NCBI RefSeq assembly: GCF_964340395.1 | Contig: NC_135553.1 | Span: 563,001-627,000, forward strand | Direction: 5' to 3' | DNA length: 64,000 bases | DNA from: Glandiceps talaboti | Lineage: Eukaryota; Hemichordata; Enteropneusta; Spengelidae | Part shown: piece after piece, positions 1 to 64,000 of the stretch | Numbering within the stretch: position 1 is the first letter of the stretch | Layout of the letters: each line of letters opens with the position of its first letter | The notes under the pieces: generated by a model | What the model saw: only the letters and a program-made list of their open reading frames with translations | Databases searched by the model: none | What the model was told of the DNA's origin: nothing | Made by a program: the position numbers and the translations under genes

Positions 1-8
1 TGATTCAC

Positions 9-3000
9 CTTATGGAAAACCCAACGTGTTCCCAATATTGACCATAAAAACTCACCAATAAAAAATAATAGTCTGATGTAGAGCAAAACTGGCAGGTGCC
101 TCCTTGGGTATGTGTTTAATATAGTTCCTTGCATACTACAATAAGTTATGCCTAGTTCTAAAATGATGACAATGGCTAAAATAGCTAGTAAACCAACAAG
201 GTATGACAGTAGTAGGTCTCCTCCCTCATCACAAGCTAACAAATCCACTCTATGTACTTGGTATACAACTGATATGGCAATAATCCTGAAAAGAGAAGAG
301 ACAGAAAATACAGAAATTTATTCTCTTTGTCATTCTACAAGACTTAAGTTTTATCTGCGCTGCACAACACTACACTATACTATACTATACCACACCACAC
401 ACCACACCAAACCAAACCACACTACACAAAACCACACACTACACTACACCACACTACACTTCATTACACTACATTGTACTAATTTACACTTACTAAAATA
501 TGAAATTAATTTTTTTAAACTAGACAATCGTCTTTAATCAATAAATATATTCCTTCAGTCAGATACTTGTGTTACAAGAAACTGCCCACTGTCTTACCCC
601 CCCCCCCCCCCCCCATGTAGTGATACAAGATTTATGGACACCATCCTAACCCTACTTGTTGCAAATTCAATATTGAAGGATATAACAAGTATTATCTATG
701 ATATTTTCCATATGCAGGGCTGTTGTTGTTTTTTATAAGTAATGATAATGATAGAATTAGAGGTTGTAAAATAATTGAATCTCGGGAGACATTAAAATGG
801 ATGACAAAATAGATAGAGATGTTGGGGATTACGATGGTACATGTACATTGACACAAGAGGATGGGTTACAATTTGTACACCATAACATGAAAGGTGTTGA
901 TACATGTTGATATTACTAAGTACATAGCCATGTCATTTTAGCAACAATTTTAGTCAATTTACATTTACTCTAGCCACACTGTACACGTCTGTACCAGCAC
1001 TTATTGCCAAAATACATTTTTGTAATTTTAGCCACTGTATGCTTTGTTAACATGACAGGAATTTTACTGTACAGTGGCTCTGTTATTTAAACCCCAGGTA
1101 GCTGTAACATTTTGGTATTTTGTATTAATTTTTGCAATGCCCATGAAAATTATAAAATTAACTAGACTCAGTTTTCTTTTGATTAGGTGAATTACTTCAC
1201 TTGACTGGTGGCGCAGTCAATCTGATTAAAATCTAATGTGTTGAATACCTCTGGATGTCTTGTATTTACCTCTATTCCCTTCATATATTGTCATTTGTTT
1301 GCAATTTTTTTTGTTCTTGATATCATCATCGCATTCTTCCTACATTTGAAGGTGATCACGCCAGGAACAAAGAAATAAAAAACAAATGAAAATATAAGGA
1401 ATTCGAGGTAGGTAAAGAAAATGAGCCACAACTCTAAAACAGACTTTCAGATTGGTGGTACAGTTTACCTGACTGAAGAAATGCATACCAATAAGTATAA
1501 ATTAGATACTGTTCCTATAAAAAATGTGTATCAACAAATTTACAATTTGTGAGATGTTGATAGGATTTGTTCATGCTTTCTGAGTACATAAGCATAAAAT
1601 AAGTCTGAAAATGGAGAACAAAATTGATTCAAAAACTTGCTCCAGTTACAACTACTACAGATTTAGTCGATATTGTACAAGTGGAGAGACATTGTGAAAC
1701 ATGTCAAATCAATATACAAGTATCCAACATGTACACATCCTTGACAGTAATAAGGCAAAGAAAAAAAATAATTGCGTGTTTCCAATAACACGGCCTCACA
1801 AAACAGGGTAGGTAGGTCAGGATTTGATTTGATTTTATATTAGTTTATTTGACCTTCTTAATTGTTTTTAGTTTTTTTAATATGGCTTCAACCAAAAAAC
1901 AAATGAAATGTCAATCAGAATACTCTTCTGTGATACTTTGGTGAAATACGTACAGACATCACTGAGGAAAGAAAAATGACATGCATGAAGGTGAAGAAGA
2001 CACAGAATTTCATATCTTCTTGTTTTAATGTTTAAAAAATGTTTAGGCTTGACAGCTTAAGTTGGATCCGATCGGTCGGGATATCAGAAACACATAGTTG
2101 TTTTTATTTTGCCTAATTAGATATAGTAATGGTCTGTAATTCAGTGTTTCTTCTTATATTTGATCCATTAATAGTAGCTGACATTTAATTACCCAGCAAA
2201 CATACACTTTAAATAACTACAAATTATCAAAAAGATAAAAAATTACAAACATCAATCATTTGACCTTGTAAAGTATCATTTAATAGATATTGCTCTAATT
2301 CAATGAAATTAATAACCATAGAAATTAGAATTGGCATGGCTTGTATTTTACTTGAGTGACTATATACTACGGTGCACAGATGGCCTATGTGTAACACCTG
2401 CATGTATTATTTGTGAATAAATGTTTATGGTAGCTAAGCATAGAAATGAGCATGTACAATATAGTTACTGGAGTAGTATTATGTACACAGTTGTTACATC
2501 CCAGACTGACGGTCTTTTTGTACACTGTCACATGTTGAATTTATCTGAACTCCATGCCATTAGCAGTTATTCAACTATATACAATATGACTGATGTCTAA
2601 CTGATGGCTTGGAATTCACTGGCATATCAAAAACCTGGAGTATCAATATTTGTCTTTTTAAAAATAAAATGTGTTTTTTGTGCATGTTTTAGTCATTTTT
2701 ATCTGTCATTTTGTTTGACTTCAGATATATATACATTGTTCATGCACCAAAATATGCCATTATTATACTAGAGTACGTATATGATTTACAACATACTGGT
2801 CAAGTTATCTATGCTGATACTGGAATGTTGCCTTGAAAGACAAAATAAGCCATTTGGGCAAGTTTGATCATATCTTATCAAATGTAAATAATTTCACCAA
2901 AAAAAAAAAAAAAAAAAAAAACATTTCAAAATTTGCCAAAAAGTCAAAATGACTGACCCATAATACTCCAAAACTTCCTGAAGAATACAAAACGAAAGAT

Positions 3001-3264
3001 ACCACTTTCCTACAAACAAATCTGAATGCCCCCCTACCCCCTCTCCCACACACACACACACACACACACACATGCACTTGGAAACAGAGTAAAGGGAGAG
3101 GGAGGGAGGGAGGGGAAGAAAGAGAATGGTATATTACACTTTGTATAATGTGAGATGACATATACCTACCAGACTAATCTAATGAACACAGAAGCCATAC
3201 CAGGAAACACCAAGTCATCACTACCTATCTCCCAACTTCGTCCACAAGCTACAAGTCCAGGCAT
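9..3264 (-). CDS. DAGLB: Diacylglycerol lipase beta-like, N-terminal part (gene continues past the left edge)
   Basis: Two coding exons are visible on the minus strand: 3264-3170 (ATG at 3264, ends in phase 2) and 285 down to about 9, after which the gene either splices again (a GT donor follows 9) or leaves the window. The first exon encodes MPGLVACGRSWEIGSDDLVF, the typical start of metazoan DAGL (MPG..xxGRxW..xSDDLVFP). The second encodes hydrophobic helices and the family's SMxGTI...PR...LLYIRL...FLWSxLGTRW pattern. Known role: membrane sn-1-specific diacylglycerol lipase that releases 2-arachidonoylglycerol. The four N-terminal membrane helices come first; the catalytic alpha/beta-hydrolase domain would lie beyond the window. 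Phases match across the intron (tg|g gives Trp). The beta rather than alpha assignment rests on the N-terminal wording only. Confidence 0.85.
286..3169 (-). other. DAGLB first coding intron, with simple repeats
   Basis: Intron between the two visible DAGLB exons (GT at 3169-3168, AG at 287-286). It holds a degenerate ACTACACTACAC-type tract at 356-480, a poly-C run near 597-615, a poly-A run near 2898-2921, a CA microsatellite at 3050-3072 followed by a GGGA tract, and one decayed foldback element near 1218-1425 listed separately. I see no other gene in it. Confidence 0.7.
1218..1425. mobile_element. Decayed foldback MITE, CAATCTG family, copy 3 (DAGLB intron)
   Basis: Begins CAATCTGATTAAAATCTAAT like the other copies and has partly complementary arms (TTTACCTCTATTCCCTT versus AAGGAATTCGAGGTAGGTAAA). 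The right terminus is not recognisable, so it is older or truncated. Confidence 0.6.
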
Positions 3265-3322
3265 GGTTTATAAGTTATCAGGTATATATCTATATAATAC
3301 TGGTTTTCTCAATATTCTTTAT
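3265..3322 (-). other. DAGLB 5' UTR portion of the first coding exon
   Basis: A strong acceptor (TTTTTTCTTACAG on the minus strand) ends at 3323, so the exon carrying the DAGLB start codon probably begins at 3322 with 58 nt of leader. An upstream exon is therefore expected; the best candidate is 4644-4728. The 3323-4643 interval between them would be an intron; I see no gene in it. Confidence 0.55.
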
Positions 3323-4643
3323 CTGTAAGAAAAAACATCACTTTTATGTGATACCATATCTAAAGTACAAACAAGATAATACAAATATTACAAACAAATG
3401 AATATACTGAATAAGTATGGCATTCAGTCTACATTCATAACAGAAGAGCTAGAGATGTTGTGATTAATTCAAACTAGAAATGTCACTCAAAATATTCTCA
3501 GTGCATTTCTAAATATAATTAAAACCACAGCTATTGTTAAAGGTCATGACTTGCTACATTCACCACAAAGCCATTTTTTTATACTTAAATTTTGTACACA
3601 CTAAAGGTTGTTATATAATCAAGTTGTGCATGTCTATGCATTGAAATGTCTATGAAAGAACTGATTTAGGAATTGAATTATAATTCTAAAATATACACTG
3701 AAATGTAATCATAGTCATTGGTTCCAACAACGTGACATCATAGATTTATAAGTTAAAAATAGTATTAGCAGTATTACTTCCATGGTATTAGAGTTTGGTT
3801 TGGCATATCGATTCTTTTTAATATATATTTCACTGACAAGGTGCTGGAAATACACAAATGAGTAAATTCACATTTATCTACAAGTAATGTATTTGATGCT
3901 GGTTTATTGCATAGATCCATTTCCTCTTTCCTAGTACTTTCACTTCAGTGTGGGTTAACTTTATATTTCAATACTCATATTACCACTTTGAAAGCTAAAA
4001 CTTCCTGTACAACCACTTGAATGTCCATTCCCAATAATTCTACCAAGATTTTCTTACCAAATACTAAACATGTGTAAATACATATATAAATATTACTAGC
4101 TAGCTTTCTGCAATCTACACATGAACACATACATATATATTATAGTTGGATGATGTGCATTGCGTTGAAATACAACAATACAACATGTTCTATAATTACA
4201 AAGCCATACATAGGTATAGGTATTTTTTGCAAGGTACCCCTTCCTATCAATTATATATAACGTGTCATGTAGAACACACTGAAACTGAAATTACATGTAC
4301 TTTTCAAGGATTTTTGGACAGTCTATTCTTCATATTTGACAATTAGCGTCCACACTGAACTGCAAATATCAAATCATATTCCGATGAGTGAACATGGGTA
4401 GAAGCGACCAGATTTGATATGGCTCCAGACACTATTTACCAAGTCATGCAAATGTACTCCCTTACCTTACATACGTGGACATATTAAAGAAATATAATAA
4501 CATTATTTGAACAACGACGGTGTTCGTTCTCAGAGGATTCATAATCATTTAAATATATTTCGTGGCAAATTCTTTACCGATGACTACATCAACATCTTGT
4601 TAACAAAATCGCCTCGGAACACAGTGCAAAAAATAACATTTAC

Positions 4644-4728
4644 CTATATGGCTGCTGCGTATGACCATACTTCGTGTTTTACTTTCGCTCTCTAACAGGT
4701 TTCGCTGTTCAGCCGAACGATCTGCCAT
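4644..4728 (-). other. Candidate upstream exon of DAGLB containing a short upstream ORF
   Basis: On the minus strand an ATG at 4728 opens a reading frame beginning MADRSAEQRNLLESESK and reaches a good donor (ATATAG|GTAAAT) after 4644. Spliced to the acceptor at 3323 it would read four more codons and stop, before the DAGLB ATG. It therefore looks like a 32-codon uORF in a 5' leader rather than the protein start. Transcription start is not visible; the exon could begin anywhere up to about 4790. It could also be the first exon of an unrelated short gene. Confidence 0.4.
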
Positions 4729-5065
4729 ATTATTATCGACGAGCTAGCAGCAGAGCTACCGGAAGCACAGTTGGACTAATCCACTTTATGGCGACAAAAA
4801 TGTATTTTTTAATTACAAGTGTTCATTGTTTAAAAAAACACTCAAGAGAATAAAAAGCTTTATGTCATACACATCAGTGTACAAGGCAAGACATTCGAGT
4901 GTTGATATATCTTAATTTTAACCACTTAGTCAAACATACTAGCACCCCTTAGCATAATGGAATGATCGCTTAGACCGCGGTAAACTCTGACGAAACTTCA
5001 CGTTGCCGATGATAAACAGCTGACTCTGACCATAATAGTTTCGAGGCCCGGAAAGATCTGAGATA
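4729..5065. promoter_or_regulatory. Divergent promoter interval between DAGLB (-) and PMS2 (+)
   Basis: About 340 bp separate the candidate DAGLB leader exon from the PMS2 start codon. The interval is locally richer in CG dinucleotides than the surrounding AT-rich DNA. No TATA box stands out. Head-to-head spacing this short is consistent with a shared promoter. The downstream part (about 4990-5065) is probably PMS2 5' UTR. Confidence 0.5.
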
Positions 5066-5511
5066 ATGGATGCACCTAAAGACAATGAAAATGAAAACGC
5101 AGTGCCAAGTCTGGATGACAGTCGTTCTGAAGAAGCACAAGGAGACACGTAAGCATAAATGAAAACTAGAAGGGGTCACTCTCTACACTTACTAAGATTA
5201 GATTATGAGGTGTTGGTGATAATTAAAACATTTGTTCATTTCCCAAACTGTAAACTTCTCAATGTCTCGATAATAGATCCATGATGTCACTAAGTAACCT
5301 CAAAATAAGACACCCCCATATTATTACTTTATTACTACCCATGTGACATGTCTGTTATTTACTGTTTGATTTCATATGCTAAATGAAACCATATCATCAT
5401 GGAAATGGATTTTTGATGTTGTTTGTTTTTGTGTTTATTGTTTTTGTTGTTGTTTGTTTTGCTTTGTTTGTGTATGTGGTTGGCACAATTATTGAAAAAT
5501 GAATGGAATTC

Positions 5512-5563
<52 letters not shown>

Positions 5564-8500
5564 CACATGTGTTTGTTGTGTTTTTACTCGAAATCCCAAA
5601 ACTTATTAAATTGCAAATATTACACTTAAAAACAGGAAATTAAGAAATGGAATATAGATCATTATATAAATTATTCTGGTCAATTTAGACTTTAAAATGC
5701 CTCTAAAATGAAATTTGGTTATTTGATATCTTAGGCCTGATATCATCCGACAGTAGAAGTATAATTAAATGAGTGAATTTGTACTGTGTGTGAACCAAAA
5801 AATGAACATTATCGGATTAAACTATTACGTTTGGAGAAAAAAAAAAACAGATGTAATTTCGGTAAACTGATACAAAGATGTTGTTTTCAGTAGATTACAT
5901 AAATGTCTGTCATATGTATACTAAAACATTGTCATCTTTATATGATAGATATACTGAGATGCTAGCAGGTCATGTACAGGCTATAGATAAACGTTCTGTA
6001 CATCAAATCTGCTCAGGTCAAGTTGTCTTAAATCTAGCCACAGCTGTCAAAGAACTGGTTGAAAATAGTTTGGATGCAGGAGCTACAAACGTAGGTCAGT
6101 ACAATCAAAGTATTATATTTCTATCCTGTGTTTAATATTACATCATAGAGACAATGATTCCAGAGCCCTTCAATATTGCAGAGACCAATGATTAGCATAT
6201 TCATAATGCCATTGATCTTATTAACTGGAAACCTTAGCCAAATGTCAGAACTCTGTAAACAACATCTCATTTCCACTTCAGCTCATGACAGTCATGTATA
6301 ATAGAATCACCATAGTTACGATCTATGAAGACATAATGACATACATGTAAAGTCATACATATATCTATTACTACTATTCTGGGATCTTCTTGCAGATATT
6401 TTTATACCTTGAGTTTAATTTTTTGAATGAAGCTGATCATGAATGATATGTAATTAAGGCACTGACATCATCTCCCTATTGTCTACAGATGTACGACTTA
6501 AAGAACATGGAGCAGAATTACTTGAAGTTGTTGACAATGGAAGTGGTGTTCATCCCAGTGATTTCAAAGGACTTGGTAAGATTGTGTTCATCCCAGTGAT
6601 ATTTTAAGAGGAATTAAATTGATAAGGTTGTGTTCATCCCAGTGATTTCAAAGGACTTGGTAAGGTTGCAGTGGAGTTGAAAGGACTTGGTAAGGTTGCA
6701 ATGGATATCAAAGGACTTGGTAAGGTTGCAATGGATATCAAAGGACTTGGTAAGGTTGCAATGGATATCAAAGGACTTGGTAAGGTTGCAATGGATTTCA
6801 AAGGACTTGGTAAGGTTGCAATGGATTTCAAAGGACTTAGTAAGGTTGCAATAGATATCAAAGGACTTGGTGAGGTTGCAATGGATTTCAAAGGACTTGG
6901 TGAGGTTGCAATGGATTTGAAAAGACTTGGTAAGGTTTGCGATGGATTTCAATAAACTGAAGACTTTAATTACAATTGTAGGTGCTGCAAATGTGGAGTG
7001 TGTGATTAACAAGAGCACCCAGAACAATGAATCAAGTGTTGAAAAGGCCATGCTGTCTAAAGTGTAGTTCTGCTCAGCTGAACTAATCAATATGCATGCA
7101 TTCTTAGACTTTCACAAGTCTCTGGTCTGTCTTCATCTTTTATTTGAAATTTAAAAAAATTTTAAACTCAAATGTGTTCTTTTGTGTGAAATAATGACCT
7201 GAGTGAGTGATGACTTTTTTCCCCAGTTACGATACTAGTAGTCTTGTCTTGGTACATCCAGACTACGAGTAACTGGTCTTTTTGCTTTGTATGTATGTAC
7301 ATGTACTTACTGAATATTCCTAAACCCTTGTTTTCTTGTGACTTTTCCAGCTCTGAAACATCATACTTCCAAGCTTAGAGATTTCTCTGATCTAACAAGT
7401 GTTGGTACATTTGGGTTCAGAGGTGAAGCTCTCAGCTCGTTGTGTGCTTTAAGGTGAGACAAAGTAGTTTTATATACCATTACTGAGGTACTTAGAATAA
7501 ATGTTCAGTCATAGACTCTAGGTTCATAGTATCAAATGAACATTTCTACTCACTTGGGACTTGCTTCCTAAAAAGTTTTTAACTTTTAAACTTTTAAAAA
7601 AAAATTCATTTAATACTTTGATTGTGTTTCTCCAACAAACCTCAAAAAAACATCAAAACAATTGTTAATTCATAATTCTGAAGGTTTTGAACATCATCTT
7701 ATTTGTATCATTACCATAGCAACTTGACAGTGACAACCTGCCACAGGTCTACACAAATTGGTAGCAAGATACAATATGATCACAATGGTGAAATTATCAA
7801 ACAAGAAGCTTGTCCTCGACAGGTAAGAGCATATTAGATGAACTAGATAGTGTGGCATGCTTTAGTTTCCATGCCAATCATTTATGCAATGTCTTAGTTT
7901 CCATGCCAACATGTGTATATTATATCTTCAGTCGGCAAACAACCTCCATACAACCTAATATATATTGTTGCCATTAGTGTCCATGTCAACCACTTATAAC
8001 ATATACTTCTAATACAATACCTAACACCTCCAGCAAATTTGGATCATTCAGTCAGATCCAGTTTGACACTGAAGAAGGACAAGTGATTTGATTGAAACAT
8101 GTCTGTTTCTCAATTAAAAGTGGAAGAAAAGAACTTGTATATGAATATTATACTAAGTTTCCATGCCAACCACTTAACAATACGCTATGTCTTAGTTTCA
8201 ATGCCAATCACCTCACAATATGCTATGACTTAGCTTCCATACCAACCACCTCACAATATGCTATGACTTAGTTTCCATGCCAACCTCCTCACAATATGCT
8301 ATGACTTAGTTTCCATGCCAACCTCCTCAGAATATGTTGACTTAGTTTCCATGCCAACCACCTCAGAATATGTTGACTTAGTTTCCATGCCAACCTCCTC
8401 ACAATATGCTATGACTTAGTTTCCATGCCAACCTCCTCAGAATATGTTGACTTAGTTTCCATGCCAACCACCTCAGAATATGCTATGACTTAGTTTCCAT

Positions 8501-11500
8501 GCCAACCTCCTCACAATATGCTATGACTTAGTTTCCATGCCAACCTCCTCACAATATGCTATGACTTAGTTTCCATGCCAACCTCCTCAGAATATGTTGA
8601 CTTAGTTTCCATACCAACCACCTCAGAATATGCCATGACTTAGTTTCCATGCTAACTTCCTCACAATATGCTATGACTTAGTTTCCATGCCAACCTCCTT
8701 ACAATATGCCATGGCTTAGTTTCCCTTCCAACCATTTAACAATATGCTATGACTTTGTTCCTAGCCTACTTCTAACATTATGGTATCTTTGTATTTCTAT
8801 ACCAGCAAGGTACAACTGTCAGTTTACAGCAGGTATTTTCCACACTGCCAGTCAGACATAAGGAGTTTCTCAGAAACTTAAAGAAGGTAAGTCAAGGGGG
8901 GACTGTCAGTTTACAGCAGGTATTTCATACATACTGCCAGTCAGACAGACATAAGGAGTTTCTCAGAAGGCAAGTCAAGGTGAAACTCAGTTTACAGCCG
9001 GTATATCAAACACACTGACAGTGACATAAGGCATTTCTTTAGAAATTTAAAGAAGGTAAGAACATAGTATATGTTTATCTGAACAGGTAGTTACGATTCC
9101 TGAACAAAATGAACAAAAGATTTATTTTATATCAGCTGCTACCAATTCAATTGTTCATATGAATCATTGAAACAAAAGACAATCATGTAAATGAAAGATC
9201 TGTAGTATGGAACATCAACAAAGAAATTATTGTTCTTTTACTTTGAAGCAGTAGTTTTCTTTAAAAGGTTGTTTTTAAATAGGCGCAATCTAAGATACCA
9301 CTTCTAGTGTTTTTTGTACTCAATTACAAGAGAATTTGATATTATAGTTTTTTCTGAATATTTGCACTTTTCTTACATTTATAGGAATACACAAAAATGG
9401 TTAATGTGTTATACGCCTACTGTATTATTTCTACCAATGTTAGAATTCACTGCTCTAACCACAATGAAAAAGGGTAAGTACAATGTACTGACTTTATGTT
9501 AATACTTCCTATCTATCTTAAATGAAATGACAAGAATGACAAAAAATTGCTGCCAATAAGGTTGACTTTAAAACCTTTTGCTTTGTGTAATGCAATGTGA
9601 AGTAGTCTGTATAAAATGGTAAATGTAAAAAACTATAGTAAGCATCATAGTGAATATGAAACTCAGACTGAAACATAGAAATGAAAGGTTTTCAAATCTT
9701 GTCATTTCACATCGAACTTATACACGTCTCTTCAAGTTCTGGTCTTCTCACACAGTGTGTGTATTCTCTGTAGTTGGACCGATCTCCATTTATTCAACAA
9801 ACTCATATCTTAATGTATGTTTCTTCATATTCCTTTGACCATGTGAATCTGTATTCTGGTAGCATCTAAGAATGATTATTTTCTTCCAAGAAGTCATAGT
9901 TTTAATATAAAATCTAAAAAAAGACCCTCACATATGGTTTCCAATTTTATGATTACAGTAAAAAGTCAGTGGTTGTTTCTACTAGTGGCAACTCATCAAT
10001 CAAAGAAAATATCACCAATGTGTTTGGCCCAAAACAGGTAAGATTTTATGTTAGCACCCCTGTAAACTACTGCAGTATTGTAGGGTTAACAGGTTATGTT
10101 AGCACCCCTGTAAACTACTGCAGTATTGTAGAGTTAACAGGTTATGTTAACACCCCTGTAAACTACTGCAGTATTGTAGGGTAAACAGGTAAGATTTTAT
10201 GTTAACACCCCTGTAAACCACTGCAGTATTGTAGGGTTAACAGGTTATGTTAACACCCCTGTAAACCACTGCAGTGTTGTAGAGTTAACAGGTTATGCTA
10301 GCACACCTGTAAACCACTGCAGTATTGTAAGGTAAACAGATTATGTTAGCAGCCCTGTAAACCACCACAGTATTGTAAGGTAAACATTATGTTAGCACCC
10401 CTGTAAACCACTGCAGTGTTGTAGGGTTAACAGGTTATGTTAACACCCCTGTAAACCACTGCAGTGTTGTAGAGTTAACAGGTTATGCTAGCACCCCTGT
10501 AAACCACTGCAGTATTGTAAGGTAAACAGATTATGTTAGCAGCCCTGTAAACCACCACAGTATTGTAAGGTAAACATTATGTTAACAGCCCTGTAAACCA
10601 CTGCAATATTGTAAGGTAAACAGATAAGATTTTATGTTAGCAGTCCTGTAAACCACTGCAGTATTGTAAGGAGTGCAGCATGAGTTCTCTTGTAATTTCT
10701 GAATAGATAAGGTATAATATATTAAGACGTGCCACATTACTAACTTTCAAGAAATGGATACATCACAGACAATTTATTGATCTATCTGCTTTCTTGTAGT
10801 TACAAAGTATCTTGGATTTTGAACAGCATCCAGTGACTGAGTCTGTCTGTGAAGAGTATGGTTTAAAATATGGTCAAGTGAACAACGATATATTCAGGTA
10901 CATACTACATAAGCTTCCACCTCTATCTAGAGTTAAGTGAAGTCAGGATGGGTGAATGGTCTATCTAGAGTTAAGTGAAGTCAGGATGGGTGAATGGTCT
11001 ATCTAGAGTTAAGTGAAGTCAGGATGGGTGAATGGTCTATCTGGAGTTAGGTGAAGTCAGGATGGGTGAATGGTCTATCTAGAGTTAAGTGAAGTCAGGA
11101 TGGGTGAATGGTCTATCTAGAGTTAGGTGAAGTCAGGATGGGTGAATGGTCTATCTAGAGTTAGGTGAAGTCAGGATGGGTGAATGGTCTATCTAGAGTT
11201 AAGTGAAGTCAGGATAGGTGAATGGTCTATCTAGAGTTAGGTGAAGTCAGGATGGGTGAATGGTCTATCTAGAGTTAAGTGAAGTCAGGATGGGTGAATG
11301 GTCTATCTAGAGTTAAGTGAAGTCAGGATGGGTGAATGGCCTATCTAGAGTTAAGTGAAGTCAGGATGGGTGAATGGTCTATCTAGAGTTAAGTGAAGTC
11401 AGGATGGGTGAATGGTCTATCTAGAGTTAAGTGAAGTCAGGATTGGTGAATGGTCTATCTAGAGTTAAGTGAAGTCAGGATGGGTGAATGGTCTATCTAG

Positions 11501-14500
11501 AGTTAAGTGAAGTCAGGATGGGTGAATGGTCTATCTAGAGTTAAGTGAAGTCAGGATGGGTGAATGGTCTATCTAGAGTTAAGTGAAGTCAGGATAGGTG
11601 AATGGTCTATCTAGAGTTAAGTGAAGTCAGGATGGGTGAATGGTCTATCTAGAGTTAAGTGAAGTCAGGATAGGTGAATGGTCTATCTAGAGTTAAGTGA
11701 AGTCAGGATTGGTGAATGGTCTATCTAGAGTTAAGTGAAGTCAGGATGGGTGAATGGTCTATCTAGAGTTAAGTGAAGTCAGGATGGGTGAATGGTCTAT
11801 CTAGAATTAAGTGAAGTCAGGATGGGTGAATGGTCTATCTAGAGTTAAGTGAAGTCAGGATGGGTGAATGGTCTATCTAGAGTTAAGTGAAGTCAGGATG
11901 GGTGAATGGTCTATCTAGAGTTAAGTGAAGTCAGGATAGGTGAATGGTCTATCTAGAGTTAAGTGAAGTCAGGATGGGTGAATGGTCTATCTAGAGTTAA
12001 GTGAAGTCAGGATAGGTGAATGGTCTATCTAGAGTTAAGTGAAGTCAGGATTGGTGAATGGTCTATCTAGAGTTAAGTGAAGTCAGGATGGGTGAATGGT
12101 CTATCTAGAGTTAAGTGAAGTCAGGATGGGTGAATGGTCTATCTAGAATTAAGTGAAGTCAGGATGGGTGAATGGTCTATCTAGAGTTAAGTGAAGTCAG
12201 GATAGGTGAATGGTCTATCTAGAGTTAAGTGAGGTCAGGATGGGTGAATGGATAGAATGAATGGCTTCAAATCAGTATGTTGTTTGAGCCTTGCCACAGC
12301 CATATGTTCCTGAATGGCTAAAATCCTTGGGCTAGCTACATTTGAACCACTTATTGTATCCAGTCTAGCAAACTGTATAATTTGGGACCTGATAGGATAG
12401 AGATTGCTTTGTGAAGGAGTTACTTGTATGTACTTTCATTTTTACATAGGTACAATGTAGTGTATGTGCCTTAGGGAGTTCAGGAAGTATAAAGGGTAGT
12501 TGTGCCTTAAAATGTCTGTGCCAAGAGTTATTGTAAAGTGCTTTGAGCACAGTGTGGGAAAGTATTATGTCAAAGAATGCATAATTGTATTATGACTGTA
12601 CATTATTAAACAAATCTAATTTATGTGTGTATGTAAACAGAGTAACAGGATTGGTGTCCAAACCTGATCATGGTCTTGGAAGAAGCAGTACTGATAGACA
12701 ATTCTATTTTATCAACAATAGACCATGTGATATCAGCAAGGTGAGAGTTAGTTCTATTTTATCAACAATAGACCATGTGATATCAGCAAGGTGAGAGTTA
12801 GTTGTATTTTATCAACAATAGACCATGTGATATCAGCAAGGTGAGAGTTAGTTCTATTTTATCAACAATATATCATGTGATATCAGCAAGGTGAGAGTTA
12901 GTTCTATTTTATCATGTGATATCAGCAAAGTGAGAGTTAGTTCTATTTTATCAACAATAGACCATGTGATGTCAGCAAGGTGAGAGTTAGTTCTATTTTA
13001 TCATGTGATATCAGCAAAGTGAGAGTTAGTTCTATTTTATCAACAATAGACCATGTGATGTCAGCAAAGTGAGAGTTAGTTCTATTTTATCAACAATAAA
13101 CCATGTGATATCAGCAAGGTGAGAGTTAGTTCTATTTTATCAGCAATAGACCATGTGATATCAGCAAGGTGAGAGTTAGTTCTATTTTATCATGTGATAT
13201 CAGCAAGGTGAGAGTTAGTTCTATTTTATCAACAATATATCATTTGATATCAGCAAGGTGAGAGTTAGTTCTATTTTATCATGTGATATCAGCAAGGTGA
13301 GAGTTAGTTCTATTTTATCATGTGATATCAGCAAAGTGAGAGTTAGTTCTATTTTATCAACAATAAACCATGTGATATCAGCAAGGTGAGAGTTAGTTCT
13401 ATTTTATCAACAATAAACCATGTGATATCAGCAAGGTGAGAGTTAGTTCTATTTTATCATGTGATATCAGCAAGGTGAGAGTTAGTTCTATTTTATCAAC
13501 AATATATCATTTGATATCAGCAAGGTGAGAGTTAGTTCTATTTTATCAACAATAAACCATGTGATATCAGCAAGGTGAGAGTTAGTTCTATTTTATCAAC
13601 AATAGACCATGTGATATCAGCAAGGTGAGAGTTAGTTCTATTTTATCAACAATAAACCATGTGATATCAGCAAGGTGAGAGTTAGTTCTATTTTATCATG
13701 TGATATCAGCAAGGTGAGAGTTAGTTCTATTTTATCAACAATAGACCATGTGATATCAGCAAGGTGAGAGTTAGTTCTATTTTATCAACAATAGACCATG
13801 TGATATCAGCAAGGTGAGAGTTAGTTCTATTTTATCAACAATAAACCATGTGATATCAGCAAGGTGAGAGTTAGTTCTATTTTATCAACAATATATCATT
13901 TGATATCAGCAAGGTGAGAGTTAGTTCTATTTTATCATGTGATATCAGCAAGGTAAGAGTTAGTTCTATTTTATCATGTGATATCAGCAAGGTGAGAGTT
14001 AGTTCTATTTTATCAACAATAAACCATGTGATATCAGCAAGGTGAGAGTTAGTTCTATTTTATCATGTGATATCAGCAAGGTGAGAGTTATTTCTATTTT
14101 ATCAACAATAGACCATGTGATGTCAGCAAGGTGAGAGTTAGTTCTATTTTATCAACAATAGACCATGTGATATCAGCAAGGTGAGAGTTAGTTCTATTTT
14201 ATCAACAATAGACCATGTGATGTCAGCAAGGTGAGAGTTAGTTCTATTTTATCAACAATAGACCATGTGATATCAGCAAGGTGAGAGTTAGTTCTATTTT
14301 ATCAACAATAGACCATGTGATATCAGCAAGGTGAGAGTTAGTTCTATTTTATCAACAATAGACCATGTGATATCAGCAAGGTGAGAGTTAGTTCTATTTT
14401 ATCAACAATAAACCATGTGATATCAGCTAGGTGAGAGTTAGTTCTATTTTATCAACAATAGACCATGTGATATCAGCAAGGTGAGAGTTAGTTCTATTTT

Positions 14501-17500
14501 ATCAACAATATATCATGTGATGTCAGCAAGGTGAGAGTTCTATTTTATCAACAAAGAATCAGCTCTATTCCATCTCAGATCAGAGGTCTGAGATTCCATC
14601 AACTATTCAGCATGTGATATTACTATTAAAGTTTGTGTTAATAATGAGTGTATGGTAATGGAAGGTAAAAAAAAGAAAACTTGGGCCATTAGCTAGGCTA
14701 TAAAAATGAGACTTACAGAGAATCTTAGATGGTAATCAAGGCTTGCCTTGTAAGCTCTTCCTTGTTGACTTTGAATATATTCAGATGTGTGATTGTTATT
14801 TGTTATTTATCAGGTGTCCAAGTTAGTTAATGAAGTATACCATACATACAACAGACACCAGTATCCTTTTGTTGTTATGGATATATCACTAGCCCAAGGT
14901 AAGCAAGGAATACTCAACTATTAAACTCCCTTGTACATCCTAAAAGTCAACCTCTGTTGACCCCAAAGTATTGACCAATGAAAGTCTATCCAGCTGATCA
15001 TTTGCTGCATGTATCTATTTCATGAAGAAAACTTCATACTGAGACCAGTTGAACAATGCCTCCCCAATAACTCTGACATGCTAACAATGTATGTGTGCAA
15101 CTGTTACATATCAAAGTATTGTATTGGCCCCTGAGTGAGAATGTTGACAATCAATAATCAGTGGTTAAGAGAGTTTGATAAGAGAGATCTTCATGGATAG
15201 TTTAGCTCAACTGATCATGTAGATCTCTTAATCAAACTCTAAGCTATACTTGTATGTGTATGTAAGTAACACAAATACCTGTACATGAACTGTATGGAAA
15301 GATGACTGCAACAAGGCACTGCATGTGATATTGTGACACTATCAAGAATGTTATGTCAATTACATGTCTGTCTTTACTTTGTAGATGGTGTTGATGTCAA
15401 TGTATCAAGAATGTTATGTCAATTACACGTCTCTTTACTTTGTAGATGGTGTTGATGTCAATGTCACTCCTGATAAAAGACAAATATTTCTACAAGAAGA
15501 GAAGACACTTCTGGCAATTATAAAGGTAATCATTGATTGGGCATATAGTGTGGTATTAGCATTATATCAGAGATTGTTTTGCATTGCATGGTTTGACAGA
15601 GTTGGACTGGTTCTATTGAAATTGAAACAATATCTATAGACTAGATGGTTAACACAAGCTGTAACCTTGAACATCTTTGATTGATGGTTGAAAATAACAA
15701 ATATTGGTCATTTAATAAATACAAAAAAACTGCCTATCTTTTCAAATTGCCATTTACAACTTGGCATAATTTTACCAATCTTAGTTCATACCAAAGGTCA
15801 CATGATGAGTATGATTGCCTCAGATATAGCATGTATCCTACATACATCATATTTACTCCACACTTTCTCCTGAAATGCTAGCTATTTCAAATAATTCATT
15901 TGGAATAACACTTGAAGAAACAAGTTGTCATGACAACAGTTAGAATGAGAGAGAAGAATCCAGTAGTACATTGTACGTCATTATAATGTACCGACTACTT
16001 TTAAATTTGTAGTGTTCTTTGACTCGAATATTTGAACCGAGGTCATCAGTCTATCAAGTTAATCAAAAAGCCAAAACTATGATGACTTCAATGTCTGCAA
16101 TGTTTGCAAGGCAGTCCAGTGGTAATGTTACTTTACAAAAGACAGCATCTGAACCTGCCATTAAGACACTTACTCTGTCTAGGCTAAAAAGGTAAGATGT
16201 CATCTGAAATGATTACAAAAACAAGTTAAAATGGCCATATGGATGAGGATTGGGTATTAATTTTGGAATTTTAATTTATAAAACAATTTTATTATCATAT
16301 TCTACTGAGAAAAGTAATGTGAAATAACTTAAACTGGGTGTGTTTCAAACTCAATACATTCAATTTGCAAAAAAACTAAAAAATGTGTAAAACACATTTA
16401 TCAATCTTTTGCAATGTATTGAGCTATAAAACAAGGATATAGCATATGTTGTTTCATATTGGTTTTTCAAGTAGCACACCATGATAAAATTACTTTATAA
16501 ATTAAAAATCTGAAATAAATACCCAATCTCCATCATCCATATGGCCACTGTAATTAAACCAATATGCAAAATAGTAACAGTTGATTTTCAATGAATAGAT
16601 GTGACAGTATTAAACAACATACAAACTTGGTCTGTGTTTGGTGAAGCTGTAGTACAAAATACACATTTTGACTGATCACGAGGGCAACATCATACGTCTG
16701 TTTCCTCAAGGGTCAACCCAACACAGACTTTCCCGAGGGCAAAGCCGAAGTTCATTTGCGTTGAACAGTGTAAAAATTCTACATACATTTGTACCATGTG
16801 ACCACGTACTGACAAATCATAACATAGGAAAGGAACTCGGTTTGTTAGGATTACACATGACTAAGTTATTCAGGGTATATTAAATTCACAAGATATTAAT
16901 ACTGTACATTTTGATTTGAGTATGTTTTTTGACAGCAAAGTTTTCAACCAAAATTGAAAGTGCCATCATATGGTCAGTGTAAGCTTTGCATAAAACCACT
17001 AATTATGATATGATGTGAAATAATAGTTCTATGTATGAATGTTTTACAGGGCATTCTCTCATCCAACTTGTATTTCTAATAATGATGATACTGAGAGAGT
17101 TGAGAAGCCAGCCAAACGTAAGTCACCTAACATAGATTGCAATCATTATCAGTACCTGAGAAATCAACAATTTAGTTTGAAATGTAGAAAACATGGAAGG
17201 CACATTTTATGTGAAAGTCAAGTGAACTGTCGAGCTGAGTTCTTGTTATCTTTTTCAAAAAAGTCTCAATGACATGTATCAGTCAGTAACAGTTTAGTCT
17301 CGTTGTGTTAGCATATTTCATATTTTGACACTTCAAACTTTACTTCACGACATATTCTTAGCTCTCTTTTTATTCGTTCTACTTTTTCAGAACCAAGACT
17401 TGATAATTTTCTCATGAAATCCACAACACTTGGTTCCTCCAAGGAAACTCAGTATACTGATAAAGAAGGGTTTAGATCTGACAGTACTACTACAACATCA

Positions 17501-20500
17501 TTTAGCAAGAAGAAAGCTGAGGATAATGTGCAAATACAAACTGACAGTAAATCAGATAGTCAAACACCCACACTGTCATGTACTCACACTGGAATAGAGT
17601 ATCCAACTCTAGAAAATATCCAGAAAAACAGTGCTTGTTTGGATGAAAACACAGACAACAAAGACAATAAATCTGTTTTAGAAATCACTTTCATTGAAAG
17701 AACTGATTCCAAAACTTCTGATAAAACACAAGATAGAATGAATGATGATGAAACAGTTGTTGGAAGAGACAGTGATTTACAACACATCAATGACTCAACA
17801 AAAAAAGTAAACTTACATCTGAAACCAGAAGGAAAATATGGTGCCAAAGAGAGTCAAACAGAATGCAAAACGGTTTGTTGTTTTAGAATACAATTGTGGT
17901 CTCCTTAGGAAATAATGATAGCATCTCTAGAAATCCATAACGAAAGGCATTGTTGTATTGAAATAAAAATATTAAGTGTTTCTTGTTTGCAAGAAATGAA
18001 TGGAACCTACTACTCTATGAAGCTGTGGCTGGGAAGAATCCTGTCTACACATCATAGTTCATGCTTTGAAGACAAAATACATTTTTGTGCATCTAATATA
18101 GACTAAAGGTCTTTCACAGTTCACACGTTTTGAATTATCCAAAATTATGTAATGTACAGTTTAGTACATGCATTATAAATTTATTATGTGGATCTGTTCT
18201 GACAACAACTGGTGTTTTCACATTGCTCTGGTAAAATTCATATTGCTTGTCACCCAGTGAACTTTGAACTTACAACTTCCATTTCTCTTCTGCTGACAGG
18301 ACAAGGAAATAGAAATTCAAAGAAAGGAGGTCGTTCTTCCTTTTTCTCTCTCTCGTCTACAGAATAAACTAGAGCAAAACAAAGGTGAGTTCTAAGTGTA
18401 GGACACAGTCAGTTGGTGTGAGATGAGATCGTACACAAGGTTTTGGATGGGAAGGTGTTACTCTTAAACTATATGATTGACATATGTACTTCATACCACC
18501 TGTTGGGATATATATATATATATATTGTGATAATATACTTAATGATATTGTAGCCAATGTGAGCAACATATTAGAATAAGTTCTTTTGCTTTTCATGTGA
18601 CAGCACACCTTGTTTCAAAACAGCAATCTAGTACCACCACTGAGATTCAGTCAGTTTCCCTGGTTACTAAGACTATGAACCACTAAGGATGATTTATTTA
18701 TTTACTAATGACAACCATAAAATGGTTTTCATGCAATTGCGATAAAAATACAGTAAATACATTGCACAAATTAATAGATACAGATCAAATTGAAAATAAA
18801 TTACAATAAACCAAAAACCAGACTCATGTTTGGTTATCATTGACAACCACATGAATTCCCATGTTACTAAGGCAACTGATGCATGTCATCTCACACCATT
18901 GCTTTCACATACTAACTGTAGTTTCATCTCTTATCTCTTCTGGGTTTCTACAGGTGACCAAACCAAAGAATTGATTGGGAGATCATTTCATGCTGGAATC
19001 ACACCAGTTGATAACACAGCTGCTGAGGAAGAACTTGAAAGAGAAATAAGGTATGTTGATTGTATGTCTAAACTGTTGATGATTCCTTATACCAACAACA
19101 ATGAACTTATGTACAGGTAAATTTCTGAAGGATACAAGTTCCACTAATCTGTGTACAATAATAATACAGCAATAAATACATGTACTAAGTATGTCTGAAT
19201 GTTTGTTGCCTGTTTTTCTTCTATTCTCTGTTATCACAGGGAATGCATGTAGTACAACTCAATAACATGTACATTGGATATGTCATTACCAATCTGTTTA
19301 AAATCCGATGTAGATGTCGGCTAATCGTTCATTGCTATTTTACCTTCGTTATTTTGCCTGAATTGACCTTCTTGGTACATGTTTACATTTTTATAGAGGA
19401 GGCGATCAGGCTAAAAACGTAAACATGTACTACGAAGGTCAATTCAGGCAAAATAACGAAGGTAAAATAGCAATGAATGATTAGCCGACATCTACATCGG
19501 ATTTTAATCAGATTGTGTCGTTACTTGCATATAGTTGAATGGTTTTTGATGTATTTGTCTGTACTTGTTTAGCTGAATGGTTTTTTGATGTATTTGTATG
19601 TCTGTACTCTTTTAGAGTAAGGGAATACACAATTCTGTACTGAAGGTTTTAATTGTTTTAATGACAGTACTGAAGTTTTATTGTTTGACTACTGAATTGA
19701 AGTTTCTACCGAAACTAATTTCTGTGAGACATGATACTTACCTGTTGGCAAAATACTGATGGGTAACCCGCATTAATTCCTCCAATCCATGCCAAGAAAT
19801 TTTTGGCCCCGCCCCCTCCACCATACCTGGCTCCATATTTGGTTAGCTTAGTCTCCCGCCTAAGTGGCAGTTAGCGCATGCGTACTTGTGTCTTTTATCG
19901 CTCCAAGAGGACAAAAATTTCACAAGGAGACTGTGGGGAAGGTGGGAGGGAGCTCAACAGGTAAGTATCATGTCTCACAGAAATTAGTTTCGGTAGAAAC
20001 TTCAATTCTGTTCGACTATGATACTTACCTGTTGGCAAAATACTGATGGGTAAAAACCCGAATGTGTCAGACTGAAAGGAGGTGGGAGTCTACCACCATA
20101 TCCTATCTAGTTGAAAATCTTTGATTTACAACTACCGACTGCCCGACACTTAAGGGACCTAATGACTGAAGCTTGCTAGCTTCCTGTGTCATATCCCTGA
20201 TATAAAAACTTATAAAGGAGTTTGGGGAGCGCCAGGTTCCTGCCTGTAGAATCTGTGCTACCGGTACCCCTGAGAACAAAGCCCATGATGCCGAGAGAGC
20301 CCTGACTTCATGTGCAGTGACTCTCTCTAACTTACAAGCAGAGCTGGAACTTACTTTGTAAGTCCACTTCACAGTTTCTACCAGCCATTTGGATATAATG
20401 GCTGGAGAAATGTCAGAGGATGACGGAGGAATAGGCAAAAAGAGTCTAGTCCTACTACCTCGAAAAGGTTTGATACGTTTAAGGTACCAAAGTAAGGACC

Positions 20501-23500
20501 TTTTGGGGCAAAGAAGACGCTCTGAGCGGTCTGAGCCCACAAAGGAATCAATAGCTTTAATGATGATCGGCTGAGCCAAGGATCCTAGAACTTGATTCTT
20601 GGCCAGAAACCTAGGGTCAGTGCGCAAGATCACCTGATCCCCTCTCCACTGAATAAAACCCGAACGAGTATCCAATGCATGGATCTCACTCCTACGCCGG
20701 CCTGATGCAAGGGCTAGGAGAAAAACCGTTTTAAAAGTAAGGGCTTTAAGCGAGATGGAATGAAGTGGTTCAAAGGGGGGTTCTCTCAGTGCTCTAAGAA
20801 CCAAGGATAAACTCCACTGAGGTAGTGGCGTTTGTTTAGGAGGGCGTTGAATAAGAAAATGTCTGATCATGTTTGATAAGATCTTATTCTGACCAAAATC
20901 TGGTCCCCCGATGCTTCTGACCGTATTGGCTATCGCCGTGCGATACACCATAATAGTCTTAACTGCATACTTTTTCTCCTCAAACAGAAATAAGAGAAAA
21001 TCTGCTATTGTCTGGGGAGATGGATCGAGAGGATCCTTCTGCCCTCCACGACACCAATCAGAGAATCTTTTCCACTTTTCTCCATAGGTATGGAGGGTGC
21101 TGTCTCTTTGTGGTCTGGCAATGACTGAGGCAGCTTGTTCAGAAAATCCCTGCGAACGGAGGGATCGTTCGATAATCTGAACGCGTGAAGGTGGAACAAG
21201 CTCGGGTTGGGGTGAACAATACCCCTTCCCTGAGACAATAGGTTCTCTTGATCTGGGAGAACTACTGGAAAGTCTACCAGAAGGGATAGCAATACTGGGA
21301 ACCAACTTCGGTTTGGCCACAGAGGTGCTACGAGAATGACTGAGGAACTCTCCTCTTGGATTTTCCTCAGTACAATTGGAAGAAGTGCAAAGGGGGGAAA
21401 TGCATACGCGCTCAGTCCTTTCCAAGACATTGACAGAGCGTCGGTTGCCATTGCTCTCGGATCTGGAATCGGAGACACAAAGAGAGGCAGTTTTCTGTTC
21501 ATGAAGGTGGCGAACAGATCTACAGTCGGTTCTCCCCAATGCAGAAACAGAAGGTGAGCAATCTTGACAGGGATTGCCCACTCTGTAGGAAGAACTCTCT
21601 TGCGACGCGATAGAGCGTCCGCAATGCCGTTCAGCTTCCCTGGCACATGACGTGCTGACAGAAGGATCTTTCGGTCTATGCACCACAACATCAGGTCCCA
21701 TAAGAGGTAACACAGTGTTGGAGACCTGGTTCCCCCTAGCTTGTTTATGTACGCCACTACGGTGGTATTGTCCGAGTGGACTAGAACACTGTGCCCTGTC
21801 ACTAGCATCTCGAAGTCTTGCAGAGCTAGGAAAACTGCCTTCAGCTCTAGCCAATTGATGTGGTGAGAGCTGTCTTGGGGGTTCCAGACACCTGCTGTCA
21901 TCTGACTGTCTAGGTGAGCTCCCCAGCCCTCTTGTGACGCATCCGTGTACAGGGACAGATCCGTGTGACTGTACAAAATGGACTTGCCTTTTAGAAGGTT
22001 GCTCTGGTTTAGCCACCATTCTAAATGGAACCTCAGCACTGGACGAATTGGAACCATTGTGCTGATTGGTTGCGAACTGGGTCGCCAAAGGGCGAGAAGA
22101 TACAACTGAATTGGCCTGATCCGGAGTCTGGCCCATTGTACTATATCGATCAAGGACACCATTAAACCCAGGAGAGACAGAAAATGTTTGGCTGTTATCT
22201 GTCTCAGTGGCCATAGGTTCAGAATGACTGCGAGTAGCTTGTCTATCCGTTCTTGGGTAGGGCAAGCTATTCCCTTGTGTGTAATCAATCTCATTCCCAC
22301 GAATACTGTATCCTGACTTGGGATGAGAGCTGACTTGTCGTAACTGGGGATAAAACCCAGAGAAAGGATTAACAACAATATCTGTTGAATCCGTTCGAGT
22401 AACACCTCCCTTTGTGCATCCCGTATCAACCAATCGTCGAGATATGGATGTAAAAGGGTGGCCCGTCGGTGTAACCAGGCTACTGGCGCCGCTACCACCC
22501 GGGTGAACACCCGGGGAGCAGTGGCTAGCCCAAACGGGAGTGCTGTATACTCGAAAGTTCGGTCTAGGACCGTAAAACGAAGAAACCGGCAACACGAATT
22601 GTGGATAGGGATGTGGAAATAGGCGTCTTTTAGATCGATGGACGCTAGCCAGTCGTTTGGTCGGACAGCGGCTAAAACTGCTCTTGGTGTTTCCATCTGA
22701 AATCTTGGTACTGAAAGAAACGTATTCAGTGCCGTTAGATTGAGAATCGGCCGCCATCCGCCTGACTTTTTCGGGACTAGAAAAAGATGACTGTAAAATC
22801 CCATTTGACACGTACTTGGATCGATTTCTCGAATGGCCCTTTTGGCCAGAAGAGATTCGATCGCGTCCTTGAGTGCCCTTTGTCTTTCCGTGCCTCTTGG
22901 TAGAGAGGTTACGAACGGAATGGAAGTGAGGGGCGGTTGCCTGGCAAATTCCAGAACATAACCGTCCCTTACCGTGGACAAAACCCATTTGTCCTGTGAG
23001 ACTGAATCCCACGCATCTGCAAAGTGGCTTAGTCTGCCCCCCACTGGAATATCCAGTCTTGGAATGGGGAGTTCCTGTATCGTGTTGCCGAGTGGAGAGT
23101 CAGGAGTGCTGCTGCGAGTCAGAGCCCGGTTTTTTAAAGCTGCTCTTGCTAAATAAGGGCTTGTTGGGGCCAGGCTTGCCTCTACCCCGTTGACTACGCA
23201 GTTTACTACGTGGACGTCCTCTGCTAGACTGTCCAGATTTACTCCTGTTGCCTTGGAAATTTCTGTTTGCAGGCACCGTGTTAGTACTTGTACGGTTATC
23301 CTTTGGTCTTGCTGGAGTAGAGGTTGTACGTGGTGACTCCCACATTAACCGCTCTCTCTGCTTTGCTTCGCTGGCCCGCTGGGCCAGGGAAGTCAAATTA
23401 CCAGCAAACAGTGAGGAAGTGGAAAACGAGGAGCCTCTTGCTTCCTGTTTCAGTTCCTGTGTTAACGAGTTAGACTCTCGTTTCAGGAAGGCATCCCTCT

Positions 23501-26500
23501 CCATCAAAATAAGTGCTGCCCGTCCTCTCGCTGAAGATTCGGAGACATGGTAGAGGCCTTTCATTGCAATGCGCAATAGCCTCAGAACCTTAGGCATCTC
23601 CGGGGTTTCTTGCTGTAGTTCAGACGTTGCTACGGCTAGAAACCAATCCATGACAGAACATGCACGAATACTTTCTGCGTGCATCTCCCCTAACTGCTTT
23701 AACTGAGTACCAGGGATAGACACGGAGTTGAAAGTTTTGGCTTTGGCATCCACAGCCTCGGCATCAGTGTCTAGGCTGGGGTAACCAATCCATGGGTCGG
23801 TTGTGTGAGTCTTGTATGCACGAGACCGACTTTTTAACCATGGAAAATGACCAGGTTTTAACGCAGCAGCTTTATTGCCCTCGCCTAAAACTTCTGACGT
23901 TATTTTGTCCAGTTGACCTGAGTACATGGAAGAAAGTGGAAGAGTAGACGGTTCCTTGACCGGTTGAGACTTTTCCATTTCTTCAAAAGCCATGCAAAAC
24001 TCCGACTTCATAGTGGGAGCTGGCGGTGGCTTAGGACAACGGTCTGGGTACCGATTGTAAACCCATTGAATGCACTCGTGGAAGGAGAACTCCTCATCAC
24101 GAGTAGGGGAAGTTGAACGCAAAGTGCCCACTACACTGGGGGTATCTGGTTCATTTCCCCCAAAGGAGGCATCACTGGGAGCCTTTAATGACATTTCGTC
24201 TATGTCTCTCCTGGCTCGACGCTTAGATCGAACTGGGGAGACCTCCTGTCGACTGGGTTCACGCCTGGGTGACCTCTCACTGGAGTACCGATCAAAACGT
24301 TCAGAAGAACGTGACCTCGAACGGTTACTCTCACTCGACTTGGAGGACGAAGAAGATTTTGAACGTGAACGGAAACTCCGCCCTCTAGGGACCGGAGACC
24401 GTTGGTTCGAAGGGGAACTGTCTCTTGACCTCTGCGTTCTGAAACGTCTGCGAGAACGAGAGGGAGAATCCCTAGTAGGAGACATGAAATCATGCTGTGT
24501 CCTCCTATCAGTAGGCCTTGCACCCTCAGCCCTGTAATAAGGAGGGAGGGATGGCCAGGGGTACTGCCAATACTGCTGTGGCCAACCAACCTGAGGATTA
24601 AAAACACCCCATGGTGTCTCAGGAGGCAAACCAAAGTCACCAGAAAATTGCTGTGGATCAGAAAAAACACCACCAGTAGGCATAGGCATGAACTGGGGAT
24701 TCCGAAATTCAGCTCTGGTTTGAGGGGGATAAACCCTCGCACCCCTATACAAAGTGGAATCGTCCAGACCACGCTGTATTCTCTGCCCAGCAGACAACGT
24801 TGGTCTAGAACTGACATCACTAGAATTGGCAATTTGAGGACGATTCATACTCTGATCGACCCTCGAAAAATTACCCAGATTGGTATGTAAACCAGTCTGC
24901 GTACCCTCAATACAATCAGTCCGATTAGCTGGTGAGCCTGAGACTGGAAAGCGAGGAGGTACGTGGGTAGTAGCTACACCAGGCCCGGTTACGTCAGTAC
25001 AGGAGATCTCTCGACCGACTGAACGAGTTGGACCAGCGTTCGACTCGGAAATACTCGTAGCCTTATGACGATTAGAATCACAGTGCTGTGACGACTCGTC
25101 AAGTACACTCAACCCTTCCCCCAGGGGAGAGGGAGAAGTGACCGCTACTCGAGGAACGTTACTAGGGGGTGATAGCTGTATAGTGTCTACGGTCGTCGAG
25201 CCCTCTCCGAGAGAGGACCGCATACCACTAGCACTACTACCCAGTTCGTCCTGAAAAGGACGGTTTAAAACAACAGAACTAGAAGAAAGCTTACCTGACT
25301 TCGGTTCCGCTGTGACAGAAGAACTTACCGTTAAAGTCGAAGACCGTACACTCGCAGGAGTAGTGACAGAAGCACTCGGCTTAGATGACCGTTGTTTGTC
25401 TGACTGTTTACCTAGTTTACGCCAATTTTCATCGGACCAACTAGAACAAACTTCACAGGGTTTGGACTGCGAACACGTTCGACAAGACAGACAAACAGAA
25501 TGACAATCCTGCTTAGGCATGTCATGACCACACACACCTCTCTTCTTAGGTTTAGTCATGACGAAACGAATGACTGAAAAAACAACAACACGGTAAGGCA
25601 ATGACGTCCGTATATAAGGGACGTCTGCACGGAGAAGAAAAACACACAACAAATCTCAATCGCAAAGAGAGAGACAATAAATCGACACTTAGCTGTAATC
25701 CTAGGATCTTTAGGGTAACCAAAGAGCCAACCAAGTGGAAAAACCAGTGTGTATAATGGAATTGGAGGTAGGTACTTGAAGACAAATTCAATATCCGTCT
25801 ACACACTTGTACGCCATGCGATAAAAGACACAAGTACGCATGCGCTAACTGCCACTTAGGCGGGAGACTAAGCTAACCAAATATGGAGCCAGGTATGGTG
25901 GAGGGGGCGGGGCCAAAAATTTCTTGGCATGGATTGGAGGAATTAATGCGGGTTACCCATCAGTATTTTGCCAACAGGTAAGTATCATAGTCGAACAGAA
26001 ATATTATTGTTCAAATGACAGTACTGAACTATTATTGTTTTAATGACAATACTGAAGTTTTATTGTTTGACAGTACTGAAATATTATTGTTCAAATGACA
26101 GTACTGAAGTTTTATTGTTTGAATGACTACTGAAATTTTATTGTTTGAATGACAGTACTGAAGTTTTCTTTGAATGACAGTACTGAAGTTTTATTGTTTG
26201 AATGACAGTACTGAAATTTTATTGTTTGAGTGACTACTGAAGTTTTATTGTTTGAATGACCTGAAATTTTATTGTTTGAATGACAGTACTGAAGTTTTAT
26301 TGTTTGAATGACAGTACTGAAGTTTTATTGTTTGAATGACAGTACTGAAATTTTATTGTTTGAGTGACAGTACTGAAGTTATGTTGTTTGAGTGACAGTA
26401 CTGAAATTTTATTGTTTGAATTGATCCCTTTTCTCTTCTTTATGACTAGTAAAGACATGTTTACTGAGATGGAGATACTAGGACAGTTCAACCTAGGATT

Positions 26501-29500
26501 TATCATTGCCAAATTAAACCAAGACTTGTTTATCATTGATCAGGTAAGAAAACAATTAATATTATTTGTAATTCATAGTGTGGAACTTTAAGAAGTGCAA
26601 CAATAATCCCCCTGTAATACATGGGGTAAAATCTAGGGGACAGACCCCCTGTAACAGTATGAGATTATCTTAATGTATTACATGATAGGGGAGTAAATCT
26701 AGGGGAGAGACCCCCTGTAACAGTAAGATTATGATAGTGTGACTGTGAATATTGTAGAGGGTACACATACACAGTCATTCATAAATTATTACTTTAAGTT
26801 CATCTCATTATTTTATAGGGTGGAAGGTATCACTTTATAATGTTATACAATTTCCTTCTTTTCTTTTGTTTTTCAGCATGCTACAGATGAGAAGTATAAC
26901 TTTGAAATGTTACAGAAACATACAAAGTTACAAAGTCAACGACTTATACAGTAAGTCATGCATTTTTATTTTAAAAAAACAATCAAGTGTATACTTTGAA
27001 AATGCAAGCAATGCAGTACATTATGGTATACATGACAACCAAACTTGGTTGAATGAAGACAAATATTGGAAATAACGTCTAATAGCCATCTCATGACAAG
27101 TCATTCTACCTTTGAAGACATATACATTTATTACTTCTAAATACATCCCCCAACACTAATGATTTATTAATTAGTGTCTAAAATATGACCTTACAATTAG
27201 CTAACAATTTATGTTAGGCCACAACATCATGTGTGGCAATGTCTAATGACGTAGAAATAGAAAGGAAACTATCAGAATGTATACAAACCAAATTGTCGGT
27301 TAATTTTAATATATGGTTCACTGTGTAATATAAAATTTATAATGAAAATTTAATGTGAATTTAATGATTACGTTTATGTTTTAGACCACAACAACTTGCA
27401 CTGACATCAGTGAATGAAACAATCTTGATAGACAATCTGGAAATATTTAGAAAAAATGGATTTGATTTTGTGATTGATGAAGATGGTGAGTAGACATCAT
27501 TGAGATATACTCAGCAAATCTTTACTACAAAGTTTGATGTGTAGAAATCAGCTGAACAGGTGGATCCTTACTACTATGAACTTATACAGTTCTAATATGG
27601 CTAGTTGTTTTGTCTGTATCTTGATATAATAACATTGTCATTGAGTAACTCTCGCACATCACACCGTGATGTCTGTCTGTGTAACTGTCTGTGTAACTGT
27701 CACACTGTATGTCAAACACCTCACCATGTAATTGACACTTCATTGTCACAAATTACATGTCATTTAACTGTCACACACCACCTTGACACAATTCAGTCAC
27801 AGATTACATGTTAATGTAATTGATGCATCATTGTCACACATTACACCATGTTTATATAAAGATCACATGCCACAGTATTTTAATGTCAGACATCAGGGTC
27901 ACATATCACATCATGTGTATGTGACTGTCACACATAATAGTGTCACTGTCACATCACATCATGTGTGTATGTGACTCACACATAATAGTGTCATTGTCAC
28001 ATCACATCATGTGTGTATGTGACTCACACATAATAGTGTCAGTCACATCATGTGTGTATGTGACTGTCACACATAAGTGTCATTGCCACATCACATCATG
28101 TGTATGTGACTGTCAGACATAATAGTGTCATTGTCACATAATTTTGCCATTGACAGGTGAACCTACTAAAAGAATCCAACTGGTATCCCTACCAATCAGT
28201 AAAAACTGGACATTTGGTAAAGACGACATTGATGAACTTATATTCATGTTGAGTGATGCACCAGTAAGTAAACACACTTATTTGTTTATGATGTTTCAGT
28301 AACCATAGCAACTTTATATTATTATATTACATTATTTAGTGTATTTAATTGTAACATAGGATTCTGTGATGTGTTGAATAACTTCTTTCTGCCATTTGGC
28401 TTTTTTTTGTGCTGTATTCATTGTTTTGTGGTGTAACAGTGTATTGTAATCACATTTCAGGGTATAACCTGTAGACCATCCAGGGTTCGTCAGATGTTTG
28501 CATCAAGAGCATGTCGTAGTTCTATCATGATTGGTACAGCATTAAACACGGAAGAAATGAAAAAGGTGAACAATTCTGAACATTTTATTTCTTTGTTGTA
28601 AATTAGTGTATGGTTACACTGGTACGACTTGAGAGATCAACTAGTAATTTACCAGACTTCAAACCGTCCTATACACTATGGTACTCTCTAAGATATAATG
28701 GCATATTTCATGGACCACATATATAGTCATGTCAAGCCTTGATTTTGTTGATGTAAGGTCATCCCTGTGTAAGACAACAAAACATGTACACCAGAAATAA
28801 CCTTAATGTAAATATTACCCATACATCAGTACTGAAACTTATAGATTTAAGCTGCAACGAAGTCAGTTTTAAAATGATCTATTACAATGATACTTTCCAA
28901 GACTAACCTAAGGACACTGTCAAGGCCTTAGAAAACACACTGTCAAATCAAAGATCCTGGCATTCACTCCTGGGTCTATGGCATGACAGAAAACAAGCCA
29001 TACAAACTTACCCTGGTCATCTTATTACATATAAAATACATTTCTTTAAAACTACTTATAGCTACAGGAGCACTTTACAGTTGTAACTTGTAACCAAAAA
29101 AATGAAATTTTATATGAATACTGAAAGTCATAAAATTGTCAAATTGTGCTATTGATATCAATACATGTAATCTTTCTGTATCACACTGAATTTATTGAAA
29201 TCATACATTTGATATTTTATTTATTTATTATACAATGTACACAAATTGTTCAAAATGTTACAATTACTTGATTCTATTTGTCTCATCACCATCCTAACAT
29301 TGCCCAGTATTATTATTTTTCATTATTTATTTGTTTGCCAGAGGTCGAAAAGAAAACAAAATTTACATTCAAGTGAGGAAAATGAAAAAATCTCGGCAGT
29401 GAAAAAAAAAATTAAAAAAAATAACTTGTATAAGCATGTATGGCAAATATGGGATCGATAAAATGGCTCTTGTATTTTTCTTTCAGCTTGTTGGCCACAT

Positions 29501-29846
29501 GGCAGATTTACAACAACCATGGGTTAGTATCTTAAATTACTCTGAAATGATTAGAAATACATAAGAACCTGGCTGATTTGTCATTGTGAATAATGGGAAG
29601 TGATTTGCATCCATGGTTTGCAGTGACTTACTTTTTGTAATAAAATGAAATCTAAGGTATATTATAAATACATTTTATGTAAAAAGATGAAAAAAGATAA
29701 ATTACCGTAAATATAAACCATATTGTCACTATTATTATTTCTGTGTTGTAGAAATGTAGTACATATTTTGTGTTTATTTCCAGAATTGTCCCCATGGCAG
29801 ACCTACTATGCGCCATCTCTTTAACCTGAATATGCTGCCAGATTAG
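5066..29846 (+). CDS. PMS2: Mismatch repair endonuclease PMS2 (MutL homologue), 24 exons
   Basis: Exons by phase-consistent GT-AG splicing: 5066-5148, 5949-6094, 6489-6575, 7351-7453, 7720-7822, 8806-8886, 9385-9473, 9959-10037, 10800-10897, 12641-12740, 14814-14898, 15446-15525, 16013-16191, 17050-17117, 17391-17872, 18300-18384, 18954-19050, 26450-26543, 26877-26950, 27385-27485, 28157-28263, 28461-28565, 29487-29522, 29784-29846. Total 2625 nt, 874 aa (human 862). The GHKL ATPase motifs are intact: [13 protein letters not shown] (catalytic Glu about 63, Mg-binding Asn about 67), DNGSG (92-96) and GFRGEAL (127-133). A Ser/Thr/Asn-rich linker (about 460-620) joins a C-terminal nuclease domain with [12 protein letters not shown] (712-723), the metal-binding endonuclease motif, plus ACR (824-826) and [10 protein letters not shown] (856-865). 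Known role: with MLH1 forms MutL-alpha, nicking the daughter strand after mismatch recognition in the nucleus. The exon 1/2 junction is the least certain. Most introns carry minisatellites, and intron 17 a 6.3-kb DIRS element. Confidence 0.95.
5515..5562. repeat. TG dinucleotide microsatellite in PMS2 intron 1
   Basis: An uninterrupted TG run of roughly 24 units inside intron 1. Intron 1 otherwise shows low-complexity T/G-rich sequence and no gene. Confidence 0.95.
6556..6950. repeat. 30-bp minisatellite copying the PMS2 exon 3 end and its splice donor
   Basis: The end of exon 3 and its donor (CAAAGGACTTG|GTAAG) recur first about 80 bp downstream (near 6640-6660) and then about ten times at 30-bp spacing with the unit core AAAGGACTTGGTAAGGTTGC. 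Each unit keeps a GGACTTG|GTAAGG donor. Because 30 is a multiple of three, both strands show spurious repetitive ORFs here. Confidence 0.95.
8150..8760. repeat. 35-38-bp minisatellite in PMS2 intron 5
   Basis: About 16 imperfect units with the core CTTAGTTTCCATGCCAACC. Isolated copies appear earlier in the same intron (near 7861 and 7894), so the array seems to have grown from a local seed. It ends about 45 bp before the exon 6 acceptor. Confidence 0.95.
8887..9060 (+). repeat. Two decayed tandem copies of PMS2 exon 6 with its donor
   Basis: After the true exon 6 (8806-8886) the sequence CAGTTTACAGC(A/C)GGTAT...CATAAGG(A/C)(G/A)TTTCT recurs at about 8902-8970 and 8985-9057. The last copy still ends in TTTAAAGAAG|GTAAG, a perfect donor-like site. 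Both copies have indels that spoil the PMS2 frame, so only the first exon is likely functional. Confidence 0.85.
10033..10670. repeat. 48-bp minisatellite starting at the PMS2 exon 8 donor
   Basis: The exon 8 boundary AACAG|GTAAGATTTTATGTTA is itself the first unit. About 13 units follow with core CCCCTGTAAACCACTGCAG and TTAACAGGTTATGTTA. Full donor-like AACAGGTAAGATTTTATG recurs near 10188 (and with one change near 10619). Confidence 0.95.
10920..12254. repeat. 38-bp minisatellite in PMS2 intron 9
   Basis: About 35 highly uniform units with the core GGTCTATCTAGAGTTAAGTG followed by AAGTCAGGATGGGTGAAT. It starts about 22 bp after the exon 9 donor. Units differ by few single-base variants, which are shared in blocks (for example GGATAGG, GGATTGG), suggesting recent block duplication. 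Confidence 0.97.
12690..14548. repeat. 50-bp/39-bp minisatellite copying the PMS2 exon 10 3' end and its donor
   Basis: Each full unit has 39 nt of exon 10 (from TTCTATTTTATCAACAATAG to GATATCAGCAAG) plus 11 intronic nt GTGAGAGTTAG. A shorter 39-bp variant lacks 11 exonic bases. Roughly 39 units follow the true donor at 12741, nearly all keeping GCAAG|GTGAG. The exonic stretch of a full unit is 13 codons in frame. Confidence 0.97.
15342..15465. repeat. 61-bp tandem duplication spanning the PMS2 exon 12 acceptor
   Basis: The acceptor TTACTTTGTAG|ATGGTGTTGATGTCAATGT occurs twice, with AG ending at 15384 and 15445. Only the second continues into the conserved ...NVTPDKRQ segment in the right frame; use of the first would add 61 nt and shift the frame. 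The duplication also includes the polypyrimidine tract and upstream TCAAGAATGTTATGTCAATT. Confidence 0.93.
16230..16551. mobile_element. Foldback MITE, GGCCATATGGATG family, copy 1 (PMS2 intron 13)
   Basis: Left end ATGGCCATATGGATG and right end CATCCATATGGCCAC are inverted repeats. Internal sequence is also largely self-complementary, including GAAATAA blocks and TCAATACATT / AATGTATTGA. A second, better preserved copy is at 54868-55202. I find no ORF; the target duplication is unclear for this copy, so it is probably older. Confidence 0.85.
19290..19515. mobile_element. Foldback MITE, CAATCTG family, copy 1 (PMS2 intron 17)
   Basis: Almost perfect palindrome of about 226 bp with ends CAATCTGTTTAAAATCCGATG and CATCGGATTTTAATCAGATTG. 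The flanks TGTCATTAC and TGTCGTTAC form a 9-bp target duplication with one difference. Nine-base duplications are typical of Mutator-like (MULE) elements. No coding capacity. Confidence 0.88.
19655..19693. repeat. Left remnant of the minisatellite interrupted by the DIRS element
   Basis: Units of GACAGTACTGAAGTTTTATTG stop exactly at the DIRS left end and resume at 26001, so this and the 26001-26420 array were one tandem repeat before insertion. Confidence 0.85.
19731..19901. repeat. DIRS left inverted terminal repeat
   Basis: 171 bp, inverse complement of 25818-25988 with no difference that I can see. It contains a GC-rich block (GGCCCCGCCCCCTCC) and ends with a splice-donor-like CAG|GTAAGT read on the minus strand. 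Confidence 0.93.
19955..20053. repeat. DIRS internal complementary region
   Basis: 19955-20008 is the inverse complement of the left outer end (19694 onward), and 20006-20053 that of the right outer end, overlapping at TTC. This arrangement is diagnostic for DIRS-type elements and supports the element boundaries given. Confidence 0.92.
20103..21200 (-). CDS. DIRS tyrosine recombinase
   Basis: The recombinase domain occupies about the last 365 residues of a long minus-strand frame; the left limit is the stop at 20103, the domain start is approximate. It shows an N-terminal core-binding region ([15 protein letters not shown]), then the catalytic Arg in [11 protein letters not shown], the HxxR box in AHEVRALSA and the late Tyr in [11 protein letters not shown]. 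In this family the enzyme inserts the circular DNA copy. Overlap of this frame with the RT frame is usual for DIRS. Confidence 0.9.
   Translation of the reverse strand, partial: LVPPSRVQIIERSLRSQGFSEQAASVIARPQRDSTLHTYGEKWKRFSDWCRGGQKDPLDPSPQTIADFLLFLFEEKKYAVKTIMVYRTAIANTVRSIGGPDFGQNKILSNMIRHFLIQRPPKQTPLPQWSLSLVLRALREPPFEPLHSISLKALTFKTVFLLALASGRRRSEIHALDTRSGFIQWRGDQVILRTDPRFLAKNQVLGSLAQPIIIKAIDSFVGSDRSERLLCPKRSLLWYLKRIKPFRGSRTRLFLPIPPSSSDISPAIISKWLVETVKWTYKVSSSSACKLERVTAHEVRALSASWALFSGVPVAQILQAGTWRSPNSFISFYIRDMTQEASKLQSLGPLSVGQSVVVNQRFSTR
21005..23044 (-). CDS. DIRS reverse transcriptase / RNase H polyprotein
   Basis: 679 codons. The RT region has [39 protein letters not shown] and the active-site YLDDWLI. 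RNase H follows ([42 protein letters not shown]). Then comes the DIRS-typical C-terminal stretch [17 protein letters not shown]. It belongs to the element and not to the host. Confidence 0.93.
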   Translation of the reverse strand: MGGRLSHFADAWDSVSQDKWVLSTVRDGYVLEFARQPPLTSIPFVTSLPRGTERQRALKDAIESLLAKRAIREIDPSTCQMGFYSHLFLVPKKSGGWRPILNLTALNTFLSVPRFQMETPRAVLAAVRPNDWLASIDLKDAYFHIPIHNSCCRFLRFTVLDRTFEYTALPFGLATAPRVFTRVVAAPVAWLHRRATLLHPYLDDWLIRDAQREVLLERIQQILLLILSLGFIPSYDKSALIPSQDTVFVGMRLITHKGIACPTQERIDKLLAVILNLWPLRQITAKHFLSLLGLMVSLIDIVQWARLRIRPIQLYLLALWRPSSQPISTMVPIRPVLRFHLEWWLNQSNLLKGKSILYSHTDLSLYTDASQEGWGAHLDSQMTAGVWNPQDSSHHINWLELKAVFLALQDFEMLVTGHSVLVHSDNTTVVAYINKLGGTRSPTLCYLLWDLMLWCIDRKILLSARHVPGKLNGIADALSRRKRVLPTEWAIPVKIAHLLFLHWGEPTVDLFATFMNRKLPLFVSPIPDPRAMATDALSMSWKGLSAYAFPPFALLPIVLRKIQEESSSVILVAPLWPNRSWFPVLLSLLVDFPVVLPDQENLLSQGRGIVHPNPSLFHLHAFRLSNDPSVRRDFLNKLPQSLPDHKETAPSIPMEKSGKDSLIGVVEGRRILSIHLPRQ
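23100..25559 (-). CDS. DIRS ORF1, Gag-like protein
   Basis: Starts at the Met at 25559 ([20 protein letters not shown]). The N-terminus has a Cys/His cluster ([20 protein letters not shown]) that may bind zinc, followed by Ser-rich and long Arg/Ser-rich segments, a conserved-looking globular part (about 560-740 of the open frame) and a basic tail. Position 5' of the RT frame and composition fit DIRS ORF1. The role in RNA packaging is inferred from the family. Confidence 0.8.
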   Translation of the reverse strand: MTKPKKRGVCGHDMPKQDCHSVCLSCRTCSQSKPCEVCSSWSDENWRKLGKQSDKQRSSKPSASVTTPASVRSSTLTVSSSVTAEPKSGKLSSSSVVLNRPFQDELGSSASGMRSSLGEGSTTVDTIQLSPPSNVPRVAVTSPSPLGEGLSVLDESSQHCDSNRHKATSISESNAGPTRSVGREISCTDVTGPGVATTHVPPRFPVSGSPANRTDCIEGTQTGLHTNLGNFSRVDQSMNRPQIANSSDVSSRPTLSAGQRIQRGLDDSTLYRGARVYPPQTRAEFRNPQFMPMPTGGVFSDPQQFSGDFGLPPETPWGVFNPQVGWPQQYWQYPWPSLPPYYRAEGARPTDRRTQHDFMSPTRDSPSRSRRRFRTQRSRDSSPSNQRSPVPRGRSFRSRSKSSSSSKSSESNRSRSRSSERFDRYSSERSPRREPSRQEVSPVRSKRRARRDIDEMSLKAPSDASFGGNEPDTPSVVGTLRSTSPTRDEEFSFHECIQWVYNRYPDRCPKPPPAPTMKSEFCMAFEEMEKSQPVKEPSTLPLSSMYSGQLDKITSEVLGEGNKAAALKPGHFPWLKSRSRAYKTHTTDPWIGYPSLDTDAEAVDAKAKTFNSVSIPGTQLKQLGEMHAESIRACSVMDWFLAVATSELQQETPEMPKVLRLLRIAMKGLYHVSESSARGRAALILMERDAFLKRESNSLTQELKQEARGSSFSTSSLFAGNLTSLAQRASEAKQRERLMWESPRTTSTPARPKDNRTSTNTVPANRNFQGNRSKSGQSSRGRPRSKLRSQRGRGKPGPNKPLFSKSSFKKPGSDSQQHS
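25818..25988. repeat. DIRS right inverted terminal repeat
   Basis: 171-bp partner of 19731-19901. Read on the plus strand it ends with CCAACAG|GTAAGTATCAT, a consensus 5' splice site lying in PMS2 sense orientation. It is expected to contain the element's own promoter, by analogy with the family. Confidence 0.93.
26001..26420. repeat. 28-bp minisatellite before PMS2 exon 18
   Basis: About 14 units of GACAGTACTGAAGTTTTATTG with TTTGAAT, some truncated. It abuts the DIRS right end and ends about 30 bp before the exon 18 acceptor (26449). Confidence 0.95.
27890..28145. repeat. Degenerate about 45-bp minisatellite in PMS2 intron 20
   Basis: Five to six units with core CACATCATGTGTGTATGTGAC and CACACATAATAGTGTCA, ending about 10 bp before the exon 21 acceptor. 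The preceding 27,650-27,890 is a degenerate TGTCACA-rich stretch of the same kind. Confidence 0.9.
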
Positions 29847-29871
29847 CATCAGTCAAGATTTAACCAATTTA

Positions 29872-30142
29872 TTGGAGTGTATTCCGCCATCAGACAAATC
29901 ATGGCTTTGCCCTTGTAATGGAGTATATTCCGCCATGAGACAAATCATGGCTTTGCTCATGTATTGGAGTGTATTCCGCCATGAGACAAATCATGGCTTT
30001 GCCCATGTATTGGAGTGTATTCCGCCATCAGACAAATCATGGCTTTGCCCATGTATTGGAGTGTATTCCGCCATCAGACAAATCATGGCTTTGCCCTTGT
30101 AATGGAGTGTATTCCGTCATCAGACAAATCATGGCTTTGCCT
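29872..30142 (+). repeat. 46-bp minisatellite in the PMS2 3' UTR
   Basis: About six units with core TGTATTCCGCCATCAGACAA and ATCATGGCTTTGCCC, starting 26 nt after the PMS2 stop codon. If the AATAAA at 30381 is used, the array is in the mature mRNA. Confidence 0.95.
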
Positions 30143-30380
30143 GTGTACTGCCTGTGTATACAGGAAGCTACAACTTCTCCAAGTACCATAAAGGGACATT
30201 TCTTTGTCATTGCAAGGCATTACAGGATTCTGACCATGCAAAGGCATGCTACATATTATAGGAGAATGCTACCAAGCAAAGTTCAGAATGGAAATAACAG
30301 AGTGTATCACCCTTGAGAATTCATGATGGGTCACTTGTTGTTATAAAAAGACAGTAAATATTTTAATACATACTTTACCT

Positions 30381-30386
30381 AATAAA
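30381..30386 (+). terminator. PMS2 polyadenylation signal
   Basis: AATAAA 535 nt after the PMS2 stop, the first canonical signal on this strand downstream of the gene. The following 30390-30760 to the GFER stop is intergenic, with short degenerate TCACATGATCCAT motifs. Confidence 0.65.
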
Positions 30387-30762
30387 TCATTTCAAATCAA
30401 TCATATTTACAAGCTTTGTCGTCTTATTATTGATATTATAGTATTTCAAGCTGTGTTCCATGACCTATAAAGTATTCATTCAGTTGCACACACTACCTTC
30501 CACCAATCACTCATTGTTGTTCAATCACATGGTCTATCACTTTATCCATTTAACTTCATCATTTAGTCATGTGATCCATTAATCTTGCCATTGTTATTGT
30601 CACATGATCTATCAATCTATCCATTACTAATGAACATTTCTACATTCTTTTGCTTGAGTAGAACTTTTTATAACTGCTAAGTATGACCCCAGAGTCCATG
30701 AACATTCATTCTCAAATACATTTGTTATTTGGTCACATGATATCAAGTCACCATGGTATCAT

Positions 30763-33700
30763 TTAGTCACATGATCCATCCTTCCATCCATCTAGCCATC
30801 GTTCATCTACTTTAGAACAGTCAAATTCAGGTTTACCAATCCTCCGACTGACAGAGTTATGAAGTCTACACATCCACTGAGAAAAGTTATACCTGCTACT
30901 AGTGTCTGGCTCATCAGTTTTCAATCTAGAGACAAAATATAAAATAATTACAACGTGTTGATGTGGTAAGAATAGATGATGTAACAGTGTCTCTAGCTAT
31001 CGTCTTGAATTATAATAAAAATATAATGAGGACACAAGAGATTTCCATATTATGTGGCACATACCTAGGGAGTTTATTTGACTGATGGTTATTGACAACA
31101 TTATGCCTCAATATACCAAATTTTTACTGGATTATCATTTAAAGATGGTTACACCCATTTGTTGTAAAGTTGTATAGGGCCAGTTACAACTTCTCCAAAC
31201 TGACTGGTAATGGTATAAAAAGAAGCTTTCTGATTGGAACAATAGGTTGCAGGATAAGGATATTTTTGACTGGAGAACAGTAAAAATCCTTTTATTATTC
31301 AAGATGCTTACAATAGAATCAAGAGACATCTATTTCTTTGTTTTTGTAGTAGTTCTCATAAAATAATCTTCAGACAAAGCAATTTCATAAAACTGAAAAC
31401 ATCAAATAACTCGTAAGTTTGGTAAATATTTGTCAAATTACCTGTCTCTTAAATCTGTAGCACACTCATCGCAAGGAAAGAATTTGGAAAATAAATGAAC
31501 AAATTGCTTCATCTCTGTTTGTTCTTGAGGTGTTGGACGGTCTGGATAGTATACTGACATTGTATGTAGGAATGACCATGTATTGCGACCAAGTTCTTCT
31601 CTATCAAGAGGACACTCAGCTTCATCCATAACATCCTACAAATACAAAACCACAAGACACATTGTTAGTGATGACATGCCAATCATTTTATCCACAATTT
31701 GACAATATCTTACTTCACGTACTGATAATACATGAAAACTCTGTTTAAGGTTATAAACTAAAGTGAATTTTATACATTGAGAATAGCTGAATTAACACTG
31801 ATTTTTAAAAAAATCAAGCATACCATATAAGGGTGACCCTATGTTTTTTCTGTTTCTCATTACTTGACCAACCCAATTTTTCATATCCGACCTCAAAATT
31901 GTAAAAAAAATCCTGCCCACCCTTTTAATATTTTGTGGAACAGTGTCCTCTCAGGCAAGAAAAGGCAACTGTCTGGACTGTTGATGTAATCTACAGTCAT
32001 GACGGTGATGACAACACTTGTTCACGAACAGAGCATTTCTTTCATGGCAGAAGTTAGTCAAGGGGCTGAGAACATGGCAAATGTGTAGAGAAGCTGGGAA
32101 AAGGCTTGTTACCAGGAATCCAATAAGAAGATCATAGAGAGGAGGAACAGGAGAGGCAGAGAAACTTGACGAAGATGATTTTATCTTTTTTTTTTACTTT
32201 TTTTTAATAATCAAACCAAGCCATAGTTGCAAAGTAATGAAAAAAAAAAACATTTTAAAAATAGGGTCACCCTACGACAGCAAATGGAAGAGCAATTACC
32301 CCTGCATGTTTACATCACTTTATCCATATCAGAGTTTTGAGTTGACAGGGTACTGAGCCCCTGAGATCAAGATATAGGTTGAAATTGTCAGTGGTCCAGG
32401 ACTATGAGACTTCATGTTGTACCGTCATAATTGATTCTTACTTCAGAGAGGGAATGGCCAATGTGTGAGGGGTGCCCTGACATGATGTATCTAATAGACT
32501 AGGGCCAAAAGTGAAATGGAAACAACTTTATTATGCAACGATACACCTTTCTCAAAGTTCTTGCATCTGGCCGGAGCATATTCATAATTAAAAAGTTATC
32601 ATTGATGAGTATTAAACGGTGCCTGTCAGTGCAATGCTGTTGATGACTAGGCAAAAATATTGTATTTGGGGTCCAGTCAGGGGTCTATGTTTGGAAGATT
32701 GACTTTGGTTTCTCAAAATTTAACTATTTATCTTAGATGGTCGAGCCACACTGATTTTCCTCAGTAAAGCATGTAAGTAATTGGCCCAAAACTGACCAAG
32801 TACGGGCAGAGTTACGAGCTCGCAAGTCTCATGTACGAGTGACGTCAGAACGTATATATACCGTACCGTTAACGGGTGACGTAACGAGCTCGTAAGAAAT
32901 ACGAGTGACGTCGATTATCCGAACGCTAACGGGGACATGCATTTAGTTCGGATATGCGGTCAGTTCGGCATCGAAATGGGACGGGTGGGGTCAAAAGGTT
33001 GAATATAATAGGAAAACGAATTGAATATGTGTAGAAGAATTCAAAAAACGTATTTACAAGAAAGACGACGACGAGACGAGGTGGTGGACAGCTGATAAGA
33101 ACGCATTGTTGTCATGGTTGCATCTATAAATAGTGTTCACTGACATGTAAATGTAATCAAATTGTATCAATGTGTATAAAACGATGTGTCCGCAATTTAG
33201 CCACTCAATGAGAAAAAAAATAAAGTTCAGAAAAACTAAGTCAGGGGTTTCTGTTTCATTGCACGGCTGTCTGCTGCTTTTCTGTGTAAACTACGGAGCA
33301 ATAACAACTGGGTAGGTTCACAATCAGGCTGCGACTCTAGTCATAACAAACATGGAGAAAGCATAGCTACCGCTTCGCCGTGCAATAGTACTGGTTCACA
33401 CGGGACATCGTTTTCGACTTTATCTTAAGTTTCACGATCGAGTGAGGATTCCTTCCTAGACATCGCAGATTTATAGGTAGGCCAAAGCTGAAAAAGTTTT
33501 ACACCTTTGAAAATCTTTATTGGAAAAAGAAACGAAACTCCTTTCACTTCTGACCGACAATCATCTTTTTGGTATCACACTTTCAATCATCAATGATTGC
33601 GTTACATCTCATGCCGACAAATTGTTTGAAAGTCGCCACTATAGTCAGAGTGTGACATGCCGTTCTCACCATTTCACAATCATTTCAAATCTTTTATGAA

Positions 33701-34705
33701 TCATACAAAAGACAATGGGGTGGTCAATAGGAGAACAACTTTATTGAGATGTTATTGAAGGTGTGATCGTTCCAATGCACTCGATGTAGTCGTCTTTTGT
33801 TTTACCGTACGTCATTAACATCACGTCATTCAAGTGGTGGACAGTGATTGTTTACAAACAATACACACTGTAGCTCCAAGGCAAACCGCGCTCATTCACA
33901 AGTCGATCGTCATTCATCAAACTTAAAATTTTTACCGAAACATTACTTTGATATCAGAACAATATATTTTTTTCGGGGGACACGTAGTCAGTTCGGATGA
34001 CCGATAAATTCGGATATTCGCCACGTACTCGCGGAATACGACAAGCGTGAGTCCTCTGCGTACTCATCGAAAATTAGGCCAACTACAACTTACAAGAGTA
34101 TGACGTCACTCGTACTTGAGACTTACGAGCTCGTAACTCTGCCCGTACTTGGTCAGTTTTGGGCGAATTACATACCTCCAGTAAAGACAACGTTTTCTAA
34201 AGTGACTCCAACCTGGCAATGGAAAAATGCCCCTCCCCCAAAAATACACACCATGTGAAAATAAATTACTGGCCCTTAATCCTCTTTCTCCCAAGAGAGT
34301 ATTTGTTTGTACACAAGTAATTACTAGTTGAGCCAAAGAGGATTGATCACTTCCAACCCCCAGGTGAAAATAAATGAAACCTGAAAGGCCCAACTGCACG
34401 CAACGAGACTCAGTTTACAAGTGAAACAAGTCTCGGTTACCCAGCCTTTTGCCGTTGAGGGCATAACCCCCCAGGCCAGAAGGCATAGAGGATGGGGTAA
34501 CCGAGACTAAAGTGAAACATACCTTACGTTTCAAAGTTTCCGATGAAACTTCAATACCACGTATCTTAGCGAACGTTTTGAAGTCCGTGCAAGCTCTGCA
34601 TGGTTTTTTCTTTACTTTTTCACCCGGTTTACTTCTGTGTCCATAGTAACTTCCATCGTCTTCAGCATTGTGCATGCCTGAAAAAAAGCCTCTGGAAGCT
34701 GCCAT
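30763..34705 (-). CDS. GFER: FAD-linked sulfhydryl oxidase ALR (augmenter of liver regeneration)
   Basis: Three exons on the minus strand: 34705-34523, 31635-31442, 30925-30763 (540 nt, 179 aa; human long form 205). The N-terminus carries the distal PCRAC shuttle motif (about 36-40). The Erv1/ALR domain follows with [18 protein letters not shown] (FAD-binding region), YYPDRPT, the redox CxxC in FPCDECA (Cys 116 and 119), WMCRLHN and KPEFDC (structural Cys pair 145/162), and the usual end WKDGSCD. Known role: oxidises Mia40/CHCHD4 in the mitochondrial intermembrane space, passing electrons to cytochrome c. Two Cys that are unpaired in the human enzyme (in LCRN and ACF) are absent here. Transcribed tail-to-tail with PMS2 and head-to-head with NDUFA3. 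Confidence 0.96.
31830..32274. mobile_element. Non-autonomous TIR element in GFER intron 1 (AGGGTGACCCTA ends)
   Basis: About 445 bp bounded by AGGGTGACCCTAT and ATAGGGTCACCCT. The interior is AT-rich with poly-T/poly-A at the right side and has no convincing ORF. A target duplication is not clear. Interpreted as a MITE-like DNA element. Confidence 0.65.
32783..34165. mobile_element. 1.4-kb TIR element in GFER intron 1 with CRE-like palindromes
   Basis: Ends are about 65-bp inverted repeats: GGCCCAAAACTGACCAAGTA at the left and its near-complement ending in TTGGTCAGTTTTGGGCG at the right, including GCAGAGTTACGAGCTCG and GTACGAGTGACGTCA. AATT flanks both sides (32779-32782 and 34166-34169), a possible 4-bp duplication. 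The body has further inverted pieces (TCGGATATGCGG / TCGGATATTCGC) and is CG-richer than the flanks. No transposase is visible; it is a non-autonomous element of unknown superfamily. Confidence 0.75.
34429..34509. mobile_element. 81-bp mini inverted-repeat element beside the GFER exon 1 donor
   Basis: Ends AGTCTCGGTTACCC and GGGTAACCGAGACTA are inverted repeats, flanked on both sides by AAGTGAAACA (34419-34428 and 34510-34519), a 10-bp direct duplication. The right duplication lies in the first intronic bases after the GFER exon 1 donor. Confidence 0.75.
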
Positions 34706-34935
34706 TTTTATTTCTAAACTAAAGCCTAAAAGGCTGCTGGGAATTATTATCGGTTGCTGAGGAGTTTTAAAACATTTCGCAATTTGTTATAATACCTTCT
34801 ATACTATACGCCTGGCGATCTATTAGATAAAAATGGATTTTTAAAAAATGGGAAGAATTTTAAAACACGGAAAATCGAACGTATCAAGTACGTGTTGCAT
34901 ACTGGAGTTGAGCAATAACGAACAGGAGGTCGAAG
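34706..34935. promoter_or_regulatory. Bidirectional promoter between GFER (-) and NDUFA3 (+)
   Basis: Only 230 bp separate the two start codons, so both transcripts must start within it. No TATA box. GAAGATGGCCGC at the NDUFA3 start resembles a YY1 site overlapping the ATG, common in nuclear mitochondrial genes. TGCTGGGAATTA (34735-34746) weakly resembles the AATTCCCAGCA part of ZNF143-type sites. Both genes serve mitochondria, which would fit shared control. Confidence 0.7.
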
Positions 34936-37899
34936 ATGGCCGCTCCACTGTCTGCAAGGGAAGCCCTACGGAGAGGTAAATAGCAGAAAAAACAGCATTT
35001 CGTCGCAATGTATACGTTTCTCTTGTGATGTTTAATAACCTTAAATCAATGTGAACTATTTTGCGTTCAGTGTGGTTATATTTCTATTAATTATTTGTAG
35101 AACTTGAGGTATCTTGTGCAGCCGAGTCGGGATATCACCTAGATTTGCTATGCGTCCTGCCTGCAGACGGTTACAGTGTTAACTTGCCCCTAAATGTTAT
35201 GCTTGAACCCAGAACATGGACCATAGTTTTGCGAACGAATGACTTCATATTCTGAAATGAAATTACAATAGCTGGTCTATGAATCAGTTGATATATTATT
35301 ATTTATTTACAACGTAATGCTAATGGCCAAAGTAAATCACACAAGGTCATGAGAAGTTCAAGTATAGTATTTTAACTGTACCAATATAAATGGGTAATTG
35401 GCATCTGAACTGTGAAAGTACAATTGTACAGATTGTGTGATTACTCGGAACTCATCTAATAAACTGTTTGGTATAGTTAAGCATTGACAAGATGACCAAG
35501 ATAATTGCAAACCAAAATACTATCTAAAGTACATGACATGAGAGCCAATGTAATATTTACTTCACCTTGACAGAAACTGATACTGTAAACCTACATAATT
35601 TTTTGGCACTAGAAAATGTTGAGATTTACAGTCTTCAGCTATAACTAGTTCTCAAAGACATTTAGCAAACTGGTAAATTGGGTTCATATACAAGAATGCA
35701 TTTTTAATAGCCACTATTTGTTTTTATATTTTGTTTTCTAGCAAAATAAATGAAAATTGGATTTTTTCCAGATTTACAATACTTACAGTCGACAAATTGA
35801 TGTCGAGATAAAAATTGTAAATGCTCTGTGTCATAGTATCACAGAAACACAATGTAAAACTATTAAATTGAACTCCATAAATGCTATAGTCATCTACTGA
35901 TTGTCTCACTTACTAACAAATATTCACAGGGTTTGTATATTTATAGAAATTATGCCATATTCATTTGTTAATTTGACACTTGACACTCAATCTCAATGTC
36001 TGCTTTCAATCACAATGATAATCAGTTGTTACTATGAAGCCTGGATTGAGTGTCAGTATTGGAATAAGAGAAGTGAGCTGTATGTACAATCTCCTCTCTT
36101 GATGTCCACAGTTTCATTTTCTGTGTCAATCTATTTCACCCAGGTTTACCAACATAGTGTAAGCATAAGTTAGTATTAATTGTGAGTGTCTGTGTATGTT
36201 CATTTTATAACTCATTAACCGTATCCCAACACAAACATTAACTTATTAATTTCGATTAAGACTATAACTGCTAAAATCAATTTTTAATAAAAATGTATGC
36301 TGACATCTATCTCATTTACCTTTCAGGATTTGTTCCATTCTTTAAATATGCATGGGACAAGGAACCAGTTATAGTGGTATCTGTTGCAGCAGGACTGCTA
36401 GGTAGGTATAGAAACAGACATTGGGAATTTACACATGGTACCCCAATGTCAAACTTGTTTCCAATATAGAGTGGGTAATAGAGACAGCAATCAACTCTCA
36501 AGGACTACTAGGTAGGTATAGAAACAGACATTGGGAATTTACATATGGTACCTCAATGGAAAACTTGTTTCCAATATAGAGTGGGTAATAGAGATGGCAA
36601 TCAACTCTTGAAATAATCGTATACTTTAGAGCAACACATACCAACTCAGTGATTATTTTCAAATAGACGTACACGTACTTTAATATAGAATCTAGTGATA
36701 TAGGTACTTTTGATATAGAATCTAGTCATATGGGTACTTTTGATATAGAATCTAGTCAATATAGATAGTTGGATATAGAATCTAGTCATATGGGTACTTT
36801 GATATAGAATCTAGTCATATGGGTACTTTGATATAGAATCTAGTCATATGGGTAGTTGGATATAGAATCTAGTCATATGGGTACTTGGATATAGAATCTA
36901 GTCATATGGTTACTTGGATATAGAATCTAGTCATATGGGTACTTGGATATAGAATCTAGTCATATGGGTAGTTGGATATAGAATCTAGTCATATGGGTAC
37001 TTGGATATAGAATCTAGTCATATGGGTACTTGGATATAGAATCTAGTCATATGGGTAGTTGGATATAGAATCTAGTCATAGGTAGTTAGATATAGAATCT
37101 AGTCATATGGGTACTTGGATATAGAATCTAGTCATATGGGTAGTTAGATATAGAATCTAGTCATATGGGTACTTTGATATAGAATCTAGTCATATGGGTA
37201 GTTAGATATAGAATCTAGTCATATGGGTACTTTGATATAGAATCTAGTCATATGGGTAGTTAGATATAGAATCTAGTCTATCATATATGTAGTTGGATAT
37301 AATCTAGTCATATATGTAGTTGGATATAATCTAGTCATATAGGTAGTTGGATATAGAATCTAGTCATATGGGTACTCTGTTATAGAGTTTAGTCATGTGT
37401 TGTGTTGTGTCATAGTACTACTCGTTTGTTTATTTGTTTTGCAGCTCCTATTTTGGTACTTTGTAGTCCCTTTACAAAGAATGCCGTCAAAAACAATGAG
37501 AGGATGCCATGGGATTATCCAGGTAATAGATAAATAAACTGTCAATTAGTTTTCAAAATAAATCGAGCTTGAATGACACAGGTTCAGTGATCACACATGG
37601 ATGATGACAGTAGAAATTATACTTATATCAGTGTCACTTTTAATGTGGTTTAAATATATTTGTAATGACAGTCCATTATTGTTATTCATTGTGCAGTTTT
37701 CATGCTATTCTTGAACTTACTACTTCTAGTTGGAAACTGTCATGTTGTTTCAGAATTTTGAATAGTTGATGTAACATAAACCAGATAGGTAAATTAATCC
37801 ACAAACTAAAAAATTTCCGGACTCATTATGTTTTCTCTTTACATTTCAGTCCCAATAAGATATGTGGAAGGCAAGACAGGACCACCATCATCTGTATGA
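34936..37899 (+). CDS. NDUFA3: NADH:ubiquinone oxidoreductase (complex I) subunit NDUFA3
   Basis: Four exons with matching phases: 34936-34975, 36327-36401, 37445-37522, 37850-37899 (243 nt, 80 aa; human 84). The FFKYAWDKEPVIVVS stretch matches the family's FLKNAWDKEPVLVVS signature, followed by one membrane helix (about 27-45) and the WDYPVPIRY motif (human YNYPVPVRD). Known role: accessory single-helix subunit of complex I in the mitochondrial inner membrane. The second exon end and donor are duplicated downstream; intron 2 also holds a large minisatellite. Confidence 0.93.
34976..36326 (+). other. NDUFA3 intron 1, no gene seen
   Basis: AT-rich intron with short spurious frames on both strands. 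I see no repeat array or recognisable element in it. Confidence 0.7.
36391..36610 (+). repeat. 110-bp tandem duplication spanning the NDUFA3 exon 2 donor
   Basis: The junction GGACTGCTAG|GTAGGTATAG recurs 110 bp downstream as GGACTACTAG|GTAGGTATAG, and the copies stay alike for the following 90 bp. The decoy donor is at 36512. Using it would add 110 nt and shift the reading frame. Confidence 0.93.
36690..37378. repeat. 28-29-bp minisatellite in NDUFA3 intron 2
   Basis: About 24 units with core GATATAGAATCTAGTCATAT followed by GGGTA(C/G)TT(G/T). It ends about 65 bp before the exon 3 acceptor. Confidence 0.96.
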
Positions 37900-38110
37900 T
37901 ACCAAGTACATTTGAGTTTCGTTGTTTTGCTTGCTGTGAGTCTAGTATGGCCTGTGTGTAAAGGAAGAACAGAAATGCAAATTTTGTAGATATTTGTAGA
38001 AGAAAGATGTTTGGCTTGTACTATGACCTATATACTGTATGATTGAACCACTTATTTCAGTGATCTGTAGCTGCAGACTATGAACTGCTAATTGGATTAT
38101 TTTGTTGTAA

Positions 38111-38116
38111 ATTAAA
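38111..38116 (+). terminator. Likely NDUFA3 polyadenylation signal
   Basis: ATTAAA, 212 nt after the NDUFA3 stop, the first plausible signal downstream. Confidence 0.5.
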
Positions 38117-41100
38117 GTATTTCATGCTTTAATACTTGTCAAGTGTGTTGGTTTGTCTGTTCTGTGCAGTATCCCCACCACAAATGTTAACTTGTTAGAC
38201 TGGTACATCCCATCCTGGGAAGAATGGGGTTTTGTGAAAAGTAGATATTTGGCGATTACCTTAGACCTTTCCCAGGTAAATCTGGTGAACATGCAAGCAA
38301 ACCTGTTATCCAGACCTACCTTATAAACCACCTCACATTCTGTATTTCTTATCTTCAACTTGAAGCATATAGCTCAAATCATCAAATGGCAACTTTTTCA
38401 GTCGTGATTGCCAGAGTAAGCCATTGGCATTACTATTACTGGTACTTTCATTTCTAGGGATACTGATATCGGAATTATTACATTCTAAGAACATCAATTA
38501 CTACAATGACCCTGTCAATTTTGGATCAATCTATCTGACTGTATTTTCATCAAATTGTTGTTGTTGTTGTTGTTTTTGCAATCAAAAGTTCATAACATGG
38601 ATCAAATCATGGAAGTATATAACACACATCATCCTACCAATCTGTCCGACTGTTTTCATCAAATTGTTTTGGGTTTTTTTGCAATCAAAAGTTCATAACA
38701 TGGATCAAATCATCCTACCTGGACACCCCTAGGAACATCCCAACTAAAGATTGACTCGCTGTTTTAAAGTGGTCTTTCAGCCAAATGGCAAGTTTCAACC
38801 CAACCCAAACTCCAAACCATGAATCATAAGCCTTGCCTTTGTTGTACTTTGTGATGAGATCTCCGTCAACTTCTCTACCTATAAATCAAAGATGTGACAA
38901 TAATGGTCTGGGCTAATGCATGACAAATTACACCCACCCCTTCAATGACATGTACTATGGAATTTTACAAGCAACATGGCCAGCAAAACACCCTTTAACG
39001 CTTCTGCATGTTATTTTCAAGATACACCCTGAGACACTTGGCCTCTCTCATGTAATGTTAATAGTAGTATTAACATGACCTTGTCTTGATAATAAAATTT
39101 ACATAATAAAACTTCAAGATGAAACACCAATGTCTTGGTGATAATTGTGCCACTCATTTTACCACTCCAATACTCAATCAAGCAATCATGCAATTCCACT
39201 TACTCATAATTAGTCTGTAAGATACAACGTAATGCCATGCCTATCAGCTAGCACTGAAAGGGGTTTGTCGATGCATGAGGGTACCCCGTCACCTTACAGA
39301 CTAACTCATAATAATGAACTAACAACTTAACAAGACAAGTTGACTTTTCAGTATGCATTTTAATCAGCTGATAACATATAGAGAATCAAGTGCACTGACC
39401 AAGCAAGAAATTACACCATTTGTTTGATAGGAAAAATGGTTTCTAAATGATCTATTAAACACATATGAAGGGTTGACAATATCTGTTGTCTCAAAGTCAT
39501 GCATAATAATTGTATATAATACCACTGTATGGTGCACATTTGACAACTTAATAGTTAAAGATAATGATGGTCTCTGTCACTGATCATACTACTCTGCCAC
39601 AGTAGGTCAACACAATCTACACTATGTCTACAAAAACAATTGTAGACATATTATTAGAAAAATCCAGCATAAAACTAATGAAAAATAAATAATTATTTGG
39701 CGAAAACAATCCATCATGTAATACAAAAAAAATGAACATCTTAACTTGTGTCCATTACGAGCCTTGTACTTGATAGAAGCCATTAAATTACCATATCTAT
39801 TTGTCATGCAGACAACATGACATAGTTACAAAGCAAAATGTCGTCGTGGTATTTTGGCCTGATACTTTAATTATCATGGGGAAAAAAATCAAATTGAATG
39901 ACTTGGTTGACATTCCTTTTCATATATGGCTTTTTGGTGTTTCCACTATCTTGAGAGAAATGTCTACGTTTTAAAGTTTTTGTCTGGTGCACAAGTTAAT
40001 AAGCATCTTGCAGACATGACTTCTGTATACATTGTACATGGCTCTTTTCATCTCTTCTGTGACCTACTAAATCCATAGACCCTGGACTCCAAGATCTAGG
40101 TGACAACAAAGTTTCTTGAAAACCTCTGCATACAGGACTTTCAAAGCCCAAGTATATAATGAAGACCTTGAATGTCTTCTCCATCTTTTAAAGATCAATC
40201 TAGTGTCCTGTTTTGAGCATTACAATTTTGATGGATCAGTGACAGACTATGACCATCAGCTGCTAAGCACTAATACTTCATGGGTGCATGGCATGGCTGA
40301 CCCTACTTTACTTATATGCAATCATTTATACCATATTAGACACTGGTGAGGTACTCATCAACATACCATACGCTGGTGAAAGTTGTTATCACTATCACTA
40401 TAACATACACTGGTGAAAGTCGCTCACCACATGGACCAAGTCTATACACAGTCATCGACATCAGACGAAGTCCACACATTCAATAACATCAGAACAAGTA
40501 CACAGTCAATAACAGACTAAGTCCACAGAGTCAATAACAGACTATATCCACAGAGTCAACAACAGACTATATCCACAGAGTCAACATCAGACTAAGTGCA
40601 CATATACATGTAGTCACAAACATTACAACAAATCCAGTCACTGGTATCAGACCAATTCAAAACATAGTCACTTACATTAGGACAGGTCAATACACAGTCA
40701 CTGACATCACACTAAGTCAACACAGTCATCGACATCGCACTTCACTGTACATTCAATGACACACTGTGTCCGAGAACTAAACATACCATACTTGACAGCA
40801 GTTGAGAACATAGAACAGACACAGTCATTGATATCATTATATCAAAAGACAACAAACATTAGTCAATGGACTACACAGTTCCTTGTTTACAGGGATAGAC
40901 AAGTCATTGATGTAGGACATTGACCTCTGACAGACTATAATTGAGCACACAACTATTCAGTATTTTTGGTGACACCTTTTGTGCCCTGATAATGGAGGAC
41001 AAATGTGGTAGGATGCACATAGCTTGTGTACATTCCACTATCCACGATTTTGGTGGAGAACCTTCAAGTTGGTATAATGGTAAGATTCACAGACATCATA

Positions 41101-41545
41101 ATCAGTTTAAACTATGTGTCACATGCTTCAAAAAGAACATGTGCCAAACATTCAATAGTTGTGTGTTATCAATTAAAGACCTGTGTATTAAGGGCCAGCC
41201 ATTTCGTTGCCATGTCCATGGAAGTGCTCCACAGTCATAATGTAGAAAATAATATAACATTGATTCAATCTAGGTATTAACTATGATTTAAAGAGTTCTT
41301 TACTCAGAAAAAGAATGTTGACAACAAGCTGGCATTAACTATAGTGTTACTACATTACATATATATTTACTATATGTACTTCACATTGCACCAAACTATA
41401 TGCATATGCTAACATTGAAAAGAATTTAATGAGATGTCCATATCACCTGTGGATGTAATTCCCATTGTAAATACACAGATAAAAGAAAAGAGATTTTGAG
41501 CATATATGTACGTCACTACAAGATCATTGTTTGCCATTCTTACAG
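38117..41545. other. Intergenic region between NDUFA3 and the MARF1 3' end
   Basis: Contains an imperfect duplication near 38545-38725 (two copies of GCAATCAAAAGTTCATAACA with ATGGATCAAATCAT, the first with a TTG microsatellite) and a degenerate repeat near 40430-40770 built on CACAGAGTCAATAACAGACT. No conserved protein is seen; small frames here are not supported. The left part of 41000-41545 is presumably MARF1 3' UTR on the minus strand. Confidence 0.7.
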
Positions 41546-44500
41546 TCACTGCTTTTGTATTGGCAGAAAGAAATTAGCGGCCAGCTTGTACTTCCCTTTA
41601 TTTCTTTGAACCGGTTTATTTGAACCCCTTGATCTTGGCCGAGTTATATCCATTGAGTTAGGGGTGCTAGTGTTACTAGCAACATCACTGTAACTATATA
41701 AGGAAGAGCATTCATCTGAAGCATCAAGAGAAGATGGAGTGAGTGCACCGACAGCATTTGTAGCCCCAGATTTATCACTAGTTTGTAGACTATCATTATT
41801 GCAAGCATTTACAGACACTGATACATCATAGAAAGGACCACCACCACAAGTGAATGTGCTGCTACCATGTGTCATGTTCTCATGGTTACTTGAATCTAAC
41901 AGGTTTAAGACATCTGTCAGCTTGTCTTCAGTGGCTACTTCTAAATCTGAAATATTACAAAGGTGAAAAACAGTGATAATAATTTCTGAGTACATGTACA
42001 ATCATCATGCTATCTTCAGTCCTTCCAATGTCATTTCTTTAAATGAGTTGTTCTAGTTTACTAATGTGTGCAGCACAGACATACATACATTCAATGAAAT
42101 ATCTGTCGCTTTTGGATGAATTTGGTTTGAGTATTGCTGAACAAGGTCATGTGTATGAATGCTTGCTGCATATATAGGGACATATGCACAGATGGAATTG
42201 ATGCCTATAGCCACTTCCAGGCTGTGCCAGCAAGAGTAAGAAGCAAAGTGGTATATGGTATTCCTCAGACAGTTGAAAAATTCCTCTTGTACATTTGATA
42301 TTGCGCCTTTACTGTTGTTTACATAGGACCAAGTGTAGACAAATGTGATATATATCTATGCAAAGCGCTTGATGAATGTAAACACATGGGAACTACATAG
42401 TGATGATAAATTATACACAACAAGTACCTGCAAGAGGAGGTGGAGAGTCAAAACATATCAGATCTCTCTCCTGAGATGGTGCATACTCAGGTTTTAATAC
42501 TGGAGATGGAACACAGGAAGGTACAAGGCCATGGCAGAGGAGATCTTCTTCAAAATGATTGGGAGAAGTAAAATTCAATAATTCTACAAAGACAACAAAG
42601 CAAGCAAATTATAGGATAAACTTAAAATTTACAAAGTTGCAGCTGGAATGACAATGATGATGGCAGTAATTTCTTTTTAATGTTAGCAGAAACATAAACT
42701 GAAGTTGGGAAGATAAATGGTGCAATGATTACAGTTGGTAATCCTTATTTTTTAAGTAAAATAAAGAGCTTGAATGGATATACACCAAAGAATATAAACA
42801 AAACATTTCATTAACAGCACACAGATACAAACCACAGTTCATGGTTTGAAAAAAAAATGAGAATCAGTAAGCAAATTTACCTTTTGGGCCATTTTCTGAT
42901 GCAGACGGCTTGTGGCTTCCTCCTGTACTATCTGACTTCTCATCAATTGATGGAGATGGATTGTGACTTCCTCCTGTACTATCTGACTTCTCATCAACTG
43001 AAATAATTTAATCATATTGCTGTTTACACCTCACATAATTATCATGTGAACTATACATCCTCATCCAATCCAATGGTTATAGACTGAAGACTGACTTTGG
43101 AACATAGATGCAAAAATGAATTGGTGATGAAGTCATACATAGGCCATAAGTTGGCATGAAATAGAATGGTTGCCAGTTCCAAGATGCATCATGCATCTCC
43201 CCATACAACGTCATGTATTCTGTATATACAGGGGGTTTGCAGGTGCTACCTACAGGGATGGTTATCACCTGACTGTACCCAGGGTTTACCAGTGAAATCC
43301 TTCAGTGTCATTGGTGGCGTTTAGTCTTTGTTCTATAAAATCACCCACACTTAAAGAGGTCGACATGTTTTTCCATCATGTCATGATGAAAATGTCATTT
43401 CTAACATAGTAAAGACAAAACAAACCTACATGTTTGTAACAATATATGTGATATCGTCTCATGCAATACATCTTGCAACTGCAAAACAGACTATTGCCAA
43501 TGATGACTACTAGTAATTACAGCTATTACTTACCTTCTCCTTCTATGATGACATCATCACATTCATCTTCTTTACTTCCTTTACTGTCAGAACTACTCTG
43601 CTTACTCACACATCGTTTTATGGCACGAGCTGTCAACCAGATCAAATTATTTGAATAAAACAATGTGTCCTTGTATAAAAACCTTTCACACAAAGATACA
43701 AAAATATGTACTATCCTGGAAACACCTCACATGTGCATTCTTTAAACCTTATTTTTCCTTCTCAATACCCAAAAAGTAAATATGCAGTGACACAAACACT
43801 GTCACACCTACATCTAACAATGTCATTACGGTTACTAATGGCAACCCGGTAATTCTGGTTTTAACAAAGTAAAACATGCAATCATCCAGGGCCATCCCAT
43901 TCAAAGAAGTATTGTTATAAACTTACATACAAACAGGTATGACTAGAAATTGTACAAACCAAACAATTAATATTATACAAGGTTAGAGGTACTGTTGTCA
44001 TTATAAATGATACAATCAGAACTGAGCATACGGTACTCAGATGCAGAGGATGATGGGATTATTTGTAGCTGTAGTATTAATAGTTAACCTTGTGATTGGA
44101 GGGATAACCCTCTTGTCAAAGTATGGACAACTATGACTAGACTATTTATGGTTACAAGTACAAAGCAACGTGACAGATTGTACTGTACTGTATATCCCAC
44201 AATGCACCATTCAAGATAGCGGGATTGCTAGTTCTCTGTTGCATGTTGTGAGAGACTCTACATCTCTCTCTGTCAATTGATAGTGGGTATCTCATCACCT
44301 TTCATGTCTGGGTTCAATGTAACAGTCTTTCCTTGTCCTCTGCCTGTGATGGACAACACTTGGGGTATGAGTGCCAGCAAAGCAGTCATATTACCACATC
44401 CAAGCTGACTTGGCTGTAAATTGGTTCCAAACTCATGGTAGTAAGCATCAGCAAACTGACCAAAGGAGATGGCACCATGGTGCTTTCTAAGGAGAAGACG

Positions 44501-47500
44501 AGCTTTTCTAGCAAACTGGTGTAAAGCTATTAGCTCTACGTAACATTTGTCTGTCCATTCACTGCGTACCTGAAGAATAACAATGAATCAATTACATATA
44601 TTAGAGTCAATAGAGGTCAATAGAGGTCATTTGTCACAAAATAACAGTGGAAACAATGACATGTGACACAACAAACTCAACAGCACACCCGATTCACAAT
44701 TTTTGGCAAAATCAAGACAAATGTGATAACTTGTCAAATGGTGTGCTTGTTTGACATCCGTTCACTCAGTGTTTTGCTTTGGATTTTTTATTAATGAGTA
44801 TAAAATGATGTTTTACTATAAATGTATGTAGTTATGTAATTCAAATGATGTTTCTATGGCACAAGGTATATGATAAAACCTTCACAGCCCGAATATGGCT
44901 TTTGTGGACCTTGTAGTACAGCTTAGGAGCCCTCTAAAGTCAGGCCTTTCCACCATTAATGTTGGTCTGTAAAAGCTACTACCAGGATATAAAGATAAAC
45001 ACTGGACTACATTAGACAGAGTTAGTACATATTATAGCTATTAGAATTCATGTCCAGTCTTCCTTTCATTATTGCAGTATTTACAGGAGATCCACTTTGG
45101 AAATATTTGGTGACATATCTTACTTTTACTACTGCTGAAATTGCTTTTAATAAATCCACTAATTTACTATAACCATATTCCATAGAAATGACACGGTGTC
45201 CCCAAACAGCATAGAATGCATCAGCAAACTCATCAAGAGCCAGTTTACCATCCTCTTCCTCCATTAGTAAAACCAATGTTTGATGTGCAAACTCCTGTAG
45301 ACATGTTCTATCAATAAGACATATGGCAGCCTTGTCATCGTCACCAACCATCTGTAAATAACACATTTCAATCAAACAAATTATGTTAATTCAACACATA
45401 CATAATACATAGTAAGGTAATCAATGATAGGCTGCAATGAATCAATAGCCCCATCTAGACGACACTAAAAATCCTACCTGAGGTAGGATTCAGGATAGTT
45501 TGAAGCCCGTGTAGACGCAACCCTCCTGACTTCGTCCTATGTACTGTCAGGACGGAACACGCGACATCTACGCTGTAACCTTCCTACGTGTAGACACAAA
45601 TCCTACCTCAGGTAGGACTTGGGACTGCCTCAGGTAGGATGACCTACGTGTAGATGGGGTTACTGAGACATGTTCTATTTTGCAAATTCTAATGTTCTCA
45701 TTATCATCATTTCATATTTCAATCATAGCTTATCCTACCCTAAGGTATTTTATTATGGCTCTTCCTCAACTTTTATGTCGACAGTAAAATACATTTACAT
45801 TGGATCGGTAAATAAGAAACAAATGCAAGATTTCGGTATTACTATGGACCTTGATCACGCCGTTATGTAAGCTTTTGTGTAACTATTCAAAGTACAGCAA
45901 TCTAAAGAAATCTCAACAGATTCCCTTTTCTGACACCAAGGGCCAGGCTCAAAAGCCCTTGCAAACATACAAGTTGTGAGAACTTACTTGTACAACACAT
46001 GGTAGTTTAGCCATAAGTTGATGTGTTGATGTCACATTGAAATCTTCAAGACATATAGCATGTCCATAGTGTTTGGTATACGTAGATAAGAACTCATCAA
46101 TGACAAGACTTTGAGGTTTATTTCTCTTTAAGATTTGAATGATTTGTTTAGCTATCAATGCTAACTGTTCAAATTCTGTCAAGGTTACACTCTTTTCATC
46201 TCCTTGATCCAATACCTGGATAAGAATATATGATATAAAATCTATCAGACCAGATAAGAATATATGATTTCAAATCTATTAGACCAGATGAGATTATATA
46301 TCAAATCTATTAGACCAGATGAGATTATATATCAAATCTATCAGACCAGATGAGATTATATGATATCAAATCTATTAGACCACATGAGATTACATGATAT
46401 CAAATCTATTGGACCAGATAAGAATATATGATATCAAATCTATTAGACCAGATGAGATTATATATCAAATCTATTAGACCACATGAGATTATATGATATC
46501 AAATCTATTAGACCAGATGAGATTATATGATATCAAATCTATTAGACCAGATGAGATTATATGATATCAAATCTATTAGACCAGATGAGATTATATGATA
46601 TCAAATCTATTAGACCAGATGAGATTATATGATATCAAATCTATTAGACCAGATAAGAATATGTGATATCAAATCTATTAGACCAGATGAGATTATATAT
46701 CAAATCTATTAGACCAGATGAGATTATACGATATCAAATCTATTAGACCAGATGAGATTATACGATATCCAATCTATTAGACCAGATGAGATTATATGAT
46801 ATCCAATCTATTAGACCAGATGAGATTATATGATATCAAATCTATTAGACCAGATGAGATTATATGATATCAAATCTATTAGACCAGATGAGATTATATG
46901 ATATCAAATCTATTAGACCAGATGAGAATATATGATATCCAATCTATTAGACCAGATGAGATTATATGATATCAAATCTATTAGACCAGATGAGATTATA
47001 TGATATCAAATCTATTAGACCAGATGAGATTATATGATATCAAATCTATTAGACCAGATGAGATTATATGATATCAAATCTATTAGACCAGATGAGATTA
47101 TATGATATCAAATCTATTAGACCAGATGAGAATATATGATATCAAATCTATTAGACCAGATGAGATTATATGATATCAAATCTATTAGACCAGATGAGAT
47201 TATATATCAAATCTATTAGACCAGATGAGAATATATGATATAAAATCTATTAGACCAGATGAGATTATATGATATCAAATCTATTAGACCAGATGACATT
47301 ATATGATATCAAATCTATTAGACCAGATAAGAATATATGATATCAAATCTATTAGACCAGATGAGATTATATGATATCAAATCTAATAGACCAGATGAGA
47401 TTATATGATATAAAATCTATTTACCAGATGAGATTATATGATATCAAATCAATTAGACCAGATGAGATTATATGATATCAAATCTATTAGACCAGATGAG

Positions 47501-49074
47501 AATATATGATATCAAATCTATTAGACCAGATGAGATTATATGATATCAAATCTAATAGACCAGATAAGAATATATGATATAAAATCTATTTACCAGATGA
47601 GATTATATGATATAAAATCTATTAGACCAGATAAGAATATATGATATAAAATCTATTAGACCAGATGAGATTATATGATATCAAATCTATTAGACCAGAT
47701 GAGAATATATGATATAAAATCTATTAGACCAGATGAGATTATATGATATCAAATCTAATAGACCAGATGAGATTATATGATATCAAATCTATTAGACCAG
47801 ATGAGATTATATGATATCAAATCTATTAGACCAGATGAGATTATATGATATCAAATCTATTAGACCAGATGAGATTATATGATATCAAATCTAATAGACC
47901 AGATGAGATTATATGATATCAAATCTATTAGACCAGATGAGATTATATGATATCAAATCTATTAGACCAGATGAGATTATATGATATCAAATCTATTAGA
48001 CCAGATGAGATTATATGATATCAAATCTATTAGACCAGATGAGATTATATGATATCAAATCTATTAGACCAGATGAGATTATATGATATCAAATCTATTA
48101 GACCAGATGAGATTATATGATATAAAATCTATTAGACCAGATGAGATTATATGATATCAAATCTAATAGACCAGATGAGATTATATGATATAAAATCTAT
48201 TTACCAGATGAGATTTAGAGATAGGACAGCCATATCTTTTGTATATTAGCTACACAGTTAAACACTGCAAGGGAGTTCATGATTTCACTTTTGATATCTA
48301 TCATACAAAGTTTGCAAATACTGATATTATTGCTTTATTTGATAATTAAGTATCATTCTAATTATAATTACATTAAGATTTAATGCAAACAATGCTTCAA
48401 TCACACACAGAAATTTTCAACTGCAAATTGTCCAGAGTTCTCCTAGTCTTTATCTAAGTACACTTTACACTTTCATTGAATCTACTGTTGGTTTATGCCC
48501 AACACCAAACTATTATCCAACCAACTACCAGTAGGCCTAAATGAATGAAGAGAGTTTTCCCATTTTTGTGGCATTACTGAACCTTGTACTGACTTACACT
48601 TAGACCAAATTAAACGTGTGGACACTAGTATTAGTATTAATCCATGTGCACAATTACATGTATATGAGAGGCTACATCCTATTACGTATGTGTATCTTGA
48701 AACCTGTCTATAGTAATAGTCATATTTCTATAGTGTGTACATTTGTATTTGTAAAGAGTGATATGCATACTGACCTTTACAGTTTCACTGATTGCTTCAA
48801 ACAATTCAATTAACTTGTTAAACCCATAATCAGCAACTCTGCATTGTCGTCCAAAATGATGATGATAAGCTGGTATAAATTTTGGGAACTGTAGTCTAAA
48901 TCTTGGTTGATGTTTTAACAAGTCTATCACATCTTTGGAAAACCTCTTGGTCTTCATTTTCTCGTCCTCAGTTTGATCTAGGCAAGATAGTAAGCAACCA
49001 CATTCAAGTAATCCCATCTACTTGCTATATATAATTCACAACCCTTTAAGAGACAGAAGTAGAGACAGAGCGAC

Positions 49075-49161
<87 letters not shown>

Positions 49162-49206
49162 TGGAGTGAGACAGACAGACAGACAGACAGACTCAGACAG
49201 ACAAAC

Positions 49207-49261
<55 letters not shown>

Positions 49262-49264
49262 GGC

Positions 49265-49308
<44 letters not shown>

Positions 49309-52300
49309 TGAGACAGAGGAGGAAGAGAGAGATGATACACTCAGAGACATAGAGAAAGACAGAGATATGGCAAAAGTTGTGGCTTACTCTTTAAATAGAG
49401 AAGTGTGATCCTGTCAAAATTGATGACTTACCTCTCCTTGGTATAGAAATAATAGTATCATCATTATGTCCAGATATCTATGAAAAATACAAACATTGAG
49501 GTAAGACATTTTTCATCTTTACACAATTTCAGAAAACGTTTTTTCTCTAAAAGACCAGGTAATATTAAACAAAAAACAATCCATTTCTGCTATCAATGAT
49601 GTTCACAATAGGTTTTCTCATTATCCCATTTTCAGAATGTTCACAACATTACAATGACATAAATGATAAATGTTTTTAACATGTCCAGATTAATGTTAAA
49701 CTTACCATGACAGTGTTTTCAGGAAGTTCAGGTAGCAAGTCATGAAGTTCACACACTCCATAGTCGGTGACTTGCCAGTTACGACTAAAGCAACGATGAT
49801 AAGCTGCAGGAAAGTCACTGACAGTCACCTAAAATACAACATGTTATTCTAAATTACAAATTTTACTATACATTAGATTTAAATCACTAGTTTGTTGCAT
49901 GACTTCAAAATTCTGCTGCAATAAGCTAACAAGTTAATCAAGTGATCACATAAATGATAGTCAAGTCTGGACCAGTAACACACAAGAAGCATTGGCTGTA
50001 AGATTGGAACATAAATCAAAACAGTTTGTTAGTTTATCTCCAAATAATTTGGTAAAAATTTGATATACTAGGACAATGTACAAGTAATTACTACATCAAA
50101 CTGCTCCAATTATTTAGTGTTATAGCTGGAAAAGTCTGACAAGATAGCCACACTAAATACCATTGGATCAAAGATATGACTTTAAAATCAAAGACAAAGT
50201 ACATATGTAGATAGGTAAACATACCTGTTTGCTGGCCTGAGATTTGAGTACTTTCAATAAATCTTGAGTGAATCTTTTCACTTGAGACCTATGTGTCAAA
50301 GTCAATGTCTTGGCACTGTACACCCCCATCACCTAAACAAATGATATCAACAAAACATCAACAAGTATTATCAGTGTTGTCATAGATATCTGATATATTC
50401 TATACACATGTTTACAGTTTCATGTATATTGCATAAATGTTTAATCTGTCAATATACAGCATTTGAGGTTTTACTTTAAACTGATACTTTGCAAAGTCAA
50501 AACATATAGTTCCAAACCATTCTAATACTAAGGCACTTGAAATGCTTCTTTTCGTTGCCTCACACCAGTATACTAACGTTAACAGTGTGCTGTTTTACAT
50601 GGGCTGAAACTATGATACTAGTAGCGTACTATTATTATCTGGATGACATAAACCAAATACCTGTATGATGTGTGGAATTGCATCAAATAGCTCTATAAGT
50701 TTGGTAAAACCATATTCTGCAACCCTACACTGACGACCAAAGTGATGATGATAGGCAGGAATGAATTTACTGAATGACATGCGACAATGTGTACTGTTCT
50801 TCAGAAGTTCTATCACTTCTTTGCTGAACTGGAACAATTGTGGTGTAAGAATGGGACTGGGACTTCTCAGAATTCCACCTGTACGCCATGGCAAGAAATA
50901 AGAAATTAACATACAATATTGAATTGTAATTTCAGAAAAATTTGAAGTCTAGAATTGATGCAATATTTTGACAAATTATATTTTATGCAAAGACAGATTT
51001 GATGTGAACTAACTGTTAGCATATGAAAGTATTAGAAAAACATTTTTAAATTTATTTCATTTATTTTATCTTTGAATGTTCATTTCCCAAGACATCCATA
51101 TGTACTATATATTGCTTTTACCAAAACCAGTTCAGTTGTTATAGGTGTGATCGTCAGTGCTTGAACATTCGTTATGAAGACTTTGACACTGAGAGTCATG
51201 GCAATGGTTGCTGTAGAGATCACATTCCTAACTAAATGTATTAGTCTATGTTCCCTAAGTAAGACAGTATGTCATACATTCAATTCTTGAAATGGATATG
51301 TTCACTTCCTTTGCCATACCATAAAGCACTCCTGCATCTTTGTGCAAGACATCTTGTCAATATTTTAGAAAACAAAAGGATATATGAGAAGTCCACATAA
51401 ATTCAATTCACATCAAGTTACATTTTGGAAAAAATGGAGACATTTGAAGTCAGCATAGAATAAAACCAACAGTTAGTTAGTATCCATATTGAAGGTTATA
51501 ATAGAAAGTTATTTACCTGGAGTAGGAGTTGGTGGTCTACAACTAAGGTCATTATAGAAAGTTATTTACCTGGAGTGGGAGTTGGCAGTCTACAACTAAG
51601 GTCATATTAGAAAGTTATTTACCTGGAGTAGGAGTTGGTGGTCTGCAGTTATTCTGACTCCAGCAAACAGTTTTAAAACTGTCTTTACTGACTGCTACTC
51701 TAACACCTTGAATACAGGTTAATAAATGTTCCAGACATACACCTAGATCATCACTCACTTCAAGAGGATGAAACTCTGCTGAATAGCACACTGGTAAACT
51801 GTAAATAAAATCATACAGACAAGGATAGGGTTACATTTCAATGCCCTGAACATGAAGGAATTACCAATAACTTTGCAACCAGAACTGCTATATAAGGGCA
51901 AATTGTGGGGGTGATATGATATACAAAACCACAGCTTATCAAAGATTGAGCAATATGCAATAACAAGTACAATTTAATTGCAATGAATATGTCATGTTAC
52001 CCTTCGTCAGGCATAGTTTCACTTAAAATATGGTGTAAAATTAAACAGAAAAGCTGTAAACTTTATGTCTTCCAAGTCGATAACTGTGCTGTATATTTTG
52101 TATTTTATTGTTGCTTGAATCAACCACACATAACAAAGCATGCTAAACAACGACTTTCCCTATGTCATCACTTTGTCATTAAAATAACCCTACTTACCTA
52201 ATGAGAGGTAATCTGCCATCGTGAATCTGCAGCAATGTGTGTACTTGTGCAGAGAATGTCTTCAATGATACAACAACACAAGGATTTTCATCTTGCACTT

Positions 52301-55300
52301 TGTACTCTCCTTCAGTTTGCTTGTCATGAACTGAACAGTATTCTTCACAGGGTTCAGGTGTGGGTTCCCTGTAAAACAAAACATCAGAAATTTATTGAAC
52401 CCCAAATAATGGTACAAGTCTTTCATTTCATTTTACTATGCCTTTACAAATACAACCCCTTAACCCCTAGAATGTCATGTGACAGTTAATACTAGTGTAT
52501 ATTATGCAGGGCCCTGGTACAAGTATTTTCACTATCACAACACACTGAAACTTCAACTTCTGAAGCCCTTCTATATTCCTGTCATGGTTTCAAGATGTGA
52601 AACATAACGTATCATTTTAATATGTGTGAATCACCAAAACTAAATTGGATGTAGTGTAACATTTTTTCTATCTTCCATGGATTTTTCTATGGCCCTTGAA
52701 TAATTTTCAGCCCACAGCTAAAGTTTACATATGAACCAAGGTACAAAACTGTGTATTCTTTAGTTCTCATCTCAAACATGTATTCCCACACTTTGTTCAC
52801 TAACCTTGATGGAATAGGACTAATAATAATAGGTGAATTCCTGGATCCAGTAGGTAGTTGGCTTAGTTTGTCAGCTTTACAGGCATAGTAGGTGAGAGAC
52901 ACAATGCGTCCTGTAGTTGTGTCTTGTACAACGACAGTGTCAGGTATTTGATACAAATCAGATACGTGCAGAGGACGTTTAAATCTGCAATATACAGCAA
53001 AATTACAGTAACACAGTTAATACAACATCAATTTCCAGCTTATTTCTTTTCTAACAACATAAGAACTTAGTGTGTCAGTCTTTGATGAAAATGTGGTTGA
53101 GAAATAATTACAAATGAACACTAGCAATCACTATAGGTATTTACAATAACCACCTCAGAGTCTATGCTTTGTTTTGTTAAATTGCTAATCATTGTAACTG
53201 TCCATCATAACTCACTTTGTTTCAATACTTTACAGTCACTCACCTATTTTCATAGATTTCTGAACATTTAAATAACGGAAGACTTCCTCCTGGTACATCA
53301 CTAAGTAATGATACTACTTGATTTCTGTGGAAATTCAAAACAAAACACAACAGTTTACATGATGCTCATTACAATACATGACAATTTGAATGCCTTGCAA
53401 TTACTGCACTCAACCAAAAACATAGATAAAGTTCCTGTAACTTTGCATGATTCAAGAAATGCTTAACTTCTGACAGACCCTATTGGTATCAATGTCTCTG
53501 TGCAATGTCTCTTATAACAAACTTTGGTTAGGATTATAATGACAATTGGTATATACAACTTTCACGAGAATCCTTCAGCTTTATAAATACATTTCCTATG
53601 ACAGATTAACAGAAGGATGTCAACCAAGGTATTTCCTCTCCCTTCTGCTAAAACAAAGGATGTATCAGTGACTTGCCTCAAGTAGTCTAGGTTGGAGTTA
53701 GGGTTTGGTGCAAGAGTTACATGAACTCTTTTACTACCAATCTTACATCGATTGATATGTGCCACTGCTAGGTGTGCATCTGCTATACGGGGAACTCGTA
53801 CTATAGCCTGTAATGCAGCCTCACTGACTGAACTAAATCCAACATGCAGAACCTATTGTAAGATAAAAATTGAAGAATTAAGTCAAACTACATTAAGACT
53901 GAAAATAAGTAAGACATACAGGTGATGTATGGATTGCAGATATCTCTGAAACTGTAGCAATCAATGTCTAATTGTAACAGCTATTCTCTAGTTCATCTTA
54001 GAGGTGATATACTCTAGGTAACTTACATAATGTTTACGACGTAGTATATGTACTCAAGAGTATGAGGTGTACCAGAGATTATTTGCACCGGTGTTCGCAC
54101 ATACTAGTTGTATTTACACGGCAGTGCACTATCAAAAACATTATAACATACTTGCATGCAAATTATATGCAAATTATATGCAAATGAGTAGGCAGTCATT
54201 CCTTGACCACAAAATTGTAGGATCATACACTATCATTTTATGGAAATCTACCACTCAGATAAACATAATATAATATAATAATAACCTAACCCTATGATGA
54301 GGAAATGCCAGTGTGAGTACTCAAGAGTATTTGCACTCATGCTTGCACTGTTTTGTGTTGCACTTTCACACACTATCAGTATGTTCATCAAAGTATGGCT
54401 ATATAAAACACTGCAAGTACTCATACAAATACCCAATCTGATTAAAATCTGATGTTAGATAGGCTGGTTTTCCTGTATTTACCTTTATTCCATCGTTATT
54501 GCGTCTTTTACGTTAGTTTTTTTTTTTCCTGGGCGAACGCCTTTCCAACGCGTTCGCCCAGGAAAAAAAAAAACTAACGTAAAAGACGCAATAACGATGG
54601 AATAAAGGTAAATACAGGAAAACCAGCCTATCTAACATCAGATTTTAATCAGATTGACAAATACCCAGAGTACGCCACACTTGCAATCATGTGTTATATT
54701 ATTATCATGTTCATATTTGTCTCAGTCAGTTATTATGATGGTTTCATATGTAGTAAAGTGTGGTAGCTTATTTATACCTAACTATGTACACAAACATACA
54801 AGTAGTATTTGTCACTATCTTTCCAAACTTTTCAAATTGTTAACAACACTGAGACAAATCATTTAATGTGGCCATATGGATGCGAATTTGGTATTTATTT
54901 TGGATTTCTATTTGATAAAACAGCTTCACTATGTTTTTTTACTTGAGAAAATAATGTGAAATAACATATACCAAGTCCATGTTCATAACTCAATACATTG
55001 CAAAAAGATGCAAACGGTTTGTTATTATATGTACAATAACAAACATTTTACACATTGTTTAATCTTTTGCAGTTTATTGAGTTGTGAACATGGACTTGGT
55101 ATATGTTATTTCACATTATTTTTTCAAGTAGAAAAACATAGTGAAGCTGTTTTATCAAATAAAAATCCAAAATAAATACCAAATTCTCATCCATATGGCC
55201 ACTTTAATGTCTCACCTTACAATATTGTCTGAATACTGACAGGAGGATTTTTCTCAATTCTTTCTTTGGTAATCTCTCATCTAAGTTACCAACTAATATT

Positions 55301-58300
55301 TCAATTCCATTGGGGTACTGTGGTATAAGTAGACCTGTTGGTGACATCATGGGTGGTGAATGCCGCCAGGTTGGTGACACAGGACCATAGATAGGTGGTA
55401 CAGGTGAACTCTACAGTATCAAAATAACATTGCTACATAGTACACAATTTAAATTAATTAGTTAGTTACTTAGTTACTGTGTAACGGATGAAATGGCATG
55501 TTTTTTTTAAAGGTCAAATCTAACAACACCCACAGGAAGGTAAGTACATGTAGTAGACACTTGAATGAAATCCTTGTCTAATGGATCCTGAGCTACTGTA
55601 CAAATGGTGGGATATTAACAGCAAATATGGTTGCCATGCAGTCAAAAGTAATTGGAACATCACAATTATACATGCATGTCTCTTGATCTGCATCACCGTT
55701 GTCCAAGAACTGACAACGAAATGTCAGTGTATACAGAGAATAGATTGATTTTGATAATTTACCATAAAGGTCAAGGTCAAAGGTCAAGGTGTTAAAGAAA
55801 GCATGCATCTGATAATATGGGGATAGACACTTGAATTGAGTCACTACTATGTATTAACCTGTATGAGTTATGTGGTAGCTATATGTGCAGATGCTCACCT
55901 GTTACAGGACTAAGATATTTGCCTAAAAATACAATATATATACTTCACTATCAGAACTACCCATCAATCTAAAATATCCTAACCTAAAAGTTAGTATTTA
56001 TCTTTTGCCTCATGTCTTTCTGACATGGCAATGTTTGGGGCCTTGAGGAAAGTCTTACCAAACCTACAAAGATAAATCAAAGCAATATATCATACAAATC
56101 AACTCCACTTTTTTACCTGTTTGTGTCTGATAGTTCCATAACTGCAATCCATACTATACTGTTGATAGAACTCTGGTGTGTAGCTACCTTTCTGGTATGA
56201 TCTCCTGTAGCCATCATCTACATCATCTTTACCACTTTCTTTCCGTTTGAATGGAGTTACAACATGGATATTCATCTTCTTCTCACCATCTTCCACTGGT
56301 GACTGAATTCCTTGCCTCTTGTCAGTAATCTGATTGAATCTCTTTCTATTTGTATCCCAGTTTTTCTTCTTTTCTTCACTCCGTAAATGTTGTTGTTGAT
56401 GATGTTGTTGTTTCTCTTGGTACAATTGTTGTTGTATCATAAGAGCACTTCGACTGGATTTTTCTGGGTTACATAAAATAGTTGATTGACAGACAATATC
56501 CATGACATACACATTGAAGTTGAATTTCAGCACACCCTAACTGGACTCACACCTTTTTTCTTCCCATGGTTTAACATGAATAAATTTACATAACTGTCCT
56601 TCTCAACATTGACCTATGACCTAAGTATTCTCATACAAGAAAAGTTACCAGCTGGATAGCATACTATAATCTCATTACAGTCTCTCTGATTGGTTGTTTG
56701 AGAGCTGTGACAGCAAACTGACCAACAAGAATAATTCACTCAAATCTGTGTAGTTCAATACAATGTCAACTGTCCAAGTTTGAATACATTAACATTTATA
56801 AGTAATCAGACAGGTGCATACACACTGAATGGTGAAATTACCACAGGTGCTTGACCTCCAATTGAGTCCTTCAATGACTCAGTCAATTCAACTAATCAAT
56901 CAATCAATCAATCAAACTTTACTTAGTTCACTAATTCATCTATCAATCAACTACAAAATTAACGAGTTCATTAATCATCACTACAAACACACCTAATACA
57001 CATTATTCAAGCTACCAAGCCAGCCAGCTATGATCTCAAATCAATAAATCAATCAATTAGCTGATCCTCATTATCATTGCAGCCAATCCTGTATACATTT
57101 CTTCAAAATACCAAGATAACTGACGAACTTATTCCACCAAAACAAATCGATCACTCAGTTGATTACAGTTATTCATATACAAATGTAGTAAATCCTAAAC
57201 ACTATTTCTAAATCACAGTCGAACAAAATGTCCACAACTGAAGTTCACTGAATGTAGAGATTAGTCTTTCCATATATATCCAGTCTTTCCAACACTGTCA
57301 AACCTTATTTTTATGGTGTCTGAAAAGTTAGAAGAAAGAGGTCTATAGAGGGCCTAGAATTATCAACATACCTGTCTTTGATTTGTCATTGTCTGTATGG
57401 TTTTCTACATTATCTGTTCTCTGTCCCTGTTCCTGGATATTCCTCTTCCCTTTCCTCTCTGGAGATTCCCCAATTTTCCTGTGACCATTATTCAGGGCGT
57501 GCATCAGAACTCTACTTTTACTGGTAAGAAGCACTGAAATCTTACTTCCAAACACATCTTCCCCGTCCATCCTCTTTTTAGCTCTACATGAGAAATATAG
57601 AACATTACCTGATAACTACACTTCTCAGTCAGTGGTAGATGTAATACAGTGTAAAACTACAAATTTGTACTAGATATTTAAACTAATTTATATCCCAAGC
57701 TTTTATCACTTGTTATAATAATGTCTTTTATTAATCATGACAAGCCTTACCTTGCAGCACTATCAGCAGTAGGAAACTTGACAATGGCTTTATCACCAAT
57801 AATGTTAACTCTACCACCACAGTTATCAGACAGCTGACGAAGTCGATTACGAATCTGACCATATTCTTTACCACTTGGTAAGTTACTTACCAACACCTCA
57901 GTCATTTCATTTCCATTAATAGTCTGTTCAATATAAAAAAGAAAAATTCTACCTTGAGAATTCTACATTAACAAAATCTATCCAATGGCCTGCCCTATAT
58001 GATAGCTATGTCAGGTAAGTGAGAATTCTACATTAACAAAATCTATCCAATGGCCTGCACTATATGATAGCTATGTCAGGTATATGAGAATTCTACATTA
58101 ACAAAATCTATCCAATGGCCTGCACTATATGATAGCTATGTCAGGTATGTGAGAATTCTACATTAACAAAATCTATCCAATGGCCTGCACTATATGATAG
58201 CTGAGGTATATTATCTAATTATACCATGCATGAACCAAGTTAAACAAAACATATGGAATATATACTCTGGTTGTTCTACATCACGACAACATATGTCTAC

Positions 58301-61300
58301 ATCACTGGTTCTGCTGTGTTCCAAATATGAGTCAAACCATTCAAAATTGCCATTTCTTTCCCTGATTTTTCTTTGATATTACCGGCGATGGTATAATTAT
58401 GTTATTCTCCAATATTTTCCTTCATTCAACCAGAAAATACTCGTGACCAAAGGGTTGTCACTATGAGTCATTAGACCAGTAGTGACAAAGGTCCCTTTGG
58501 TCACTAATATTTTCTTGGTTGAATGAAGAAATATATTGGGGAATAATATCTAATTATTGTTGATATGAACCTGCTGTATTTATCTTTTAAGTACATTTTT
58601 AACTAACAATATCTGACATTCATTAATACAAGTCTGTATATTAGGGATCACATAAAGTTGTTTTCAACAACTTTGCATTTAGGCATTCCTTGGAACATGC
58701 CACTGAAGATTAGATCAATCTGCCACACCAGTTCTTGAGTTTAGGTCTTTATTGCACTTTTAGGCCCAAATTGCATATCAGCAATCAATCAAACCATCTT
58801 GCCTAGTAATTATTTCTTAAGGTCACCAAGAACATCCTTACCAAAACTCATAAAAATATCAACAATGTGTTGAAAATAAACACCAGCTGTTTAGTACAGG
58901 TGTAATTGTGACTTAATACATGACTTACCTTGGTTGGTGATTTAAATGGTATATCATTCAATAAGTCAGTGTAACATACTGTAGTTTGAGCACAGGCAAG
59001 CAGTGCATCAGCTACTTCGGGTCGATGAATTAGAACAATGTTCAGATTATGACGATGACGCAGATCAGATAAATCATTGGCAAAGTTGACATCTCCTGTA
59101 ATATGGTTTACAAAAATACACAGGAGGTCATAATCAAATTCAATCAGTAAATATAATGTTGTACACTTACAGCACAAGTAGCTGTTAAGATACACCATTA
59201 CTGATGACAAAAGTCCAACCATGATTTGATGGTTGGATTCTGTTAGAGAATGTTTCACTTCAATCATAGTACTAGCTCCATAAATAAGCAATACCAAGTG
59301 TCTTAGATCTTCTCAATAACATGTACATACCAGGTAAGCTAAATACAATAAATTTGTCAATGTATATGTAAGTTTAGCACAAGGCATGTGTACAGGGCTT
59401 TAACAACTGTGGCAAGGACAAATCTTGTTGGCAAGTACAATAACAATAGTCAGCTATTCAAAAACACAATTACTTTACAGTTTACTGTGACCTACCATGA
59501 AATTGTTAGATTAATATACATCGAACTCATCGATAGAGTTTAGCGTTTATTCATTTTTTCAAGATCATGGTTAGTTACTAGAATTAGGTTTTAAACTCAA
59601 CCCCACTTTCAAAGGAGGATATCGTTTTTTTTTTCTCATTGTTCATTATTATCTTGACCTTGTAAAGTCAAAGTCACATAGTTTCACAACAACTTTATAA
59701 AAGTTTTCAAACTTACATCTAGATGAGGAAGACAGCACTTATTCATCATGTCAATTTAAAGGGACAAAGTTTTAATACCTGATATCAGCACCACAGTGGC
59801 AGGTGAACTGTGAGTATCAGCAAAACGTCTCAAACTCTGTCGTAATTTGTCATCCGCGGCATTCTTGGCAGTCGCATTAATATGAGCAACTGTTACCTGT
59901 ATGAAGAAATAAAAAAACAAAGCCGTGATATGCAGGGATTTAACAATACTGAATGACATTGTACATGTGTAAATATTGTAGGGGAACAACCATACAAAGG
60001 ACTTGTGCAAACATATGTGTGTAGAGCCATTACATAGTGATCTGTACAAGAATAGAACTCCACAGTTGGGAAGATTTTTGTAACATTTTTGTAGGACACG
60101 ACATACTTTTAACTAGACTCAAACTCAGTATAGGAAAATTAATGTAGTACTTGGGGGAATAGTTCCTTGAGATGTATGAAAAGCCTGTCTTGTTATGAGT
60201 TACAGTGGAAAATACATGATCACAGTAAGTAACATACAACAGTAGCTTTGATTTACCTGTGCATCATTCAATTCCTGAATAACATGTGCATTTTCTTTGT
60301 TGATATCACAAACACACATGAATTCTGCTTCTCTGTGTCCATGAAAGTATCTATCTCTGATCTTCTGAACTACAGTGAGAGCTGATTTATTGGATGGTAC
60401 AGGACAGTTCTCAATGTCCCAGAATACACCAATAGCTGGCAGCGATTCAGAAGATACTGTACACATGGAACTTGTCTCTGATTTTGCTGTAAAATATACA
60501 TATTGAGAAAATAGATTAAGATAAAGTATCTCTCAGCAGATCTTGAGACATAGCCATGTGCAGTGAGGGTTTCATTAAACTTTAAAGAAGGCAAAATTAT
60601 TTCATCAAAGTAGATGGAAAACTGTAATGAGGAGGAGGGGGGGGGGGCTATCTCCTTTCTTCCCAATGGAAAGAGATTCGCCAAAATTATAGCCATTGAT
60701 GAAGCTATTCAAAATAAACAAATCTACTCAATCAGAAATCATTACATTCTGTCAAAAGTAATAGTTTTTCTTCTTCTAAAATAAAATTCAATGTAAACGT
60801 ATAACAGTAGGATGGTTTTACATAAAGGAACAATTTTGAAATAGTGTCCAATGACTGTAGATCTCACTGTGGCTTTAAGGTGATGGTGACCACATGGGTG
60901 AATTTGAACTGCTCCTGGGGGTTGCTCATAGACGCAAACTTCAGTTTGGTCATATCACTCGCTGGCCAGGATCACTGGCTCATACAATCATGCATGGGAA
61001 TGTGAAAGGAAAGAGAAGAAGGAGCAGACCTTGGGATAATTGGAACTCAGATCCAGAGAGTTGGAGTTCACAGCGAAGTGCCCCAACGATTCTAGGATGA
61101 GGGGATTGACTTGACTTGACCATATGGGAACTATCATAATCTATCTCACAATACATGTTCCACTTAAATCTTGTTTTTACATCAAATTAGTACATGTGCA
61201 CATATATAAAATCAATTCATTTGACAGTTTTTAATAAGAGGTCTTACCTAGAGCTACTTGTACAGCAGCAGCTAGACATTGTTCTTGAGTTGGTGGAGTT

Positions 61301-63249
61301 TTCCTGTCATGACTACTTGGAAGACACTGTTGGGCTACCATCCACTCTGTATCTAACATAGCATCAGCCATGTTTGATTGGAGTAGGGGTCTGTGGGCTG
61401 GACTTGACTGAGCTGTAGATGACCTGGAAGTCTGCCCACTACTAGCAGATTGTTGATTTTGTTTCTGTAATAAAGCTAGCAAAGCTTGAGAATTAAGTTT
61501 ATCTGTACTGTGAGTAGGTAGCTGCTGTTGAAGCTGTGAAGAGTTGGTTGTTACTGGAATTCTGATACTTGCCACAGCTTGTTCTGGAACAAAACTCCTT
61601 GTTTGTTGAGCAGCTGAGGTAGGTTGGCCATGTACAGCAACCCCTGTCAACGGTACAGATGCAGCATGCTGGGCATTCACTCTACTAGGTTGTAGAACAG
61701 ATAGCAGCTGAGTACTAATATCACTGTTGACAACATATTGCAGTGTAGAATCTTTGTCATGGTTGGACTGAATGGCACTAGGTGACTGTTGATAGCCATA
61801 AACCATAGGTGAAAAAAGAGGAGTAACTTGGCCATTATGAATTGGTGCCCATAAACCATTATGTTGTTCCGGGTATGCATGATAAAACACTGGACTCCTG
61901 TACATACCAGGAAACAATGGCTGCTGAGAGTTATCTTGTGCAGCTGCAACAGGATGTTGATCAAGCTTGTTACTATGAAACTCATTACGCTTGACATCGT
62001 TTATCTCGTCAAGAGCATCATCAAGTCTGTTAGACATCTTACTATTACTTCTACCACTATCACAGCTGTCTTCATCACTGGGATCATCTTTGAAGCTATT
62101 AGAATATTCTTCTGGACTTCTACTTCTGGTTTTTCTGCAATTTGCTTTCTTTTGGTAAGTATCTCTTTGATACAACTGAGGACTGGGACTGTGATATTTT
62201 GGGCTGGATCTAGATCGATACAGACTACTTCTGTCATTGCTATCATGTGGACTACTTCTAGAGCCATAGTAATGAAGGTTACCACTTTTAGAAGCACGGC
62301 TGTATCGAGGGCTGTGGCTGCGATGATTGAATGTGGGACTACCAGAGCTTGGTGAACAGCTTCTAAACCTGGGAGACCCACTTCTATAGGGAGGTGGCTG
62401 GTGTCTGTAATTGTGATTTTCTCGGGGGCTTGCACTTCTGTGACATCGAAACGGTCTTCTATCTCTGGTATAGTGATGATTGTGGTGAGTACTATCTGGA
62501 ACTCTGTCTTTGTATTTCTTCAACTCTAAAACATCAACTGCTGATCCAAGATAACGACTCTCACCACTGTCATCACTGGACTCATTCCCTGTCAATTTGA
62601 AATAAAACTAATTTAACAAGGTAACTGTGTTGATTTGACAGAATGTGGCATATGTAAGATCCTCCAAGCTGACAAACACCTACCAATAATTGAATAGTAC
62701 TCCAATAGCCAATACTATACCAACTTTGAAAGTTTGTCTTAATGATAATTGGAACATAAACTATTATTGACGAGTTATTACTTTGTTATTTCAAAACCCC
62801 TACTCAAAAATATCACTTTTGATTAGCTTGCACTCCATTGAGCTTTTACTGTAGTCACCAATTTGGCAAAGTGTACCAAAGTCGCTTTCGGACAGTAGTA
62901 CTATATGTATAAGCATTTTTCATCTACACCATTGGTAATGTATCTTACTTAATATGCTGAAATGGTTTATAGACTAAATGAAAAGCAAAACATTAAACAC
63001 TGGTAAGGTTAAATTACGATGTTACTAGTGACTAGTCTATCAACATAATTCTACAAGCTGTCCACAATAAGAAGACAACTGTTCTTAAAAATAAAGTGAC
63101 AAAACAAACATGATGAGATCAACACGTTACAGTATCATTTTTTACCAACTATGTCGTACATACTGTGGGTAGAGTTTCTCAAGAACGTGCCCCTAGTTGC
63201 TCGTAATAACCAAAATATGTTAAATACCTTTCCCTCCTTTTCTGCTCAT
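41546..63249 (-). CDS. MARF1: Meiosis regulator and mRNA stability factor 1 (MARF1/limkain b1), complete, 26 coding exons
   Basis: Coding exons, 5' to 3': 63249-63228, 62588-61248, 60486-60257, 59896-59779, 59095-58929, 57923-57751, 57583-57372, 56463-56117, 55410-55216, 53852-53677, 53324-53244, 52984-52805, 52368-52198, 51798-51623, 50878-50661, 50332-50225, 49828-49706, 49477-49432, 48977-48775, 46215-45988, 45351-45124, 44569-44299, 43629-43534, 42997-42881, 42583-42428, 41946-41546. All phases agree; 5784 nt, about 1927 aa (human 1742). Order: RS-rich N-terminus, NYN nuclease domain, RRM1, RRM2, eight LOTUS modules, acidic/Ser-rich tail ending [10 protein letters not shown], like the human KLAANFSLAP. 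Known role: LOTUS modules bind RNA, the NYN domain cleaves it; controls oocyte mRNAs and transposon transcripts in mouse. The start at 63249 ([16 protein letters not shown]) has an in-frame upstream stop and is inferred from phase matching. Intron after 53677 has a GC donor. Confidence 0.95.
42881..42997 (-). repeat. 54-bp in-frame tandem duplication in a MARF1 exon
   Basis: The exon reads [11 protein letters not shown] twice, 54 nt apart, beginning at the acceptor side. The copies differ by only a few bases, so the duplication is recent and keeps the frame. Confidence 0.92.
45449..45659. mobile_element. Foldback element with CCCCATCTA ends (MARF1 intron)
   Basis: About 211 bp, ends CCCCATCTAGAC and GTGTAGATGGGG. 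Inside, the palindrome CCTACCTGAGGTAGG and its variant CCTACCTCAGGTAGG recur, as do GTGTAGACGC / GTGTAGACAC pieces. No ORF. Superfamily not determined. Confidence 0.75.
46216..48215. repeat. 34-bp minisatellite filling a MARF1 intron
   Basis: About 58 units with core GAGATTATATGATATCAAAT and CTATTAGACCAGAT over 2 kb. It touches the acceptor of the exon at 46215: the acceptor TATATTCTTATCCAG resembles the unit variant TATATTCTTATCTGG on the minus strand. Confidence 0.97.
49079..49315. repeat. GACA tetranucleotide microsatellite in a MARF1 intron
   Basis: About 235 bp of (GACA)n with short interruptions. It yields spurious QTDRQTDR and SVCLSVCL frames on the two strands, which are not genes. 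Confidence 0.97.
51498..51640 (-). repeat. 53-bp triplication spanning a MARF1 exon donor
   Basis: The junction ACTCCTACTCCAG|GTAAATAACT (exon end 51623) is repeated with exon-like ends at 51570 and 51517, 53 bp apart. Each decoy exonic piece (20 nt) is preceded by TTAGTTGTAG, an acceptor-like sequence. Confidence 0.93.
54434..54656. mobile_element. Foldback MITE, CAATCTG family, copy 2 (MARF1 intron)
   Basis: Near-perfect 223-bp palindrome with ends CAATCTGATTAAAATCTGAT and ATCAGATTTTAATCAGATTG, flanked by an exact 9-bp duplication ACAAATACC (54425-54433, 54657-54665). The centre has GGGCGAACGC..GCGTTCGCCC. The ends match the copy at 19290-19515, though the arms differ. Confidence 0.93.
54868..55202. 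mobile_element. Foldback MITE, GGCCATATGGATG family, copy 2 (MARF1 intron)
   Basis: About 335 bp, ends GTGGCCATATGGATG and CATCCATATGGCCAC, arms complementary over more than 120 bp (for example ACATATACCAAGTCCATGTT and its complement). Flanked by TTTAAT on both sides, a likely 6-bp duplication. The right end lies about 8 bp into the intron after the exon at 55216. Confidence 0.92.
57372..57923 (-). other. MARF1 RRM1
   Basis: Exons 57923-57751 and 57583-57372. [20 protein letters not shown] with [12 protein letters not shown] and [18 protein letters not shown] matches the first MARF1 RRM (human LLYVYNLP...LRRLSDNCGGKV). A basic Ser-rich linker follows. Confidence 0.9.
57956..58206. repeat. 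65-bp tandem repeat, four copies, in a MARF1 intron
   Basis: Units with core GAGAATTCTACATTAACAAA and CCAATGGCCTGCACTATATG repeat at 65-bp spacing. The array begins about 30 bp upstream (in gene sense) of the acceptor at 57924. Confidence 0.95.
58394..58555. mobile_element. Small foldback element in a MARF1 intron
   Basis: Inverted arms TTATTCTCCAATATTTTCCTTCATTCAACC-like on the left and GGTTGAATGAAGAAATATAT with TGGGGAATAA on the right, plus GTGACCAAAGGG / CCCTTTGGTCAC near the centre. About 160 bp. No ORF; target duplication not resolved. Confidence 0.7.
58929..60486 (-). other. MARF1 NYN nuclease domain (three exons)
   Basis: Exons 60486-60257, 59896-59779 and 59095-58929, residues about 472-620. 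The PIN-like active site is visible: [16 protein letters not shown] (first Asp), [29 protein letters not shown] and [17 protein letters not shown] (later Asp residues). These match the catalytic acid pattern of NYN RNases, so cleavage activity is expected. Confidence 0.93.
60880..61118 (+). mobile_element. 3'-end fragment of an RTE-like LINE in a MARF1 intron
   Basis: Plus-strand translation gives [20 protein letters not shown] with [14 protein letters not shown], resembling the reverse-transcriptase C-terminal tail (FGHVTRHDSLAKTIL.GTVEGGRRRGRP) of RTE-type and related LINEs. It ends in a short TTGAC tandem tail (near 61107-61120). Only the last 200 bp or so remain, a typical 5'-truncated copy; later codons are out of register. 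Confidence 0.7.
61248..62588 (-). other. MARF1 RS-rich N-terminal exon
   Basis: A single 1341-nt exon, residues about 8-454. It is dense in Arg-Ser and Ser-Pro pairs in the first 180 residues (for example [36 protein letters not shown]), then an acidic patch ([12 protein letters not shown]), then Gln/Ser-rich low complexity. I do not recognise this composition in human MARF1, whose N-terminus is Cys/Gly-rich instead. Confidence 0.85.
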
Positions 63250-63297
63250 ATCTGGTGTTATCCATCAAATTCTCTCTAACCAATAGCATTCTTCCCC
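63250..63297 (-). other. MARF1 5' UTR part of the first coding exon
   Basis: A strong acceptor (TTCTTGTTATCCTTGGCAG on the minus strand) ends at 63298, so this exon starts at 63297 and at least one more upstream exon exists. In the start-codon frame a TGA occurs in this leader. The remaining 63298-64000 shows no further gene to me; it has a poly-C-rich stretch near 63594-63607. Confidence 0.6.
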
Positions 63298-64000
63298 CTG
63301 CCAAGGATAACAAGAAAATCAACATGCTGAAAGTTATATTCATGTCAACAGAATTCATGATACATTGTAAGAGAGATGATTGATACACTCTAGCTGAGAA
63401 AATCAAGGTCATTTACATATTTATATCTAACAGTTGGTGTTTGTTTTCCACAAACTGAAATTGGGTCAAGGCAACAATGTTCTACAGAACCTTCTCATCA
63501 ATTTCTACTTTCATAAAACATCCTGTTTTTCCCAACTTGTAGTCTTTTGTGTACAAACTAATACCTTCCTGGTTGAAAGCGGAATAAGTAATACCCCCCA
63601 CCCCCCCATCCCTTCAAAGGTATGTATTCATATATTTGGGCATCAAAGACAGAGTAAAATAAAGACAACATAAGTTCATTTGGCATACTATCACTATCAA
63701 GTGTCATGATTACCATATTGTATTTCCATTTCTAGAATAAATCAAAACTATTTCTATTTTTAACAAGAAGCTACTTATGATGAACACAGCCCTGACAGTC
63801 AAAAATATATCATCTACCACCCTAAATTCCAGTAGTGTGGGTAAACAGCTACTTTCATGATAAGGTACTATTTTGCAATCCTGACACTTTATCTGTATCT
63901 TAAATGTCCTTTGCTTACACCATGAAGAAATGTTTTTAGTTAGTTTTATATGTTGTTTTCTCTTGGATGACATTAACAAGTTAATGGTCAATGGTCAGTT

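What the first reader, a model, noticed from the sequence alone, without database searches (positions are those of the whole stretch)
6541..51650. Recurrent tandem duplications straddling exon-intron junctions in three genes
At seven separate junctions (PMS2 exons 3, 6, 8, 10 donors and exon 12 acceptor; NDUFA3 exon 2 donor; a MARF1 donor near 51623) the exon edge and splice site are copied 2 to about 40 times into the intron. Periods (30, ~85, 48, 50, 61, 110, 53 bp) and sequences differ, so these are independent events. Random tandem duplication should not centre on junctions this often. Either the AG|GT core promotes slippage, or such duplications are tolerated or favoured as decoy splice sites. 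Junction duplication with AGGT is a proposed route of intron gain. Here it may instead be feeding intron growth.
Basis: partly seen in the sequence, partly recalled or inferred. Interest (0 to 1): 0.8.

Follow-up and report, generated by a model that had tools for sequence, protein, structure and literature searches.

The report
Exon-edge minisatellites in an acorn worm
In what looks like an acorn-worm genome, short DNA repeats have copied the edges of exons, splice signal included, into the neighbouring introns; this was known from amphioxus under the name "mirages" and here looks like a fairly common, mostly tolerated by-product rather than a device.

Summary
In detail: seven exon-intron junctions in PMS2, NDUFA3 and MARF1 carry tandem copies that include the exon edge and splice site. 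Two are weaker: PMS2 exon 8 shares only 6 exonic bases, and the exon 6 copies are diverged. The phenomenon has a name: "mirages", described in amphioxus Adh, troponin C, globin and PGBD5 genes. The host here is not amphioxus: its mitochondrial DNA has tRNA-Lys(CUU) and almost no AAA codons, as in the acorn worm Balanoglossus.

In exons of four gene families, picked without regard to repeats, clear mirages sit at 9 of 233 junctions (3.9%, CI 1.8-7.2%). A uniform-duplication null gives 2.2 to 3.6, an excess of 2.5- to 4-fold, shrinking to 2-fold (P 0.04) if constrained exon copies stay recognisable twice as long. Breakpoints show no significant preference for AG|GT. Most decoy sites are as strong as the true ones, little better conserved than their surroundings, and almost always frame-breaking. 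Best reading: random minisatellite births in a repeat-rich genome, tolerated when they span an exon edge, sometimes making up most of the intron. New host phylum and a first frequency estimate, not a new kind.

The parts
6489..6575 (+). PMS2 exon 3, true donor at 6575|6576
   Evidence: read from sequence; spliced reading joins FKGL to ALKHHTSK
6546..6952 (+). 30-bp mirage array of the exon 3 donor (9 decoy donors)
8806..8886 (+). PMS2 exon 6, true donor at 8886|8887
8887..9060 (+). two diverged ~85-bp copies of exon 6 end plus donor; one copy has GC, the last keeps GT
   Evidence: read by eye; last copy scored; not found by TRF
9959..10037 (+). PMS2 exon 8, true donor at 10037|10038
10032..10668 (+). 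48-bp array starting at the exon 8 donor; only 6 exonic bases shared
12641..12740 (+). PMS2 exon 10, true donor at 12740|12741
12702..14554 (+). 50-bp mirage array, 38 donor copies (32 scoring at least as high as the true one), 88% of intron 10
15340..15464 (+). 61-bp x2 duplication of the exon 12 acceptor; only the downstream copy (15445|15446) reads on without a stop
15446..15525 (+). PMS2 exon 12
36327..36401 (+). NDUFA3 exon 2, true donor at 36401|36402
36391..36608 (+). 110-bp x2 duplication of the NDUFA3 exon 2 donor
51623..51798 (-). MARF1 exon, true donor after 51623 (minus strand)
51492..51644 (-). 53-bp x2.9 mirage of the MARF1 donor (2 decoys)
8152..8759 (.). 38-bp array wholly inside PMS2 intron 5 (non-junction comparison)
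10922..12251 (.). 38-bp x35 array in PMS2 intron 9, starting 24 bases after the exon 9 donor without including it

Best explanation
These are mirages: intronic minisatellites whose founding tandem duplication happened to span an exon edge. The genome makes minisatellites freely. A duplication wholly inside coding sequence is expected to be removed by selection. One that spans an exon edge leaves one intact splice site next to the intact exon (the first copy for a donor, the last for an acceptor). The spliceosome, pairing sites across the exon, is inferred to keep using that copy, so the extra copies are just intron and can grow like any minisatellite. Shown here: the anatomy; unrelated units in different genes; the same at 9 of 233 junctions in genes picked without regard to repeats, donors and acceptors both; no significant breakpoint preference for AG|GT; decoys mostly as strong as the true site but nearly always frame-breaking. 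Inferred: use of the outermost site, neutrality, and slippage or unequal exchange as the cause of growth. The moderate excess over a uniform null is partly expected because the exonic copy is held by selection and the repeat stays recognisable longer.
For: Sample: rule-based 9 of 196 junctions in 120 exon hits of TCP-1, myosin and adaptin genes after dropping one microsatellite locus, and 0 of 36 by rule in 20 kinesin exons. By inspection one acceptor (L079) is demoted and one kinesin donor (L107) added: 9 of 233, six donors and three acceptors. A further clear case, outside the count, is an exon end at C1:2934484 (L092). Exonic share of the unit 10-84% over 16 mirages, KS P 0.14. Decoy donors: 66 scored, 50 at least as strong as their true site; one is an exon-internal look-alike, and of the other 65 only one (L038, +141 bp) would give an in-frame, stop-free product; 6 acceptor decoys, none clean (with L066 corrected by eye). 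Donor copies: splice nonamer 0.932 identical, other exonic 0.964, other intronic 0.944. The excess sits in older arrays: 6 against 0.64 expected at 80-89% matches, 3 against 0.96 at 90% or more, 0 against 0.27 below 80%. Published amphioxus cases report normal mRNA despite the repeats (passages).
Against: So pure chance is strained. The rate is uneven: 1 of 90 junctions in chaperonin loci, where 0.9 were expected, against 8 of 106 in myosin and adaptin windows by rule. The GT core of donor copies is slightly better kept (131 of 134) than the rest. Donor motifs recur in tandem 2.2 times more often than the reversed motif genome-wide (3652 against 1648) and acceptor motifs 2.3 times (2569 against 1110), and of five such donor arrays inspected only one was at a recognisable exon end, which plain junction capture does not explain.
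Confidence: 0.72

Rival explanations
1. Junctions are mutational hot spots: the AG|GT core, R-loops or co-transcriptional breaks at exon edges start tandem duplication there.
For: 2.5- to 4-fold excess over a uniform null; donor and acceptor motifs over-represented in tandem pairs; even at 90% or more matches 3 junction arrays stand against 0.96 expected, though one of the three is the demoted L079.
Against: Breakpoints do not significantly prefer the core (16 cases, low power); the excess is largest in older arrays (6 against 0.64 at 80-89% matches), as longer persistence would give.
Confidence: 0.15
2. Decoy splice sites are favoured: repeated sites buffer or regulate splicing, or make isoforms.
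For: 50 of 66 decoy donors score at least as high as the true donor; the GT core is kept in 131 of 134 aligned donor copies; in the myosin gene L038 the second donor would add 47 residues in frame.
Against: The splice nonamer of donor copies is not better conserved than other positions (0.932 against 0.944-0.964); 64 of 65 donor copies and all 6 acceptor copies would break the frame or add a stop.
Confidence: 0.05
3. The arrays are traces of intron gain or intron sliding by tandem duplication (Rogers model), with the repeats as the newly made intron.
For: Proposed for amphioxus globin mirages and documented in other genes.
Against: In the cases read here the unit contains both exonic and intronic sequence, so the intron was there before the duplication; no changed intron position was tested.
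Confidence: 0.08

Closest known systems
"Mirages" of amphioxus (Adh3, globin BflGb6 and BflGb9, troponin C, PGBD5)
   Same: Minisatellite-like tandem copies of exon-intron boundaries, donors and acceptors, many copies with AG/GT signals, units of 10 to about 160 bp (passages of PMC3087553 and PMC3902484)
   Different: Host is an ambulacrarian, probably an acorn worm, not a cephalochordate; up to 38 donor copies; frequency estimated here at 9 of 233 junctions
Rogers-type intron gain by tandem duplication of AGGT exon segments
   Same: Tandem duplication around AG|GT (passages of PMC4974935)
   Different: Unit spans an existing junction; the intron is enlarged, not gained
Introner elements (recalled)
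   Same: Repeated sequence bearing splice sites in introns
   Different: Units differ from gene to gene and are local tandem copies

Membership tests
Mirage minisatellites | Tandem repeat spanning an exon-intron boundary | tested here: met
   seven in the window, nine in genes picked without regard to repeats
Mirage minisatellites | Both 5' and 3' boundaries affected | tested here: met
   window 6 donors, 1 acceptor; sample 6 donors, 3 acceptors
Mirage minisatellites | Copies retain AG/GT signals | tested here: met
   65 donor copies and 6 acceptor copies; at least one PMS2 exon 6 copy has lost GT
Mirage minisatellites | Normal mRNA in spite of the copies | not testable with these tools
   no RNA data
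Mirage minisatellites | Length instability between haplotypes and in the soma | not testable with these tools
   one assembly only
Rogers intron gain | Exonic segment duplicated, new intron created | tested here: not met
   units hold exonic and intronic parts
Rogers intron gain | Intron absent at the same position in relatives | not tested
   no relative's gene was compared
Introners | Same element dispersed over many introns | tested here: not met
   unit sequences differ between loci by eye; no genome-wide search with a unit was made

The most novel reading that the evidence does not exclude
Exon edges are true hot spots of minisatellite birth in ambulacrarians as in amphioxus, so that about one junction in 25 carries decoy splice sites; the genome is then a large natural experiment on how the spliceosome ignores decoys as strong as the true site, up to dozens at one junction, and on introns growing from their ends.
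Probability: 0.25. Interest if true: 0.7.

Novelty: new member of a known kind. Interest (0 to 1): 0.45.

Why it matters
It moves mirages from a cephalochordate curiosity to a second deuterostome phylum and gives a first frequency. PMS2 intron 10, with 38 decoy donors behind the true one, 32 of them scoring at least as high, is a clean natural test of exon definition: the site next to the exon must win against many equal rivals. It also shows introns growing out of their own splice junctions, which bears on models of intron gain and sliding.

Tried and rejected
Rejected: amphioxus as host (mt tRNA-Lys CTT, AAA nearly absent). Window GC, 27-40% in 2-kb bins outside the retroelement, was an early hint only. 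ATA=Ile in COX1 was my first argument; against the best PDB match (7o37, recalled as mouse) the four ATA sites face M, I, I, V, so it is only suggestive. "open_frame_aa" values of up to 1397 suggested stop-free introns; checked and wrong. L062 (CATC microsatellite) dropped with its two junctions; L079 demoted because its repeat shares only about 2 exonic bases with the true acceptor; the L056 junction called by rule was the second copy, corrected by eye. L018 and L019 arrays close to exon edges do not include them. The antisense donor-like array at 57955-58202 is not at a junction. The stop test for L066 used a wrong start; by eye a TGA follows 51 bases after the junction (sequence). In one search PMS2 exon 5 was started too late (7747 instead of about 7720); mended in the protein typed. 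A full exon annotation of the window by codon score was too incomplete to give a denominator.

Rows used and dropped: PF00118, 54 of 57 hits (one gene not fetched; one gene with two hits in one open frame left out). PF00063, 42 of 78: the first 41 in listing order plus one later hit in a fetched window; at least one other later hit in a fetched window was not used. PF01602, 24 of 37: 24 of the first 26 in listing order. PF00225, 20 of 142: repeated clusters skipped, then listing order with three left out.
Full report
What is there. The window (C6:563001-627000 of a 590-Mb, 47-contig genome) holds PMS2 (+), GFER (-), NDUFA3 (+) and MARF1 (-); the genes were named by reading and checked with Pfam. 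TRF gives 42 rows of tandem repeats. The clearest is PMS2 exon 10: about the last 39 exonic bases and the first 11 intronic bases are repeated so that 38 further donors follow the true one, 32 of them scoring at least as high, and the array makes up 88% of intron 10. Two are weaker. Exon 8 shares only six exonic bases with its array, and the exon 6 copies are so diverged that TRF misses them.

Whose genome. The mitochondrial contig C40 (51,222 bases) holds COX1 three times at a spacing of 15,435 bases, probably an assembly concatemer. ARAGORN gives tRNA-Lys with anticodon CTT. AAA occurs 2 times and AGA never in 2,003 codons of five genes, while AAG occurs 27 and ATA 51 times (gene ends approximate). 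According to passages of PMC3121625, tRNA-Lys(CUU) is proposed as an ambulacrarian character and Balanoglossus lacks AAA, whereas cephalochordates have UUU. The gene order is vertebrate-like, unlike echinoderm orders as described in PMC2697986 (passages). But CYTB lies between ATP6 and COX3, unlike the ND5-CYTB neighbourhood reported there for two hemichordates. I conclude an enteropneust hemichordate at about 0.9; the species is unknown.

Is it more than chance. I asked in genes chosen without regard to repeats. Profile searches gave exon positions for TCP-1/HSP60, kinesin, myosin and adaptin. I fetched 13 stretches of chaperonin genes and 60 exon windows with flanks of about 500 bp, then 20 kinesin exon windows with 220-bp flanks. 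Splice sites were called by weight matrices near the profile edges. By rule (TRF array of period at least 20 covering 6 bp on both sides) 9 of 196 junctions were covered in the first set, one microsatellite locus dropped. Expected were 1.9 from non-junction arrays or 3.1 from all arrays, in coordinates where every array counts as one unit. The set is uneven: 1 of 90 in the chaperonin stretches (0.9 expected), 8 of 106 in the exon windows (1.0 expected). In the kinesin set 0 of 36 were covered by rule. Inspection removed L079 and added L107, a 123-bp duplication with 51 exonic bases whose donor the caller had missed. Without collapsing arrays the comparison reverses: 13.7% of sampled non-coding bases lie in arrays, more than the share of junctions.

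Age. Junction and other arrays have the same median identity, 88%. With the per-locus null split by identity, 3 junction arrays stand against 0.96 expected at 90% or more matches (one of the three is the demoted L079), 6 against 0.64 at 80-89%, 0 against 0.27 below 80% (L107 is not in this set). The excess is therefore mostly in older arrays, as expected if the exonic copy is held by selection and the repeat stays recognisable longer. Numbers are small, and the young class does not exclude a true hot spot.

Genome-wide motif pairs. AGGTAAGT recurring at 28-58 bp is found 3,652 times, the reversed motif 1,648 times. These are matches, not arrays; large arrays weigh most, and the reversed motif also rings in simple ATGG-type runs. 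By array, judged by eye from the first 100 rows of each, five arrays lie in the first 5.05 Mb of C1 against seven places outside simple runs (eight with a 16-bp ATGG-like array) in 33.2 Mb for the reversed motif, although the single motif is only 1.5 times as common (30 against 20 in 250 kb outside arrays). TTTTACAG pairs: 2,569 against 1,110, not looked at by array. Of the five donor arrays, one (L092) is a clear exon end; two (L090, L093) lie opposite to a long coding-like frame on the other strand; two (L089, L091) have no recognisable exon. So splice-like motifs are over-represented in arrays beyond the cases that I can tie to a junction; this remains unexplained.

Mechanism. If AG|GT started the slippage, breakpoints should cluster there. 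Over 16 mirages (PMS2 exon 6 left out, L092 included) the exonic share of the unit runs from 10 to 84% and does not depart significantly from uniform (KS P 0.14; 9 sample cases alone P 0.23; the shares were typed from the sequences, and 16 cases give low power). If decoys were favoured, their splice positions should be better kept. In donor copies the splice nonamer is 0.932 identical, other exonic positions 0.964, other intronic 0.944; the GT core alone is 131 of 134, 0.978; in acceptor copies 0.904 against 0.935 and 0.894, core 8 of 8 (the exon 6 copies were too diverged for that script, exon 8 was not given to it). Of 66 scored decoy donors 50 match the true site in strength. But 64 of 65 donor copies (one look-alike set aside) and all 6 acceptor copies would shift the frame or add a stop. 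The exception is a myosin gene (L038) in which the second donor would add 47 residues. Hence the outermost site must normally be used, which exon definition would give; this step is inferred.

What is known. Passages of PMC3087553 name such structures "mirages", cite the Adh locus study of 2002 (not held), report RT-PCR results that suggest normal splicing for globins, and propose a role in intron gain. A passage of PMC3902484 adds PGBD5 and troponin C. Searches for the same in hemichordates or other invertebrates (open-licence papers only, several lists capped, titles and abstract starts seen) listed none that I recognised. In the passages seen, the earthworm metallothionein paper PMC12783039 describes intron repeats and unexplained exon duplications but no repeats spanning a junction, and the amphioxus huntingtin paper PMC2206037 mentions tandem repeats without this feature.

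Verdict. The most economical account is random minisatellite birth tolerated at exon edges, with a modest excess that a whole-genome annotated count should settle.

Noticed in passing
window 20103-25655, minus strand: GC-rich (48-49%) stretch inside the PMS2 gene with three long overlapping open frames (851, 779, 998 aa); one reads like a reverse transcriptase with RNase H, another ends like a tyrosine recombinase, as in DIRS-type retrotransposons (recalled likeness; Pfam gave no match for the two pieces tried; frames).
   Followed up: partly
C40 (L023, L024): Mitochondrial gene order with CYTB between ATP6 and COX3, unlike the ND5-CYTB neighbourhood reported for Balanoglossus and Saccoglossus.
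   Followed up: partly
window 57955-58202: 65-bp x3.8 array with CAGGTAAG/CAGGTATG donor-like motifs on the strand opposite to MARF1, 31 bases from an exon acceptor.
   Followed up: partly
window 29870-30141: 46-bp x6 minisatellite just after the PMS2 stop codon, in the presumed 3' UTR.
   Followed up: no
C1:991643, C1:1321974, C1:1679140, C1:5046389 (L089, L090, L091, L093): Donor-motif arrays not at a recognisable exon end on the same strand; two lie opposite to a long coding-like frame.
   Followed up: partly
L018-L021 (C26): A CCT-type chaperonin gene with many intronic arrays, one of 115 copies of 39 bp starting shortly after an exon that the profile search missed.
   Followed up: no
C22, C23, C9, C18, C15, C2, C12, C5: Kinesin-motor exons in repeated copies with identical or near-identical scores, in clusters and on several chromosomes; perhaps a gene family or a captured motor in mobile DNA.
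   Followed up: no
window 54446-54644: Much the same peptides readable on both strands, so an inverted repeat.
   Followed up: no
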